Origin: Paracoccus sp. MC1862 | GTDB taxonomy: Bacteria > Pseudomonadota > Alphaproteobacteria > Rhodobacterales > Rhodobacteraceae | Length of the DNA stretch: 64,000 nt | Direction of reading: 5' to 3' | NCBI RefSeq assembly: GCF_016617715.1 | Contig: NZ_CP067225.1 | Span: 186,001 to 250,000 of the forward strand | Part shown: positions 1 through 64,000 of the stretch, in pieces | Numbering within the stretch: the stretch's first letter is position 1 | Layout of the letters: every line of letters starts with the position of its first letter | Translations under genes and position numbers: made by a program | Notes under the pieces: generated by a model | Seen by the model: the letters and a program-made list of their open reading frames with translations, nothing else | Told to the model about the DNA's origin: nothing | Databases searched by the model: none

Positions 1-243
1 GTGGCTCTCCCACCAGTCGATAACGGCCCGGCCATGGCGCAGGACCGGCTCCTCGGCGCTTTCGAATTCGCAGAAGGGCGCGAGCATCCCGCCCGCCCAC
101 CAGGAACAGCCGTGCCCGCCGGGTCCGAGCGCCGGGTCCACCAGCGCAACGGCATGACCGCGAGAGGCGAGTTCCGTCGCGACCGCCAGCCCCATGACCC
201 CGGCGCCAAGGATGGTGAAGCGCCCGGTCACGCCGTCCACCAT
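1..243 (-). CDS. thiO: Glycine oxidase ThiO, N-terminal part (cut by window edge)
   Basis: Translation from the ATG at 243 gives an N-terminal Rossmann FAD-binding fold with the dinucleotide motif ILGAGVMGLAVA, followed by a strand ending in an acidic residue (ALVDP). This is the start of a DAAO-type flavoprotein. ThiO oxidises glycine to the imine that feeds thiazole synthesis. The start overlaps the 3' end of thiD by 16 bases, so the two are translationally coupled in a thiamine operon reading off the left edge. About 80 residues are visible. The family is clear from the fold and context, but the exact oxidase identity rests on the thi context. Confidence 0.75.
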   Translation of the reverse strand, partial: MVDGVTGRFTILGAGVMGLAVATELASRGHAVALVDPALGPGGHGCSWWAGGMLAPFCEFESAEEPVLRHGRAVIDWWESH

Positions 244-1022
244 TCGTGGAAGTGATGCACCGGACCATGGCCGCTGCCCACCCGCAGGCTGTCCGCGGCG
301 GCAATTGCACCCTGCAACCACTGATGAGCGCGTTCCACGGCCTCGGGGACCGGCCGGCCAAGCGCCAGCCCCGCCGCGATGGCCGAGGACAGCGAGCAGC
401 CGGTGCCGTGGCTGTTCTTCGTGCGGATGCGCGGCGCGGTGAAGGTGCGGGTCTCGGGGCCGACCAGCAGGTCGGTGCAGGTCTCGCCCTCGGCATGACC
501 GCCCTTCATCAGCACCCATTTGCTGCCCAGCGCAGCCAGCGTACGTCCCTGCGCCTCGGCCTCGGTCGTGTCCCCGGCCACGGTGCGGCCCAGCAGCCGC
601 GCGGCTTCCGGCAGGTTTGGGGTCAGGACCGTGGCGCGCGGCATCAGCAACTCGCGCAACGCGGCAATGGCGTCATCCTCGATCAGCCGGTCGCCCGATT
701 TGGCGATCATCACCGGATCGAGGACCAGCGGCAGCCTGCGTCCTTCCAGCGCCTCGGCCACGGCCCTTGTGGCGGCTGCGGTCCCCAGCATCCCGATTTT
801 CACCGCGCCGATGTTCAGGTCGTCAAAGACGGCCTCGATCTGGGCGCGGATCATCTGCGGAGAAACGCCTTCCACGCGGGTCACGGCACGGGTGTTCTGC
901 GCGGTGATCGCAGTCAGGACGCTGGCGCCATAGACGCCCAGCGCCGAGAATGTCTTGAGATCGGCCTGGATGCCGGCCCCGCCGCCGCTGTCGGACCCCG
1001 CGATGGTCAGCGCGATCGCCAT
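228..1022 (-). CDS. thiD: Hydroxymethylpyrimidine/phosphomethylpyrimidine kinase ThiD
   Basis: A 264-residue ribokinase-fold kinase that phosphorylates HMP and HMP-P in thiamine biosynthesis. It starts ALTIAGSDSGGGAGIQADLK, the ThiD substrate and glycine-rich signature, and carries the C-terminal anion-hole motif NSHGTGCSLSSAIAA. The ATG at 1022 is chosen because a GGGAAGA ribosome site lies just upstream and the signature follows at once. A longer frame to 1079 would run into the TPP riboswitch region. It is the first gene after the riboswitch and overlaps thiO, so both should fall when thiamine pyrophosphate is abundant. Confidence 0.95.
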   Translation of the reverse strand: MAIALTIAGSDSGGGAGIQADLKTFSALGVYGASVLTAITAQNTRAVTRVEGVSPQMIRAQIEAVFDDLNIGAVKIGMLGTAAATRAVAEALEGRRLPLVLDPVMIAKSGDRLIEDDAIAALRELLMPRATVLTPNLPEAARLLGRTVAGDTTEAEAQGRTLAALGSKWVLMKGGHAEGETCTDLLVGPETRTFTAPRIRTKNSHGTGCSLSSAIAAGLALGRPVPEAVERAHQWLQGAIAAADSLRVGSGHGPVHHFHEWWTA

Positions 1023-1082
1023 GTCTTCCCCCAACGATGGCCGGCAAAGGGGGACATGGCAGCCGCAGTTGCGCGGCATGGC

Positions 1083-1165
1083 CCGTTCCCTTCGCCGGCA
1101 TGACCCGGATCAGGTTCGATGGGTGCTGTGCCTTGCACATCTCAGCCCCGCGCGGGGCGCCCCAA
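1083..1165 (-). promoter_or_regulatory. TPP riboswitch (THI box) of the thiD operon
   Basis: Read on the minus strand the region holds the conserved TPP aptamer blocks in order: GGGGCGCC, GGCTGAGAT, a variable stem, ACCC, GAACCTGATCCGG, then ATGCCGGCGAAGGGAAC. This is the full THI-box consensus, about 60 bases upstream of the thiD ATG. The short distance suggests translational control or an overlapping terminator; I did not resolve the expression platform. Confidence 0.95.
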
Positions 1166-1395
1166 CGAGCGTCGGCGTCAAGCATAGCGGCGCCTGCGCG
1201 GAACGCAAGCCAGCCGCGTCGGCGCCGGATTTCACGACTCGCAGCCCATCCTCGCGCAACGCTCCCGGGGGGTCTTTCCACCCTGATCCGACTTTGCCCC
1301 CGGTTTTGGACAGTTTCAGATATCCTCGGAAGAATCGCCGGAACAGCGACGGAGGCAGACAGCCCCCAAGCTGCCGTGCCGACCCGATGCGCCGC

Positions 1396-2829
1396 CTACA
1401 GCCCCAGCGCGCCGTAGCTGGTGGCGATGCGACGGATCGCCACGATGTAGGCAGCGGTCCGCAGGTCGGGGACGCGCGAGTCCTCGGCCTGCACGGTCGC
1501 CATCTGCTGGAAGGCGGTGCGCATGGTGTCGTCCAGCCCCGAGCGCACCAGTTCCAGTTCGTCCGCACCGCGCAGGTATTTCTGCTTGAAGCCCTCGGAC
1601 AGCGTCCAGCCCAGCCCCGTGTGGGCGGAGAGGCGTTCCAGTTCCTCGACCAGCAGGGCGTGGCGGGCTTCCTCCTGCCGCCGTTCCAGCCGGCCGAAGC
1701 TGATCTGCTGCAGGTTTTTCACCCATTCGAAATAGCTGACGGTGACGCCGCCCGCGTTGGCGTAAAGGTCGGGCAGGATGACGGTGCCGCGCTGGCGCAG
1801 GATCTCGTCGCCCTCGGCGGTGATGGGACCGTTTGCGGCCTCGACCACCAGCCGCGCATGGATGCGGTCGGCGTTTCCGGCGTGGATCACCCCTTCCATC
1901 GCCGCAGGGATCAGGATGTCGCAGTCCAGTTCCAGCGCTTTGACCGAATCCGCTTCGAAGCTTGCGCCGGGGAAGTCCTTGACCCCGCCGGTCGCGTGCA
2001 TGTGCGATTGCAGGTCGGCGATGTTCAGGCCGTCCGGGTTCATCACCGCGCCGTCGCGCTCGGCCACGGCGATGATCTTCGCGCCGTCCTCGGTGGACAG
2101 GAACTTCGCCGCATGGAAGCCCACGTTGCCCAAGCCCTGCACGACGACGCGCTGCCCTTCCAACGAACCCGACAGCCCCGCGCGTTCCAGCACCTCGGGC
2201 GTGCGGAAGACCTCGCGCAGCGCATACTGGACACCACGGCCCGTCGCCTCGACCCGGCCGGCAATGCCGCCCAGCCGCAGCGGTTTGCCGGTGACGCTGG
2301 CGCGGGCGTTGATGTCCTCGGGGTGCAGGCGCTTGTAGGCGTCGGCCATCCAGGCCATCTCGCGTTCCCCCGTGCCCATGTCGGGCGCCGGCACGTTCTG
2401 GCTGGGAGAGATCAGCCGCCGCCGCGACAACTCATAGGTGAAGCGGCGGGTGATCTGTTCCAACTCGTTCGGCTCCCACGCGCGGGGGTCCACGGTCAGC
2501 CCGCCCTTGGAGCCGCCGAAGGGCAGTTCGACCAGCGCGCATTTGTAGCTCATCAGCGCGGCCAGCGCCTCGACCTCGTCCTGGTTGACGCTGAGCGCGT
2601 AGCGGATGCCGCCCTTGACGGGTTCGTGGTGTTCGGAATGGACGGAACGGTAGCCGGTGAAGGTGTGGATCTCGCCCCGCAGCCGCACCCCGAAGCGGAC
2701 GACATAGGTCGAGTTGCAGACGCGGATCTTCTCCTCCAGCCCCGGCGCAAGGTCCATGAGGCTCGCGGCCTGGGTGAACATCCGGTCGACCGAGTCGCGG
2801 AACGACGGCTGCGTAAAGGGAGCATTCAT
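1396..2829 (-). CDS. gdhA: Glutamate dehydrogenase (Glu/Leu/Phe/Val dehydrogenase family)
   Basis: A 477-residue hexameric-type dehydrogenase that interconverts glutamate and 2-oxoglutarate plus ammonium. The N-terminal dimerisation and substrate domain shows KGGIRYA (about residue 73) and the catalytic-lysine block LPFGGSKGG. The Rossmann half carries VVVQGLGNVGFHAA (about 230). The C-terminus has the family AANGPIT and LPDLYANAGGVTVSYFEW blocks. It stands alone, about 110 bases downstream of guaD's stop and running the same way; the next gene downstream is the riboswitch-controlled thiD. Coenzyme preference cannot be read with certainty. A branched-chain dehydrogenase is less likely because of the length and the SKGG context. 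Confidence 0.93.
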   Translation of the reverse strand: MNAPFTQPSFRDSVDRMFTQAASLMDLAPGLEEKIRVCNSTYVVRFGVRLRGEIHTFTGYRSVHSEHHEPVKGGIRYALSVNQDEVEALAALMSYKCALVELPFGGSKGGLTVDPRAWEPNELEQITRRFTYELSRRRLISPSQNVPAPDMGTGEREMAWMADAYKRLHPEDINARASVTGKPLRLGGIAGRVEATGRGVQYALREVFRTPEVLERAGLSGSLEGQRVVVQGLGNVGFHAAKFLSTEDGAKIIAVAERDGAVMNPDGLNIADLQSHMHATGGVKDFPGASFEADSVKALELDCDILIPAAMEGVIHAGNADRIHARLVVEAANGPITAEGDEILRQRGTVILPDLYANAGGVTVSYFEWVKNLQQISFGRLERRQEEARHALLVEELERLSAHTGLGWTLSEGFKQKYLRGADELELVRSGLDDTMRTAFQQMATVQAEDSRVPDLRTAAYIVAIRRIATSYGALGL

Positions 2830-2938
2830 GGCGGGCGTCCTTTCAGGGGGCGCCTGCGGGCGCCGTTGTCTGCCGGAAGCTTAGGCGTCCCGCGCGGCTT
2901 TCGTCCACGATCGCGTGACGTTCCGCCGATGCGGCTGG

Positions 2939-4231
2939 TCAGTTCGCCAGATGCGCCTTCATCGGCCGGCCCGCGACATAGGTTTCCACCACCGCCCGGT
3001 CGTCGCCCATGACCTGCAGGATGAACAATTCCTGCATCAGCGAGTCCACCTTGTCATGACGCAGCCGCATCGCCTGCGTGGCGCGGGGGTCCAGCACCAC
3101 GAGGTCGGCGAAGCGCCCCGGCCGGACGCTGCCGACCCGGTCCTCGATCCCCAGCGCGATGGCGTTGCCGCGCGTGGCCCAGTGGAAGGCCGCGAAGGGA
3201 TGCATCCTCTGGCCGCGCATCTGGGCGATCTTGTAGGCCTCGGCCAGCGTTGCCAGCATCGACCAGCTTGTGCCGCCGCCGATGTCGGTGGCAACCCCGG
3301 TGACGACGCCCGCATCCCGCATCCCCCGGTCGTCGAACAGCCCCGATCCGAGGAACAGGTTCGAGGTCGGGCAATGGATCGCCCTTGTGCCGGTCTCCGC
3401 CATCCGTGCGATTTCGCGGTCGTTCATGTGGATTGCGTGGCCCATCAGGCTGCGCGGACCCAGAAGGCCGAAGCGGTCGTAGATGTCGAGGTAATCCTGC
3501 GCCTTGGGGTAAAGCTGCATGGTCAGCTCGATCTCGGCGCGGTTCTCGTTCAGGTGGGTCTGAATCGCGAGGTCGGGGTTCTCGGCAGCGAGAGTCCCGG
3601 CGGCGCGCAACTGCTCGGGCGTCGAGGTGATCGCGAAGCGCGGCGTGATCACATATTCCAGCCGCCCGCGCCCGTGCCAACAGTCGATCAGCGCGCGGCT
3701 GTCGTCATAGGAGGCCTGCGCGGTGTCCAGCACCGCTTCGGGCGCGTTGCGGTCCATCATGACCTTGCCCGCCAGCATCGCCATGCCCCGTTTTTCAGCG
3801 GCCGCAAACAGCGCCTCGGCGCTTTCGCGGTGGACGGAACAGAAGGCGCTGGCCGCGGTGGTGCCGTTCAGGATCAACTGATCGAGGAAGGCTTCGGCCA
3901 TGCGGGCGGCATGGATGGGGTCGCGGTATTGCGCCTCGATGGGGAAGGTGTGGTCGTTCAGCCAGTCCAGAAGCTGCGCGGCCCAAGCGGCCACGACCTG
4001 CACCTGCGGGAAATGGATGTGCGGATCGACGAAGCCCGCCATGATGATGTAGGGGCGATGGTCGATTTCCTGCGCCTCGGGGTCCTTGGTGTCGGCGTAG
4101 TCGCCCACCGAAAGGATGCAGCCGTTCTCGATCAGGATTGCGCCGTTATCCCAAAAGTGGTGACTGTTCTCGGTCTCGGCGGGATCGGCATGGAAGCTCA
4201 GCACGCGGCCGCGCAGAAGGGTCTTGGTCAT
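2939..4231 (-). CDS. guaD: Guanine deaminase
   Basis: A 430-residue amidohydrolase that deaminates guanine to xanthine, the substrate of the xanthine dehydrogenase encoded just upstream. Seen: the metal site GFVDPHIHFPQ (about residue 65), the substrate motif PRFAITST, the third metal ligand QTHLNEN, the SLMGHAIHMND histidine and the final aspartate in VATDIGGGTS, all in the order typical of GuaD. Only 14 bases separate it from xdhC, so it is the last gene of a purine-degradation operon xdhA-xdhB-xdhC-guaD. Length is normal for the family. Confidence 0.95.
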   Translation of the reverse strand: MTKTLLRGRVLSFHADPAETENSHHFWDNGAILIENGCILSVGDYADTKDPEAQEIDHRPYIIMAGFVDPHIHFPQVQVVAAWAAQLLDWLNDHTFPIEAQYRDPIHAARMAEAFLDQLILNGTTAASAFCSVHRESAEALFAAAEKRGMAMLAGKVMMDRNAPEAVLDTAQASYDDSRALIDCWHGRGRLEYVITPRFAITSTPEQLRAAGTLAAENPDLAIQTHLNENRAEIELTMQLYPKAQDYLDIYDRFGLLGPRSLMGHAIHMNDREIARMAETGTRAIHCPTSNLFLGSGLFDDRGMRDAGVVTGVATDIGGGTSWSMLATLAEAYKIAQMRGQRMHPFAAFHWATRGNAIALGIEDRVGSVRPGRFADLVVLDPRATQAMRLRHDKVDSLMQELFILQVMGDDRAVVETYVAGRPMKAHLAN

Positions 4232-4245
4232 CGGGGGCTTTCGTT

Positions 4246-4971
4246 TCAGGCGGTTGCGTGGGCCGGGTGGCGCGCCAGCAGGGTAGCCATGATCTCGGCC
4301 GCCGTGAAGGCGGAGATGACTTCGGGGCGCTTGTCACGGACAAGGCCGCCGATGGGGCAGGTCAACGGCGCGGGGTCGATACCGCGCGCCTTGGCAAAGC
4401 GCGAGAAGGTCGCGCGCTTGGTCGCGCTGCCGATCATGCCGACATAAGCAGCATCGCCCCGCGCCAGCGCCTCGGCCGCGATCAGGAAATCCAGCGCGTG
4501 GTCATGGGTCAGGATCACATAGGCCGAACGCGCGGGCGCGCGGCGCACCTCGGCCTCGGGCAGGGGGGTCAGTTCCCCCGGCACTTCCGCCAGCGCCAAT
4601 TCGGCCGGGCGCTGGTCGATCAGGCGCAGCTTTACCGGAAGCGGCAGCATGGCGCGGGCAAGTGCGCGCCCCACATGGCCCGCGCCGAAGATCAGCACCG
4701 AGGGCTTTGGCGGCGCTGGGCTGGCTGGTTCGCGGTCCAGCGTCAGTTCCACCCGCCCTCCGCAGCACTGGCCGATCTCGGGGCCGAGCGGGACGTCCAT
4801 CACCGCGCGATCCTCGCCGCGGGCCAGCATCTGCCGCGCCCGGTCGATGGCGAGGTATTCCAACTGTCCGCCGCCGATGGTGCCGGTGACGGCCTCTGCG
4901 CCCACCATCATCTCGGCCCCTTCCTCGCGGGGGGTCGAGCCTCGGGCGCGCGTGATGCGGACGCGGATCAT
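4246..4971 (-). CDS. xdhC: Xanthine dehydrogenase accessory protein XdhC
   Basis: A 241-residue XdhC, the chaperone that binds molybdenum cofactor and supports its sulfuration before insertion into XdhB. The N-terminal XdhC domain has GSTPREEGAEMMV and TGTIGGGQLE. The C-terminal Rossmann domain starts VLIFGAGHVGRALA and includes LTHDHALD and YVGMIGSATKRA. The ATG at 4971 overlaps the xdhB stop as ATGA. The frame stays open upstream, and most XdhC proteins have about 15 more residues before this point, so an upstream non-ATG start inside xdhB is possible. Confidence 0.93.
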   Translation of the reverse strand: MIRVRITRARGSTPREEGAEMMVGAEAVTGTIGGGQLEYLAIDRARQMLARGEDRAVMDVPLGPEIGQCCGGRVELTLDREPASPAPPKPSVLIFGAGHVGRALARAMLPLPVKLRLIDQRPAELALAEVPGELTPLPEAEVRRAPARSAYVILTHDHALDFLIAAEALARGDAAYVGMIGSATKRATFSRFAKARGIDPAPLTCPIGGLVRDKRPEVISAFTAAEIMATLLARHPAHATA

Positions 4972-7307
4972 GCCCCGCTCAGGGCCAGCGGCCCGCCCTG
5001 CAGCCGTTCGACGGCCATCAGCACCCGTTCCGGCGTGGCGGGGGCGTCCAGCCTCGGGCATTCGCGGTAATCCGCGACCGAGGCGACGGCATGGCCGATC
5101 GCCTCGAAGACCGAGATGCCCAGCATGAAGGGCGGCTCACCCACGGCCTTGGACCGCTTGATCGTGCGTTCCTTGTTTTCCGACCACTCGGCCAGCTTGA
5201 CGTTGAAAACCTTGGGCCGGTCGGATGCCAGCGGGATCTTGTAGGTGGACGGCGCGTGGGTCCGCAGCCGCCCCTGATCGTCCCACCACAGCTCCTCGCT
5301 GGTCAGCCAGCCGGTGCCCTGCACGAAGGCGCCTTCCACCTGCCCGCGGTCGATGGCGGGGTTGATCGACCGGCCCACGTCATGCAGCACGTCCGTCCGC
5401 TCGATCACGTATTCGCCGGTCAGCGTGTCCACCGAAACCTCGGAACAGGCCGCGCCATAGGCGAAGTAGTAGAACGGCCGCCCGCGCCCTTCGGCCCGGT
5501 TCCAGTGGATCTTAGGCGTGGCATAGAAGCCCGCCGCCCAAAGCTGGACACGGGCCAGATAGGCCATCTCGATCACCTTGCTGAAGGGGATCGTCTCGTC
5601 CCGCACCACGACATGGTCGGGGACGAAGCGGATTTCTTCCGGCGTGGCGTCCTTGGCGATGCAGAGGAAATCGACCAGCCGCGCCTTGATCTGGTTGGCG
5701 GCATCCAGCGCCGCCATGCCGTTGAGATCGGTCCCCGAGGACGCCGCCGTAGCCGAGGTGTTCGGCACCTTCTCGGTCGTGGTCTTCGTGACCTTGATGC
5801 GGTCGAGGCCCACGGAAAACGCCTCGGCCACAATCTGGGCAATCTTGGTGTGCAACCCTTGGCCCATCTCGCAGCCGCCGTGGTTCAACTGGATCGAGCC
5901 GTCGGTGTAGATGTGGATCAGCGCCCCCGCCTGGTTGAAATGCGTGGCGGTGAAGCTGATGCCGAACTTGACCGGGGTCAGCGCGATGCCCTTGCGGATC
6001 GGCCCGCCCGCCGCCTGCATTCGGGCGTTCCAGTCCAGCACCGCCTGACGGCGGCGGGCATAGTCGCAGGACTCCTCAAGCTCCGTGAACAGGCGCGGCA
6101 GGACCATGTCCTCGACCGGCTGATGATAGGGGGTCAACTGGCCGTTCCGGTAAAGGTTCGCCTTGCGGACGGCCAGCGTGTCCTGGCTTGTGGCATAGGC
6201 GATTTCCTCGATGATCCGTTCCGCCACGATCACGCCCTGTGGGCCGCCGAAGCCGCGGAAGGCGGTGTTCGACACCGTGTTCGTCCGCAGGGGATGCGAG
6301 CGGACCTCGACCTCGGGGTAGAAATAGGCGTTGTCGGCATGGAACAGCGCCCGGTCGGTGACGGCCATGCTGAGGTCGGCCGAAAAGCCGCAGCGGGCAT
6401 ACCAGTCGCCCTTGACGGCGAGGATGTGCCCCGCGTCGTCGAAGCCGACGCTGTAGTCCACCACGAAGTCATGCCGCTTGCCGGTGGCGATCATGTCGTC
6501 GTCCCGGTCAGGGCGCAGCTTGACGGCGCGATGCCATTTCTTCGCGGCGATGGCGGCCACGCAGCAGAACAGGTTCATCTGCGTTTCCTTGCCGCCGAAC
6601 CCGCCGCCCATCCGGCGCACGTTCACGACGACCGCATTCGCGGGCACGCCCAGCGCATGGGCGACCATGTGCTGCACCTCGGTCGGATGCTGGGTCGAGG
6701 TGAAGATCACCACCTCATCATCTTCGCCCGGGATCGCCAGCGCGATCTGACCCTCAAGGTAGAAGTGGTCCTGCCCACCGATGGTGAAGCGCCCGTCGAT
6801 CCGGCGCGGCGCTTTCGGCAGCGCCGCCTGAGGGTCGCCCCGGCGCAGGGTCATGCCGGGGACAACTAGCTCTCCGCCCGCATCCAGCGCGGCGACGGGG
6901 TCCAGCACATGGGGCAGGGGCTCATAGTCGATCTTCGCCAGCCGGGCCGCGCGGCGGGCATGTTCGCGTGTCTCGGCGATCACGGCAAAGACCGGCTGGC
7001 CGTGGAACATGACCTTGCCATCCGCAAGGATCGGGTCGTCGTTCCTGCCGATGGGGCTGACGTCGTTCTGGCCGGGGATGTCGGCGGCGGTCAGCACGTC
7101 GATGACGCCCGGCGCGGCGCGCACCGCGTCGAGGTCCATCGACCGGATGCGCCCATGCGTGACGGTGGACAGGCCGAGATAGGCGTGCAGCGCCCCCTGC
7201 GGCAGCACCAGGTCGTCGGTGTAATCCGCCCGGCCGGTGACGTGCTTTTCCGCCGATTCATGCCGCGTCTCGGGCGTGACGGGCGGGGACAGCGTCTCGT
7301 GCTTCAT
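4968..7307 (-). CDS. xdhB: Xanthine dehydrogenase, molybdopterin-binding subunit XdhB
   Basis: A 779-residue molybdopterin subunit that carries out hydroxylation of hypoxanthine and xanthine. Recognisable blocks are GRADYTDD near the N-terminus, the Moco-binding GGGFGGKETQ (about residue 234), the substrate arginine region NTAFRGFGGPQG, CEMGQGLHTK, and the catalytic-glutamate segment KAVGEPPFMLG near the C-terminus. It starts 3 bases after the xdhA stop and overlaps xdhC by four, so the operon is tightly coupled. Together with XdhA it forms the bacterial two-polypeptide enzyme, as in Rhodobacter capsulatus. Confidence 0.97.
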   Translation of the reverse strand: MKHETLSPPVTPETRHESAEKHVTGRADYTDDLVLPQGALHAYLGLSTVTHGRIRSMDLDAVRAAPGVIDVLTAADIPGQNDVSPIGRNDDPILADGKVMFHGQPVFAVIAETREHARRAARLAKIDYEPLPHVLDPVAALDAGGELVVPGMTLRRGDPQAALPKAPRRIDGRFTIGGQDHFYLEGQIALAIPGEDDEVVIFTSTQHPTEVQHMVAHALGVPANAVVVNVRRMGGGFGGKETQMNLFCCVAAIAAKKWHRAVKLRPDRDDDMIATGKRHDFVVDYSVGFDDAGHILAVKGDWYARCGFSADLSMAVTDRALFHADNAYFYPEVEVRSHPLRTNTVSNTAFRGFGGPQGVIVAERIIEEIAYATSQDTLAVRKANLYRNGQLTPYHQPVEDMVLPRLFTELEESCDYARRRQAVLDWNARMQAAGGPIRKGIALTPVKFGISFTATHFNQAGALIHIYTDGSIQLNHGGCEMGQGLHTKIAQIVAEAFSVGLDRIKVTKTTTEKVPNTSATAASSGTDLNGMAALDAANQIKARLVDFLCIAKDATPEEIRFVPDHVVVRDETIPFSKVIEMAYLARVQLWAAGFYATPKIHWNRAEGRGRPFYYFAYGAACSEVSVDTLTGEYVIERTDVLHDVGRSINPAIDRGQVEGAFVQGTGWLTSEELWWDDQGRLRTHAPSTYKIPLASDRPKVFNVKLAEWSENKERTIKRSKAVGEPPFMLGISVFEAIGHAVASVADYRECPRLDAPATPERVLMAVERLQGGPLALSGA

Positions 7308-7310
7308 GGC

Positions 7311-8750
7311 TTATTCCCCCACGGCGCGGTTCAGGCGAACCGGGACATCTTGCCCCGAGTTCTCCAGCCAGAACCGGCGGAAGAAGTTGGCGGCGACCGC
7401 GTGGCGATAGTCGGCGGTTGCCCGGAAGTCGGTGAGCGGGGTGAAGTCGCCCTTCACGGCACGGGCCGCGGCCTCGAAGCTGGCGGCGGTGAAGGGCTGG
7501 CCTTCCAGCGCGGCCTCGGCCTTGGCCGCGCGCGCAGGGATGCCGGCCAGGCCGCCGAAGGCGACGCGGGCGCGGGTGATGGTGCCGTTCTCGACCTGGA
7601 TGCGGAAGCCCGCAGAGATGGCCGAGATGTCGGCGGACTGGCGCTTCGACATCTTGTAGGCGGCGATCATCGCCTTGCCCTTGAGGGGGATGACCACGGT
7701 TTCCACGAACTCGCCCGGTCGGCGGTCCTGGCGGCCGTAGTCGAGGAAGAACGCCTCCAGCGGCAACTCGCGCCGCGCGTCGCCAAGCCGAAGGACGATC
7801 CGCGCGCCCAGCGCGATCAGCAGCGGCGGCGTTTCCCCGATGGGCGAGCCGTTGGCGATGTTGCCGCCAATGGTGCCCGCGTTCCTGATCTGCCAGCCGC
7901 CGATGCGGAGGACATAGTCCTCGACCTCGGGGAAATGGTCGTCGATCACGGGGGCGAACTCGGAATAGGTCACGCCCGCGCCGATGCGGATCTCCTCCGC
8001 GTCGACCTCGATCCCTTTCATCAGGTGGCCGATGAACACGGCCGGAGAGATCGGGCGGAACTGCTTCGTCACCCACAGCCCCACGTCGGTCGCTCCCGCG
8101 ACGATGGTGGCCTGCGGGTGCCGGACCAGCACGCGGGCCAGCTCGTCCGTGTCGGCGGGCAGGATGGCGCGTTCCTCGCCCCGGCCGACCTCGGCGCCCA
8201 CGGGCATGGCGGACAGCTTCGCCGTGACCTCGGCGCGCTGGGCCACAAGGAAATCCCCCAACTGCCCGCCCGCGCGGCCCGCGGCTAGCGCCGCCTTGAC
8301 AATCGGCTCATAACCCGTGCAGCGGCACAGGTTTCCCTGCAGCGCGGTCTCGATCTGCACCACGTCCGGGCTCTCATGCGTCATCCACAGCCCGTAAAGC
8401 GCCATGACAAAGCCTGGCGTGCAGAAGCCGCACTGGCTGCCGTGATGCTCGACCATCGCGGCCTGGATCGGGTGCAGCCCGCCGCCCTCGCCGCGCAGAT
8501 GCTCGATGGTGACGACGTGGCAGCGGTGGCAGGCGGCGAGGAAGCGGATGCAGGCGTTCACCGGCTCATAGACCAGCGCGCCACCGTGCAGGCGGCCGAC
8601 CAGCACCGTGCAGGCGCCGCAGTCGCCCTCGGCGCAGCCCTCCTTGGTGCCGGTCAGGCCCCGGCCAAGACGCAGGAAGTCCAGCAGCGTGTCGCCGGGA
8701 CCGGCCTCAGTCAGCCGGATTTCGGTGTCGTTGAGTAGGAAGCGGATCAT
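7311..8750 (-). CDS. xdhA: Xanthine dehydrogenase, FeS/FAD subunit XdhA
   Basis: A 479-residue electron-transfer subunit. The N-terminal plant-type [2Fe-2S] domain has GCAEGDCGACTV, the second [2Fe-2S] domain has QCGFCTPGFVM and GNLCRCTGY. The FAD domain follows with VAGATDVGLWV and the flavin motif GGNIANGSPIGE. The ATG at 8750 gives the normal start MIRFLLN. A longer open frame exists but runs antisense through the lysR gene and is rejected. It is the first gene of the xdh operon, divergent from the LysR gene at 8856 with about 105 bases of shared promoter region. Confidence 0.97.
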   Translation of the reverse strand: MIRFLLNDTEIRLTEAGPGDTLLDFLRLGRGLTGTKEGCAEGDCGACTVLVGRLHGGALVYEPVNACIRFLAACHRCHVVTIEHLRGEGGGLHPIQAAMVEHHGSQCGFCTPGFVMALYGLWMTHESPDVVQIETALQGNLCRCTGYEPIVKAALAAGRAGGQLGDFLVAQRAEVTAKLSAMPVGAEVGRGEERAILPADTDELARVLVRHPQATIVAGATDVGLWVTKQFRPISPAVFIGHLMKGIEVDAEEIRIGAGVTYSEFAPVIDDHFPEVEDYVLRIGGWQIRNAGTIGGNIANGSPIGETPPLLIALGARIVLRLGDARRELPLEAFFLDYGRQDRRPGEFVETVVIPLKGKAMIAAYKMSKRQSADISAISAGFRIQVENGTITRARVAFGGLAGIPARAAKAEAALEGQPFTAASFEAAARAVKGDFTPLTDFRATADYRHAVAANFFRRFWLENSGQDVPVRLNRAVGE

Positions 8751-8855
8751 TTGGGTGACGCCCTCGCGTGGGTGGCCCGCAGCATGGCGCAACTTCGCGC
8801 TTGCACAAAACGCAGCCGCGCGTGAACAGTTTACGCCGTTTCGAAAGAATACGCC

Positions 8856-9755
8856 GTGATGTCCTATCTGGAAAGCCTCAGGGTCTTCGTGCGCGTGGTC
8901 GAGCTGGGCTCGATCACGGCCGGAGGACGTGACATGAGGCTGTCGCCCGCCGCCGCCTCGACCCGCATCCGCGACCTCGAGGCGAAGTTCGGGGCCCGGC
9001 TGCTGAACCGCACGACGCGGACGCTGACGCCGACCGAGATCGGGCAGGTGCTTTACGAGAACGCCCGCCGGGTGCTGGCGGCGCTGGACGAGACCGAGGC
9101 AGCGGTGGCGAGCCTGTCGGGCACACCTCAAGGAGCCCTGCGGGTGGCGGCTCCCTTGGGCGCAGGGCGGCGGCTGGTCGCGCCGCTGGTGCCGCGCTTC
9201 GTTGCGGAAAACCCCGAGGTGCAGGTGCGCCTGCGCCTGTCCGATCGCACGGTGAACATCGTCGAGGACGGGATCGACCTCGCCTTCTTTCTGGGCCAGC
9301 CCGAGGACTCGACCCTGATCCGCCGCAAGATCGCGGACTGCCCGCGTGTGCTGGTGGCCGCGCCCTCCTACCTTGAGCAGCATGGAACTCCGGAGGCACC
9401 TGACGACCTCAAGCGCCATAACTGCCTATTGCTGCGCTTTCCACGCTCGCCCGAGTATTTCTGGATGCTGCAGACGCCAGAGGGGCCAAGGAAGCTGGCC
9501 GTCGCGGGGGCCTTCGACTCTGACGATGGCGAGGTCTTGCTGAACTGGGCGCTGGGCGGCGCGGGCATTGCCAACCGGCCCCGCTACGAGGTGGCCGATG
9601 CGATGGCGGATGGGCGGTTGGTCGAGGTGCTGCCCGGGAGCCCCCCTGTCACGGCTGAGTTCGGCGTGCTGACGCCGCACCGCGAGTTGCAGGACCCCAA
9701 GGTGCGGCGGTTCATCGACTTCGCCGCGCGCGAGTTGAAGGGCGCGCTGGGGTAA
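8856..9755 (+). CDS. LysR-family regulator, likely of the xdh-guaD operon
   Basis: A 299-residue LTTR. The N-terminal winged helix-turn-helix reads SITAGGRDMRLSPAAASTRI with a following LLNRTTRTLTPTEIG, and the effector-binding domain begins near residue 90 (GALRVAAPLGAGR). It is transcribed away from xdhA, the arrangement LysR regulators usually keep with their target, so control of purine catabolism is inferred. The stop codon lies only 40 bases before the attL core of the genomic island, so this is the last chromosomal gene on the left side. Confidence 0.9.
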   Translation: MMSYLESLRVFVRVVELGSITAGGRDMRLSPAAASTRIRDLEAKFGARLLNRTTRTLTPTEIGQVLYENARRVLAALDETEAAVASLSGTPQGALRVAAPLGAGRRLVAPLVPRFVAENPEVQVRLRLSDRTVNIVEDGIDLAFFLGQPEDSTLIRRKIADCPRVLVAAPSYLEQHGTPEAPDDLKRHNCLLLRFPRSPEYFWMLQTPEGPRKLAVAGAFDSDDGEVLLNWALGGAGIANRPRYEVADAMADGRLVEVLPGSPPVTAEFGVLTPHRELQDPKVRRFIDFAARELKGALG

Positions 9756-9794
9756 GCCATTTCAACAGCTTGCAGTGACCGAGAAGGAGAGGAC

Positions 9795-9808
9795 TGGAGC
9801 GGGTGAAG
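9795..9808. repeat. attL core of the tRNA-Gly island
   Basis: TGGAGCGGGTGAAG, identical to the 3' terminal 14 bases (CCA end included, reverse sense) of the tRNA-Gly gene at 36433-36446. Upstream similarity (GCCATTTCAA at 9756-9765, CTTGC at 9769-9773) keeps the same spacing as at the right end (36394-36403). After the core the match to the tRNA stops. Confidence 0.75.
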
Positions 9809-9870
9809 TGCTCCACGCTCCATCTGAACGCAAATCAGAACATTGATTTCTAACGGTATTTATTCTTGTC

Positions 9871-9904
9871 GTGCAGCATCTTGTGCAGCTAGATGTGCAG
9901 CAAA
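9871..9904. repeat. Left arm-type repeats of the island
   Basis: Three GTGCAGC units in 34 bases (GTGCAGCATC, TTGTGCAGCT, ATGTGCAGCAAA). The same design appears at 36323-36356 next to attR. Placement just inside both ends fits integrase or excisionase arm sites. Confidence 0.6.
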
Positions 9905-10012
9905 TTTGATCCCTCACGCATACCGGTGCAGTAGCTGAACTAAACCTCGCCAGAGCGTCAAGAGCTGGGTTCTCTGAATCGAGGAGCGGCCCCGCAGATC
10001 TGGAGATCTTCC

Positions 10013-10190
10013 ACGTGTTCAGTCCCGGCATCTGGTGGATCGGGTTGAGGATGAATCTGTCCGGCTCTGAAGTCCAGACCTTGCAGATGTATTCGTAGGG
10101 CGTGAGGCCGCTCAGCGTCTTGAGCCTGCGCGCGAAGTTGTAGGCTGCGATGGAGTCCGCGAGATGTGTGCGTAGCTGTTCGACGCGTCG
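10013..10190 (-). pseudogene. IS481-type transposase, C-terminal remnant
   Basis: Minus-strand translation gives about 58 residues matching the end of integrase-core (IS481-type) transposases: LADSIAAYNFARRLKTL, GLTPYEYICKVWTSEP, FILNPIHQMPGLNT. In the family the protein normally stops right after GLNT; here a tryptophan codon (TGG) follows, so the stop has been lost. The fragment is joined directly to an IS5-type transposase fragment upstream and has no start or catalytic region. Confidence 0.75.
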
Positions 10191-11054
10191 ATCCGGGCGA
10201 GTGGCGGTGGATCATGTCCAGTGCGGCACGGCGCTCGGCCTTGCCATCGGCCTGCGTCGGGTCCGTCTGCACGATCAGGCCACTGCGATTCTCCATCAGC
10301 ATGTGCCCCATGAAGCAGAGCATCGCGCCCGCGCCTGGCGACTTCTTGTAGAGCCGCGCCTCGGGGTCGGTGGTCGAGGCATGGGTGGCGTTCGAGCGCT
10401 TCTCGCCTCGGAAGTCGATCTTGGCATTGCGATCCTGGCGGGCGGGGCGGGCCATCGAGGTGGTCTCGATCTCGGGTTGCGGCTGGTCGGGGGCATATGC
10501 GGTGCGGCTGGAAGGCGGATCGCCCGGTCCGCTGCCCTCATCGCGCGGCGCGCCCCCGGCCTTCGGCTGGAAGCTCTTCATCGACGCCCAGGCCTTCACC
10601 AGGGTGCCGTCGACCGAGAAGTGCTCATCCGACAGCAGCGGCGCCACCTCGCGGTGGGCCAGGATCGTCGCCAGGAACTTGCGGGCGATATAGGTGGTTA
10701 GCAGCCGGTCGCGGTTCTTGAAAAACACTGTCGGAACCCAGACCGGATCGTTGATGCCGAGCCCGACGAACCACCGAAACAGCAGGTTGTAGTGCATCTG
10801 CTCCATGAGCTGCCGCTCGGAGCGGACCGAGAACAGGATCTGGAGCAGGCTCGCGCGCGAGCCAACCGCTCCGGCGCGATGGAGGGATGGCCCTCGACCG
10901 CATAGAGCCGGTCAAACTCGCCATCGAGACTGGTTAGCGCCTCGTTGACGATCCGCCGGATCTTGTGCAGCGGGTGCCGGGCGGGGATGCGCTCCTCAAC
11001 GTCGACATAGCTGAACAGCGATCCCGTCACCTTGTCCGTCCCGCGCATCCTCAC
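10190..11054 (-). pseudogene. IS5-type DDE transposase, frameshifted and 3'-truncated
   Basis: From 11054 the frame reads RMRGTDKVTGSLFSYVDVE, RHPLHKIRRIVNEALTSLD and HPSIAPERL, then loses frame near 10862. In the next frame it continues RASLLQILFSVRSERQL, MEQMHYNLLFRWFVGLG, SVDGTLVKAWASMKSF, DFRGEKRSNATHAS and LCFMGHMLMENRSGL. This is an IS4/IS5-superfamily transposase that includes the first catalytic Asp block. The remaining third (second Asp, Glu, WAKT region) is missing and is replaced near 10190 by the IS481-type tail. It cannot make active transposase. Confidence 0.85.
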
Positions 11055-11631
11055 CTCCGCAAACGCAGCAGTGAGGATGAATCATGTCCCGGAAACAGCG
11101 TCGAGGGTCGAGTTCTTCAGCAGCCTGCTAGAGGAGGATCGGGAAACAATTGGGGGAACGTTTCCCGGCCACGCCGAACATCATCTACGAGTTCAGCAAG
11201 CTGCCTCTATGGCTCTGCAGAGAGAGATTCTCCCGCTTGGGTTGCCTGGAGGCATATGAGGCAAGCCGAAGGTTCAGGAGCCAGAGGTGTCGAGGACAGC
11301 GTGCAGATCGATGCGCCCGATCCCCTTGAGGCTGCTGACGAAGAGCGTGCCGGCTGACAGGAGCGCGCTCCTGTGCTGAACTCGACAGCTACATCTGTTC
11401 GCTCTGCCTTGATCCGCGGGGCAAAGGCAGAGCGAATGCAAGGGCCAGACCAGCGTCAGCTTCCTGCACAAAGACGAAGCACTGGTTCTCTTCCCGAGGA
11501 ATCGCCGCAGCAGGAGCGAGTGGGTCGGTGGCCCTATGTCCGGGCGGATCAACGCGCCGAGGTCCAGACGCTGCAGTTTAGGACCGACGTCCGCCATTTC
11601 CAGCGATCTGGATCACCGGCGATATAGAGGT
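11055..11631. other. Intergenic stretch without a recognisable gene
   Basis: 577 bases between the IS remnant and the dehydrogenase stop codon. Short open frames exist on both strands (for example 11274-11597 minus) but none has a recognisable domain or a good ribosome site. The first 80 bases (around CAGCAGCCTGCTAG) probably belong to the end of the decayed IS. Confidence 0.4.
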
Positions 11632-14190
11632 TCAGCTTCGCGGCTTTTCATTATCGGGATCATAGAGCGCCTTGTATCCGACAGTGGCCACCTCGACCGG
11701 GAAAGTCTCGCCCATGTATTCCACCGCCAGCCTGCGGCACTCCCGGGCGTGGGAGCGGGGCAGGTAGGCAAGGGCGATGTTCCTGCCGATGGTCGGGCCA
11801 TAGGCGATGGAACTCGTCCAAGACCGCCGGCCAAGCTCATCGACCAGCGTCTCGCCGATGTCGGGGTCCAGCACCGGCAGGATTCCGACGGGATAGCGGG
11901 CAATCCCGTTGCCGTCGATGTTGTCGGTCATTACCAGCGTGCAGAGCATCGCCGGCTGGTGATCCCGCGCGGCATATTCGAGATGCTTTGCCTTGCCGCG
12001 GAAATCGGCCTCCTTGACCTTGGGCCGAGCCAGTCCCGCCTCGAACAGGTTGTATTCCGTCCGCAGGTCGGCGTTCTGCAGCCGCAGGCTTTTCTCCATC
12101 CGGCGCGAGTTGGCGTAGGTCTCGATCCCCACCGCGATGGCGCCGGTCGAGCGCAGGGCGTCCCAGACGGCCAGCCCGTCCTCGTAGGCCATGTGCAGTT
12201 CCCACCCCCGTTCCCCGACATAGGAGATGCGGAAAGCCGTGACCTCGCACCCCGCGATCCTGATCGGGCGGAGGGCGGCGAAGGGGAAGGCCTCGGGTTC
12301 CAGCGCGGCGGGGTCTTCCACCACCTTCTGCAGCTTCGCGCGGGCCTCGGGGCCCCAGAAGCCGATGGTGATGCGCTCCTCGGAGGCGTCGGTCAGGGTG
12401 ACGTCCAGCCCGCGATCCTGCGCCACGCGGCGCATACAGGTCAGGTCGCGCGGACCGGCATCTGCCCCGTTGACCAGCAGGCAGCGGTCGGCCAAGCGCA
12501 GCACGGTCAGGTCGGCGCGGATATTGCCCTGATCGTCAAGGAAATGGGTGTAGATGCCCTTGCCGATATTCGCGTCCCCCCCGATGCGGGCGGCGCAGAG
12601 CCATTCCAGCAGTGCGACATGATCCGGCCCCGAGATGTCGGTGATGTGGAAATGGGACAGGTTGATGATGCCGCAGCTTTCGCTCATCTCCAGATGCTCG
12701 GCGTTCGAGACGCGCCAGAAGTGGCGGTTGTCCCATTCATGCGCGCGGACGGGGACGCGGTCGCCGTATTTCTCCAGCAGATGCTCGTTCGCGGCATAGC
12801 CATGAGCGCGTTCCCAGCCGCCGAGTTCCATGAAATACCCGCCAAGCTCCACCTCGCGCTGGTGGAAGGGCGAGCGGCGGATGTCGCGCCCGCCCTCGAA
12901 CGGCTCGCGCGGGTGGACCGGCGGGGTGTAGATCGCCACCGCTGTCTGGGTGCAGCGGGCGGTGATGTAGTCCGCCTCAAGCTGGTGGGGGCTGAACCGG
13001 GCATAGTCGATGCTTGCGTGGTCGATATGGGTGCGGCCGTCGATGATCCAGTCGGCCAGCAGCTTGCCGATGGCGGGGGCGTCCTTGACCCAGACAGCGA
13101 CCGCATACCATAGCCCCCGCACCTTGCGGCTTTCCCCGACCGAGGGCATCGCGTCGGTCGTCGCCTGCAGCAGCCCGTTGAAGGAATGGCCCTCGTTATA
13201 GCCCAACTCACCCAGAACGGGCGTCAGTTCGATGGCGCGCTCCAAGGGCTCCATCAGGTCCTCGATGTCGAGGTCGCGCTGCGAGGGCGACAGCCGCGTG
13301 AACTCCTTTTCCAGGATCTCGCGCGGATGGCAGAGGCGGGGCGCGGCGTCGTAGTAGTAGCCCCATTCGATCTGCCCGCCCTCGGCGGTCGTGGGGTCGC
13401 CCGTGTCGCGCATGTAGGCCGAGTTGCCCTGGTCGCGCAGCAAGGGATAGCCGATGTCCTTGCCCGTGCCCTCGAACTGGTTGAAGGGGCCGAAGAAGGT
13501 CAGCGGGTGGTCCACCGGGAAGACCGGCAGGTCCTCGCCCGCCATCCCGGCGATGAGCCGCCCCCAGAGGCCGGCGCAGACGATCACCAGGTCGGCGCGG
13601 ATGGTGCCGCGCGGGGTGACGACGCCGCGGATGCGGCCGTCCTCGATCTCCAGCGCGGTCGCGGGGGTGTTGGCGAAGGCCCGCAGCCTGCCCGAGGCCA
13701 CGCCCTGATCGACCAGCTTGCCCGCCACCGTCTGCGAGCGGGGAACGACCAGCCCCGCATCAGGGTCCCACAAGGCCCCTTGGATCACGTCCTCCTCGAT
13801 CAGCGGAAAGCGTTCCTTGACCTCGGCGGGCGAGATCATCCGGGCGCGGGTGCCGAAGGCCTTGCCCGAGGCGACCTTGCGTTTTAGTTCATTCATGCGG
13901 GCGTCATCGCCCTTCCGCGCGACCTCGATCCCGCCGACCCGGGCGTAATGGCCGAGCCTTTCGTAGAAATCGGCGGAATAGAGCGACGTCCAGGTGCTCA
14001 GGAAATCATGGCTGGTGGTGAAGCAGAAGTCCGAGGCGTGGGCGGTCGAGCCGATGTCGGTCGGGATGCCCGACTTGTCGATGCCGACGATGTCGTCCCA
14101 GCCGCGCGCGATCAGGTGATGGGCGACGGATGCGCCGACGATGCCGCCAAGCCCGATGATGACGACCCTTGCCTGTTGGGGAAATGCCAT
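11632..14190 (-). CDS. Dimethylglycine/sarcosine dehydrogenase-type flavoprotein with GcvT-like folate domain
   Basis: An 852-residue two-part enzyme. Residues 1-400 form a DAAO-type FAD domain (VVIIGLGGIVGASVAHHLI; STAHASDF in the region where flavin attaches covalently in relatives). From about 430 it has the aminomethyltransferase-like domain (SCGIINLSHFHITDISGPD, VLRLADRCLLVNGADAG, YVGERGWELHMAYEDGL). The architecture is that of dimethylglycine and sarcosine dehydrogenases, which oxidise an N-methyl group and pass the C1 unit to tetrahydrofolate. It follows the flavoprotein at 14193 by two bases, so both form one operon. The exact substrate is inferred from neighbours. Confidence 0.85.
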   Translation of the reverse strand: MAFPQQARVVIIGLGGIVGASVAHHLIARGWDDIVGIDKSGIPTDIGSTAHASDFCFTTSHDFLSTWTSLYSADFYERLGHYARVGGIEVARKGDDARMNELKRKVASGKAFGTRARMISPAEVKERFPLIEEDVIQGALWDPDAGLVVPRSQTVAGKLVDQGVASGRLRAFANTPATALEIEDGRIRGVVTPRGTIRADLVIVCAGLWGRLIAGMAGEDLPVFPVDHPLTFFGPFNQFEGTGKDIGYPLLRDQGNSAYMRDTGDPTTAEGGQIEWGYYYDAAPRLCHPREILEKEFTRLSPSQRDLDIEDLMEPLERAIELTPVLGELGYNEGHSFNGLLQATTDAMPSVGESRKVRGLWYAVAVWVKDAPAIGKLLADWIIDGRTHIDHASIDYARFSPHQLEADYITARCTQTAVAIYTPPVHPREPFEGGRDIRRSPFHQREVELGGYFMELGGWERAHGYAANEHLLEKYGDRVPVRAHEWDNRHFWRVSNAEHLEMSESCGIINLSHFHITDISGPDHVALLEWLCAARIGGDANIGKGIYTHFLDDQGNIRADLTVLRLADRCLLVNGADAGPRDLTCMRRVAQDRGLDVTLTDASEERITIGFWGPEARAKLQKVVEDPAALEPEAFPFAALRPIRIAGCEVTAFRISYVGERGWELHMAYEDGLAVWDALRSTGAIAVGIETYANSRRMEKSLRLQNADLRTEYNLFEAGLARPKVKEADFRGKAKHLEYAARDHQPAMLCTLVMTDNIDGNGIARYPVGILPVLDPDIGETLVDELGRRSWTSSIAYGPTIGRNIALAYLPRSHARECRRLAVEYMGETFPVEVATVGYKALYDPDNEKPRS

Positions 14191-14192
14191 CC

Positions 14193-16229
14193 TCAGAGAT
14201 CCTTCACCAGGCGCAGCGCGTCATAGATCGCGGCATGGGTGTTTCGGGCGGAGACGGCGTCACCGATGCGGTAGAGCTGGAAGCCGCCCGAAGGATTGCG
14301 GGCGACCTGCTGTGGTCCCCCCGCGATCAGGGCGTCGTAATCGACCTCTCCCAGATTCGAGGACTGCGGCTTGAGGTCGAAATACAGCTCGTCCAGCGGC
14401 CGGGTGCCGTGGTTGACGACGACCTGATCCACGATCCGCTCGCGCCGGAAATCGCCGTAGTCGCTGCCCAGCGTGGCGCGCAGCATGTTGCCGTCGCGGC
14501 TCACCTGTTGCAGCCGCCAGGTGACGGTGAAGGTCGTCTTTCCCTTCTGCAAGGCGCGCATGTAGGGGACGAGGTTCATTGCCATGATCTCGGGCGAGAA
14601 GGTGCGGTCGGGGGTCACGACCTCGACCTCGGCGCCCGTTTCGACGATGGCCTGCGCGGCCTGCAGGGCGGCATGGTCGCCCGCGTCGTCGAAGACCAGC
14701 ACGTTCGCGCCGGGCTTCACGTCGCCCGACAGGATGTCCCAGGCCGAGACGACCAGTTCGTTGCCCTGCGCCAGAACCTCGGTATGGGGCAGCCCGCCCG
14801 TGGCGACGATCACGACATCCGGCGCGCTGTCCAGCACGTCTGCCGCATCCGCAAAGCTGTTGAAGCGGAAGGTCACGCCCAGCCGTTCGCATTCCGCCAT
14901 TCGCCACGAGACGATCTGTTCCATCTCGCGCCGCCGGGGCTGCAGCGCGGCCAGCCGAACCTGCCCGCCGGGCCGGTCGGCGGCCTCGAAGACAGTGACG
15001 GCATGGCCGCGCTCGGCCGCGACCCGCGCCGCCTCGAGCCCGGCAGGACCGGCGCCCACGACCGTCACCCGGCGCGGCTTCGGGCTGGGCGGGATCGTGT
15101 GGGGCATCGTTTCCTCGCGCCCCGAGGCGGGGTTGTGGATGCAGAGCGCGATGCCGCCTTGGTAGATGCGGTCGAGGCAATAGTTCGCGCCGACGCAGGG
15201 TCGGATGCGGTCCTCCTGTCCCGCCATCATCTTCCTGACGATATGCGGGTCGGCGATATGGGCGCGGGTCATGCCGACCATGTCCAGAAGGCCGCCGGCG
15301 ACCGCATGGCGGGCCGTGGCCACGTCCTGGATGCGGGCGGCGTGGAAGGTCGGCATCTGCGCCGAGGCCCGCATCTCCCCGGCGAATTCGAGATGCGGGG
15401 CGGACGGCATCCCCTGGATCGGGATCATGTCGGTCAGCGCCGCATCGGTGTCGATATGGCCGCGGATGATGTTCAGGAAATCGACCTGCCCGCTGCCCTT
15501 CAGGCGGTGGGCGATCTCGATCCCCTCGTCCTTGGTCACGCCATCCTGCATCTGCTCGTCGGTGACGACCCGCATTCCGACGATGAAATCTGGACCGACG
15601 CGCTTTCGCACCGCGTCCAGCACCTCGAAGGTAAAGCGCAGCCGGTTGTCGAGGCTGCCGCCATAGGGCGGGTCGAGATCGTTGATGCCGGGCGACCAGA
15701 ACTGCTGGAGCAACTGGCCGTAGGCCTGCAGCTCGATCCCGTCGACGCCCGCTTCCTTCATCCGTTCGGCCGCGTCCGCGAATTGGGCGGTGATGCGGGC
15801 GATGTCCCAGTCCTCAATCCGCTTGGGGAAGGCGCGATGCGCGGCCTCGCGTTCATGCGACGGTCCTACCACCGGCAGCCAGTCGCCCCGGTCCCAGCGG
15901 GTGCGGCGGCCCATGTGCGTGACCTGGATCATCACCGCGGCGCCGTGGTCATGGCATTCGTCCACAAGTCGCCGCATCCACGGCACGACCTCGTCCTTGT
16001 AAAGCAGCAGGTTCCCGAAGGCGGGGGGGCTGTCCGGCCCCACCACCGCCGAGCCCGCCGTCATCGTCAGCGCGACCCCGCCTTTCGCTCGCTCGACGTG
16101 ATAGGCGCGGTAGCGGTCCTTGGGCAGCCCGTCCTCGCCATAGGCCGGCTCGTGCGAGGTCAGCAGCAAGCGATTCTTCAGCGTCAGGTGCCTGAGGGTG
16201 AAGGGCTGAAGCAGCGGATCGTTAGACAT
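14193..16229 (-). CDS. NADH:flavin oxidoreductase, N-methylproline/dimethylglycine demethylase type (StcD/DgcA-like)
   Basis: A 678-residue enzyme of the old-yellow-enzyme/2,4-dienoyl-CoA reductase class. The N-terminal TIM barrel has LKNRLLLTSHEPAYGEDG, VMIQVTHMGRR and GIELQAYGQLLQQFWSPGIN. An iron-sulfur cluster region follows (RPCVGANYCLDR, ALCIHNPASGRE). The C-terminal half has a dinucleotide fold (VTVVGAGPAGLEAARVAAERG). Relatives demethylate N-methylproline (StcD) or dimethylglycine (DgcA). The start at 16229 gives SNDPLLQPFTLRHL, the expected beginning. It is divergent from a TetR gene with about 140 bases between. Confidence 0.85.
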   Translation of the reverse strand: MSNDPLLQPFTLRHLTLKNRLLLTSHEPAYGEDGLPKDRYRAYHVERAKGGVALTMTAGSAVVGPDSPPAFGNLLLYKDEVVPWMRRLVDECHDHGAAVMIQVTHMGRRTRWDRGDWLPVVGPSHEREAAHRAFPKRIEDWDIARITAQFADAAERMKEAGVDGIELQAYGQLLQQFWSPGINDLDPPYGGSLDNRLRFTFEVLDAVRKRVGPDFIVGMRVVTDEQMQDGVTKDEGIEIAHRLKGSGQVDFLNIIRGHIDTDAALTDMIPIQGMPSAPHLEFAGEMRASAQMPTFHAARIQDVATARHAVAGGLLDMVGMTRAHIADPHIVRKMMAGQEDRIRPCVGANYCLDRIYQGGIALCIHNPASGREETMPHTIPPSPKPRRVTVVGAGPAGLEAARVAAERGHAVTVFEAADRPGGQVRLAALQPRRREMEQIVSWRMAECERLGVTFRFNSFADAADVLDSAPDVVIVATGGLPHTEVLAQGNELVVSAWDILSGDVKPGANVLVFDDAGDHAALQAAQAIVETGAEVEVVTPDRTFSPEIMAMNLVPYMRALQKGKTTFTVTWRLQQVSRDGNMLRATLGSDYGDFRRERIVDQVVVNHGTRPLDELYFDLKPQSSNLGEVDYDALIAGGPQQVARNPSGGFQLYRIGDAVSARNTHAAIYDALRLVKDL

Positions 16230-16371
16230 GGCGCGCTCTCGGGAGGGATATCGACGGCAGAGTGGAAGCACTGTTCACACCTGTCAAGAAAATCGATCAT
16301 GCCGAACATTCGATGTTCGAGGCTGAACAATTTTCGTTGTCAGATAGCCATCCGACGCTATCATCCGATTC

Positions 16372-17049
16372 ATGGATGTGAGTTCGCCCCCCGCCAAGCG
16401 CCTGAAGGAACGCGGCTCGCGCGAGTTGTGGCTGGAAGCGGCCTACCAGGCGCTGATCGAGGGGGGCGTCGACAGCGTCCGCATCCAGGTGCTGTCCGAC
16501 CGGCTGAACCTGTCGCGCACCAGCTTCTACTGGTTCTTCCAAAGCCGCGAGGAATTGCTGGAAGCCCTGCTGGACCGATGGGAGCAGACCAACACCCGCG
16601 GCTTCGTCGCCGCTGCCGAAGCCTATGCCGAAACCCCGGCCGAGGCGGCGCTGAACCTGTTGGCCTGCTTTATCGTGGGTGAACAGTTCGATGCCGGCTT
16701 CGAGTTCGCCGTTCGCAGTTGGGCCTTGCAGTCCGACGACACCATGAGCCGCGTCAAGCGCGCCGACGAGACGAGGATGGAGGCGCTGCGCGTCATGCTG
16801 CGCGGCTTCGGCTATGAGGAGATCGACGCCGACGTGCGGGCGCGCACGATCTATCTGGTCCAGATCGGCTATATCTCGATGCAGACGCGCGAGACGGTCG
16901 CCACCCGGCTGACCCGCATCGCATCCTATGTCCGCATCTACACCGGCACCGAGGCCACCCCCAGCGAGATGGCCCGCTTCCTTGCGCCCTTCGGCTGTCG
17001 GCCCGACGGGGACGGGCAGCCGGTTCCTGTGAAACGCGGCGCCGGCTGA
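16372..17049 (+). CDS. TetR-family regulator
   Basis: A 225-residue protein with an N-terminal TetR DNA-binding domain: ALIEGGVDSVRIQVLSDRL, then LNLSRTSFYWFFQSREELL as the recognition helix. The C-terminal ligand domain is not family-specific. It lies between the divergent demethylase operon (16229, minus) and the betaine-type ABC transporter genes (17126, plus), so local control of both is likely but inferred. Confidence 0.88.
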   Translation: MDVSSPPAKRLKERGSRELWLEAAYQALIEGGVDSVRIQVLSDRLNLSRTSFYWFFQSREELLEALLDRWEQTNTRGFVAAAEAYAETPAEAALNLLACFIVGEQFDAGFEFAVRSWALQSDDTMSRVKRADETRMEALRVMLRGFGYEEIDADVRARTIYLVQIGYISMQTRETVATRLTRIASYVRIYTGTEATPSEMARFLAPFGCRPDGDGQPVPVKRGAG

Positions 17050-17125
17050 GGCCGGCCCCGCGCAGGCTGCTGGCGCCCCAGAGCCGCCTGCACGCCACCA
17101 CCAACGCTCTGGACGGGAGGAGAGA

Positions 17126-18124
17126 ATGCGGAAGATCCTGACCCTGGCAGCCTTCGGCGCCGCCTTGGCCGGCGCCCCTGCGCTGGCCCAGGAAGAATGC
17201 GGCGACCTGTCGCTGTCGAACATGAACTGGCAAAGCGCCGAGGTGCTGGCGGCGCTGGACCAGTTCATCCTGAACAACGGCTACGGCTGCAACGCCGAGA
17301 TCGTGGCGGGCGACACCGTGCCCTCGATCACCTCGCTGATCGAGCGCGGCCGCCCCGAGGTCGTCCCCGAGGCCTGGATCAACCTGCTGCCCGACCTGAC
17401 CGAGCAGGCGCGCGCCGACGGCAAGATCGTCTATGGCGCCAACGCGCTGAGCGACGGCGGCCAGCAGGGCTGGTTCATCCCGAAATACATCGCGGATGCC
17501 CACCCCGAGATCCTGACGATCCCGGAATTGCTGAAGCATCCTGATCTGTTCCCGGACCCCGAGAACCCTGACAAGGGGGCGATCTACAATGGGCAGGAAG
17601 GCTGGGGCGGCACCATCGTCACCACCCAGATGTTCAAGGCCTACGGCGCGGCGGACATGGGCTGGAACCTGCTGGACACCGGCTCGGCCGCCGGGCTGGA
17701 TGGCGCGATCGCCAGGGCCTATGAGAACCAGCAGCCCATCGTCGCCTTCTACTGGGAACCGACCGCGCTGCTGGGCAAGTATGAAATGGCCCGCCTGCAG
17801 CACGGCGTGCCGCTGGATGACGCGGAATGGGAACGCTGCAGTTCGAAAGCCGACTGCCCGGACCCCAAGCCCAACGACTGGAAGTCGGACGTGGTCTATA
17901 CCCTGATCGCCTCGGACTTCGCGGAACGTGCGCCGCAGGGGGTGATGGACTATCTCAACACCCGGTCCTGGTCGAACGACACGGTCAACAGGCTGATCGC
18001 CTGGATGACCGACAACCAGGCCACCGGCGAGGATGGCGCGCGCGAGTTCCTGCGCACCCAGCCCGAACTGTGGGAAGCCTGGGTGACGCCCGAGGCCGCC
18101 GAGAAGATCAGGGCGGCGCTCTGA
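17126..18124 (+). CDS. Glycine betaine/proline betaine-type ABC transporter, substrate-binding protein
   Basis: A 332-residue OpuAC-family periplasmic protein with a clear Sec signal peptide (KILTLAAFGAALAGAPALAQ, cleavage near 22). Features include DLSLSNMNWQSAEVLAALDQ, GDTVPSITSLIERG and aromatic residues (WINLLPDL, GWFIPKYI, AFYWEPTALLG) of the kind that cage quaternary ammonium ligands. GGAGG lies upstream of the ATG. A strong hairpin follows the stop, then the permease and ATPase genes. Glycine betaine, proline betaine, choline or DMSP are all plausible ligands. Confidence 0.9.
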   Translation: MRKILTLAAFGAALAGAPALAQEECGDLSLSNMNWQSAEVLAALDQFILNNGYGCNAEIVAGDTVPSITSLIERGRPEVVPEAWINLLPDLTEQARADGKIVYGANALSDGGQQGWFIPKYIADAHPEILTIPELLKHPDLFPDPENPDKGAIYNGQEGWGGTIVTTQMFKAYGAADMGWNLLDTGSAAGLDGAIARAYENQQPIVAFYWEPTALLGKYEMARLQHGVPLDDAEWERCSSKADCPDPKPNDWKSDVVYTLIASDFAERAPQGVMDYLNTRSWSNDTVNRLIAWMTDNQATGEDGAREFLRTQPELWEAWVTPEAAEKIRAAL

Positions 18125-18138
18125 CCGCCTGAGCCGGT

Positions 18139-18162
18139 GCCGCGGGCCGCTTTGCCCGCGGC
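18139..18162 (+). promoter_or_regulatory. Intercistronic stem-loop between binding protein and permease
   Basis: Perfect 9-bp stem GCCGCGGGC / GCCCGCGGC with a 6-base loop, 15 bases after the binding-protein stop and without a T-tract. In ABC operons such hairpins commonly raise the level of the binding-protein mRNA over the permease part. Confidence 0.7.
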
Positions 18163-18201
18163 CCATGTGATCCCATCCGCAAGCACCAGGGCAGGACCGC
18201 C

Positions 18202-19092
18202 ATGCCGGACTGGATGAACCGGTTTCCCCAGATGAACGAGGAAACCCTTCGCAACCTCAAGCGCGTCATCGACGACGCCTTCCGCGAGTTCACGCGCAGC
18301 TACGGCTCGGCGATCGAGGGCTTCTTCGATCCCCTGCGGCGGATGCTGATCTTTTCCGAACGCCTGATGCTGGGGATGCCCTGGCCGCTGGTGCTGCTGA
18401 TCGTGGGCGGGCTGGCGTGGCTGGGCAGCCGCAGCGTCCGGCTGACCGCCGCAAGCGTCCTGACGCTGGCCGCGATCGGCTATTTCGGGATGTGGGAAGA
18501 CACGATGCGGACGATCGCCATGATCCTTGTCTGCACGCTGATCGCCATCGCGGTCGGCATCCCGCTGGGCATCCTGATGGCGCGGTCGGGCCAGGCGCAG
18601 GCGTCCATGAACCCGCTGCTGGACGTGATGCAGACCATGCCCAGCTTCGTCTACCTGATCCCGGTCGTGATGCTTCTTGGCATCGGCCGCGTCGCCGGCA
18701 TGATCGCCGTTGTCGTCTATGCCCTGCCGCCCGTCGTGCGCCTGACGAACCTGGGCGTGCGGGAGGTGGACCGCGAGGTGATCGAGGCGGCGGACGCCTT
18801 CGGCTCGTCCGCATGGCAGAAGCTGTGGAATGTCCAGTTGCCGCTGGCGCTGCCGACGATCATGGCGGGCGTCAACCAGACCATCATGATGGCGCTGGCC
18901 ATGGTCGTCATCGCCTCGATGATCGGGGTGCAGGGGCTGGGCCAGCCGGTGCTGCGGGCGATTTCCAACCAGTATTTCACGCTGGGCGTTTTCAACGGCT
19001 TCGCCATCGTCGGCATCGCCTTCATCTTCGACCGCATCAGCCAGGCATTCGGCCGCCGCCTGCAGAAACACCGCGAGGGCGGGAATGTCTGA
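18202..19092 (+). CDS. Betaine-type ABC transporter, permease
   Basis: A 296-residue inner-membrane permease of the ProW/OpuAB class. Hydrophobic segments start near residue 52 (PWPLVLLIVGGLAWLG) and continue through IAMILVCTLIAIAVGIPLG, FVYLIPVVMLLGIGRVAG, and IIMMALAMVVIASMIG. The cytoplasmic EAA loop is VDREVIEAADAFGSSAWQKL, the contact to the ATPase. Its 3' end overlaps the ATPase gene by 8 bases. The long soluble N-terminus (about 45 residues) is usual for this family. Confidence 0.92.
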   Translation: MPDWMNRFPQMNEETLRNLKRVIDDAFREFTRSYGSAIEGFFDPLRRMLIFSERLMLGMPWPLVLLIVGGLAWLGSRSVRLTAASVLTLAAIGYFGMWEDTMRTIAMILVCTLIAIAVGIPLGILMARSGQAQASMNPLLDVMQTMPSFVYLIPVVMLLGIGRVAGMIAVVVYALPPVVRLTNLGVREVDREVIEAADAFGSSAWQKLWNVQLPLALPTIMAGVNQTIMMALAMVVIASMIGVQGLGQPVLRAISNQYFTLGVFNGFAIVGIAFIFDRISQAFGRRLQKHREGGNV

Positions 19093-20110
19093 GCCCACTG
19101 GGATCGAAATCCGCAATCTCTACAAGATTTTCGGCGCCCGCTCGCTGGATCATGTCGATGCCGTCCGCCGCGGCATGACCAAGACAGAGCTGAACGCGAG
19201 ACATCGCCATGTGCTGGGCCTGCGCGACATCAACATCTCGGTCCAGCCCGGCACGATCCAGGTCGTCATGGGCCTGTCCGGGTCCGGCAAATCCACCCTG
19301 ATCCGCCACATCAACCGCCTGATCGAACCCACGGCGGGCGAGATCGTGATCGACGGGCAGGACGTGGTGGCGATGACGCAGGCCGAGCTGCGCGCCTTTC
19401 GCCGCCACAAGACGGCCATGGTGTTCCAGAAATTCGCCCTGCTGCCGCATCGCACGGTGCTTGACAACGTGGCCTACGGGCTGGAAATCCAGGGCCTCCC
19501 CGAGGACCGCCGCCACCGCACCGCGAAGGGGTGGATCGAGCGGGTGGGGCTGGCCGGCTACGAGACACGCTATCCCAACCAGTTGTCAGGGGGCATGCAG
19601 CAGCGGGTGGGGCTGGCCCGGGCGCTGGCCAACGACGCGCCGATCCTGTTGATGGACGAGGCATATTCGGCGCTGGACCCGCTGATCCGCTATGACATGC
19701 AGACGGTTCTGCTGGACCTGCAGCAGGAGTTCCGCAAGACCATCATCTTCATCACCCACGACTTCGACGAGGCGCTGCGGATCGGCGACCGGATCGCGCT
19801 GCTGCGCGATGGCTCCATCATCCAGGAGGGCACGGGGCAGGAGATGGTGCTGCAGCCCGCCGACGACTATGTGTCGAGCTTCGTCCAGCACGTGGACCGC
19901 GCCAAGGTGGTGCAGGTCGCATCCGTCATGCAGCCGCTGACGGCCGAGGCGCAGGGGCCTGCCATCCCCGGCCGGGCCAACCTGGGCGAGGCGATCCGCA
20001 TGATGTCGGCGGAAGGCGTGGACCGGCTGACGGTGCTGGACCAGGCAGGCCGCGCCATCGGGCTGATGCCGATGACGCGGGCCGTGGAGGTTGCCGCCGG
20101 GGGCAGTTGA
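19085..20110 (+). CDS. Betaine-type ABC transporter, ATP-binding protein with CBS region
   Basis: A 341-residue ProV/OpuAA-type ATPase. Walker A is GLSGSGKSTLIRHI (about residue 62), the signature is LSGGMQQRVGLARAL, Walker B ILLMDEAYSALDPLI and the switch histidine is in IIFITHDFDEAL. The C-terminal segment (ANLGEAIRMMSAEGVDRLTV) is a single CBS-like unit, as in osmolyte importers. It completes the binding protein-permease-ATPase operon and ends against the reductase gene, with a bidirectional hairpin in between. Confidence 0.93.
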   Translation: MSEPTGIEIRNLYKIFGARSLDHVDAVRRGMTKTELNARHRHVLGLRDINISVQPGTIQVVMGLSGSGKSTLIRHINRLIEPTAGEIVIDGQDVVAMTQAELRAFRRHKTAMVFQKFALLPHRTVLDNVAYGLEIQGLPEDRRHRTAKGWIERVGLAGYETRYPNQLSGGMQQRVGLARALANDAPILLMDEAYSALDPLIRYDMQTVLLDLQQEFRKTIIFITHDFDEALRIGDRIALLRDGSIIQEGTGQEMVLQPADDYVSSFVQHVDRAKVVQVASVMQPLTAEAQGPAIPGRANLGEAIRMMSAEGVDRLTVLDQAGRAIGLMPMTRAVEVAAGGS

Positions 20111-20113
20111 GAA

Positions 20114-20142
20114 AACGGCCTGCCCGGAAAAGGCAGGCCGTT
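20114..20142. terminator. Bidirectional terminator hairpin
   Basis: An 11-bp perfect stem, AACGGCCTGCC / GGCAGGCCGTT, with a 7-base loop lies between the convergent ATPase (plus) and reductase (minus) genes. On the minus strand the stem is followed by TTCTC, giving a usable T-tract for that direction; the plus direction has only two Ts. Confidence 0.8.
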
Positions 20143-20185
20143 GCCGCATCCCGTGGAGAGAACCCGCCCATGACGGGCTGCCCTT

Positions 20186-21253
20186 TCAGCGCTCGATCAC
20201 CAGATCGCTGAGCGGTCGCGAGCAGCAGGGCAGGAACAGGCCCGCGTCGATCTCGCGCTGGCGGATGCCGCCGCCGTGCGTCATGTCCACGCTGCCGCTG
20301 ACCAGCCGCGACTTGCAGGTGCCGCAGATGCCGTTGGCGCAGGAGGACGGGATGCGGACGCCCGCCTTCTTGGCGCAGGACAGCACCGTCTGCTCGGCCC
20401 CGACCTCAATGGTGCGGTTCTGCTTGGCGAACTGGACCTTGAAGGTCCGGGTCGCCGGCGTGACCTCGGGCAAGGGCGCTTCCAGCACGGCGGCGTCGAA
20501 GCTTTCCTCCAGATACCGGCCCGGCGGCACGCCGAGGCTTGCTGCAATCGACCGTGCGGCGGCCATGAAGGGCGCGGGTCCGCAGCACATCACCACGCGC
20601 TCGGCCATGTCGGGGACCGCCAGCGCCATCAGTTCCGCCGAGATGCGCGCCGTGAGGCCAGGCCATGACGGCTCGGCCCCCCGCGCCTCGGGCAGCAGGA
20701 ACAGCCGCAGCCCCTTGATCCGGGCTGCCAGCAACGCGAGTTCCTCGCGGAAGACGAAGTCCTGCGGCGTCCGGCCCGCGTGCAGGAACACCACGTCCGA
20801 AACCTCGGCCGTATCCGCGATCTCGCGCAGCATCGACATGACCGGGGTGATCCCCGAGCCGCCCGACAGGAACAGGTATTTCCGCGTCTCGGCCACCGGC
20901 CGCAGGAACGTTCCCCGCGGCCCCTGCGCCCGCACGGTGGCGCCGGGCGTCAGGTTGTCATGCAGCCAGTTCGATACCACGCCACCTGCCACGCGCTTGA
21001 CCGTGACGGTGAAGCTGCCCGGCCGGGTGGGGGGCGAGGAGATGCTGTAGCAGCGGCTTTCGACCGCATCCCCCACGGGAAAATCGAACAGGAAATACTG
21101 CCCCGAGCCGAAGCGGAACTGCTTTCCGGCGGGCGAGACAAAGGTGAAGCTGCGGACGTCATGGGTTTCCTGATGAACCGCGACGCAGCGCAACTGGTCG
21201 TCGAGCTCCGGGTCCCACCAGCAAGACACGGCAGCCTGCACCTCAGTATCCAT
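20186..21253 (-). CDS. Rieske oxygenase reductase component (FAD/NAD/[2Fe-2S]), GbcB-like
   Basis: A 355-residue electron-transfer protein in three parts. The FAD domain has ESRCYSISSPPTRPG, the NAD(P) domain KYLFLSGGSGITPVMSML and VVMCCGPAPFM, and the C-terminal plant-type ferredoxin CANGICGTCKSRLVSG with a later cysteine (LFLPCCSRP). It moves electrons from NAD(P)H to the Rieske centre of the oxygenase next door. The ATG at 21253 overlaps the oxygenase gene by 11 bases, so the two are coupled. It matches the reductase of glycine betaine (GbcAB) or stachydrine demethylases. Confidence 0.88.
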   Translation of the reverse strand: MDTEVQAAVSCWWDPELDDQLRCVAVHQETHDVRSFTFVSPAGKQFRFGSGQYFLFDFPVGDAVESRCYSISSPPTRPGSFTVTVKRVAGGVVSNWLHDNLTPGATVRAQGPRGTFLRPVAETRKYLFLSGGSGITPVMSMLREIADTAEVSDVVFLHAGRTPQDFVFREELALLAARIKGLRLFLLPEARGAEPSWPGLTARISAELMALAVPDMAERVVMCCGPAPFMAAARSIAASLGVPPGRYLEESFDAAVLEAPLPEVTPATRTFKVQFAKQNRTIEVGAEQTVLSCAKKAGVRIPSSCANGICGTCKSRLVSGSVDMTHGGGIRQREIDAGLFLPCCSRPLSDLVIER

Positions 21254-22496
21254 GGGCGCGCATCCGGTCCACATACCAGCCTGCGAACCAGTTCAACTGG
21301 GTCTCGGTGAAGGGCGAATACATCCCCGGCACATAGGCCGGGTCCGACACGCCCGCGTGCGACCGTCCCACCAGCGAGCCATCCTGTTCGTTCGTGGCGA
21401 TCCAGACGCTGGTCAGCTTGTCGAAGTCATAGTCCACGCCCTCGACCGCGTCCTTGTGGACCAGCCATTTCATCCGCAGCATCGTCTTGTCCGGCCCGAG
21501 CGGGATCACCATCGCGGTGATGATGTGGTCGCCCATGAAATGGTGCCAGCTGTTGTGCCCCCACAGGTGCATATCGCCCAGATCCTTGCGCCCGATCCCC
21601 AGCAGCTTCGACACTGCCGCAGTCGCGTCGGGGGTCTGCGATTCGCCCGCGCCGGAAATGATCAGCCGCTGGGTGCGGAAGTTGGTGCCGCAGTTCGTCA
21701 GTTGCTCGATGGCGGCGGAAGGATGGCCCTGTGCCTCCCACTCGGCGGTCTGCGCCGCATACATCGCCTCGTGCCGGTCGGCGGTCTCGCGGTCCTCGGG
21801 CGAGAGGCTTTCGGGGTCGAAGCCGAAGTCGAGGTCGATGAAGGACACGCAAAGCTCGGGGTGGTTGGCCGAGCAGTGATAGCATTCCCGGTTGTTCTCC
21901 ATCGTCAGCTTCCAGTTGCCGTTCTCGATCAGGTCGGTCTGGTGGGCGACGCGGGTGTTTTTCAGGTCATAGGGCAGCAGCCGTTCACGCCCCACGGCTT
22001 CCAGTGCGGCGATGTCGGCGGGCGGGTCGTCGGACAGGCAGACATGGATCAGCCCGCCGATGTTGCGGAAGTTCGCGTGCCTGAGGCTGTTGCAGGTCTT
22101 GTCGAAATCCTTGCCCATGTGCGGGGCATGGGCAAGCTCGCCCGTCAGTTCATAGGTCCACTGGTGATAGGGGCAGACGAGCTTGGACACGACGGTCGTG
22201 CCCGCATCGAGGATGCGCGCGCCGCGGTGGCGGCAGACGTTGTGGAAGACCCGCAGCTCGCCGTCGTCGTCGCGCAGCATGATCAGGCTCGACCCGCCGA
22301 TGTCGATCGCCACGGCGTCGCCGGGTTCGGGCACGTCGCATTCGGGGCCGATGTAGATCCAGTGCTTGCGGAACAGCACCTCAAGGTCCGCCTGGAACAC
22401 GTCCTCGCGCGTGTAAAGCCCGGCGGGCAGGGAACGCCCCTCGACCCGTTCGTCGAGCAGCGTCGAGATCGTGGAAAAGGGGGACTTGTCGAGCAT
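21243..22496 (-). CDS. Rieske non-heme iron oxygenase, glycine betaine/stachydrine demethylase type
   Basis: A 417-residue alpha subunit. The Rieske site is CRHRGARILDAGT then CPYHQW (C-x-H ... C-x2-H), near residues 88-108. The mononuclear iron region is ENNRECYHCSANHPEL. The aromatic-rich C-terminal domain fits GbcA/Stc2, which remove a methyl group from quaternary amines as formaldehyde. The ATG at 22496 has AGAGGA upstream and gives the expected MLDKSPF start. It is divergent from the LysR gene. Substrate (glycine betaine, proline betaine or carnitine-like) is not decided by sequence. Confidence 0.85.
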   Translation of the reverse strand: MLDKSPFSTISTLLDERVEGRSLPAGLYTREDVFQADLEVLFRKHWIYIGPECDVPEPGDAVAIDIGGSSLIMLRDDDGELRVFHNVCRHRGARILDAGTTVVSKLVCPYHQWTYELTGELAHAPHMGKDFDKTCNSLRHANFRNIGGLIHVCLSDDPPADIAALEAVGRERLLPYDLKNTRVAHQTDLIENGNWKLTMENNRECYHCSANHPELCVSFIDLDFGFDPESLSPEDRETADRHEAMYAAQTAEWEAQGHPSAAIEQLTNCGTNFRTQRLIISGAGESQTPDATAAVSKLLGIGRKDLGDMHLWGHNSWHHFMGDHIITAMVIPLGPDKTMLRMKWLVHKDAVEGVDYDFDKLTSVWIATNEQDGSLVGRSHAGVSDPAYVPGMYSPFTETQLNWFAGWYVDRMRAHGY

Positions 22497-22587
22497 CGGA
22501 ATCCTCTGGCGAAGGCTGGACCTGTTGTCCGCCATCCTAGGCGCCAGAAGCGGGCTTCCCTCAACTGCAATAATGATCCTTGATGGC

Positions 22588-23652
22588 ATGATCCAAAGTT
22601 ATGGCAAGGCGGCGAATCGCCGCAGTCGGGGGATCGGGAACGTGCCGGGATTGCGCCGCAGGCTGCCGCCGCTGACCGCGTTGGTGACGTTCGAATCCGC
22701 GGCGCGGCTGCGCAGCTTCACCCGCGCCGCGGGGGAACTGGGGGTGACGCAGGCGGCCGTCAGCCGCCAGATCCACCTGCTGGAGGATACGCTGGGCTTT
22801 CCGGTGTTCCGCCGCCTGCACCGCCGCATCGAACTGACGGAAAAGGGCCGGACGCTTGCGAATGCCGCCAGCACCGCGCTGACGCTGGTGGCCGACGCCA
22901 TCGCCGAGGTCAGCGAAAGCTCGGCCTCCGATGAACTGGTTATCTCGGCCTCGGTCGGCTTCTCGCATTTCTGGCTGCTGCCGCGCATCTCGCGGTTCAG
23001 CCGCGGGCATCCGGGCGTCAAGCTGCGGATCGTCGCGCAGGACGAACTGGTGGACCTCGGCCGCGGCGAGGTGGATGTTACAATTCGTTATGGGAACGGG
23101 CTGTGGCCGGACGGCCGCTCGATCCTGCTGTTCCGGGATGAGGTTTATCCGATCTGCAGCCCTGACTATCTGCAGGCGCACGGGCCGATCGACGATCTGG
23201 ACCAGCTTGTCCGGCACCCGCTGATCATGCACCAGTCCTACGATCCCGTCTGGACGGGGTGGGAAGCGTGGCTGTCGGCCTTCGGCGCCGAGATGCCCCG
23301 GCGCGGCGCCCAGATGGTCTGCAGTTCCTTCACCGATTCCATTTATGCGGCGCTGGCGGGGCAGGGGATATCATTGGGATGGGCGCGGCTGATCCCGGAT
23401 CTGATCGAACAGCGGCGGCTGGTGCGCCTGACGCCCCATGTCGCCCAGACCAGCGACGGCTATCACGTCGTCCTGCCGCATCGGGGCAAGCCCAAGCAGG
23501 TAGCCGAACTGTTCCTTGACTGGCTGTCCGGCATGGCGCGCGAGGCCGAGGCCGGATGGGCAGGAGCGGCAGCAGTCCCTGATGTGATGCATGAGAGTGG
23601 AGGAGAGAACGATGACGAACACCCGCAGCCCGGAACTGCAGCGGTTTCTTGA
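22588..23652 (+). CDS. LysR-family regulator (GcvA-like) of the betaine oxygenase region
   Basis: An LTTR with the GcvA-type N-terminus RRLPPLTALVTFESAARL, helix-turn-helix GELGVTQAAVSRQIHLLE and an effector domain from about residue 110. Starts are possible at 22573, 22588 (ATG) or 22642 (GTG); the last fits family length best (336 residues) and has GGGGGATC upstream. It faces the oxygenase gene and overlaps the cupin gene by 41 bases, so it is both a divergent regulator and the first gene of a three-gene unit. Confidence 0.85.
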   Translation: MIQSYGKAANRRSRGIGNVPGLRRRLPPLTALVTFESAARLRSFTRAAGELGVTQAAVSRQIHLLEDTLGFPVFRRLHRRIELTEKGRTLANAASTALTLVADAIAEVSESSASDELVISASVGFSHFWLLPRISRFSRGHPGVKLRIVAQDELVDLGRGEVDVTIRYGNGLWPDGRSILLFRDEVYPICSPDYLQAHGPIDDLDQLVRHPLIMHQSYDPVWTGWEAWLSAFGAEMPRRGAQMVCSSFTDSIYAALAGQGISLGWARLIPDLIEQRRLVRLTPHVAQTSDGYHVVLPHRGKPKQVAELFLDWLSGMAREAEAGWAGAAAVPDVMHESGGENDDEHPQPGTAAVS

Positions 23653-24220
23653 CGTCACGCTGGCGGCCTTGGCGCAGCGCGCGCCGGGAGAGGAGGCCCG
23701 CGCATCACTGCGCCGGATTGCCGCTGCCGCCGAGCGGGTCGAGCCGCAGCGCAAGTCTTCCGGCAGCCGCCAGCCCGTCTGCGAGCACCTCGATCCGATG
23801 CTTGGGTCGCTCTCCGCCCACCCTGATCTCGGCCCCTTGGCGCAAGCCTTCCGCGCGGTCGAGCCGGCGCTCGATTGGCGTCCTCGCGGCACGAACGACA
23901 CGGCCAGCACCAATTTCCCGACCTCGCACGCGAATGCCGTCTTCGTCGGGCCGGGCGGGATCGAGCAGCGCAACGACATCTGGATCGGCGTGTCGCTGCT
24001 GGCGCCGCATGTGCGCTATCCCGACCACGACCACGCGCCCGAGGAAACCTACCTGGTTCTCTCCGACGGCGAGTTCCGGCAGGAGGACGGAGACTGGTTC
24101 TCGCCCGGCATCGGCGGTTCTTTCTACAACCGGCCGGGCATCCTGCACGCGATGCGGTCCGGCGATGGGCCGCTGCTGGCGCTCTGGGCCTTGTGGAACG
24201 ACCGCGCGGCCGCGGCATGA
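23612..24220 (+). CDS. Cupin related to DMSP lyase (DddQ-type)
   Basis: A 202-residue protein whose C-terminal cupin core reads RYPDHDHAPEETYLVLS (about 136-151) and FYNRPGILHAMRS (about 171-183). The metal-ligand pattern H141-x3-E145-x-Y147 and H179 corresponds to the H-E-Y-H set reported for DddQ-type dimethylsulfoniopropionate lyases. The ATG at 23612 follows GGAGGAGAG closely. It overlaps the ProC-like gene as ATGA. DMSP cleavage is plausible because DMSP enters through betaine transporters, but other small carboxylates or isomerase roles in this cupin group cannot be excluded. Confidence 0.72.
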   Translation: MTNTRSPELQRFLDVTLAALAQRAPGEEARASLRRIAAAAERVEPQRKSSGSRQPVCEHLDPMLGSLSAHPDLGPLAQAFRAVEPALDWRPRGTNDTASTNFPTSHANAVFVGPGGIEQRNDIWIGVSLLAPHVRYPDHDHAPEETYLVLSDGEFRQEDGDWFSPGIGGSFYNRPGILHAMRSGDGPLLALWALWNDRAAAA

Positions 24221-25005
24221 GGGTCGGCATCATCGGCGCGACCGGCTGGCTGGGTTCGGCCTTGGGTGGACAGCTTCTCGCGCGGGGGATGCTCAGGCCG
24301 ACCGAACTGGTGCTGCTGAACCGCAGCGGTCCCCGGGCAGACTACCACGGCCATGCGGATGTGACATGGGCGCGGGACGTGGACGATCTGGTCGCGTGCA
24401 GCGATCTCGTGGTGGTCTCGGTCCGGCCGCAGGACTGGCCGGCGCTGAAGCTGATGGCGCCCGGCCGGCTGGTGGTGTCCTTCATGGCCGGCACAAGGCT
24501 TGCCCGGCTTGCTGCCTGCCGGGGAAGAATCGTGAGGGCGATGCCGAATGCGGCAGCTGAGATTGGCCGATCCTACTCCCCCTGGATCGCCGGTTCGGGC
24601 GTGACCGACGCGGATCGGGCGGCGGTCAGATGGCTGCTGTCGGCGATTGGCAGCGAAGACGAGTTGCAGCAGGAAAGCCATCTTGACCTGATGACCGCCG
24701 TTCCTGGTTCGGGCTCCGCTTATCCGGCACTTCTTGCCACGGCACTGGCCGACTTCCTGCGGGCCAACGGCATTGTAGAGGCTGTCGCCTGGCGTGCGGC
24801 CGAAGCAGTGATCTGCGATGCGCCCCAGGTTCTGGCCGGGCGGATCAGCCAAGCGCCCGAAATGATCGAGGCTTATCTTGCCTATGAAGGCACCACGGCT
24901 GCAGGCATCAATGCGGCGCGATCTGCAGGTTTCATCTCGGGAATTCAGGCGGCTTTGAAAGCGGCCGTCATGAAGGCCCACCACATGGATGATGCTGAGT
25001 CCTGA
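24217..25005 (+). CDS. Pyrroline-5-carboxylate reductase-like protein
   Basis: A 262-residue ProC-family protein: N-terminal NAD(P) fold RVGIIGATGWLGSALG, a middle segment VVVSVRPQDW and RAMPNAAAEIG, and the helical dimerisation domain with PGSGSAYPALL and YEGTTAAGIN, which correspond to the ProC GSGPA and GGTT motifs in altered form. The ATGA overlap with the cupin gene implies joint translation. The divergence from housekeeping ProC and the catabolic context suggest a related imine or proline-derivative substrate rather than proline biosynthesis. Confidence 0.75.
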   Translation: MRVGIIGATGWLGSALGGQLLARGMLRPTELVLLNRSGPRADYHGHADVTWARDVDDLVACSDLVVVSVRPQDWPALKLMAPGRLVVSFMAGTRLARLAACRGRIVRAMPNAAAEIGRSYSPWIAGSGVTDADRAAVRWLLSAIGSEDELQQESHLDLMTAVPGSGSAYPALLATALADFLRANGIVEAVAWRAAEAVICDAPQVLAGRISQAPEMIEAYLAYEGTTAAGINAARSAGFISGIQAALKAAVMKAHHMDDAES

Positions 25006-25199
25006 AGCCGGATCGTTCGAGGCTGGAGTTCTCCGGCTGGAAGATGAGCGGAAGCGTGTCCTCCGGCCGCAGCGGACAGCATCCCGAACGGATCCTGCAA
25101 GGGTTCGGTGGCATTCCGCAGATTGATGCACACGCCCGATATGACCACCCATTGCGCCCGACCGGCTCTGACCCGGCATCCAGCTGGAGACTTGGCGTT

Positions 25200-25661
25200 C
25201 CTTCAACCTATGCGCCGCAGCCGCAAGGTCGTCGAGGCCTAAGCCCGCACTGGCCTCTCCGTGCGCGACCACCTCGTGGCCTTCCTGCGCGGGGACCTGC
25301 GCCGGCGCGGGATCATCCCCTGAACTGAGGCCATGAGCGTCCGCAACGGCCAGTGGCTCGAGACCGCCGGCATCGTCCTCGTCCGCCAGCGCCCGGGGGC
25401 TGCGAAGGGCGTCCTCTTCCTCACCCTCGAGGACGAGACCGGCATCGCCAATCTCGTGGTTTGGACGAAGGTCTTCGAGGCCCATCGCCGCATCTTCCTT
25501 GGCACCCCCTAATCGCCGTGACGGCCCGCGTCCAGCGCGAGGTCGTCCATCTGGTGGTCCACAAGATCACCGACCTGTCGCGGGAGCTGGAAAGCGTCAG
25601 TCTGCGCGAGAGAGGCACCGGGCCGGAAGGCAAAAGGCGTTGGACCGGGGCAGATCAGTGA
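25200..25661 (+). pseudogene. dnaE2: Error-prone DNA polymerase DnaE2, C-terminal remnant
   Basis: The plus strand encodes ARTGLSVRDHLVAFLRGDL, then SVRNGQWLETAGIVLVRQRP, GVLFLTLEDETGIANLVVW and KVFEAHRRIFL, the OB-fold end of ImuC/DnaE2. Three lesions are visible: TAA at 25240 where a Tyr is expected, TGA at 25321, and an extra base in a C-run near 25508 that shifts frame before TARVQREVVHLVVHKITDL. Only about 150 of more than 1000 residues remain. No imuA/imuB partner is present. It is a leftover of a larger translesion cassette. Confidence 0.85.
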
Positions 25662-26047
25662 GCCCCGCTTCGGATGTGGTTTCTTATGCAGGAACACGCG
25701 TTCGAGATATATATATATATATCCGCAACCTCCGTCTCGATACAACCGAGTTAAAACATGGGGCTTCAGGTGAATATGCGCAGAAACTCGCTCTGGTAGT
25801 AGAGTTGGGCAAAGAGGCCGTGCAAGGCCGGTCACTGCTTCTTGGACCCGCCAGCGAGCACCCAGCCGCTGAATGTCATGCAGGCCGCGAGCGTCGGTAG
25901 GCAGCTGCCAACGGCTACAAAGGCGATTGGCCACCAGTGGTCTGGCAGGCCCACGGTGCTGAAGTAATAAGCCGCAGTTGCCAGAAGCCCGGAGCCGACG
26001 ATCCAGAGCAATCGAAGGGTGGCCTTTCGCTGCAAGTATCGGCTTAG

Positions 26048-26840
26048 CACTACTCTGCCAGGTTTTGTGGTAGTTCGGGGTGGTGCTCACGGGAGGTGCC
26101 GTGATGAGAGCAACCACAAGCCACTGGCGGGCTGCCTATGAGGCTTGGCTCGCACCTTTCCTAGCTCGGCTCGGCAGGGTCGAGCAGCGCCGCTGGGCAC
26201 CGGTGTATCTTCAGGGGCTGCTCGGGCCGGGCGAGCGCAAGAGCGTCGAGCCAATGGCCGCTCGCGTAGCGCCCGGAGACGTTCAGCAGCTTCACCACTT
26301 CATCTCCACCTCGCCTTGGCGCTGTGAGCCGCTCGAGGAGGAGCTGGTGCGGGCCGCCGACCGGCTCGTCGGTGGTCCAGAGGCTGTGCTGATCATCGAC
26401 GACACCGCCCTGGTCAAGCAGGGGCGACACTCGGTGGGGGTTGCGCGCCAGTATTGCGGCCAACTGGGCAAAAAGGCCAACTGCCAGGCCTTGGTCTCGC
26501 TCACGCTGGCGCGCTGCGAGGTTCCGGTCTGTGTGGGCCTGCGTTTGTTCCTGCCTCGCGCCTGGGCCGAGGACGCAGGGCGGCGCGCCCGTGCCGGTGT
26601 GCCAGAGGCGATCCCCGGCCGGCCCAAATGGCGGATCGCCCTGGACGAGATCAGTCGCATCCAAGTGGCTGGAGCGCGCTTCGGCGCTGTGCTGGCGGAT
26701 GCCGAGTACGGCAAGGTGGCAGACTTCCGGCAGAAGCTCTCGGAGCAGGGTCTCACCTGGGCGGTGGGCATTCTGCCGACCCAGACGGTCTATCCTGCCG
26801 ACGTCATGATTGCTCCGGCTATGGAGGTGGCAGAGTAGTG
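26048..26840 (+). mobile_element. IS701-type element, internally deleted (793 bp)
   Basis: Terminal inverted repeats CACTACTCTGCCA at 26048 and its complement ending at 26840 enclose a shortened transposase gene. A 4-bp target duplication TTAG is at 26044-26047 and, after subtracting the later IS5-type insertion, at 27688-27691. The family is normally about 1.4 kb, so the 3' half of the transposase has been lost while both ends remain: a cargo-less derivative that could be moved only in trans. Confidence 0.85.
26104..26838 (+). CDS. IS701-family transposase, C-terminally truncated
   Basis: A 244-residue frame with the IS701 N-terminal block and DDE core start: HHFISTSPWRCEPLEEEL, VLIIDDTALVKQGRHSVGVA, QYCGQLGKKANCQALVSL, and GARFGAVLADAEYGKVADFR with the second catalytic Asp. 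It stops shortly after WAVGILPTQTVYPADV; the stop codon is inside the right inverted repeat. The C-terminal catalytic Glu region is missing, so it should be inactive. GGGAGGTG precedes the ATG. Confidence 0.85.
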   Translation: MRATTSHWRAAYEAWLAPFLARLGRVEQRRWAPVYLQGLLGPGERKSVEPMAARVAPGDVQQLHHFISTSPWRCEPLEEELVRAADRLVGGPEAVLIIDDTALVKQGRHSVGVARQYCGQLGKKANCQALVSLTLARCEVPVCVGLRLFLPRAWAEDAGRRARAGVPEAIPGRPKWRIALDEISRIQVAGARFGAVLADAEYGKVADFRQKLSEQGLTWAVGILPTQTVYPADVMIAPAMEVAE

Positions 26841-26843
26841 TTA

Positions 26844-27687
26844 GAGCGCCTAACAAAACCGCCTCTCGTGCGTTAGGGGACATGAGCAAGCCCCTTGTAT
26901 CCGATGATCTGTGGGCGGCGCTGGAGCCGTTGCTGCCGAGGCCGCGGCCCAAGCCCCAGGGCGGCCGTCCCCGCTGCGATGACCGGCTGGCCTTGGCCGG
27001 CATCCTCTTCGTGCTCCGCTCCGGCATCCCTTGGGAGATGTTGCCGCGCGAGTTCGGCTGCTCCGGCATGACCTGCTGGCGCCGGCTGCGGGACTGGCAA
27101 GCGGCCGGCATCTGGGCTGGGCTCCACCGCATGCTGCTGGAGCGCCTATCGGATGCCGGACATCTGGACTGGAGCCGGGCCTCCCTCGACAGCGCCGCCG
27201 TGGCGGCCAAAAGGGGGGCACCGAGATCGGCCCGAACCCGACGGATCGCGGCAAACCAGGCACGAAGCGCCATCTTGTGGTCGACCGGAGAGGCACCCCG
27301 CTCGGGGTGCGCCTGAGTCCAGCCAACCGGCATGACAGCCTGATGCTGGCGCCCACCCTCGATGCCGTGCCGGGCGTGCGCCACGGTCGCGGCCGCCCGC
27401 GCAAGCGCCCCGACAAGCTCCACGCCGACAAGGCTTACGATAACCATCGTTGCCGGTCCGAATGCCGCGCCCGCGCGATCATGCCCCGCATTGCTCGGCG
27501 GACAGTGGACAGCAGCGAGAGGTTGGGCTGCCACCGCTGGGTCGTCGAACGAACGCTTGCCTGGCTCAACCGCTTCCGCCGTCTGACTATCCGCTATGAG
27601 CGACGCGCCGACATTCACGAGGCCTTCGTAATCCTCGGCTGCGCCCTCATCTGCCTCAACCAGATCAGAAGGTTTTGTTAGATGCTC
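26844..27687 (+). mobile_element. IS5-family (IS427-type) insertion sequence, intact ends (844 bp)
   Basis: Inverted repeats GAGCGCCTAACAAAACC (left) and, complemented, GAGCATCTAACAAAACC (right) match 15 of 17. The target duplication TTA is at 26841-26843 and 27688-27690. The element sits directly against the right end of the IS701-type element, inside its target duplication, so it arrived second. Size and frameshift organisation fit the IS427 group. Confidence 0.9.
26882..27681 (+). CDS. IS427-type transposase made by -1 frameshifting (orfA-orfB)
   Basis: orfA (26882-27316) begins SKPLVSDDLWAALEPLLP and includes PWEMLPREFGCSGMTCWRRL. At 27209-27218 the run AAAAGGGGGG lies in frame 0 as AAA-AGG-GGG. 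Slipping back one base continues into GTEIGPNPTDRGKPGTKRHL, VDRRGTPLGVRLSPANRHDS, ADKAYD and the C-terminal RWVVERTLAWLNRFRRL, ending at 27681. This split with a slippery run is normal for the group, so the transposase may be functional. Confidence 0.88.
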
Positions 27688-27941
27688 TTAGTTCGACATC
27701 ACGTTCATATTCGGTCATAGGCGCTCCTCCTGCTTGCTGCCTTACTGCACCATCTTGACATGCCGTAGAGGCGACGATCGCCAGGAAAGATGCGGCCGTC
27801 AGTGGAGAGGCAGCAGGGCGCGGCAACGCCTGCCGGCAGACTCCCAGAGCTAATCAGTCAGGCCCCATGCATCAGCTGCACCAAGGGTAAGCCCTGCTGA
27901 CCGGATGTGCAGCAGGATTTTTACCCATGGATGCAGTCACA

Positions 27942-28673
27942 TTAGAACAACCCGTAGGAGGGATGCTCCCGCAAGGGATATTCGTCATCGTCCTCGCCGC
28001 ATTCTGGCTGGTCATTTGCCGGAGGTGGGAGTGATTTGATCACTTGGTGGTAATCGCACTGCAGACGCTTCGCGGTCCACTCCTTGCCCCGACTAGTCAG
28101 GATGCCACGCCGGTTCAGTTCATTTGCGACTACGTGCAACGGAGCATCCACGCCGATTTCGCTTATCACGACAGCGATACTTTCACGCCTTTGGCGGGCA
28201 GATATTTGTCTGCTCAGGACTGGGTTCTTGTTCGCAGCCGGACTGGGAGACGAATGACCGAGGCGCAGGCCTTTAGCTCGCTTCTCCTGAAAGACCTCGG
28301 CTTTGCGTGCATGACGATGGGCAGCAACTTGCTCCGCTTCCGCGACTTGAGTTGCCTGACAAGCGGCACGATCTTCATCATCCTCACACGCTGCGATGAT
28401 GCTGATTTTCCGCGACCCGCAGAAATCCAAGAAAGACTGTGCGTTTCGAGACACCCGATCTATCCGGGAGACGATGAGTGGACAGTTCATTCGCGTCGCA
28501 AGATCTACCGCCTCGCGAAACGCCGGCCGCTCCTCCAAGGGGGTAGCGTCTGTCGCTGAATGGTGCTCTTCGAAGACCTTCTCCAGCACGACACCGCGCG
28601 CATTTGCATAGACCTCAATAGCTTTACGTTGTGCATCTGGTCCGCTTCCACTGACCTGAGCCTTGCTAGACAC
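27942..28673 (-). CDS. Serine recombinase (resolvase/invertase family), start codon apparently lost
   Basis: The frame encodes SSKAQVSGSGPDAQRKAIEV, PAFREAVDLATRMNCPLIVSRIDRVSRNAQ and a C-terminal part with a helix-turn-helix-like NELNRRGILTSRGKEWTAKRL. In family members the N-terminus is YVRVS with the catalytic serine. Here GYVRVSS is encoded upstream of the first usable GTG (28673), but the codon in the start position is GTA and a TAA lies just before it. Starting at the internal GTG keeps the serine but drops strand 1 and the conserved Arg. Either a rare start codon is used or this is a pseudogene. Confidence 0.75.
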   Translation of the reverse strand: MSSKAQVSGSGPDAQRKAIEVYANARGVVLEKVFEEHHSATDATPLEERPAFREAVDLATRMNCPLIVSRIDRVSRNAQSFLDFCGSRKISIIAACEDDEDRAACQATQVAEAEQVAAHRHARKAEVFQEKRAKGLRLGHSSPSPAANKNPVLSRQISARQRRESIAVVISEIGVDAPLHVVANELNRRGILTSRGKEWTAKRLQCDYHQVIKSLPPPANDQPECGEDDDEYPLREHPSYGLF

Positions 28674-29028
28674 ACGGACATACCCAATGGCTACACGGGG
28701 GGCTTAAGCGCTTTGTATTTGTGGCATGGGATTGTATAGACCTCTTTTACATATCAGCAGTTTTGCAAATGTGTCGGCAGAAGGATCAATGCTCGTGCGA
28801 GCAGTTCATCTGGAAATCTGATGGTCCCGCTCCACTTGCTGTATACGCCTTGGCAGCACGTCCAAGTCGCATGTGAGCGGAAGTGGAGGGTGCAAGTTTT
28901 AGGTGACGAGCGATGAGTTGCGATGGGCTGATCCGGCGCTCCGCCTCTTCGATACTGCGAGTGCCCTGTTCGTTGCCTATCTCGTGCTTACGGGCTTGAT
29001 CGTCCGTCGCGCTGACTTGGCCATACCC
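28674..29028. other. Low-GC intergenic stretch, possible further DUF262 or unknown coding debris
   Basis: 355 bases of lower GC than the flanks. On the minus strand the frame following the DUF262 remnant's last stop stays open to about 28791 (ISPSQLIARHLKLAP) but matches nothing I recognise. No promoter or repeat was identified. Confidence 0.35.
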
Positions 29029-29440
29029 CTAGACGAAGCTTCGTGCTCTTCTGAGAGGGGCTATGATTTTGCCGCTGAAAGACAAGGGCCATTCTTGCGA
29101 ATCGCGGCTGCTGCGATAAAGTACTGCGGTTTCACATCGTGCAGCCACGCCATGAGCTTCATCCCACGACCGGAACGGCAGGGCGTTCTTCTCAAGGTTT
29201 TCTCCGGCAGGAAGGAGCTGCAGGTTACCGATGCTTCTTGAGGCGGCGATGATGTCGTCAATGCGGTGCTCATGCAAGTTCTGGCTTCGGAGCACGCTAC
29301 GGGTCGCATCGGCCTGAGGGATAATATGATCGATGTGGTGAACAGTTCCGATTCAGTCTAGGTCGCGATAGAGCAGCGACAAGGCGACGAAGGATCGCCT
29401 GTTGCTGTAGTCCAAGGCAAGCAGCGGGAGTGTCTGAAAC

Positions 29441-30743
29441 TCTGTGTATCTGACCGGGCCCATGCGGTTTTCAGATACGGTCAGGCGTCGAGGCGGCCGG
29501 CGAACATTATGGCCAGCTGATTGCGGGCGGCAACCCAGTCCCGGACAGCGCGACCGCCCTTCTCGAAGTTGCGGATGGCCAGGAAGATCAGCTTGGTTGC
29601 GGCCTCCTCGGTCGGGAACGAGCCCTTGGTTTTCAGGGTTTTCCGCAACACCCGGTTCAGCGATTCCACGGCGTTGGTCGTGTAGATGATCTTCCGGATC
29701 GCGGCGCTGAAGGCAAAGAACGGGATCACCTCGGCCCAGGCCCGTCGCCAGGCCGGGGCGATGGACGGGTATCTTCCGGCCCATGTCCCCTCGAAGTCAT
29801 CGAGCCGGCGGGCGGCCTCCTCGGCAGTCGGGGCCTCATAGATCGGGCGCAGGTCGGCGGCCACCGCCTTGCGGTCTTTCCAGCTGCAGAAGTTCATCGA
29901 GTGCCGGATCAGGTGGACGATGCAGGTCTGGACCGTGGTTTCCGGGAAGGCGGCGGTGATCGCCTCCGGGAAGCCCTTCAACCCGTCCACAACGGCGATC
30001 AGGATGTCCTGGACGCCGCGGTTGCGCAGCTCGTTCATCACCGACAGCCAGAACTTGGCACCTTCGTTGTCGGCGATCCAAAGCCCAAGAACCTCGCGCT
30101 CGCCCTCCCGCGTGACGCCCAGGGCGATGTAGACCGCCTTGTTCCGCACCATCCGGCTGTCGGCATCGCGAATCTTGACGCGCAGGGCGTCAAAGATGAC
30201 GATCGGATACATCCGGTCCAGCGCCCGGTGCTGCCAGTCCCGGACCTCCTCCAGCACGGCATCGGTGACACGGCTGATCAGGTCGGGCGACACCCGCAGC
30301 CCATAGAGATCCTCGAGATGCGCCTGGATGTCGCGCACCGAAAGCCCGGCAGCATAGAGCCCGATGATCTTGTCATCCACTCCGTCGATCCGGGTCTGGC
30401 CCTTCCTGACCAGCTCGGGCTCGAAGCTGCCGTCCCGGTCGCGCGGCACCGCCAGCGGCACCTCGCCATCCGAGCCCTTCACCCGCTTCGTCGCGGTGCC
30501 ATTGCGGCGGTTGGCCTGGTCGGGCGGCGGCTCGGCCCCGGCCTCATAGCCCAGGTGCGCGGTCAGTTCGGCCCCAAGCATCCGCTCCATCAGCCGGACC
30601 TTCAGCTCCTTCATCAGCCCGGCATCGCCGAGCAAATCCTCGGGCCGCTTGCAGCCCTTCAGCAACTCGTCCAGCAACTCGTTGGAAATCGTCATCGTCC
30701 TTGCTCCTCTCAGGAAGCATGGACCGGGTCAGTCATACACAGA
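29441..30743 (-). mobile_element. IS256-family insertion sequence
   Basis: Imperfect terminal inverted repeats starting TCTGTGTAT at 29441 and, complemented, TCTGTGTATGACTGACCCGG at 30743 flank a full transposase gene. No clean 8-bp duplication is visible in the flanking DUF262 fragments (CTGAAAC left, AGACCGG right), so target duplications may have decayed or a small deletion occurred. Confidence 0.85.
29481..30695 (-). CDS. IS256-family (mutator-type) transposase
   Basis: A 404-residue protein of normal length for the family. N-terminal part: LLGDAGLMKELKVRLMERML. Catalytic core: IVIFDALRVKIRD (first Asp), DILIAVVDGLKGFPEAITAA (second Asp region) and TTNAVESLNRVLRKTLKTKG with the catalytic Glu. 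No internal lesion is visible, so of the elements in the island this and the IS427-type copy are the best candidates for activity. It is inserted within the DUF262 pseudogene on the same strand. Confidence 0.95.
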   Translation of the reverse strand: MTISNELLDELLKGCKRPEDLLGDAGLMKELKVRLMERMLGAELTAHLGYEAGAEPPPDQANRRNGTATKRVKGSDGEVPLAVPRDRDGSFEPELVRKGQTRIDGVDDKIIGLYAAGLSVRDIQAHLEDLYGLRVSPDLISRVTDAVLEEVRDWQHRALDRMYPIVIFDALRVKIRDADSRMVRNKAVYIALGVTREGEREVLGLWIADNEGAKFWLSVMNELRNRGVQDILIAVVDGLKGFPEAITAAFPETTVQTCIVHLIRHSMNFCSWKDRKAVAADLRPIYEAPTAEEAARRLDDFEGTWAGRYPSIAPAWRRAWAEVIPFFAFSAAIRKIIYTTNAVESLNRVLRKTLKTKGSFPTEEAATKLIFLAIRNFEKGGRAVRDWVAARNQLAIMFAGRLDA

Positions 30744-31702
30744 AGACCGGACACTCTCCAAGCAGCTCTTCGATCGCACGCTCGTCGAGTCGCGAAAGAC
30801 GTCCACCACGAGCCAGCGCCTCAAACAGTTCTTCTATGGGGAAGTCTCTGTTCAGCCGCAGATGGTCCCAGATCACGCCACGAGCCAGGGCAATAGTTCC
30901 ATCCGAGGCCCCAACGAAAGCACCAACAAACAAGCTGTTCAGCAACCAACGGTACATGGCTGCGGCATTCCTCCGTTCAAACGCCGAAGATCCGCGGAAA
31001 CTGCAGTCCGGTTGGCTATAGACGTAATATACGATCGGGAGGACTGCATTGAGAGAACCGAGGTTGTCTCCCGTCAGCCCCATGCGGTTCAGTATGCGGA
31101 ACGTCGTCTCGATCGCGACCTTGATCTTGGTCCAATTCCCTTCCATGGCCTCTATGGCTTGGCGAGTAAAATTTTCGACGTTGTAGACGACGTCATATTC
31201 ACAAAGCACCAATGCCGACTTCAGAACCCAATTTTTGGTGATTTTGTTGGGCGCACCGAAATCTCGATTGATGTAGTTTACAAAACCAAAAACATCCTCG
31301 CGCGCCTTGCCGCTCGACCACTTCGAGGTAATCATCGACATCAGAAGATCGGCCTTGGACAGCTTTACGCCGCCATCGTTGGCACGCACGAAAATGTCGA
31401 GGACACGATCAACCAACTGATCTCTTCGGTATAAAGGTTTACGGCCTGTCGCGCTAGACGACTTGGTGCAGCCGGCGCAGATTACGCTCGGCCAGATTGG
31501 CTTCATACGGCGTAACGCCGTGGTGAAGGTCACGGCGAAGTTTCTCCACCAAGATGTCGATCTGCGCCTCATCTTGGTAGTTCAGGATCGAACCGAGCTT
31601 GAGCCAGTATTGCCTATGGCTGTTGCGAGGGGCGATCTCATGAAACTTGAGCCCGTAGCTGTTCCATCCCGGATGATCACATAGACGGTCGCCGGGCCGC
31701 CT

Positions 31703-32721
31703 TGTTCATGGCAAGATCGATCCTGGGTGAGGTCCGGGACGGGAGTCGGGCCTGTTGATCTCTCTGCACAGGCAGGCAACCACGACACCGAAGATCCGGG
31801 CCGCCATCCAGGCGGGCACGGAGCCGGCTTGGATGGCGGCCGAGCGCTACGGCATCTCCGGGCAGACCGTCTGGAAATGGTGCAAGCGCGACGGCGTCCA
31901 TGACCGGAGCCACACGCCGCACCGGTTGCAGACCACGCTGACGCCGGCCCGAGGCAGGCGGTGGCGGTTGCGCTGCGCAAGTCCTTGCTGCTGCCGCTCG
32001 ACGATCTGCTCTCGGTGGTGCGCGAGTTCCTCAATCCGAATGTCTTGCGTTCCGGCCTCGACCGCTGCCTGCGGCGGCATAGCGCCGGCAACTTGCGCGA
32101 TCTGAAACCGGCCGCGCCCAGGCCCGCCCACAAGCCCTTCAAGGACTATGCGGCGGGCTACCTCCACATCGACGTGAAACATCTGCCGCAGATGGCCGAC
32201 GAGGACCGGCGGCGCTACCTGTTCGTGGCCATCGACCGCGCCACCCGTTGGGTGTTCGTGCGCGTCTACCCGGCGAAGACGGCTGCGAACGCGCGGCGCT
32301 TGTCTCACGCGACCTGGAACGCGCCGCGCCGATGCGGATCAACCGGGTGCTGACCGACAATGGCAAGGAGTTCACCGACCGGCTCTTCGGGCTGCGCCGC
32401 CGCTCCCCTACCGGCAATCATGAGTTCGACCGCCTCTGCGACGATCTCGGCATCGAGCACCCCCTGGCGCCGATGCACCCGCAAACCAACGGCATGGTGG
32501 AGCGGTTCAACGGCCGGATCGAGGATGTCCTGCAGAGCCACCGCTTCCACAGCGGCGAAGACCTGGAGCAGACCATCCTGCGGCTCATGTCCGCCTCTGC
32601 AACGGCCAGTTGCCCCAGCCTGTCCTCAAGGGTCGAACGCCCATCGACGCGCTCAAGGCTTGGCATCGCGAAAAACCGGAACTGTTCAGAAAGCAGCCGT
32701 ATAATCACGCGGGATGTGACA
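31703..32721 (+). mobile_element. IS481-like element with TGT...ACA ends, transposase frameshifted
   Basis: The element starts TGTTCATGGCAAGATCG and ends GGGATGTGACA, within the DUF262 gene. Its plus-strand transposase is readable only across three frames: RAAIQAGTEPAWMAAERYGI (31790 on), then AVALRKSLLLPLDDLLSVV and YLHIDVKHLPQMADE, then RVLTDNGKEFTDRLFG, HPQTNGMVERFNGRIED and finally DALKAWHREKPELFRKQPY. Frame changes fall near 31951, 32295 and 32590. HTH and DDE motifs are present, but the element is dead without frame repair. Boundaries are approximate and no target duplication was found. Confidence 0.75.
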
Positions 32722-32943
32722 CGTAGGTAAACCCCAGTTCGTCATCGTCCTCGATGTTGTCGGGATCCTTGAGCAGATCCAGATACAGGGTCCGCGCTGA
32801 CCAGGCATCGGGATTTGCCTTACGCAAGCGCGCCTTCTTCTCGGCGAATGTGCCGCAAGGCCCGATCAGCAGCGAAGTCATGCGCTGCTGTCCATCCAGA
32901 ACCATAGTGACGTCGCGTCCTTCGACCGTAAGCGGTGCTCCGA

Positions 32944-33765
32944 TCACACCTTTGCAGCGTAGTTCCACGGCAGGAGATCGTGGATCTGGCTCTGCTTATG
33001 TCCAGTGACGATGGCGGTGAGCGTTGCCGCCAACCAGGCGTGGGGATCAACGCTGTTGAGTTTGCAGGTTTCGATCAGCGAGGCGATGAGGGCCCAGTTT
33101 TCGGCTCCGGCGTCGTGCCCGGCAAAGAGAGCATTCTTCCGGTTCAGGGCGATCGGACGGATGGTGCGTTCGACGGCGTTGGAGTCCATCTCGACGCGAC
33201 CGTCGGTCAGAAAGCGCCTGAGACCGTCGCGGTATCTGGCAATATAGGCGAGCGCCTCGCCCAGTGGCGACTTTGCGGACGCGCGGGCGCGATGATGGCG
33301 CAGCCAGTCGTCAATGCGGGCGAGGATCGGGGCTGAACGGTCCTGCCGTGCGATCAGGCGGGCGGTGGTGGGGTCGCTGCCGCGAATGTCAGCCTCGATA
33401 CGATAGAGATCGCGGATGAGGTCGACGCCCTCCTCGGCGATCGGTGCGGGTCCGGTGCGGGTGATCTCGATGAGCTTTCGCGCGCGCGCAGCGATGGCCC
33501 GGACCCGCCGCCAGTCCAGCCCGGCAAACAGCGCCTCGAACTGGGCATGGCTCAGCGTCATCAGGCCGTCCTTCACCGCGGGCCAGCTGAAGCTGTGCTC
33601 CTCCAGCCGCTTGCAGGCCATCACCAGCCCGGTGCCGTCCCAGTAGAGCAGCTTCAGCCGATCGGCCTTGCGGGCCCGGAACACGAACACCGTCCCGGTG
33701 AACGGGTCCTTGCGCAATTCGTTCTTCACCAGCGCCGCCAGGCTGTCGTGGCCCTTGCGGAGCAA
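32944..33765 (-). pseudogene. IS66 TnpB-TnpC deletion fusion
   Basis: One open frame joins most of TnpB (KGHDSLAALVKNELRKDPF, FVFRARKADRLKLLYWDG, GLDWRRVRAIAARA) directly to the C-terminal third of TnpC (KLIEITRTGPAPIAEEGVD, KSPLGEALAYIARYRDGL, DGRVEMDSNAVERTIRPIA, ENWALIASLIETCKLNSVDP). The zinc finger and the first catalytic aspartates of TnpC are lost; the final catalytic Glu block remains. The normal TnpB start (IFPSHRVRIMVATKP, about 33850) is separated by about 40 inserted bases and is out of frame. Confidence 0.85.
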
Positions 33766-33850
33766 GCCATCAAGGCGCCATCGGTCCGAGCCCGATGGCG
33801 AGCGATGGGCTTTGTCGCCACCATGATCCGCACCCGGTGCGACGGGAAGA

Positions 33851-34234
33851 TCATGCCGGGGCCGTCAGCGCGCGCACGAGGGCCGCAAGCCGTTCGGCCG
33901 AGACGCCGGCCTCGAGGCGGATCGTCACCGCGCCGACCCTGATCTCCAGGCCGACGGCTTCGGAACAGCGCGGGCCTTCGTCGGAGGGCGCCACGATCAT
34001 GGCCGCGAACCCGACCGAACCCTCCGGCGCGGGCAGCACCAGCTGCCCCGCCCGGGCGCGCGAGCGCCACAACGACAGATGGTTGGCCTGCAGCCCGTGC
34101 CGTGCCGCGACCTCGTTCACCGTCACACCCGGGCGCAGCGTCTCCGCCACGATCCACGCTTTCACCTCATCCGGCCAAGTCCGCCGATGGCGACCGCCGC
34201 CATCGAGCGGGAGAACCTCCAGTGTAGCCGCCAT
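33851..34234 (-). CDS. tnpA: IS66 accessory protein TnpA
   Basis: A 127-residue protein with the IS66 TnpA helix-turn-helix: RRTWPDEVKAWIVAETLRPG and VTVNEVAARHGLQANHLSLW, followed by a C-terminal region (VGLEIRVGAVTIRLEAGVSA) usual for the family. It seems intact but serves a defective element. Confidence 0.88.
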   Translation of the reverse strand: MAATLEVLPLDGGGRHRRTWPDEVKAWIVAETLRPGVTVNEVAARHGLQANHLSLWRSRARAGQLVLPAPEGSVGFAAMIVAPSDEGPRCSEAVGLEIRVGAVTIRLEAGVSAERLAALVRALTAPA

Positions 34235-34670
34235 GGAGAAACTCCCTCCCGCCCATCACAGGACATCCCGATCCCAGATCAGAACAGGCCAGAGAAGGTG
34301 GGAGCAGAACAGCGCTTACCTTCGACCGAAGCGGGCTCATTGTGCACGTCAGAGCGATAGTTCTCGATGAACTTGTAGCTTCTGACCTCGTGCTTCGTTG
34401 CCTCGTCCACTGCCCAGAACATGAAGCTGCTGATCGGATATCCCTTCAGCAACGAATCGAAAAGCGCCACGATCTAATTCGAGGAGCAGACATAGGGCCG
34501 CTGAATCGCAGGCAAGAAGTAGCGGCGGTTCACGTCGTCGATGACGGACCCGATCGTGCGGGAAGCGTAGCTCATGGAGGCCGACCAGTTCAAACAAGGG
34601 AGAGGATGAGATTTCCACCTAGAATAACTGTTCGTGGTGCACGTCAAGGCCCTGCGGATAGGGCCACGGC

Positions 34671-34988
34671 ATGGAGCGGAGCAACGAACCTCTCGTGGCT
34701 GCCTTTGCGGACACCCTTCGTCGTCGACGAGAAAAGGCCGGGTTGACGCAGGAGGATTTGGCCGAACGCTCCGACACCTCGGCACGCTTCATCTCATTCC
34801 TGGAAACCCGGCGCCGTCAGCCCTCCCTTTCGGCGCTTGCCGCTCTCAGCGAGGGGTTGGGCATCAGCATGGCCGACTTGGTTTCGGACGTAGAGGGCAA
34901 CTATCGCCCGCTACGGGACAGCCTGCCGGAAAACAGGTGTTCGGAGCCGGACACGGAAGGCAGGGAAGGCCTCCAGCAGCGCCGTTAA
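34671..34988 (+). CDS. XRE-family helix-turn-helix regulator
   Basis: A 105-residue protein with a Cro/CI-type HTH at residues 10-68: FADTLRRRREKAGLTQEDLA and FISFLETRRRQPSLSALAAL. The rest is polar and unrecognised. It starts 95 bases from the DUF262 pseudogene and is divergent from it, so it may have regulated that gene. It appears intact although the gene beside it is dead. Confidence 0.85.
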   Translation: MERSNEPLVAAFADTLRRRREKAGLTQEDLAERSDTSARFISFLETRRRQPSLSALAALSEGLGISMADLVSDVEGNYRPLRDSLPENRCSEPDTEGREGLQQRR

Positions 34989-35026
34989 GAGGCGCCTGCT
35001 CAGGATACATACCGCGGTCAGAGGGT

Positions 35027-36300
35027 TTACAAAGCGATAGCCTGAAGAAGTTGATGCACGTGCTCCAGCGAAGCGCCTGCCCCATAGCGCTCGCGATTCA
35101 GCCGATGTTCGAGCAGATCACGCCGAATCCGCTCGTCGATACCGGCAGCCAACATGCGATCCTCAAAGCTGTGGCGGAGAGAGTAGAGGACATGGCCTGG
35201 GCTTTCCTTGAGACCGTTCTCGGAGAGAAACTTGTTGATTGTCGCCGAAAGGCCCGGCTTGTTGCGGTAACGGCTGAATCCGTCCTTGCACTCGCGCATG
35301 GCTGCCAAGGAAACACCCACAAGCGGGATCTTTCGCTTCGAATAGAGGCTCTTTATGTGCCGGCCCTCTGGCAGGATTTCAATGAAGGGGACCTTCGCCG
35401 ACAGGTGAATATGCGCAGGCAGCAGTGCAGCCACTTCCGACGGCCTCGCACCCGTGTTGACCATCACACGAAGAATATTTCGCGCCTTGATGTTCAGACC
35501 ATCAAGTGCACCGGGAGCCAGCAGCTTGGTCTTTATCCACTCGTTGCTGAAAGGCGGGCGATTCTTCTGATCGGTCTTCTTGAGGGTAAGGACACCAAGA
35601 GGGAGGTTCAGCCCGAGCCGCTTGAGTTCGTTGACGGTGAACAGGATGCTCGACAGATGGCCGATTTCCTTGTTGGCCGAGTTCGTGCTGACTTCTCCGT
35701 CGCTGACGCGGTCGCTCCACCATTTTCGGAAGTCGAGCATGTGGTCGCGTGTGATCTGGTCGAGTGCCAAGTCATCGATTTGCTCAATGAAATTGGCCAC
35801 CGCCTTCTTCCGAGGATTGATCCAGATCCGCTTCTGATCGGCAGACATGCCATTTGTCTTGTCCTGAGTGAGGGCAAAGTAGAGCTCCAGAGCCCCCGAG
35901 ACCGTCAGTATGGGCTTCTCCGCCCCACCCAGGAACGCACGCGCAGCAACACTATCCGGCGCGTCCTCCGTGCCCCCATCATCTTGGTCCGAGCCACGAT
36001 CTCGCTGACCGTAAGGCGCGCAATGTCGCTTGCAGGCATGAACCGGAGGCCCGCAGCCTCAGCCAAGTGTCTTGCCGCCTCGTAGCGCTCTGCTACATTC
36101 TCCGACCGTCCTGCGAGCTTTGCTTCCCACGAGGCGATCAGTTGGTCTCGCACGAATGGCAACTTTCTCCGAGCCTCGGACTTGCTGTCGGTCTTCAGCG
36201 ATACTCAGACCACCTCTCGCTCTTCGACGTTAGAAAACCGCTTAGGCACCCGGACCCGAGTTGAAAACAGACCGTTCTTGCCCCGCGAGATCACCTTCAT
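35027..36300 (-). pseudogene. Tyrosine integrase of the island (nonsense plus frameshift)
   Basis: The start at 36300 gives KVISRGKNGLFSTRVRVPKR, a DUF6538-like integrase N-terminus. A TGA near 36205 replaces a Trp in REVV-W-VSLKTDSKSEA. A one-base change in a G-run near 35985 shifts frame before FLGGAEKPILTVSGALELYF. The remaining catalytic part is intact: VNTGARPSEVAALLP (Arg I), LYSLRHSFEDRMLAAGID (H-x-x-R-type box) and HRLNRERYGAG with the nucleophilic Tyr. It lies 130 bases from the tRNA-Gly 3' end, the usual position for a site-specific integrase. Confidence 0.88.
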
Positions 36301-36322
36301 GATCGCTCTCCCTCCAGTTCCC

Positions 36323-36356
36323 GTGCAGCACCTTGTGCAGCAACTTGTGCACCAAA
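36323..36356. repeat. Right arm-type repeats of the island
   Basis: GTGCAGCACC, TTGTGCAGCA, CTTGTGCACCAAA: the same spaced pattern as at 9871-9904, located between the integrase start and attR. Likely integrase arm-binding sites. Confidence 0.6.
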
Positions 36357-36432
36357 AGACGACCGCGGAACGCTCCAGATAGCTTGTGCATTAGCCATTT
36401 CAATGACTTGCGCGCGATGGAAGGAAGGAGAT

Positions 36433-36506
36433 TGGAGCGGGTGAAGGGAATCGAACCCTCGTCGTAAGCTTGGGAAGCTTCTGCTCTACCATTGAGCTAC
36501 ACCCGC
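36433..36506 (-). tRNA. tRNA-Gly (anticodon CCC)
   Basis: Read on the minus strand: GCGGGTGTAGCTCAATGG, anticodon loop TTCCCAA between AAGC/GCTT, T-arm GGGTTCGATTCCC, acceptor CACCCGC, then TCCA, so the CCA is encoded. The 3' 14 bases serve as the attR core of the island. The gene is complete, so integration restored it. Confidence 0.97.
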
Positions 36507-36515
36507 GACGCGTTT

Positions 36516-36544
36516 CCGATAACGTGGGCCGCGCCGCCGGTCAA
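36516..36544 (-). promoter_or_regulatory. Promoter of tRNA-Gly
   Basis: On the minus strand TTGACC, a 17-base spacer and TATCGG, with the -10 box about 9 bases before the mature tRNA 5' end. Good sigma-70-type match. Confidence 0.65.
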
Positions 36545-36546
36545 GG

Positions 36547-36972
36547 CTAGAGCAGCCCCATCTCGGCCAGCTCGCGCGCGAGCTTCGGCGGCAGCGGGGA
36601 TTCGGCAGTGCGGCCGGGGGGCAGGTCGGGAGGCGCATCGGCGGGTAAAAGATAGCGCCAGCCCTGGAAGGCGCGGCGGGGCAGGGCCGAGACGCGCACC
36701 ACCTCGCGGTCGAGGATCAGGGCGCAGCGGGTGATGCCGTCAGGCCCGATCCTTTCCTGCAGGTCCAGAAGCCGCTGGCGGGCCAGCATGGTGCCCTTGA
36801 AGACCCAGAAGATCGAGCCGCCGGCCAGCAGTTCCCCGGCCCGCTTGGGCCACATGCGGGTGACGTGTTCGGCCGGGCCGTGGCCGAAGCGTTCGGCCTG
36901 CCAGCGTTCCAGCGACTCGGGCGCGGGGGCGCCGACGCAAAGCTTCATCATGTGCAGGGATGGGGCCGTCAT
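36547..36972 (-). CDS. DUF1489 family protein
   Basis: A 141-residue alphaproteobacterial protein of unknown function. Seen: HMMKLCVGAPAPESLERWQ at the start, FGHGPAEHVTRMWPKRAGEL, GSIFWVFKGTMLARQRLLDL and ALILDREVVRVSALPRRAFQGWRYL, all typical of DUF1489. No membrane segment or signal peptide. It is the first complete chromosomal gene to the right of the island, convergent with nothing and divergent from the MFS gene. The first of two closely spaced ATGs (36981) is also possible. Confidence 0.85.
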   Translation of the reverse strand: MTAPSLHMMKLCVGAPAPESLERWQAERFGHGPAEHVTRMWPKRAGELLAGGSIFWVFKGTMLARQRLLDLQERIGPDGITRCALILDREVVRVSALPRRAFQGWRYLLPADAPPDLPPGRTAESPLPPKLARELAEMGLL

Positions 36973-37073
36973 GGCGGCCATATAGGCGAGCGGCCGAAAG
37001 GTTAACAGGGGGCCGCCGCCGTCTTGCAGGGGCCGGGGCGAGGGCGTAGCAGGCTGGGGAAAGGAAGCCTCCC

Positions 37074-38312
37074 ATGACCACAGAAACCGTCACGGCACCC
37101 CGCCGGATGCCGCAGGGCGAACTGATCGCCATGCTGGCCTTCCTGTTCGCCACCGTCGCCTTCTCGATCGGCTCGATGCTGCCGGCGCTGCCGCAGATCG
37201 CGGCGGAACTGACGCCGGACGATGTGAACCGGGCGCAGCTGATTCTGACCAGCTTCATGGCGGGCATGGGGATCGGGACGCTGTTCGCGGGGCCGATCTC
37301 GGACGCGATCGGGCGCAAGCCGGCAATGGGGATCGGCTTTGCGATCTATCTTGCGGCCTCGGCGGTGGCGCTGTTCGTGAACTCGCTGGAACTGCTGCTG
37401 GTGGCGCGGTTTGCGCAGGGCCTTGGCGCGGCCTCGCCGCGGATCGTCGGCACGGCGCTGGTGCGCGACCTTTATTCCGGGCGCGAGATGGCGCGGATCA
37501 CCAGCTTCATCATGATGGTCTTCACGATCGTCCCCGCGCTTGCGCCGCTGATCGGGCAAGGCTTCATCATCGCCCTGGGCTGGCATGGGATCTTCATCGG
37601 CTGCATCATCTTCGCGGCGACCGGCTGGCTGTGGCTGTCCCTGCGCCAGCCTGAGACCCTCGCCCCCGAGGCCCGCCGCCCGCTGCAGTTTGCCACGCTG
37701 CTGTCCGGGACGCGCGAGGTGCTGGGCGACCGCCAGGTGATGCTGAGCACGGTGACGATGACGCTGGGATTCGCGCAGATGTTCGCGCTGATGTCCTCGG
37801 CCCAGCAGCTTTTCGGGGACGCCTATGGCAAGGGCGAGCAGTTCGCGCTGTGGTTCGCGGCGATGGCGACGCTGGCGGGGGCCGGCACCCTCATCAACAC
37901 CTGGCTGGTCATGCGGATCGGGATGCGGCGGATCGCGCGCGCGGCTTATGCGGCGCAGATCTTCGTCTCGGGCGCCTTCCTGCTGGCGCTCGTGACCGGC
38001 GCACTGCCGGAGAGCCTGCGCTTTCCTGCGTTTTTCCTGTGGGCCGTCGGCATCTACATGATGGCGGGGCTGACCTTCGGGAACCTCAACGCGCTGGCGC
38101 TGCAGGGGATGGGGCATATCGCCGGGCTGACGGCCTCGGTTGTGGCGGCGATTTCCACGGTGGGGTCTGTGGTGATCGCGGCGCCGGTGGGGCTGGCCTA
38201 TGACGGCACTGCAATCCCCGTGGCGGTCGCGGCGGTGATCTGCTCGATCCTCGCCTGGGTCATCATGGGCTGGATGCGCGACCCGGTGCGGCAACAGCGG
38301 GCGCAGCGTTGA
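37074..38312 (+). CDS. MFS transporter, Bcr/CflA-type drug exporter
   Basis: A 412-residue inner-membrane protein with about twelve hydrophobic segments. Motif A between helices 2 and 3 is [16 protein letters not shown], and [25 protein letters not shown] is the Bcr/CflA signature region. Function is proton-driven efflux of drugs or small metabolites; substrate unknown. The rpsD promoter overlaps its stop codon. Confidence 0.88.
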
Positions 38313-38336
38313 CTCTGCCCGAACGGCGGCTATAAG
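38309..38336 (+). promoter_or_regulatory. Promoter of rpsD, overlapping the MFS stop codon
   Basis: TTGACT at 38309-38314, a 16-base spacer and TATAAG at 38331-38336. Transcription would start near 38343, leaving a ~97-base leader with GC-rich hairpins (CCCCGCAAGGGG) before the GTG start; S4 autoregulation through this leader is possible but not shown. Confidence 0.7.
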
Positions 38337-38439
38337 CGCCACTTCCATTGGTGTTGGTGGACCCCGCAAGGGGAAGCCTGTCGCTCCGTTCGCGGGGAAA
38401 AGGACAACGCCCTTCATACACAGACGAAGGAGATCAGCG

Positions 38440-39057
38440 GTGACGAAACGCACCTCTGCCAAGTACAAGCTCGACCGCCGCATGGGCGAAAACATCTGGG
38501 GCCGCGCCAAGTCCCCGGTGAACAAGCGGGAATACGGCCCCGGCCAGCACGGTCAGCGCCGCAAGAACAAGCTGTCGGACTTCGGCACCCAGCTGCGCGC
38601 AAAGCAGAAGCTGAAGGGCTACTACGGCGACCTGACCGAGAAGCAGTTCAAGCGCATCTATGCCGAGGCTGTCCGCCAGCGCGGCGACACCGGCGAGATG
38701 CTGATCGGCCTGCTGGAACGCCGCCTGGACGCGGTCGTCTATCGCGCCAAGTTCGTGCCGACCATCTGGGCCGCCCGCCAGTTCGTGAACCACGGCCATG
38801 TGACCGTGAACGGCCAGCGCGTGAACATCGCCTCCTACCGCGTCAAGGAAGGCGACCTGATTGCCGTCCGCGAGCGTTCGCGCCAGTTGGCCATCGTGCT
38901 GGAAGCCGTGGGGCTGGCCGAGCGTGACGTACCCGATTACCTGGACGTGGACCACAACAAGATGACCGCGACCTTTGTCCGCAGCCCGGCGCTGGGCGAC
39001 GTGCCCTATCCGGTGCAGATGGAACCGAACCTGGTTGTCGAATTCTACTCGCGCTGA
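38440..39057 (+). CDS. rpsD: 30S ribosomal protein S4
   Basis: A 205-residue S4: [20 protein letters not shown] at the N-terminus, the S4 RNA-binding domain [18 protein letters not shown] and [20 protein letters not shown]. It nucleates 16S rRNA folding. The start is GTG at 38440 after AAGGAGAT. It is monocistronic: own promoter, and a terminator 22 bases after the stop. Confidence 0.98.
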
Positions 39058-39078
39058 TCCGGGTTTTCCCGACCTTGG

Positions 39079-39110
39079 AAGGCCGTCCTGTCGGGGCGGC
39101 CTTTTTCTTT
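39079..39110 (+). terminator. Rho-independent terminator of rpsD
   Basis: AAGGCCGTCC, loop, GGGGCGGCC then TTTTTCTTT: a GC-rich stem with a long T-tract. Confidence 0.9.
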
Positions 39111-39120
39111 CTGCGCTGCC

Positions 39121-39156
39121 GGACCGGGGCGCTGCCCCGGACCCCGGGATACTTGA
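39121..39156. repeat. Intergenic REP-like repeat, copy 1
   Basis: GGGGCGCTGCCCC (39126-39138) followed by CCCCGGGATACTT (39142-39154). The same two-part unit occurs at 57918-57961. Lies between the rpsD terminator and scpA. Confidence 0.7.
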
Positions 39157-39210
39157 GGCCGAAAGACAGGATAGTTGACAGAGGCCGGCAGGCTTGCCGA
39201 CTGTGAGGCC

Positions 39211-39978
39211 ATGAAGGACAGCGCGCAGATTTCCCAGTCCAAGGCAACTGCCGACAAGGCGCTGATCGTGGACGTGCCGGGCTATGACGGCCCGCTGGAC
39301 CTGCTGCTGACGCTGGCGCGCACGCAGAAGGTCGATCTGCTGCAGATCAGCGTTCTGGCGCTGGCCGAACAATACCTGGACTTCATCGACCGCGCCCGCG
39401 GCCTGCGGATCGAGCTTGCCGCCGATTATCTCGTGATGGCGGCCTGGCTGGCTTATCTCAAGTCGCGGTTGCTGTTGCCGCCCGATCCCGAGGCTGAAGG
39501 CCCGTCCGCCGACGAACTTGCCACGCATCTGGCCTTTCAACTGGAACGGCTGAACGCCATGCGCGAGGCCGCGGCCCGGCTGATGGGGAGGGCGCGGCTG
39601 GGTCAGGACCGCTTTGCCCGCGGCGCGCCCGAGATGGTGCCGCGGTCGCGCTCGATCCTGTGGCAGGCGGGGCTGATCGATCTGCTGCAGGCCTATGCCC
39701 GGCTGCGGACCCGCGACGAGTTCCGGCCCTATGCCTGTGACCGCCGCGACGTCTTCACGCTGGACGAGGCGCTGGAGCGGATGCGCGGGCTGATCGGCCA
39801 TGCGGGACGCTGGACCGATCTGATGCGCTTTCTGCCCGAGGGCTGGTCGGCAACCTCTGCCCGCCGCCGCTCGGCCACGGCCGCCACCTTCGCCGCTTCG
39901 CTGGAACTGGCCCGGCAGGGCCGTGTCGAGCTGCGGCAGGACGGCAGCTTCGCCCCCATCGCGGTGCGCCTGCGGTGA
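39211..39978 (+). CDS. scpA: Segregation and condensation protein A
   Basis: A 255-residue kleisin subunit that bridges SMC heads in chromosome condensation. Seen: YDGPLDLLLTLARTQKVDLL near the N-terminus (the ScpA signature), LAADYLVMAAWLAYLKSRLL and a C-terminal winged helix. The ATG at 39211 is preferred to the TTG at 39175, which would add 12 uncharacteristic residues. It overlaps scpB through GTGA. Confidence 0.95.
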   Translation: MKDSAQISQSKATADKALIVDVPGYDGPLDLLLTLARTQKVDLLQISVLALAEQYLDFIDRARGLRIELAADYLVMAAWLAYLKSRLLLPPDPEAEGPSADELATHLAFQLERLNAMREAAARLMGRARLGQDRFARGAPEMVPRSRSILWQAGLIDLLQAYARLRTRDEFRPYACDRRDVFTLDEALERMRGLIGHAGRWTDLMRFLPEGWSATSARRRSATAATFAASLELARQGRVELRQDGSFAPIAVRLR

Positions 39979-40604
39979 GGCCGGTCTTTGCGCCGCCTTT
40001 GCTGGACGAGCAGGAACGGATGGTCGAGGCGCTGCTGTTCGCCTCGGCCGGGCCGCTGAGCCTGCGGGACCTTGCGGCGCGGCTGCCCGCCGGCTGCGAC
40101 CCGGCCGAGGCGGTCCGGCGCCTGCGCGCCCGCTATGAGGGCCGGGGCGTCCAGCTTGAACGCCTGGGCGATGCTTGGGCCTTCCGCACCGCCGCCGACC
40201 TGTCCTTTCTGATGCAGGAACAGGTGGTCGAAACCCGCCGCCTGTCGCGCGCCGCGACCGAGACGCTGGCGATCGTCGCCTATCACCAGCCCGTCACCCG
40301 CGCCGAGATCGAGGAGATCCGCGGCGTTGCCGTCAGCCGCGGCACGCTGGACCAGTTGATCGGGATGGGCTGGGTGCGGCTCGGCCGCCGCCGCGAGACG
40401 CCGGGCCGCCCTGTCACCTTTGTGGTGACCGAGGCATTTCTCGATCATTTCGGCCTTGCCGGCACCCGTGACCTGCCGGGTCTGGCCGAACTGCGGGCGG
40501 CCGGGTTGCTGGACAGCCACCCCCTGCATCCGGGGCTTGCGGGAACCGGCCGCGACACCGATATTCGCAGCGACGAGCCGGGGGATGATCTTTTCGGCGA
40601 CTGA
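39975..40604 (+). CDS. scpB: Segregation and condensation protein B
   Basis: A 209-residue ScpB with two winged helices: MVEALLFASAGPLSLRDLA and ATETLAIVAYHQPVTRAEIE, EIRGVAVSRGTLDQLIGMGW. It starts with GTG overlapping the scpA stop, so the two SMC partners are coupled. C-terminal tail is acidic. Confidence 0.95.
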   Translation: MRPVFAPPLLDEQERMVEALLFASAGPLSLRDLAARLPAGCDPAEAVRRLRARYEGRGVQLERLGDAWAFRTAADLSFLMQEQVVETRRLSRAATETLAIVAYHQPVTRAEIEEIRGVAVSRGTLDQLIGMGWVRLGRRRETPGRPVTFVVTEAFLDHFGLAGTRDLPGLAELRAAGLLDSHPLHPGLAGTGRDTDIRSDEPGDDLFGD

Positions 40605-40613
40605 GGGACGTGC

Positions 40614-40835
40614 ATGAACTGGAATTCGCTGCTGAACGGCCCGCTGGGCCGGATGCTGACCCGCCGCCTGATGAACTGGGGGATGAACAAGGGCATCGAC
40701 GTCGCGACCCGCCGGACGAGCGGCACCACGGCCGACGGCAAGCCCTCGGCCGCGGCGTCCAAGCAGGCCAAGGCCGCGCGGCAGGCGGCCAAGCGCGCCC
40801 GCCAGGCGGCCCGGATCACCCGCCGGCTGCGCTGA
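40614..40835 (+). CDS. Small basic protein of unknown function
   Basis: A 73-residue protein beginning NWNSLLNGPLGRMLTRRLMN with an Ala/Lys/Arg-rich C-terminus (KQAKAARQAAKRARQAARIT). GGGACG lies upstream, 9 bases after scpB. It may be a conserved small protein of the group. The basic helical tail could bind nucleic acid or membranes; this is inference. Confidence 0.7.
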   Translation: MNWNSLLNGPLGRMLTRRLMNWGMNKGIDVATRRTSGTTADGKPSAAASKQAKAARQAAKRARQAARITRRLR

Positions 40836-40838
40836 GCC

Positions 40839-41906
40839 TCAGCGGAACTGCTTGGCGAGCTTCAGCCCCTGCCCTTGGTAGTTCGAGGCGATGCCGCTGC
40901 CGTAAAGCCGCTCGGGCAGTTCGGCCATGCGTTCATAGACCAGCCGGCCGACGACCTGCCCGTGTTCCAGTGCAAAGGGCGCCTCGTGGCAGCGCACCTC
41001 CAGCACGCCCCGGGCACCGGCACCTGCCGGCCCGTGGCCGAAGCCGGGATCGAAGAAGCCCGCGTAATGGACGCGGAACTCGCCTACCATGGCTAGGTAG
41101 GGGGACATCTCGGCCGCGTGGTCGGGCGGGATCGAAACCGCCTCGCGGCTGACGAGGATGTAGAAGGCGCCCGGATCGAGGATCAGGCGCCCCTGCTCGG
41201 CGCGCAGCTCGTCCCAGAAATCGCGCGCCTCGTAGCCGCCGATGCGGTCGAGGTCGATGACGCCGGTTTGGGGGCGGGCGCGATAGCCCACCAACTCGGC
41301 TGCATCGGGGTGCAGGTCGACCGAGAAGCCCAAGCCCCCGTCGATCAGCGGCTCGCCACCGACCAGCGGCTCGGCGGCGTGCAGCGCGGCGAGGGCGTCG
41401 TCGTCCAGAACCGCGTAACCCCGGCGCAGGCGCAACTGGTTCAGCCGCATCCCTGGCCGGACCAGCACCGAAAAGCTGCGCGGGCAGATCTCGGCGTAAA
41501 GCGGGCCGTCGTAGCCGGGGGGAAGGCGGTCGAACTCGGTCCCGTCGTCGGTGACCAGCCGGGTCAGCAGGTCGAGGCGGCCGGTCGAGGACTTGGCGTT
41601 CGCCACGGCCTCGATCCCGTCGGGCAGGGTGATGCGTTCCAGCAGCGGGACCAGATAGACACAGCCCTTTTCCAGCACAGCGCCATGGGTCAGGTCCATG
41701 CGGTGCATCTCGAAATCGGCCAGCCGGTCCGCGACGCTGCGCCCCCGGCCCGCGAGGAACGAGGCCCGCAGCCGCCAGGCGGTGGTGCCCAGCCGCAGGT
41801 CGAGGCTGGCGGGCTGGATCTGGTCCGGGGTGATATCCACGGCGGCGCGGATCGCGCCTTCGTCGATCAGGCGGCGCAGGGCGCTGTCGGGAAGAACGCC
41901 GTTCAT
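40839..41906 (-). CDS. dcd: 2'-deoxycytidine 5'-triphosphate deaminase, long form
   Basis: A 355-residue Dcd made of two dUTPase-fold halves, the long alphaproteobacterial type. First half: QPASLDLRLGTTAWRLRASF and AVANAKSSTGRLDLLTRLV; second half: QGRLILDPGAFYILVSREAV, AGFFDPGFGHGP and EVRCHEAPFALEHGQVVGRL with the catalytic Glu. It turns dCTP into dUTP for dTMP supply. Convergent with the small gene at 40614. Confidence 0.92.
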   Translation of the reverse strand: MNGVLPDSALRRLIDEGAIRAAVDITPDQIQPASLDLRLGTTAWRLRASFLAGRGRSVADRLADFEMHRMDLTHGAVLEKGCVYLVPLLERITLPDGIEAVANAKSSTGRLDLLTRLVTDDGTEFDRLPPGYDGPLYAEICPRSFSVLVRPGMRLNQLRLRRGYAVLDDDALAALHAAEPLVGGEPLIDGGLGFSVDLHPDAAELVGYRARPQTGVIDLDRIGGYEARDFWDELRAEQGRLILDPGAFYILVSREAVSIPPDHAAEMSPYLAMVGEFRVHYAGFFDPGFGHGPAGAGARGVLEVRCHEAPFALEHGQVVGRLVYERMAELPERLYGSGIASNYQGQGLKLAKQFR

Positions 41907-41941
41907 CTCAACAAATCCTTAGGCCAGATTCCTGATTGTCG

Positions 41942-41968
41942 AACGCCCACCCCGTAGGGTGGGCGTTT
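41942..41968 (-). terminator. Terminator after tRNA-Pro
   Basis: AACGCCCACCC, loop, GGGTGGGCGTT: an 11-bp stem 6 bases beyond the tRNA 3' end and 35 bases before the dcd start. T-tract is short. Confidence 0.65.
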
Positions 41969-41973
41969 CGTGA

Positions 41974-42052
41974 TGGTCGGGCCGGCGAGATTCGAACTCG
42001 CGGCCTTCCGCCCCCCAGACGGACGCGCTAACCAGACTGCGCCACGGCCCGA
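41974..42052 (-). tRNA. tRNA-Pro (anticodon GGG)
   Basis: Minus strand: TCGGGCCGTGGCGCAGTCTG, anticodon loop CTGGGGG between TCCGT and GCGGA, T-arm GAGTTCGAATCTC, acceptor GGCCCGA and encoded CCA. Complete cloverleaf. Confidence 0.96.
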
Positions 42053-42059
42053 CGCCGGC

Positions 42060-42089
42060 CATATAGATCGAAGCCGCAGGGCTGCACAA
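42060..42089 (-). promoter_or_regulatory. Promoter of tRNA-Pro
   Basis: On the minus strand TTGTGC, 18-base spacer, TATATG, with the -10 box 7 bases before the tRNA 5' end. Confidence 0.5.
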
Positions 42090-42118
42090 GGGGCCGCCGG
42101 GCGATTTCCGCGATGTGG

Positions 42119-42700
42119 TCAGGATTGCCGCCCGGCCCGCCCCGTATGCAGCGCCTGCGCGAGATCGCGGGCCGCATCGGGCAAAACGATGCTCCCGCTT
42201 CGCAGCACCGCAGCGGTGGCGTTCAGTCGCGCAAGCCAGTCTACATCCAGCGCAACAGGAACCGGCGCAATGCCATCCGCATCGGCCTTTGCCGACGAGC
42301 CCGCCCCTTTGTTCGCTTGCTGAGAATGAGCCTCGGAATTGTCATCCTGCGGCACGGAAGGGGTCGGTTTCCCGCCGTTCGTCCCATGATGGCTGCGGTC
42401 GTCCATCTCGGGGGACAGCACCTCCTGCAAGCGCTGGCGTCCGCGTTGGCGGATGGCAGCGCCCTTGTCCATCTCGATCAGGCGCCGCGCGCCCCGGATG
42501 GTCAGTCCATCCTCGCGCATGACCTCACACAATCCCGCGGCCAGAAAGAGGTCATCAGGCCGGTAATAGCGCCGCCCGTCGGGGCGGCGGACCGGGGCAA
42601 GTGCCGGGAACTGCGTTTCCCAGTAGCGCAGGACATGGGTCGCCACGCCGACCAGCCCCGCGACCTCGCCGATGCTGCGGAAGGCTTGCGGCGATTTCAT
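42119..42700 (-). CDS. MerR-family regulator
   Basis: A 193-residue protein with an N-terminal MerR winged helix: FRSIGEVAGLVGVATHVLRYWETQF, here from residue 7, then RRPDGRRYYRPDDLFLAAGL. The second half is low-complexity with no cysteine-based metal site. It lies 7 bases after ihfA on the same strand; ihfA followed by a merR gene is a common alphaproteobacterial arrangement. Target unknown. Confidence 0.9.
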   Translation of the reverse strand: MKSPQAFRSIGEVAGLVGVATHVLRYWETQFPALAPVRRPDGRRYYRPDDLFLAAGLCEVMREDGLTIRGARRLIEMDKGAAIRQRGRQRLQEVLSPEMDDRSHHGTNGGKPTPSVPQDDNSEAHSQQANKGAGSSAKADADGIAPVPVALDVDWLARLNATAAVLRSGSIVLPDAARDLAQALHTGRAGRQS

Positions 42701-42707
42701 GGGCGGC

Positions 42708-43007
42708 CTATCTGTTGCCCGCCGCGACGCGTTCCTTCATCAGGTGCGACGGGCGGAACGACAGGACGCGGCGTGGCGTGATCGGCACCTCTTCCCCGGT
42801 CTTGGGGTTGCGCCCGACCCGTTCGTTCTTGTCGCGCACCGAGAAGGTGCCGAAAGACGATATCTTGACCTGCTCTCCGCGCACCAGCGCGTCCGAGACA
42901 TGGCCCAGCACGCTTTCGACAAGCTGCGCGCTTTCATGGCGGGACAGGCCGACCTCGCGGAAGACCGCCTCGGCCAGATCCATTCGGGTCAGCGTCTTGT
43001 CGCTCAT
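42708..43007 (-). CDS. ihfA: Integration host factor subunit alpha
   Basis: A 99-residue HU-family protein: [20 protein letters not shown] at the start, [20 protein letters not shown] and [20 protein letters not shown] with the DNA-bending Pro in the beta arm. IHF bends DNA in recombination and transcription, including at integrase sites such as those of the island in this window. Confidence 0.96.
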
Positions 43008-43169
43008 GCAGGGAACCTTTCATTTCTAACACACTGTTGTCGCATGTAACCGAAGTCAACGACGACAGGGGCGCTTCGTTCCGGCCGGCGCAGGCGCAAG
43101 GCGCGCTTGTCTTGTCCGATCTGCCTCGGGTGCCTATCATTCATGAAAACAAGGGATGGACCGTGCACG

Positions 43170-43439
43170 ATGGCAGGCGGCTGGGCAACGGATGACGCAG
43201 TCAATCAGCAGATCGAGGTCAGCACCGAGGAGGCGCTGGCGCGGATGCGGTTGCGGAACCGCACCGGGGGCGAGAGCCTGGCGGAATGCGCCGACTGCGG
43301 CGAGCCGATCCCCGAGGCGCGCCGTCGCGCCCAGTCCGGCGTGACCCTCTGCGTCGCCTGCCAGTCCGAGGCGGATCGCCTCCGGCGTCCATCCGGCGGG
43401 ATGAACCGCCGCGCGTCCAAGGACAGCCTGCTCAAGTAA
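43170..43439 (+). CDS. DksA/TraR-type C4 zinc-finger protein
   Basis: An 89-residue protein with AECADCGEPIPEARRRAQ and GVTLCVACQSEADRLR, a C-x2-C ... C-x2-C zinc finger as in DksA/TraR. It lacks most of the DksA coiled coil, so it is a short member like phage and alphaproteobacterial forms. Probable modulator of RNA polymerase. The ATG at 43170 is inferred from family length. Convergent with the response regulator. Confidence 0.85.
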   Translation: MAGGWATDDAVNQQIEVSTEEALARMRLRNRTGGESLAECADCGEPIPEARRRAQSGVTLCVACQSEADRLRRPSGGMNRRASKDSLLK

Positions 43440-43448
43440 CGGAAGGGC

Positions 43449-44183
43449 TCAGGCGCCGTTCGCGGCGGAAAGCCGGTCCTGCACCATCCCGCTGATCCGG
43501 GCCAGATCCGCCGCAAGCGCCCGTCCTGCTGAATGGTCGCGGGCCAGCGCCGCCGCCGCCTGCTCCAGAGGCTCGTCGCGGGCGGATCGCGCCACGCCCG
43601 CAAGGAAGCGTGCGATATAGTCGATGGCGCCTGTGTCCGCCGAAGAGGCCAGCACCTCGGCCACATGGGCCAGGTCGTCGCGCAGCGCGCCCTGGTCGGG
43701 GGCCACCATCTCGTCGCTGACAACCCTCAGCCCGGTCGGCCGCGCCTCGGGCGGCAGAACCGACAGGATCGCGTGCTGAAACAGCGCAAGGCTTTCGATC
43801 GGCTTTGGCATGAATCCGTCCGCGCCGGCGGCAAGGGCCACGGATTCGTTGTCGGGATCGCCAGACATTCCCAGCACGACGGGCACGCGCGGCGACATCG
43901 CCGCCATCTGCGCGATCAGTTGCGCGCCGTTCCCGTCCGGCAGCCCGAGATCCACGATCACCACCGCCGGACGATACATCTGCAGGTGCCGTGCGGCCGT
44001 CCGCAGGCAGTCAGCCCGGCGGATACGCGCGCCCGAGCGTAGGCAGAGCAGCCGCACCGCCTCGGACGCGAAGCGCGAATCCTCGACCACCAGCACGGTC
44101 AGGCCGGTCAGCGGGCGACCCGGCGGTGCGCCGCGCCATAGGGGGGAGGAGTCGTCGTGAACAGTGGCAACCTGTCGATCCAT
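43449..44183 (-). CDS. Response regulator with unclassified C-terminal domain
   Basis: A 244-residue protein. The receiver domain (28-150) reads LTVLVVEDSRFASEAVRLLC, VVIVDLGLPDGNGAQL with the phospho-Asp, and DGFMPKPIESLALF with the conserved Lys. The C-terminal ~90 residues are helical (DDLAHVAEVLASSADTGAID) and contain no recognised DNA-binding motif, suggesting protein partners. A CtrA-like box lies 48 bases upstream. Function unknown. Confidence 0.85.
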   Translation of the reverse strand: MDRQVATVHDDSSPLWRGAPPGRPLTGLTVLVVEDSRFASEAVRLLCLRSGARIRRADCLRTAARHLQMYRPAVVIVDLGLPDGNGAQLIAQMAAMSPRVPVVLGMSGDPDNESVALAAGADGFMPKPIESLALFQHAILSVLPPEARPTGLRVVSDEMVAPDQGALRDDLAHVAEVLASSADTGAIDYIARFLAGVARSARDEPLEQAAAALARDHSAGRALAADLARISGMVQDRLSAANGA

Positions 44184-44231
44184 GGCGTCATCCTTTCGAA
44201 TCGCGCATGATGAAAGGCTAGCCTCGCGTCC

Positions 44232-44247
44232 CTAACGCATGGTTAAC
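44232..44247. promoter_or_regulatory. CtrA-like box (CTAA-N7-TTAAC)
   Basis: CTAACGCATGGTTAAC, one base from the TTAA-N7-TTAAC consensus, between the response-regulator start (44183, minus) and mce (44310, plus). Spacer is nearly that of the perfect box at 49155. Confidence 0.5.
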
Positions 44248-44309
44248 CGCCAAGGTCTTTCCCTTGGATGGGGCAGCGACTATTGAGGGCGAAACAGCCG
44301 GAGGCCCCC

Positions 44310-44714
44310 ATGATCGGACGTTTGAACCATGTCGCCATCGCCGTCCCCGACCTTGAGGCGGCATCGGCGCAGTATCGCGACACGCTGGGCGCGACCGTTG
44401 GCCCGCCGCAGGACGAGCCCGACCATGGCGTGACCGTCGTTTTCATCGAGCTGCCGAACACCAAGGTCGAGCTGCTGCATCCGCTGGGCGAGAACAGCCC
44501 GATCAAGGGGTTCCTCGACAAGAACCCCTCGGGCGGCATCCATCACATGTGCTTCGAGGTCGAGGACATCCTTTCCGCCCGCGACACGCTGAAATCCCAG
44601 GGCGCCCGCGTCCTCGGCGACGGGGAACCGAAGATCGGCGCCCATGGCAAGCCTGTGCTGTTCCTGCATCCCAAGGACTTCAACGGCTGCCTGATCGAGC
44701 TGGAGCAGGTCTGA
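44310..44714 (+). CDS. mce: Methylmalonyl-CoA epimerase
   Basis: A 134-residue vicinal-oxygen-chelate protein: IGRLNHVAIAVPDLEAASAQ, VVFIELPNTKVELLHPLGE, GGIHHMCFEVEDI and FLHPKDFNGCLIELEQ give the metal ligands (His, Gln-like position, His, Glu). It epimerises methylmalonyl-CoA in propionyl-CoA use. The ATG at 44310 fits family length. The next gene starts on its stop codon. Confidence 0.93.
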   Translation: MIGRLNHVAIAVPDLEAASAQYRDTLGATVGPPQDEPDHGVTVVFIELPNTKVELLHPLGENSPIKGFLDKNPSGGIHHMCFEVEDILSARDTLKSQGARVLGDGEPKIGAHGKPVLFLHPKDFNGCLIELEQV

Positions 44715-44983
44715 TGACGATCACCGGGGGCCTTGTCCTGTTCGCCTCGCTGTTTTTCGTGGTCATGTTCCTGCTGCTGCCGATCGGGCACCAGAGCCAG
44801 GCAGAGGCAGGCCACATCGTCCCCGGCACGCCGGAAGGGGCGCCGATGCGGCCGATGCTGGGGAAAAAGGCGCTTTGGGCGCTGGCGATCTCGGCTCTGC
44901 TGGTGGGCGGGATCTGGCTTTTCCTCGACGCGGGCATCATCACCCGGCAGGACATGATGGATTTCAACCGCGTCTCGCGCTGA
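44714..44983 (+). CDS. DUF1467 membrane protein
   Basis: An 89-residue protein with two hydrophobic helices (GLVLFASLFFVVMFLLLP and ALWALAISALLVGGIWLFL) flanking a polar loop with GTPEGAPMRPMLGKKA, the DUF1467 pattern. Overlaps mce by one base, an arrangement common in Rhodobacterales. Function unknown. Confidence 0.88.
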   Translation: MTITGGLVLFASLFFVVMFLLLPIGHQSQAEAGHIVPGTPEGAPMRPMLGKKALWALAISALLVGGIWLFLDAGIITRQDMMDFNRVSR

Positions 44984-45656
44984 CAATGTGGAACAGGTGC
45001 GTATAGGCCGCAGCGGCCAGCACCGGCACCAGGATGTTCAGCAGCGGCACCGTCAGCAGCAAGGCGACGCCGATGCCAAGCGTCACCACTGCGCCCGGCC
45101 GGCGCTGGCGCAGCCTGTCCGCATCCTCGGCCGGCAGATGGCGGCGGGCGACCATCTGGAAGAACTCGCGCCCCAGCAGCCAGCCGTTGGCGGCGTAGAA
45201 CAGGATTGGTGCCAGCGGGCCGATGAAAGGGGTCAGGATCAGCACGGCGATGCTGACGACCACCACGGCGCCGATCACCAGCAGCGATTCCGCCAGCCCG
45301 TCCAGCAGCCCGAGGCTGGTCCCGCGGGGATAGCCATGGGCGGCCTCGACGGTTTCCGACACCTGTTCCGAAAACAGCCCGGCGAAGCCCGCCGCAACCG
45401 GGGCGGCGAGAAACAGGCTCATCAGCGGGAACAGCGCCAGCGAGCCCCAGGACAGCGCCTCGCCGATGGGAAGGCTGCCGATCCAGGGCAGGGCGATGGA
45501 TTCAGGTCCCCAGGCGCGCAGCGCCCAGAAGGCCAGCGCCTGAAGCAGGATGAACAGCCCCAGCGTCAGCGCCACGCCCATGGCCAGCACGGCAAAGACG
45601 CGCGGGCGGAACAGGTCCGCCACGCCAAGGGCCAGCGCGCGCAGGGCCGGGATCAC
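44964..45656 (-). CDS. EI24/CysZ-like membrane protein
   Basis: A 230-residue integral membrane protein starting with GTG at 45656 (IPALRALALGVADLFRPRVF). Hydrophobic segments: VLAMGVALTLGLFILLQALA, LFPLMSLFLAAPVAAGFAGL, LLVIGAVVVVSIAVLILTPF and VVTLGIGVALLLTVPLLNIL. This is the EI24/CysZ fold (sulfate uptake or related). Its start overlaps the nitroreductase stop as GTGA, and its 3' end overlaps DUF1467 by 20 bases in convergent sense. Confidence 0.85.
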   Translation of the reverse strand: MIPALRALALGVADLFRPRVFAVLAMGVALTLGLFILLQALAFWALRAWGPESIALPWIGSLPIGEALSWGSLALFPLMSLFLAAPVAAGFAGLFSEQVSETVEAAHGYPRGTSLGLLDGLAESLLVIGAVVVVSIAVLILTPFIGPLAPILFYAANGWLLGREFFQMVARRHLPAEDADRLRQRRPGAVVTLGIGVALLLTVPLLNILVPVLAAAAYTHLFHIVSARRG

Positions 45657-46219
45657 AGAAAACTCGTCCGCGCGGCCACGTCGGGACGGGGCCGGTCCGG
45701 CACATCGCCTGTGCGGCTGCCGATATGGACCAGCCCGACGATACGCTCGTTCCGGCCGATGCCCAGATACGAGCGGGCGAAATCCGGGTCGGTCGCGGGA
45801 CCGGATAGCCAGGCGGCGCCCCAACCTGCCGCCAGCGCGGCGTTCAGCAGCGACAGGCAGACCGCGCCGGCCGACATCTCCTGTTCCCACTGCGGGACCT
45901 TCGGACTGTCCGAAGGGCAGGAGACCACGGCCACGATCACCGGAGAGGCGAAAGCGCTGGCGGCCTTTTCCGCCACCGCGTCATCGCCGCCCTTGTCGCG
46001 GACGTAGGCCGCCAGCGTGGGCGCAAGCCGATCCAGAGTCGCGCGTTCCAGCACGACGAAGCGCCAGGGTTCCAGCTTGCCGTGGTCGGGCACCCGCGCG
46101 GCGATGGTCAGCAACTCCATCAGTTGCGCGCGGTCAGGGCCGGGGCCGGTCAACGTCTTCGGCGGGTGCGAGCGGCGGCGGCCGAGGAACTCGAGAGCCT
46201 GGGGGTTCTGGTGCTGCAT
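45653..46219 (-). CDS. Nitroreductase family protein
   Basis: A 188-residue FMN-dependent oxidoreductase (YdjA-like): RRSHPPKTLTGPGPDRAQLM, LLTIAARVPDHGKLEPWRFV for FMN binding, and GAVCLSLLNAALAAGWGAAW with LGIGRNERIVGLVHIGS. The ATG at 46219 has AGGAGG upstream. Coupled with the EI24-like gene. Substrate unknown. Confidence 0.9.
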   Translation of the reverse strand: MQHQNPQALEFLGRRRSHPPKTLTGPGPDRAQLMELLTIAARVPDHGKLEPWRFVVLERATLDRLAPTLAAYVRDKGGDDAVAEKAASAFASPVIVAVVSCPSDSPKVPQWEQEMSAGAVCLSLLNAALAAGWGAAWLSGPATDPDFARSYLGIGRNERIVGLVHIGSRTGDVPDRPRPDVAARTSFL

Positions 46220-46324
46220 CGCGGTGCCTCCTGTGCTGATTGGCCCCGAGGCATAGCGGCGCGCGCCCCGCATTGAAAGACGCGCGGGTTGACGGGACGG
46301 GCGGTGCCGCCGCAAGAGGTCGGG

Positions 46325-46585
46325 ATGGCCAAGCCGCTCGACCTTTCCCCGCTTGCCGTTCCGGGCGCCCCGATCGCCCTGCGCGTGACCCCGCGCGGCG
46401 GACGGGATGCGCTGACGCTGGACGAAGCGGGCGGCATCCATGTCCGCGTGACCGCCCCGCCCGAGGACGGCAAGGCCAATGCCGCCACCCGCAAGCTGCT
46501 GGCCCGCGCGCTGGGCGTCGCGCCCTCGCGGCTGACGCTGACCGGCGGCGCCACCTCGCGTGACAAGGTCTTTCGGATCGACTGA
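46325..46585 (+). CDS. DUF167 family protein
   Basis: An 86-residue YggU-type protein: APIALRVTPRGGRDALTLDE, VRVTAPPEDGKANAATRKLL and SRLTLTGGATSRDKVFRI, the full DUF167 pattern. The ATG at 46325 follows AAGAGGTCGGG. Unknown function. Converges with the small gene at 46588. Confidence 0.88.
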   Translation: MAKPLDLSPLAVPGAPIALRVTPRGGRDALTLDEAGGIHVRVTAPPEDGKANAATRKLLARALGVAPSRLTLTGGATSRDKVFRID

Positions 46586-46587
46586 CC

Positions 46588-46830
46588 TCAGCCACGCGTC
46601 AGGCGGTAGTTGCCTTCCGGCAGGTTCAGCGCCGCGCGCAATTCGTTCAACTGTTCCATCGACAGGACGATGCGGGACACGCCCGACCCCTCGGGCTCCA
46701 TCTGCTCGATCACCACCTGGTCGTCGAACGAGCGGATCACCACGTCCTCGTTCAGCGGCCGGGCGCCCGGCCTGGCCTCGTCGACCAGGGTGATGACGGT
46801 CGAATCGAAATCGTGCTCGATGGTGAACAT
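46588..46830 (-). CDS. Small conserved protein, unknown function
   Basis: An 80-residue acidic protein (FTIEHDFDSTVITLVDEA, EDVVIRSFDDQVVIEQMEP, VLSMEQLNELRAALNLPEG). Reads as a compact beta-rich domain; I believe related proteins occur in Rhodobacterales but recognise no function. Only 2 bases separate its stop from DUF167. Confidence 0.75.
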   Translation of the reverse strand: MFTIEHDFDSTVITLVDEARPGARPLNEDVVIRSFDDQVVIEQMEPEGSGVSRIVLSMEQLNELRAALNLPEGNYRLTRG

Positions 46831-46970
46831 GGCCGGACCTCGTGGATGACGCAGCGCGGCAACATTCGCGTGAGAGCGGGACCGAAGGCAATCCCCGCCG
46901 CTTTGCAGCAGCCGGCTTTAGCCTGTAGCTTGGCGCCGGACAGTGACGCCCTAAAGACAGCGGGAACGAC

Positions 46971-47780
46971 ATGACGACAATGCCGATGGCCCTGGCCTGC
47001 CGCCGTGATCCTGGTGACGGCCCGCGGAAGCTGCGGGGCCTTGCGCTGGTGGTGCTGGCCGCGGCAACCTTGGCCGGCTGCGCCGTCCAGGAGGGCGTGC
47101 CGCTGCCCGCCGATCCCGTCATCTCCGCCCCCGTCGTCCGGAATGTCAGTCCCGACATCCCGCGCACCCCGCAGGGCACGGCGATGAGCTTCGCGACGGT
47201 GATCCGTTCGATGGAACCCGTGGTCGAGCGTGAATGCATCCAGCGCCGCCAAGCCCAGATCAACTGCGACTTCCAGTTCGTCGTGGACGACCGGCGAGGG
47301 CTGGAACCCAACGCCTTCCAGACCTTGGACAACACCGGTCGCCCGATCATCGGCTTCACCCTGTCGCTGATCGCCGAGGCGCGGAACGCCGACGAGCTGG
47401 CCTTCGTGGTCGGGCACGAGGCGTCGCACCATATCCTCAACCACATCCACCAGCGCACGGGGGCGGCGACGGCGGGGGCGGTGATCCTGTCGGGGATCGT
47501 CGCGGCGTCGGGCGCGGACCCCGCGACGATCCGGGCGGCGCAGCAGATGGGCGCCAATGTCGGCGCGCGCTATTATTCCCGCGACTGGGAACTGCAGGCC
47601 GACTACCTCGGCGCCATCGTCGCGCTGAACGCGGGCTATGACCCCGTGCGCGGGGCCGAATTCTTCACCCGCATCCCCGATCCGGGCGACAAGATCCTGG
47701 GCACGCATCCGTCCCGCGCCCAGCGGCAGGCGCGGGTGGCGCAGGCAGTGGCGGACGTGTCCTCGGGCCGTGCCCGGTAA
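46971..47780 (+). CDS. M48-family metallopeptidase lipoprotein
   Basis: A 269-residue protein with a lipoprotein signal (ALVVLAAATLAGC, lipid Cys about residue 37) and the zinc site VVGHEASHHIL (H149-E150-x2-H153) with a third ligand expected in WELQADYLGAIVA. It resembles periplasmic BepA/LoiP-type peptidases that act in envelope quality control. Confidence 0.9.
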   Translation: MTTMPMALACRRDPGDGPRKLRGLALVVLAAATLAGCAVQEGVPLPADPVISAPVVRNVSPDIPRTPQGTAMSFATVIRSMEPVVERECIQRRQAQINCDFQFVVDDRRGLEPNAFQTLDNTGRPIIGFTLSLIAEARNADELAFVVGHEASHHILNHIHQRTGAATAGAVILSGIVAASGADPATIRAAQQMGANVGARYYSRDWELQADYLGAIVALNAGYDPVRGAEFFTRIPDPGDKILGTHPSRAQRQARVAQAVADVSSGRAR

Positions 47781-47862
47781 GTCGGACGCGGCAAGATGAC
47801 CAAGGTCATGGAACTTGCCCCCTGCGGGGCCTAGATGTGACCCACGCTTCACGGAGGTTCGG

Positions 47863-48675
47863 ATGGCAGTCGGCGTCTTCGATTCGGGTCTGGGCGGCCT
47901 GACCGTCCACCAGGCCGTCGCCAGTCGGATGCCGGACCTGCCGCTGGTCTATCTGGGCGACAACGCCCACACGCCTTACGGCGTCCGCACCCATGACGAT
48001 ATCTTCGATCTGACCTGCAAGGGGGTCGAGCGGCTATGGCAGGAAGGCTGCGACCTCGTGATCCTCGCCTGCAACACCGCCAGCGCGGCGGCGCTGAAGC
48101 GAATGCAGGAAAGCTGGCTGCCCAAGGACAAGCGCGTCCTCGGCGTCTTCGTCCCGCTGATCGAGGCGCTGACCGAGCGCCACTGGGGCGACAACAGCCC
48201 GCCGCGTGAGGTCGCAGTCAAGCACGTCGCCCTGTTCGCCACCCCCGCGACCGTCGCCAGCCGCGCCTTCCAGCGGGAACTGGCCTTCCGCGCCATTGGC
48301 GTCGATGTCGAGGCACAGCCCTGCGGCGGCGTCGTGGATGCCATCGAGGACGGCGACGAGATGCTGGCCGAGGCGCTGGTGCGGTCCCACGTCGAGGCGC
48401 TCAAGCGGCGGATGCCGCACCCCGAGGCCGCGATCCTCGGCTGCACCCATTATCCGCTGATGGACAAGGCCTTCCGCGAGGCGCTGGGACCGGGCGTCGC
48501 CGTCTATTCGCAGGCGGGGCTGGTCGCGGAAAGCCTTGAAGACTACCTGCGCCGCAGGCCCGAGTTCCTGGGTTCCGGCACGCAGTCCCGTTTCCTCACC
48601 ACTGGCGATCCCGCGCGTGTGACATCAAAGGCCACGCAATTCCTGCGCCAACCGATCCGCTTTGAAGCGGCCTGA
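47863..48675 (+). CDS. murI: Glutamate racemase
   Basis: A 270-residue cofactor-independent racemase supplying D-glutamate for peptidoglycan. Catalytic cysteines: [12 protein letters not shown] (about residue 70) and [11 protein letters not shown] (about 190), with the N-terminal [13 protein letters not shown]. The ATG at 47863 follows CGGAGG. 18 bases ahead of ccmE. Confidence 0.95.
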
Positions 48676-48693
48676 GAACGCAAGGGCAAACTC

Positions 48694-49137
48694 ATGAAGT
48701 CTCTCAAGAAGAAGCGCCGCATCCAGGTTCTGATCGTGGCGGCTGTCGCGCTGGTCATGGCGACCGTGCTGATCGGCTACGGCTTCCGCGACGGCATCAA
48801 CCTTTACCGCTCGCCCAGCCAGCTGGCCGAGGCGCCGCCGCCTGTGGGCGAGGTCTTCCGCCTGGGGGGGCTGGTCGAGGAAGGCTCGATCGTGCGGGGC
48901 GAGGGAGAGACTGTCACCTTTGCCGTCACCGACGGCGGAGAGGTCGTGCCGGTCAGCTTCCGCGGCGTCCTGCCGGACCTGTTCGCCGAGAACGCCGGCA
49001 TGATCGGGACCGGGCAGATGGTCGACGGCGTCTTCGTCGCCGAAGAGATCCTCGCCAAGCACGACGAGAACTACATGCCCCGCGAAGTGGCCGATTCCCT
49101 GAAAGAGCAGGGCGTCTACAAGGAGCCGACCTCCTGA
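48694..49137 (+). CDS. ccmE: Cytochrome c maturation protein CcmE (heme chaperone)
   Basis: A 147-residue protein: one N-terminal membrane helix (VLIVAAVALVMATVLIGYGF), beta barrel, and the heme-binding block EEILAKHDENYMPREV whose histidine binds heme covalently. It passes heme to CcmF. It is separated from ccmF by the endolysin-holin pair. Confidence 0.96.
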   Translation: MKSLKKKRRIQVLIVAAVALVMATVLIGYGFRDGINLYRSPSQLAEAPPPVGEVFRLGGLVEEGSIVRGEGETVTFAVTDGGEVVPVSFRGVLPDLFAENAGMIGTGQMVDGVFVAEEILAKHDENYMPREVADSLKEQGVYKEPTS

Positions 49138-49154
49138 GCGCAGCGCGCGGTGAG

Positions 49155-49170
49155 TTAACGCAAGGTTAAC
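49155..49170 (+). promoter_or_regulatory. CtrA box (TTAA-N7-TTAAC) upstream of the endolysin gene
   Basis: TTAACGCAAGGTTAAC is an exact match to the TTAA-N7-TTAAC CtrA half-site pair, ending 43 bases before the endolysin ATG, about where a -35 element would be. Confidence 0.75.
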
Positions 49171-49212
49171 GCGGCCGCGCCATCCTGCCTGCCTCGAAAG
49201 AGGGAGCAGGGG

Positions 49213-49824
49213 ATGCAGACAGTCGAACAGATAGCCGCCGCCATCGTGGCGCGCGAAGGGGGGTTCGTGGACGATCCCGATGACCCCGGCGGGGCCACGA
49301 ACCACGGCGTCACCATCGGCACGATGCGGTCGCTGGGGCTGGACCTCGACGGCAACGGCCGGGTGGACAAGGCGGATGTGCGCAAGCTGGACCCCGCGCA
49401 GGCCGCTCGCATCTATGTCGAGCATTACTTCCGTCGCCCGCGTCTGGACCGCCTGCCGCAAGTGGTGCAGGCCAGCGTCTTCGACATGCAGGTGAATGCC
49501 GGGGCCAATGCGGTGAAGATCCTGCAGCGGCTGGTGTCGCGCATGGGCTTTCCCTGCGCCGACGACGGGCTTGTCGGGCCAAGGACCGAGGCCGCCGTCC
49601 GGGCCGCGGCGGCGGTGGCCCCGGCGCATCTGGCCGACGCCTACGGCATCGCGCGGCGCAACTATTACTATGCGCTGGCCGACGTTCGCCCGGCCAGCCG
49701 CAAGTTCGCGCGGCGCAAGGACGGCGGCAAGGGCGGCTGGATCACCCGGGCCGAGGAGTTCATCGCCCCCCGCCATCACCTGACCGACGCGCAGCACCGC
49801 GAAAGGACCGCCCGATGGGCATGA
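49213..49824 (+). CDS. GH108-type N-acetylmuramidase (endolysin, holin-associated)
   Basis: A 203-residue muramidase: the family N-terminus IVAREGGFVDDPDDPGGATN holds the catalytic Glu, followed by HGVTIGTMRSLG, YVEHYFRRPRLDRLPQ, SVFDMQVNAGANAVKILQRL and the C-terminal peptidoglycan-binding PG_binding_3 segment (DGLVGPRTEAAVRAA). No signal peptide, so release needs the holin. Overlaps the holin gene by 10 bases. The pair resembles the lysis module of Rhodobacterales gene transfer agents, which lies outside the capsid cluster. Confidence 0.9.
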   Translation: MQTVEQIAAAIVAREGGFVDDPDDPGGATNHGVTIGTMRSLGLDLDGNGRVDKADVRKLDPAQAARIYVEHYFRRPRLDRLPQVVQASVFDMQVNAGANAVKILQRLVSRMGFPCADDGLVGPRTEAAVRAAAAVAPAHLADAYGIARRNYYYALADVRPASRKFARRKDGGKGGWITRAEEFIAPRHHLTDAQHRERTARWA

Positions 49825-50426
49825 TCGACCGCTTTCTCACGCGTTCCGGCGGGATCGCCGCCGTGACCGAGGCCGCCGGCAGCGTGGCCGAGATCTTCAC
49901 CCCCAACGTCACCCGTCGGATGGAACTGGACGAGGAGGCCTATGCCCGCGCCATTGGCCAGGCGCAGGCCGAATTCAGCCAGGCTCCACACACATGGTGG
50001 GACAGCCTGATGAACGGGCTGAACCGCCTGCCGCGCCCGCTGCTGACCCTGGGCACCATCGGGCTGTTCGGCTATGCGATGGTCGATCCGCCCGGCTTCT
50101 CGGCACGTATGGAGGGTCTGGCGCTGGTGCCCGAGCCGCTGTGGTGGCTGATGGGCGCCATCGTCAGCTTCTACTTCGGCGCGCGCGAGGCGCATTACTT
50201 CCGCAGGCGGGTCTGGCCCTCTGCCAAGGTCCGCACCACGGTCGCGGGCGATGCAGGCTGGACCGCGCCGCAGGTTCCCGTGGACGAGGGCTGGCGCGCA
50301 CCCCTTGTCCCGACCGCCCCCGACGCAGCGGCGGAAGCCACCCCGGCCGCGTCCTTCACGCTGTCCGAGGACGATTTCGCCGACAACGCCGCGCTGCGGG
50401 ACTGGGCGCGGTCGCTGCGGGGCTGA
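49815..50426 (+). CDS. Holin family protein, partner of the endolysin
   Basis: A 203-residue protein with an N-terminal region GSVAEIFTPNVTRRMELDEE, then hydrophobic segments PLLTLGTIGLFGYAMVDP and LWWLMGAIVSFYFGAREAHY, and a long polar C-terminus. This matches the 3TM-type phage holins carried beside GH108 endolysins. It would open the membrane for the muramidase. GGAC-rich ribosome site inside the endolysin gene. Confidence 0.82.
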   Translation: MGMIDRFLTRSGGIAAVTEAAGSVAEIFTPNVTRRMELDEEAYARAIGQAQAEFSQAPHTWWDSLMNGLNRLPRPLLTLGTIGLFGYAMVDPPGFSARMEGLALVPEPLWWLMGAIVSFYFGAREAHYFRRRVWPSAKVRTTVAGDAGWTAPQVPVDEGWRAPLVPTAPDAAAEATPAASFTLSEDDFADNAALRDWARSLRG

Positions 50427-50490
50427 CAGCCCTGTGACAACCCGGCGCGGCCTTGGGGCTGGTGGTGGGGCGCGTCAGACCTTACTGTAA

Positions 50491-50516
50491 CCCCCGGGCT
50501 TCATCCGGGGGTTTTT
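50491..50516 (+). terminator. Terminator hairpin that includes the ccmF ribosome binding site
   Basis: CCCCCGG, loop GCTTCAT, CCGGGGG, then TTTTT, 2 bases before the ccmF ATG. The 3' stem GGGGG is also the only Shine-Dalgarno-like sequence, so folding would stop holin transcripts and mask ccmF translation. Confidence 0.8.
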
Positions 50517-50518
50517 CC

Positions 50519-52477
50519 ATGATTGCCGAGCTTGGACATTTCGCGCTGATCCTCGCCCTTGGCGTCGCGTTGTTCCAGGCGGTCGTGCCGATGGCCGGCG
50601 CCGCGCGCGGCTGGCCCGCCTGGATGGACAGCGCCCGCCCCGCGGCGGTGGCGCAGTTCGGGCTGCTGGGCATCGCCTTCGCGGCGCTGACAGTGGCCTT
50701 CATCACCTCGGATTTCAGCGTGGCGCTGGTCTACGAGAACAGCCACTCGGCCAAGCCGATGATCTACAAGATCACCGGCGTCTGGGGGAACCACGAGGGG
50801 TCCATGCTGATGTGGGTTCTGATCCTCGCCCTGTTCGGCGCGACGGCGGCCAGCTTCGGCGAGCATCTGCCGCCCGGGTTGCGCGCCCGCGTGCTGGCGG
50901 TGCAGGGGGCGATCGGGGCCTCGTTCCTGGCCTTCATCATCTTCACGTCGAACCCCTTCGCGCGGATGAGCCCGCCCGCCTTCGACGGGCGAGACCTGAA
51001 CCCGCTGCTGCAGGACCCCGGATTGGCCTTTCATCCGCCGTTCCTTTACCTCGGCTACGTCGGCCTCTCGATGTCCTTCAGCTTCGCCGTGGCCGCTCTG
51101 ATCGAGGGGCGGGTGGATGCTGCATGGGCGCGCTGGGTGCGGCCCTGGACGCTGGCTGCGTGGGTGTTCCTGACCATCGGCATCGCGCTGGGGTCATGGT
51201 GGGCCTATTACGAGCTTGGCTGGGGCGGCTTCTGGTTCTGGGACCCGGTGGAAAACGCCAGCTTCATGCCTTGGCTGATCGCCGCGGCCCTGCTGCATTC
51301 CGCCATCGTCGTCGAAAAGCGCGAGGCGCTGAAAAGCTGGACGATCCTTCTGGCAATCCTCGCCTTCGGCTTCTCGCTGGTGGGGACGTTCATCGTGCGC
51401 TCGGGCGTCATCACCTCGGTCCACAGCTTCGCCAGCGATCCGGCGCGGGGGGTGTTTATCCTCGGCATCACCGCCTTCTTCGTGGGCGGGGCGCTGACGC
51501 TTTATGCGGCGCGGGCAGGGGCCATGACAACACGAGGGGTCTTCGCCCCGGTGTCGCGGGAAGGGGCCTTGCTGCTGAACAACCTGCTGCTGGCGGTCGC
51601 CTGCTTCGTGGTCTTCATCGGCACGATCTGGCCGCTGGTCGCGGAAATGATGTGGGACCGCCGCCTGTCCGTCGGTGCGCCGTTCTTTGAAAAGGCCTTC
51701 ACGCCCTTCATGATCGCGCTGGCCGTGGCGCTGCCCATCGGCTCGATCCTGCCGTGGAAACGCGGCAGCATCGCCCGCGCCAGCCGGACGCTGATGCCCG
51801 CCGCGATCCTGACACTGGCGGTTGCCGCGCTGGTCTATGCGGTATCCACCGGCAACAGCGGGCTTGCCGTCATCGGCACGGCGCTGGGCACCTGGATCAT
51901 CGCCGGCGCCGCCCTGGACATCTGGCAGCGGGCAGGCGGGCAGGCCGGACGCCTGTTGCGGCTGCCGCGCGCCGACTGGGGCCGGGTCGTGGCCCATGCG
52001 GGACTCGGCGTCACCTTTGTCGGCATCAGCCTGCTCATGGCCTGGTCGGTCGAGGACATCCGCGTCGCGCGCGAAGGCGAAACCTTCGAGGTTGCCGGAT
52101 ACCAGATCACGCTTGAGGACGTATCCGAGGTGCAGGGTCCGAACTACATCTCGACCACCGCCGCCTTGCGGGTAATGCGCGACGGGCGCGAGATCGGCGT
52201 GCTGCATCCCGAAAAGCGCGTCTATCCGGTGCAGGCGATGCCGACGACCGAGGCGGCGATCCGCACCTCCTTCGTGGGCGATCTTTATCTTGTCATCGGC
52301 GATCCGCAGCAAGGCGGGGGATGGGCGGTCCGCAGCTATGTCAAGCCCTTCGCCTTCTGGATCTGGATGGGGTCGGGGCTGATGGCACTGGGGGGCCTCA
52401 TCAGCCTGACCGACCGGCGCTGGCGGGTGGCCGCGACCGCGCGCAAGCCCGCCCCGCGTGCGGTGGCCGCGGAATGA
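50519..52477 (+). CDS. ccmF: Cytochrome c heme lyase subunit CcmF
   Basis: A 652-residue polytopic membrane protein. The tryptophan-rich WWD-type heme-handling region is GWGGFWFWDPVENASFMPWL (about residue 238), and conserved histidines sit in VWGNHEGSMLMW and VITSVHSFASDP. It ligates heme to apocytochrome c with CcmH. The start at 50519 directly follows the terminator T-run. Overlaps ccmH as ATGA. Confidence 0.97.
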   Translation: MIAELGHFALILALGVALFQAVVPMAGAARGWPAWMDSARPAAVAQFGLLGIAFAALTVAFITSDFSVALVYENSHSAKPMIYKITGVWGNHEGSMLMWVLILALFGATAASFGEHLPPGLRARVLAVQGAIGASFLAFIIFTSNPFARMSPPAFDGRDLNPLLQDPGLAFHPPFLYLGYVGLSMSFSFAVAALIEGRVDAAWARWVRPWTLAAWVFLTIGIALGSWWAYYELGWGGFWFWDPVENASFMPWLIAAALLHSAIVVEKREALKSWTILLAILAFGFSLVGTFIVRSGVITSVHSFASDPARGVFILGITAFFVGGALTLYAARAGAMTTRGVFAPVSREGALLLNNLLLAVACFVVFIGTIWPLVAEMMWDRRLSVGAPFFEKAFTPFMIALAVALPIGSILPWKRGSIARASRTLMPAAILTLAVAALVYAVSTGNSGLAVIGTALGTWIIAGAALDIWQRAGGQAGRLLRLPRADWGRVVAHAGLGVTFVGISLLMAWSVEDIRVAREGETFEVAGYQITLEDVSEVQGPNYISTTAALRVMRDGREIGVLHPEKRVYPVQAMPTTEAAIRTSFVGDLYLVIGDPQQGGGWAVRSYVKPFAFWIWMGSGLMALGGLISLTDRRWRVAATARKPAPRAVAAE

Positions 52478-52947
52478 GGGGGCTGCGGGCAATTGCTACC
52501 GTGCTTGCACTGGTCGCGGCACAGGCGACATGGGCCGTGCAGCCCGACGAGGTGCTGGCAGACCCTGCGCTTGAGCATCGCGCCCGCGAGATCGGTCAGA
52601 TGCTGCGCTGCCCCGTCTGCCAGGGCGAGAACATCGATGAATCGAACGCGCCGATCAGCCGCGACCTGCGGCTGTATGTCCGCGAGCGGCTGGTTGCCGG
52701 CGACAGCGACGTGCAGGTGATCGACGCGGTGACCGACCGCTTCGGCGAGTTCGTTTTGTTCCAACCGAGGGCCGAGGGCGGGAACCTCATCCTCTACTGG
52801 GCCGGGCCGCTGATGGCGCTGGTTGCCGCCGTGGGGGCATTCCTGTTCCTGCGCGGACGCCGGCCCGAGGCGGCGCCTGCGCCTGCGGGGCTTACGGCCG
52901 AGGAACGGGCGCGGCTCGACGCGCTGATGCGCGATCAGGAAAGCTGA
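52474..52947 (+). CDS. ccmH: Cytochrome c maturation protein CcmH
   Basis: A 157-residue thiol-redox protein: signal sequence (RAIATVLALVAAQATWA), the redox motif MLRCPVCQGENIDESNA and a C-terminal membrane helix (LILYWAGPLMALVAAVGAFL). It reduces apocytochrome cysteines for heme attachment. Ends overlapping the NUDIX gene by 13 bases. Confidence 0.95.
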   Translation: MRGLRAIATVLALVAAQATWAVQPDEVLADPALEHRAREIGQMLRCPVCQGENIDESNAPISRDLRLYVRERLVAGDSDVQVIDAVTDRFGEFVLFQPRAEGGNLILYWAGPLMALVAAVGAFLFLRGRRPEAAPAPAGLTAEERARLDALMRDQES

Positions 52948-53621
52948 AGAAAACGCGGCTCGGACCCGCGATTGTCGAAGAAGGGCACGGTCCGGGGCAC
53001 ATGCAGCGGACCGCCGTCTGCAGCGCGGACCAGCGCCTCGACCTCGGCCAGCACGACCTCGGTGATGAAGGGCAGGTCAAGGGCACGGGCCTCGGTCAGC
53101 GGGACCCAGTGCAGGTGGCTCAGCTCATCGCAGGCGCCGGAAAAGTCGTCGCGGTCGCCGACGATGTTGCGCGCGTCGATCAGGAAAAAGCGGGCGTCAA
53201 AGCGGCGCGGGCGACCGGGCGGCGTGATCGCACGGAAGACGAACAGCAACGGATCGTCGGCGGACGGCGCAAGGGTCAGGCCGGTTTCCTCGACCATCTC
53301 GCGCAGCGCCGCGCAGGCGAGCGCGTCTGGCGTGACGCTGGCGCCTGCCAGAGGCTCGGCCGCAAGCCGGCCACGGCACTGGTCCGACAGCGCGTCAGGG
53401 CAGGGCGCGTCGTCCTCGGCATCCACCGCCCCGCCGGGAAATACGTATTTCGAGGGCATGAAGGCCGCGCCCGCCCCCCGCATCCCCATCAGGACGGAAG
53501 GGCCGCCGGTCCGGTCCCGGTCGATCAGGATCACCGTCGCCGCATCGCGGATGCGGTCCGCCGCCGGCTTGCCGGACCGCGCGGGGTCGGACGGGTGGGC
53601 GAGGGGCGCGGGCGTGGTCAC
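52935..53621 (-). CDS. NUDIX hydrolase
   Basis: A 228-residue protein of the NUDT7/19-like group. Start region DRIRDAATVILIDRD, then YVFPGGAVDAEDD and the Nudix helix CAALREMVEETGLTLAP (R-E-x2-E-E). GTG start at 53621 overlaps the DUF983 stop as GTGA. Such enzymes hydrolyse CoA derivatives or dinucleotides; substrate open. Confidence 0.9.
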   Translation of the reverse strand: MTTPAPLAHPSDPARSGKPAADRIRDAATVILIDRDRTGGPSVLMGMRGAGAAFMPSKYVFPGGAVDAEDDAPCPDALSDQCRGRLAAEPLAGASVTPDALACAALREMVEETGLTLAPSADDPLLFVFRAITPPGRPRRFDARFFLIDARNIVGDRDDFSGACDELSHLHWVPLTEARALDLPFITEVVLAEVEALVRAADGGPLHVPRTVPFFDNRGSEPRFLQLS

Positions 53622-54031
53622 GGCTGCGGGGGCCGATCCTCGCCCGCGCCGTCGAAGCCGTGCATCCGCTTGGCCCATTGCATCCCGACCCAAGCGCCCT
53701 TGATGATCGGCAGCAGGATCAGCGAGGCCACCAGCGAGCCGCCGAGGAACACCGCCATCAGCACCTCGGACGAGGGGCGATAGAGCATGTAGACCGTCAG
53801 CAGAAGAACGGTCGCCACATGCCCGACGATGAGGATCGTCACATAGGCCGGGCCGTCGTCGGCGCGGTGGTGGTGCAGTTCCTCGTTGCAGTTCGGGCAG
53901 TGATCCTTGACGCGCAGGTAGCCGGTGAAGATCCGCGCCTGCCCGCAGTTGGGGCAGCGCCCGAGCGCACCGCGCCGCACCGCCTCGCCCAGAACGCGTT
54001 CGGCGGGTGCATGTTCGGTCCTCAGAGTCAT
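53618..54031 (-). CDS. DUF983 family membrane protein
   Basis: A 137-residue protein with a zinc-ribbon-like N-terminus (GRCPNCGQARIFTGYL, DHCPNCNEELHHHRADDGP) and two membrane helices (ILIVGHVATVLLLTVYMLY, VLMAVFLGGSLVASLILLPI). DUF983 proteins occur near respiratory genes in alphaproteobacteria. The start at 54031 gives the family length. Confidence 0.88.
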   Translation of the reverse strand: MTLRTEHAPAERVLGEAVRRGALGRCPNCGQARIFTGYLRVKDHCPNCNEELHHHRADDGPAYVTILIVGHVATVLLLTVYMLYRPSSEVLMAVFLGGSLVASLILLPIIKGAWVGMQWAKRMHGFDGAGEDRPPQP

Positions 54032-54351
54032 GTCGATCCTTGGGATGCCTTTTGACGGAAGATAGGGGCTGGCGGGCGCGAATGCCACCATGGCGGGCAA
54101 GATTCCGCCCGTCAACTATCCGAAGCCCGGCTGCCTTGCTGAAGGGATCGGACTGGCTCGCTGCCGCAGGTCGAGCAGGGTTCGGGTTTCCGCTATCGGC
54201 GCGGCTTCAGGGTTCCCGGGCAGCAGGTGGACTGGAAAACAGCCGCACGGATGTTTTCCGGTCATGTGCAGCCGATGGACCGTTTTCTAGCGCAGCGGGC
54301 CACCGAAGCGGCGAAGCGGAAGCAGGCAAGCCCCGGCTTCGGGCGAAAAGT
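54032..54351. other. Intergenic region between eno and the DUF983 gene
   Basis: 320 bases with short open frames only (54090-54290 plus has no family match). GC-rich hairpin potential near 54325-54345 (GCCCCGGCTTCGGGC) may end eno transcription, but the T-tract is weak. Confidence 0.4.
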
Positions 54352-55668
<1,317 letters not shown>

Positions 55669-55726
55669 CTAGCCCCGGAAGCCGCCCGGCGGAAGCCGCG
55701 AGCGCGCTGTTTGCGCCACCAGCCTC

Positions 55727-56419
55727 TCAGCCCTGCCCGCGTACCCAGAGATCGGCCCAGATCGGCAGGTGGTCCGAGGCGATGCGGGCAAGCGGCGTGT
55801 CCAGCACGCCGCAGTCCAGCACCTCGATGCCGGGCGAGACCGCGATGCGGTCATAGCGCAGTTGCGGCGCGGCGGCGGGCCAGCTTTCCCCCGGCGCGAT
55901 CACGTCAAGGTCGGTCAGCGCCTCAAGCCCGCGCTCGCCCCGCCATTCATTGAAGTCGCCCGTCAGCACCACGGGGTTGCCGCCGGCCCGCCCGACCTTG
56001 GCGGCCAGCCGCGCAAGCTGCGCCCGCCGCGACGAGCGCATCAGCCCCAGGTGGGTGGCGATCACCGTCAGTTCCGGCAGCCGCAGCATGACCGCGCCGC
56101 GCGGTTCCACCCCCGGCAGCGCCAAAGGCTGGGAACGCGCGTGTTCGACCAGATCCGGGCGCAGCAGGATCGTCTGCCCGTGCCAGCCCAGCGACTGGTC
56201 CGAGGTGCGGCGGTGTTCGACCGGCACCAGCCCCGTCGCCGATTCGATCATGTTGCGGGGCAGGGCCTCGGGACGCTGGCCCATGCGGAAATCGACCTCC
56301 TGCAGCGCCACCACATCGGCGCCGAGGCCGGCGATGACCTCGAGGTTCCGCTCGGGCGCATAGGGGCCGAAGGTGCCCCGGCACTTGTGCAGGTTGTAGC
56401 TGGCAAGGCGCAGGCGCAT
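55727..56419 (-). CDS. Endonuclease/exonuclease/phosphatase family protein
   Basis: A 230-residue EEP-fold phosphoesterase: RLRLASYNLHKCRGT, ADVVALQEVDFRMG with the metal Glu, VVLTGDFNEWRGER, and the catalytic ASDHLPIWADL. No signal peptide. Substrate (nucleic acid or lipid phosphate) is unknown. Confidence 0.88.
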   Translation of the reverse strand: MRLRLASYNLHKCRGTFGPYAPERNLEVIAGLGADVVALQEVDFRMGQRPEALPRNMIESATGLVPVEHRRTSDQSLGWHGQTILLRPDLVEHARSQPLALPGVEPRGAVMLRLPELTVIATHLGLMRSSRRAQLARLAAKVGRAGGNPVVLTGDFNEWRGERGLEALTDLDVIAPGESWPAAAPQLRYDRIAVSPGIEVLDCGVLDTPLARIASDHLPIWADLWVRGQG

Positions 56420-56465
56420 GGTCAGTCCGTCCGGGTCCGGGTCGAAGAGGTTGTCCGACGAACGC

Positions 56466-57878
56466 TCAGGTGCCGCAATAGGTCACGCGCACTTCCTCGC
56501 CCGTGGCCGGGGGCAGGGCGAGGTCGGCCCAGTCGGCGCGGTCGTCGAGGGGGTGGGTCACGGCGAGGGCGAGTCGGTTAAAGGGGGCGAAGTCGCCCGT
56601 TACGCCCGCGTCGATGGCCTGCTGGATGCGGTGGTTGCGGGGGATGCGGGCGGGGTTCGCCCGCGCCGCGAGGCCCAGGTCGGGGCCGCGCGCGCGCCAG
56701 TCGCGTTCCCAGTCACGGAAAGGCTGGGGGTCGGCGAACTCGGCTGCAGTCTCTCCGGTCACGAGGCCCCGGAATGTGCGGGTGAAGTCGGCTTCCTGCT
56801 GGGCCATCATCGTCAGCAGGCGCTCGACCAGCGGGCGGTCCTCCATCGCGGCCTCGGCCAGCCCCAGCTTGTCGGCGAAGCGCTTGAGCCAAGCTGCCTG
56901 ATAAAGGGCGGGGAAGCCGTGGACGATCCGGGTGGCTTCAGGCACCGCCGCCTCGGGATCGGGCATCAGCGGCAAAAGGCAGGACGCAAGCTGCGCGAGA
57001 TTCCATACGGCGACCTGCGGCTGCTGGGACCAGGCATAGCGGCCGTGGCGGTCGATGGACGAAAACACCGTGTCGGGGTGATAGGCGTCCATGAAGGCGC
57101 AGGGGCCGTAGTCGATGGTTTCGCCCGACACGGCCATGTTGTCGGTGTTCATGACGCCATGGACGAAGCCCAGCGCCATCCAGTGCGATATGGTCTCCGC
57201 CTGCCGCGCGACGACCTGGCCAAGCAGGTCCATGGGCGAGGATGCATCCGGGTAGTGGCGGGCGATGACATGATCGGCCAGCGCCCGCAGCCGGTCCGTA
57301 TCGCCACGGATGGCGAAGAACTCGAAGGTGCCGACGCGGATGTGGCTGGACGCCACGCGGGTCAGGACCGCGCCGGGCAGGGCGGATTCGCGCAAGACGA
57401 CCTCTCCGGTCGTGACGGCAGCAAGGGCGCGGGTGGTGGGGACCCCCATGGCGTGCATGAACTCGCTGACCGCGTATTCGCGCAGCACCGGACCAAGCCA
57501 GGCGCGGCCATCGCCCCGGCGCGAAAAGGGGGTGGGGCCGGAGCCCTTGAGCTGAATGTCGAAGCGCCCGCCGTCAGGGGCCACGACCTCGCCCAGCAGC
57601 ACCGCGCGGCCATCGCCAAGCTGGGGCGACAGGCCGCCAAACTGGTGGCCGGCATAGGCCTGGGCGATCGGCTCGGCGCCCTCGGGGGGCGTGTTCCCGG
57701 CGATCATCGCCAGTCCCTGCGGGCCGCGCAGCCAGTCCGCGTCAATGCCGAGCCGTTGTGCAAGTGCGTCATTGACTGCGATCAGGCCGGGCTGGGCGAC
57801 CGGGGTCGGCGGGGTCCGGGTGAAGAAGCCGGGGCCGAGCCGGGCGTAGCTGTTGTCGAAGGCGATGGGCTGGGTCAT
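56466..57878 (-). CDS. selO: Protein adenylyltransferase SelO (YdiU)
   Basis: A 470-residue pseudokinase that AMPylates proteins. Seen: [100 protein letters not shown] and [10 protein letters not shown]. It ends YCGT with a single Cys where longer relatives have a Cys-x-x-Cys/Sec motif. Redox-stress role inferred from family. Confidence 0.93.
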
Positions 57879-57916
57879 GCCGTCGATTTGGGAAGGGGCG
57901 AGCTTGATTGTAAGAC

Positions 57917-57961
57917 AGGGGCGCTGCCCCTCGGGCCTGCGGCCCTCACCCCGGGATATTT
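57917..57961. repeat. Intergenic REP-like repeat, copy 2
   Basis: GGGGCGCTGCCCC (57918-57930) and CCCCGGGATATTT (57949-57961), the same modules as at 39121-39156 with an 18-base insert (GGGCCTGCGGCCC stem) between them. Lies between selO and obgE. Confidence 0.7.
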
Positions 57962-58010
57962 AGGCGAAGAAGAAGCCCGGCAGGGAGGCGGCCTTTGCCT
58001 TGCGTGGTGA

Positions 58011-60190
<2,180 letters not shown>

Positions 60191-60524
60191 AGCGCGGTTC
60201 ACGGCCAGGCTGCCGCGGAACGGCACGGCGCTGTTCTGCCTAAAATCCCATGCACTTCTGTCCGGCTTCGTCGGGTGCCGCAGAGAAGGTCATCGTTCTT
60301 CCTGCGCATGACTGCAGGAATGATCTTAATATATCAATAATTTGAGGCCGGATACCTGCATTCTGAACTGCCTCTGTGAAGGCTTTCAGCAGCTTGTTCA
60401 TGGATCGCAACTTAAAGTTGTTTATTATAGTTTTAACTATCCATTAGCGTGTCTTACCTAACCTTCACAACTATAAGGGCAGAATAATCGAGAGAATCAA
60501 CCTAAGATAGAAAAGAGGCTGTCC
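60191..60524. promoter_or_regulatory. AT-rich control region of the RTX gene with palindromes
   Basis: 334 bases, much richer in A/T than the flanks. It contains the perfect palindrome CAACTTAAAGTTG (60408-60420) and AGTTTTAACT about ten bases later, then TTATAG and TATAAG-type hexamers. A regulator-bound promoter is likely. No coding frame was seen. Confidence 0.5.
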
Positions 60525-63119
60525 ATGTCAGCTACTGCTCATATCAACATGATCAACCTGCAGGTCATGGCCGAAGAGGTCATGTGGGCAGACAGGGCCA
60601 ATGGCACATACGCGGGCAATATCGCCGGCAACGAAAAATACTATATCTGGCAGTCGCAGTTCCAGACGCGCCCCATGGGGATGGAAAACCAGCCCGAGGC
60701 TTATGCCCGGTTGCTGCGGCAGAGCCTGCCGGATGTGAACACCCTGCGGCTTCCGTTCAACGCCTATTCGTTCAACGCGGATGGAAGCCTTGATCCCATG
60801 TACGAACGCTTCCTTGTCGAAGCCGCGCGACAGGGCTTCGGGATCGTCATGGTCTATGCCGACGGCGAGACGCAGCAACTGGGCGAGAACAACAGCGCCA
60901 ATCTGGCGCAGATGCGCGACGCGCTGGGCGGATCGGTCCACGACCGGATGATCGGGACATGGGAAAGGATGTTCGCCTGGCTCGACCGCCACCCCGTCGT
61001 GGACGCGGCCATCTACGCGCTTGAGGCCGCGAACGAGCCTGCGGCCTACGGACGCGCGGAAAACCTCGCCGGCGGCACCGGCGAGTTCGTGCGGCTCTAC
61101 GGCGACCACATGGCCGAATTCGCGGCGCTGGTCGAGGCGCATTCCGACGCGAAGATCATGATCGGCGGGTGGATGTATTCCGCCCAGTTCGACGTTCTGG
61201 CCAGAACCGCGTCCAGCGAAGACGGGCGCAGCGTTCTCGACCAGATCCGGCAGGCCGCGGGCGCGGATCTGGTCTGGTCGGCGCATCTCTATCCCCACTG
61301 GACCCGCTCTGCCGGGCAGGAGATCGAGGGCTTCGAGTCCTTCATCCGCCAGCAGTATGCGGCCTTGGGCGATGATGACGTGATCCTGACCGAGACAAAT
61401 GCGCTCGGCTCGGCAGTAAACGATGTTCGGTCGGGCGACGTGTCCTTCTGGATGGCGCGCGCCTATGAGGTGTTTGCCGATGCCGGGATCGGCCTTGGCT
61501 GGTTCCCGGGGGCCGAGACCAGCGGCTCGTCCTTTGTCACCATCAACAACGGTCGCTTCATCAACTTCCAGCATCCCGACAGCTATGCCCACGGGATGAA
61601 CGGCTTTCTGCTGGATGAGAATGATCCGGCCCGCGCCGGCAACGACCGGATCACCGCCACGCTGCTGCCAGGCAACGTTTATGCCGAAGATGGCACCTGG
61701 CTGAACCTGAAAGGCCTTGGCTATGCTGCCGGCCATGGTGGCAACGACACGCTGACGGCCATCGATCAGGCGATGAACATGCTTTATGGCGGCCGGGGGA
61801 ACGATGTCCTGACCGGAACCTCTGGGCGCGACTATCTTTTCGGGCAGGGCGACGATGATACGCTGCATGGCGGCGCGGGGGATGACGTGCTGTCGGGCGG
61901 CGACGGGGACGACGTGCTGCACGATGGCGCGGGCAGCGACATTTTGACCGGCGGACGCGGTGCCGATCAGTTCATCCTGTCGGCCGGCAAGGCCGTGATC
62001 ACGGATCTGCGCCATGATCAGGGGGACCGGCTGACACTGGGCGGGCAGCTCTGGGGCAGCGATCGCATCATGGAAGCGGGACAATACCTGGACCATGACG
62101 GCGATGGCGTCGTCGATGACATGATGCTGGACTGGGGGGCGGGCCAGGTGATCCTGATGAACCTCCGCCGGCCGGACGGGATCATCCAGGGCACGGAAGA
62201 CGCGGACAGCATCGCGGTCGGCTTCCAGGACATCCAGGGCGAGCGTTTCACCCGCGACGGCGGGCGCGTGCACGGGCTTGGGGGCGACGACACCATCACC
62301 GGCAGCACCGGCAATGACTGGCTGGAAGGCGGTGCCGGCGATGACCACATCGCCGCGGGGGCCGGCAACGATACCCTATGGGGGAATGACGGCGCGGATA
62401 CGCTGGACGGCGGCAACGGCAACGACCTGATCCGCGGAGGAGCGGGGGACGACCGGCTTCTGGGCGCGGTCGGGAACGACACCATCCATGGCGACGACGG
62501 CGATGACGAACTCCTTGGCGGCGGCGGGCATGACAGCCTGGACGGAGGCGACGGCGCCGACGTGATCGACGGAAACGCCGATAACGACACGATCACCGGC
62601 GGCGACGGCGACGACCGGCTGATCGGCAATGGCGGTCATGACCTGCTGCTTGGCGGCAATCATGCCGATACCCTGCATGGCGGCGAGGGGAACGACACCC
62701 TGCATGGCCAGGCGGGCGATGACACGCTTTACGGCAACAACGGCAATGATGTGCTGAACGGCGGGGACGGCGACGATTATCTCGACGGTGGCGCGGGGAC
62801 CGACTACCTGGATGGCGGCAACGGAAACGACCGGTTCGTCTGCAACATGAGCGGCATCAGCACCAGTTTCTTGACCGGGGGCGCGGGGGCCGATCACTTC
62901 GTCTTTCTGAACATCCATTCCTCGGGGCAGAGCAGGGCGACCTTCACCGATTTCGAGATCGGCGTTGACAGTATCAGCATCGGCGGCACCTTCGGGCTTA
63001 AGGCGATCATGGAGATGCGGGTGTTCGGGGGTCTTCATGCCGCCGGTCCCGACACGGTGATGAAGGTCGGCGACGACGTTTATATCTTCAAGAACCATGA
63101 TCCGCTTGATTTCGTTTAG
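60525..63119 (+). CDS. RTX calcium-binding protein with N-terminal GH5-like glycosidase domain
   Basis: An 864-residue protein without a Sec signal. Residues 1-370 look like a clan GH-A glycosidase: LRLPFNAYSFNADGSLDPMY, ALEAANEPAAYG (N170-E171 acid/base), SAHLYPHW and VILTETNAL (E290 nucleophile). From about 420 there are many Gly-Asp nonapeptides (GRGNDVLTGTSGRDYLFG; a second array from about 585 to 765) that bind calcium. The C-terminus is acidic/hydrophobic and ends DFV, a type I secretion signal. No T1SS genes are nearby. Likely a secreted polysaccharide-active enzyme. Confidence 0.85.
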   Translation: MSATAHINMINLQVMAEEVMWADRANGTYAGNIAGNEKYYIWQSQFQTRPMGMENQPEAYARLLRQSLPDVNTLRLPFNAYSFNADGSLDPMYERFLVEAARQGFGIVMVYADGETQQLGENNSANLAQMRDALGGSVHDRMIGTWERMFAWLDRHPVVDAAIYALEAANEPAAYGRAENLAGGTGEFVRLYGDHMAEFAALVEAHSDAKIMIGGWMYSAQFDVLARTASSEDGRSVLDQIRQAAGADLVWSAHLYPHWTRSAGQEIEGFESFIRQQYAALGDDDVILTETNALGSAVNDVRSGDVSFWMARAYEVFADAGIGLGWFPGAETSGSSFVTINNGRFINFQHPDSYAHGMNGFLLDENDPARAGNDRITATLLPGNVYAEDGTWLNLKGLGYAAGHGGNDTLTAIDQAMNMLYGGRGNDVLTGTSGRDYLFGQGDDDTLHGGAGDDVLSGGDGDDVLHDGAGSDILTGGRGADQFILSAGKAVITDLRHDQGDRLTLGGQLWGSDRIMEAGQYLDHDGDGVVDDMMLDWGAGQVILMNLRRPDGIIQGTEDADSIAVGFQDIQGERFTRDGGRVHGLGGDDTITGSTGNDWLEGGAGDDHIAAGAGNDTLWGNDGADTLDGGNGNDLIRGGAGDDRLLGAVGNDTIHGDDGDDELLGGGGHDSLDGGDGADVIDGNADNDTITGGDGDDRLIGNGGHDLLLGGNHADTLHGGEGNDTLHGQAGDDTLYGNNGNDVLNGGDGDDYLDGGAGTDYLDGGNGNDRFVCNMSGISTSFLTGGAGADHFVFLNIHSSGQSRATFTDFEIGVDSISIGGTFGLKAIMEMRVFGGLHAAGPDTVMKVGDDVYIFKNHDPLDFV

Positions 63120-63209
63120 GCCGGCGTCGCAGGAAGGCTGATCTTGCGCGCGACATGGCGCCAATGCCCGTGCCCGGCAATGGCGCTATGATTTATCATG
63201 AGCTGAGTT

Positions 63210-63231
63210 CATGTCTTATCTGCAAGACATG
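63210..63231 (+). terminator. Stem-loop after the RTX gene / before metH
   Basis: CATGTCTT, 6-base loop, AAGACATG; 8-bp perfect stem followed by AGTTTCACCTTTCC. Weak T-content makes termination uncertain; it could instead be an operator or leader element for metH. Confidence 0.45.
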
Positions 63232-63289
63232 AGTTTCACCTTTCCTTCTTTGCCCGCTATACCGGACCGGTAATTGCCCGAGGTCCGTC

Positions 63290-64000
63290 ATGCCCAAGTT
63301 GTCCCCTGTGTTCGATGCCATCCGCGCCGCCGCCCAAGCGCGCATCCTGATCCTCGACGGGGCGATGGGCACGCAGATCCAGCAACTCGGCCTGTCCGAG
63401 GATGACTTTCAGGGGGAGACGAACCGGGCAGGGGGATGCGCCTGTCATCTTCATTCGGACCATCCGCAGAAGGGCAACAACGACCTTCTGAACCTGACCC
63501 AGCCCGAGGCGATCGAGGAAATCCATTTCCGATACGCACTCGCCGGGGCGGATATCGTCGAGACGAACACCTTTTCCTCGACCTCGATCGCGCAGGCCGA
63601 TTACGGGATGCAGGAACGGGTTTTCGCCCTGAACCGCGAGGGCGCGGCGCTGGCGCGGCGGGCGCTGGACCGGGCGACGGCGCAGGACGGGCGGATGCGC
63701 TGGGTTGCCGGCGCGCTGGGACCGACGAACCGGACGGCCTCGCTCAGCCCCGACGTCAACAACCCGGGCTTCCGCGCGGTCAGCTTCGACCAGCTGCGCG
63801 TGGCCTATGCCGAGCAGATCCAGGGGCTGATCGCGGGCGGGGCCGATCTGATCCTGATCGAGACGATCTTCGACACGCTGAACGCCAAGGCCGCGATCTT
63901 TGCCGCCGAAGAGGTGTTCGAGGACACCGGCCTGATCCTGCCCGTGATGATCTCGGGCACGATCACCGACCTGTCGGGGCGGACGCTGTCGGGGCAGACG
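63290..64000 (+). CDS. metH: Methionine synthase (B12-dependent) MetH, N-terminal part
   Basis: The window ends inside this gene; about 237 residues are seen. They form the homocysteine-binding domain: [78 protein letters not shown] and [20 protein letters not shown]. It methylates homocysteine from methyl-THF via cobalamin. No riboswitch was recognised upstream. Confidence 0.96.

Follow-up and report, generated by a model that had tools for sequence, protein, structure and literature searches.

Genomic islands that tyrosine integrases have inserted into tRNA genes are a textbook class. The island described here lies in a stretch of 64,000 nucleotides (the window) from Paracoccus sp. MC1862 (the source genome) and has four things in common with that class: its core is the 3′ end of a tRNA gene, which is intact at this boundary; an integrase of a tRNA-targeting family, here a pseudogene, adjoins the tRNA; the opposite boundary carries a direct repeat of the tRNA end; and a relative, G521, has the site unoccupied. 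It is unlike textbook islands in that its recognisable backbone is much reduced (to about 150 bp at the left end and 1.8 kb at the right end) and in that it is filled with a cluster of genes held elsewhere by congeners.

The prophage phiPam-5 of Paracoccus aminophilus, which according to passages of PMC3925955 integrated at a tRNA-Gly, resembles the island in its target. In those passages phiPam-5 is a described prophage, whereas among the island ORFs scanned with Pfam or NCBIfam neither phage structural domains nor relaxase and type IV secretion genes were found.

We confirmed the signs of a degenerate genomic island of about 26.6 kb, which a tyrosine integrase would have placed in tRNA-Gly(CCC) at its 3′ end. 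The best explanation, to which we give a probability of roughly 0.6, is such an island with an IS-driven relocation of a catabolic cluster native to the clade.

Island ends and the broken integrase

The two ends are made up as follows.

8856..9755, plus strand: LysR regulator, the host gene at the left edge
9756..9794, unstranded: host flank of the insertion site, 39 bp, outside the element
9795..9808, unstranded: distal att core, an exact 14-mer copy of the tRNA 3′ end
9871..9901, plus strand: P′-arm repeats, GTGCAGC three times, 12 bp apart
35027..36302, minus strand: tyrosine integrase pseudogene, with an in-frame TGA at 36205-36207 and a frameshift at about 35974-35983
36323..36353, plus strand: P-arm repeats GTGCAGC, GTGCAGC, GTGCACC
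36394..36432, unstranded: inner P arm of the element
36433..36506, minus strand: tRNA-Gly(CCC), with the proximal att core as its final 14 bp (36433-36446)

A sequence-only reading of the window had proposed a 26.6-kb element whose integrase is dead, integrated at tRNA-Gly(CCC), and to this extent its account stands; its use of a decamer as an att sign and its implied view of the betaine genes as the island's own cargo are not supported. The 14-bp tRNA 3′ end recurs exactly as had been read: the core TGGAGCGGGTGAAG is found at 9795-9808 and 36433-36446, and these are the only two exact copies in the whole 3.63-Mb genome, both at island ends. Allowing up to one mismatch gave 7 matches genome-wide versus 14 for the reversed control pattern. 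The arm-repeat clusters were likewise recovered just within both ends, with starts at 9871, 9883 and 9895 on the left and at 36323, 36335 and 36347 on the right, a spacing of 12 bp; within the window the repeat-pair pattern has no further occurrence.

The gene abutting the tRNA is indeed a tyrosine integrase (35027-35848 matches PF00589), and its reported death was borne out by two lesions, one TGA and one frameshift: tblastn with the open homologue from G529 aligned 36351-35983 in one frame and 35974-35030 in another. Excision by its own integrase, being broken, would no longer be possible. That the island is "domesticated" we infer solely from open reading frames.

Among 125 genomes from the genus, 22 have relatives of the integrase (E ≤ 1e-50), counting the source genome. 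Beside such relatives a tRNA was called at 19 of 29 loci from the family and at 15 of 22 from the genus, and ARAGORN called a tRNA-Gly at 4 of the 22 integrase-relative loci outside the source genome. The four are G033 (integrase 45% identical, at the ortholog of this tRNA-Gly(CCC)), G025 (at a different gene that was called as tRNA-Gly(CCC)), and G529 and G465 (both at tRNA-Gly(TCC)). A search with the integrase had been expected to return other islands at the same tRNA with the same arms; other tRNA-Gly insertions were found, and among these G529, whose integrase is open and 73% identical, has the arm triplet beside it. The element of G314, with an integrase 62% identical, shares the layout: two copies of one 16-bp core are separated by about 25 kb, and within each end GTGCAGC is repeated three times at 12-bp intervals, at the distal end just as here. 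It differs in its open integrase frame, in a core that looks by eye like a tRNA-Ser end, with no tRNA called in its stretches, and in a second integrase-like ORF seen by eye after the core.

The insertion site and its flank

The sequence-only reading had predicted a relative without the island in which LysR is followed by tRNA-Gly. G521, a close relative, is such a genome: its junction consists of the LysR stop, 39 bp, the core and tRNA-Gly. This junction contradicts the view that there is no island but a set of chance repeats where a chromosomal rearrangement broke. IS elements are abundant in the region, and among 36 congeners there is none whose two flank matches share a contig at a distance of 70 kb or less, as that view would have it; weighed against the empty site, two identical cores, arm repeats inside either end and an integrase by the tRNA, it is highly improbable in our view. 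G521 may also have lost the island instead of never having had it.

LysR was seen to adjoin tRNA-Gly only in the source genome and G521. In congeners the 3′ end of LysR faces puuD in 18 of 29 loci; G008 has puuD on the other side, and in 10 loci there is none within 1.5 kb. TauE stands on the 3′ side of the tRNA in 4 of the 12 larger tRNA loci and in G498, and in G013 near the tRNA but on the opposite side (the names puuD and TauE were read from the proteins alone, with no family search). LysR directly followed by tRNA-Gly was rejected as the ancestral state of the genus, LysR-puuD and tRNA-TauE being found in five other relatives; judged by these gene orders, it is a derived arrangement for LysR and the tRNA to be neighbours. 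In the source genome, the points at puuD and TauE where the rearrangement ends carry IS-like sequence, and a whole-genome search placed no exact att core at them.

The decamer GCCATTTCAA does occur at 9756 and 36394, each time 39 bases before its core. It is not an independent sign of the island ends, because the left 39 bp correspond to the host flank of the unoccupied site in G521, where 30 of 39 positions from the LysR stop to tRNA-Gly are identical. The two 39-mers left of the cores nevertheless agree at 22 of 39 positions, which was reached in 11 of 200,000 shuffles, and this above-chance likeness of the left flank to the P arm may be the scar of an older element.

On a tentative reading, to which we give somewhat less than even odds, the site was occupied serially, and what is now host flank in G521 was left behind as a P-arm scar by an earlier element with an integrase of this family. 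The 39 bp of the source genome and of G521 score z 6.9 (0 of 300 shuffles) and z 4.6 (1 of 300) against the window's P arm, and z 4.7 and z 4.6 (0 of 300 each) against that of the G314 element. Only 60 matches to the motif TTCAA-N(2-4)-CYTGC turned up in loci that overlap in part and total 6.9 million strand-bases. When the right 39-mer is set against the other 21 tRNA-Gly flanks, 16 of 39 identical positions is the most that any of them reaches, and the elements of G465 and G314 each have two 39-mers with 9 of 39 positions in common. Apparent tandem arrays were seen by eye in the integrase family (G314 and G073). However, the host flank of G013 is similar to the left copy as well (z 4.5, 0 of 300 shuffles), the G521 flank scoring z 2.1 against it (16 of 300), and the P arms of G529, G073 and G082 give no match. 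A left junction that is plainly the middle of a tandem was weakened by G521 and is retained as a rival. A scar would concern the insertion site only and fits either history of the cluster.

The catabolic cluster and its surroundings

Between the ends the island contains the following.

10181..11132, unstranded: IS5-family insertion sequence, decayed (85.8% to a Paracoccus yeei plasmid IS5; NF033581 match)
11408..25610, unstranded: segment common to congeners at other loci (89.9% to G032 C49 over that length)
11632..14190, minus strand: dimethylglycine oxidase/dehydrogenase-like protein, 852 aa (best solved relative 1pj5)
14193..16271, minus strand: OYE/trimethylamine-dehydrogenase-like flavoenzyme, 692 aa (family matches)
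16372..17049, plus strand: TetR-type regulator (weak family matches)
17126..20110, plus strand: betaine/DMSP-type ABC importer of binding protein, permease and ATPase (ProW/ProV-type)
20186..22589, minus strand: Rieske N-demethylase (GbcA/Stc2-like) and reductase (GbcB-like), both under the curated GbcA/GbcB cut-offs
22651..23652, plus strand: GcvA-type LysR regulator (family match)
23591..24220, plus strand: DMSP-lyase-like cupin (PF16867, 187 bits; weak DddQ match)
26045..27691, unstranded: IS701-family element (a 99.5-99.7% copy elsewhere in the genome)
27942..28673, minus strand: resolvase-domain protein (PF00239)
29426..30758, minus strand: IS256-family element (family match)
32944..34234, minus strand: IS66-family and helix-turn-helix transposase fragments (family matches)
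34671..34988, plus strand: helix-turn-helix regulator (PF01381)

By eye, 9958-10180 resembles what is left of a further transposase. Compared with plasmid records, the right part of the island matched mostly IS among the matches listed (15 of 190 records).

The cluster presumably serves the uptake and demethylation of a betaine-like compound. The binding protein of the importer has 7yle as its best solved relative, a code that occurs once in the text of PMC10030565 on the DMSP importer DmpXWV; the specificity of the protein is a prediction. The neighbours of DMSP-lyase homologues at nine loci gave only paralogue-level matches to the cluster (23-41%).

Among the 124 other genomes from the genus, four have the Rieske gene (81-95% identity), each time at other loci, and the empty-site genome G521 is one of the four. 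The shared segment extends in window coordinates over 11632-24991 in G498, 11651-23548 in G013 and 19304-24229 in G521, where a contig end cuts it; in the source genome, which has a single Rieske copy of this type, the shared DNA stops near IS remnants. Identities of cluster and left flank to the source genome are 93.1 and 90.7% for G521, 90.3 and 90.6% for G498, 90.4 and 90.3% for G032, and 81.1 and 79.6% for G013. The sequence-only reading had implied that the betaine genes are the island's own cargo; given their place elsewhere in four congeners and their core-like divergence, this is not supported.

Relocation versus import

Relocation of a clade-native cluster appears at least as likely as import, because the source genome has one Rieske copy, the cluster lies between IS remnants and its divergence in congeners is core-like. 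Recombination by the integrase between attP and the 14-bp end of the tRNA would have restored the tRNA at one boundary and put a second core 39 bp past the LysR stop. IS elements would then have eroded the backbone, the integrase would have died after the insertion, and an IS-driven rearrangement would have placed the native cluster between the att cores. Relocation within a single lineage is what we infer from the comparison; a search of 14 stretches of the chromosome (280 kb), six pieces of plasmid contigs and four earlier stretches revealed no former neighbourhood of the cluster, the largest match being a single one of 75.6% over 1,166 bp.

Alternatively, the island could have carried the cluster in from a different species within the clade, with loss of the native copy, a rival account that we regard as rather unlikely. 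The cluster lies entirely between the att cores, and its different loci in relatives suggest that it moves readily. The nearest Rieske homologues outside the genus, among the matches listed, belong to Rhizobiales, and Labrys okinawensis has 9 of 10 cluster genes together. The trees of cluster and left flank conflict with good support: G013 pairs with G498 in the former (0.999) and with G032 in the latter (0.994), in which the source genome is placed with a support of just 0.258. Because of this disagreement at least one of the two, as judged from the trees, has a history of exchange, and the question of relocation or import is therefore not settled. Import is countered by a cluster divergence equal to that of the flanking core DNA, by the grouping of the source genome with G521 in the cluster tree (support 1.0), and by an integrase backbone that is a thin shell, separated from the cluster by IS remnants.

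A further idea combines relocation with serial occupation of the site: the dead tRNA island would have been a landing pad for a native cluster that moves from place to place among species yet keeps a core-like divergence, and the 39-bp flank would be a scar left by a previous element of this integrase family, which would have contributed to the fusion of LysR with tRNA-Gly. We consider this combination rather improbable.

The island is of a known kind with an unusual filling. It provides a worked case in which the standard island signs are true and yet the cargo may be non-foreign, and it cautions against reading every sequence that is repeated outside the att cores as an att sign. The boundaries record the insertion; the history of the cluster must be read from sister species.

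The island and its insertion site

The structure in tRNA-Gly(CCC) is almost certainly (about 95%) a degenerate genomic island, arranged as follows (window coordinates; G numbers denote genomes, G000 being the window's own, C numbers their contigs and L numbers stretches cut out of them):

8856-9755, host LysR gene
9756-9794, left 39 bp, next to the left core
9795-36446, island
11632-24220, catabolic cluster, the cargo
36394-36432, right 39 bp, inner P arm
36433-36506, minus strand, tRNA-Gly(CCC), whose 14-bp 3' end is the core

In all 3,633,757 bases of the genome the 14-bp core occurs exactly twice without mismatch, once at each island end. Each end also carries three GTGCAGC-type repeats with 12-bp spacing, 62 bp inward of the core on the left and about 80 bp on the right. 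Alignment of the open homologue from G529 located two lesions in the integrase frame: a stop codon (TGA, 36205-36207) and, near 35974-35983, a frameshift. The cores, the arm repeats, the integrase and the decamer at −39, from which a sequence-only reading had deduced the element, were all present.

That reading had also predicted an island-free LysR/tRNA-Gly junction in related genomes, which was found in G521. There the tRNA side (window 36430-46000; C146:44403-53952; ~93% identity) and the LysR side (window 5592-9756; C146:53988-58152; ~91%) lie on the same contig in the order LysR stop, 39 bp, TGGAGCGGGTGAAG, tRNA, with the 39 bp filling the space between LysR stop and core. The island may never have been present in G521 or may have been cleanly lost.

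The left 39 bp of the window agree with this G521 flank at 30/39 positions and are therefore host DNA of the insertion site, so that the likeness at −39, which had been counted as a sign of the island ends, loses that meaning. After simple integration the two 39-mers should be unrelated; those of the G465 element and of the G314 element agree at 9/39 positions each. The right 39 bp, the element's own, agree at 22/39 with both the window's left 39 bp and the G521 flank and at no more than 16/39 with the other 21 tRNA-Gly flanks, and the left/right likeness exceeds chance (reached by 11 of 200,000 shuffles). It may be a scar left by an earlier element of the same integrase family, as the P arm of the G314 element likewise resembles the left 39-mer; however, this left copy is also similar to the flank in G013, and no match was seen with the P arms of G529, G073 or G082. 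IHF sites are expected in the att arms of such elements, and both window 39-mers contain TTTCAA-N4-TTG, which we take to be IHF-like.

The neighbourhood of LysR and the tRNA is itself derived. In 7 of the 8 larger congener LysR loci (the exception is G006) LysR faces puuD, and in 4 of the 12 larger tRNA loci (G032, G007, G002, G027) TauE lies on the 3' side of the tRNA, both names coming from reading of the proteins; TauE is on the opposite side in G013 and was not seen in the remaining 7. Five genomes (the same four and G498) show both arrangements. In G000 the two genes, puuD at position 608.6 kb and TauE at 1516.6 kb, both have IS-like sequence next to them. The window's two flanks were found at most 70 kb apart on one contig in none of 36 congeners searched. 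The LysR/tRNA fusion is common to G000 and G521; provided that the site in G521 has always been empty, the fusion predates the G000 island.

Cargo and its history

The products of the ten cargo genes are a Rieske demethylase close to 4qup and 3vca (the latter a stachydrine demethylase) and the reductase that goes with it, two flavoenzymes (one dimethylglycine-oxidase-like, the other OYE-like), an importer of ProVWX type with a binding protein nearest 7yle, two regulators and a DMSP-lyase-like cupin. Neither the Rieske protein nor the reductase reaches its curated cut-off (GbcA and GbcB, respectively). Judged by these similarities, the cargo would serve to take up and demethylate a betaine-like compound. 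Since a cupin of this kind also belongs to Rieske/OYE/importer clusters of Rhizobiales (L151, L163, L167), it perhaps does not act on DMSP at all.

The Rieske gene was found at 81-95% identity in 4 of 124 other genus genomes, G498, G521, G032 and G013, always with the cluster at loci other than the window's; 14 further genus genomes were reached at 41-45%. The matches in G498 and G032 contain one or two stop codons, yet a 438-aa open frame is present. Outside the genus, the nearest homologues among the best 80 of 595 loci are from Rhizobiales (69-74%), and Labrys okinawensis has 9 of the 10 cluster genes together; the clade's gain of the cluster was therefore perhaps long ago.

The segment common to the window and G032 spans 11408-25610 (89.9%) and is shorter in G498, G521 and G013. 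At 24229-25610 it holds a remnant that, by eye, resembles the C-terminus of DnaE2/ImuC, an error-prone DNA polymerase, in G032 also beside the cluster. In the window the segment is bordered on the left by IS5-type and other transposase remnants and on the right by IS701, IS256 and IS66; between the IS701 copies at 26045-27691 and L090:825-2470 one half is inverted, with a 16-bp overlap as the pivot. G521 and G498 share cluster neighbours, with ~11 kb extra in between in G498, and in G032 and G013 the cluster lies ~12 kb from the same tRNA-Met, which in G032 (C49; L268, L270, L271) is adjoined by what seems, by eye, to be the gene of a large serine recombinase.

Identities to G000 of cluster and left flank (host DNA on the LysR side)
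G521: cluster 93.1%, left flank 90.7%
G498: cluster 90.3%, left flank 90.6%
G032: cluster 90.4%, left flank 90.3%
G013: cluster 81.1%, left flank 79.6%

These levels are compatible with vertical inheritance, and we lean towards a native cluster relocated into the island. The cluster tree joins G000 with G521 (support 1.0), the flank tree leaves G000 open (0.258), and G013 pairs with G498 in the former (0.999) and with G032 in the latter (0.994). The two trees are incongruent, and therefore at least one stretch has probably been exchanged between species. Because of this conflict relocation is favoured less strongly over fresh cargo, which we consider rather unlikely.

The integrase family and its targets

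Relatives of the integrase occur in 56 of 394 family genomes (E<=1e-40) and 22 of 125 genus genomes (E<=1e-50), G000 counted in both. G000 carries one more copy, with an open frame, at tRNA-Ser(GGA) (C1:1107484-1108296; L090), which probably marks a second island; a primase/DUF3987-like gene (by eye) adjoins it. Outside G000, ARAGORN called beside 29 family loci tRNA-Ser (15), tRNA-Arg (4) or none (10), and beside 22 genus loci tRNA-Ser (9), tRNA-Gly (4), tRNA-Ala (2) or none (7). The expectation that other islands with this integrase and these arm repeats would be found at the same tRNA held for the target in G033, whose integrase (45%) is at the tRNA-Gly(CCC) adjoining the orthologue of window 36547-36981. 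Beside the G025 integrase a different gene is called tRNA-Gly(CCC), and its end lacks the 14-mer; the G529 and G465 integrases are both at tRNA-Gly(TCC). The GTGCAGC triplet was found in 3 of 29 family loci and in 1 of 22 genus loci, that of G529 with the closest integrase (73%), and is therefore absent from most relatives.

The G314 element is a complete copy of the core-plus-triplet layout, with the triplet after the core at C2:172363 and before the identical 16-bp core at C2:197701. Apparent tandem elements with differing integrases and tRNA-Ser-like cores were seen in G314 (L140:5363 to L135:10701) and G073 (L137/L094); they are useful for the attP structure of this integrase family.
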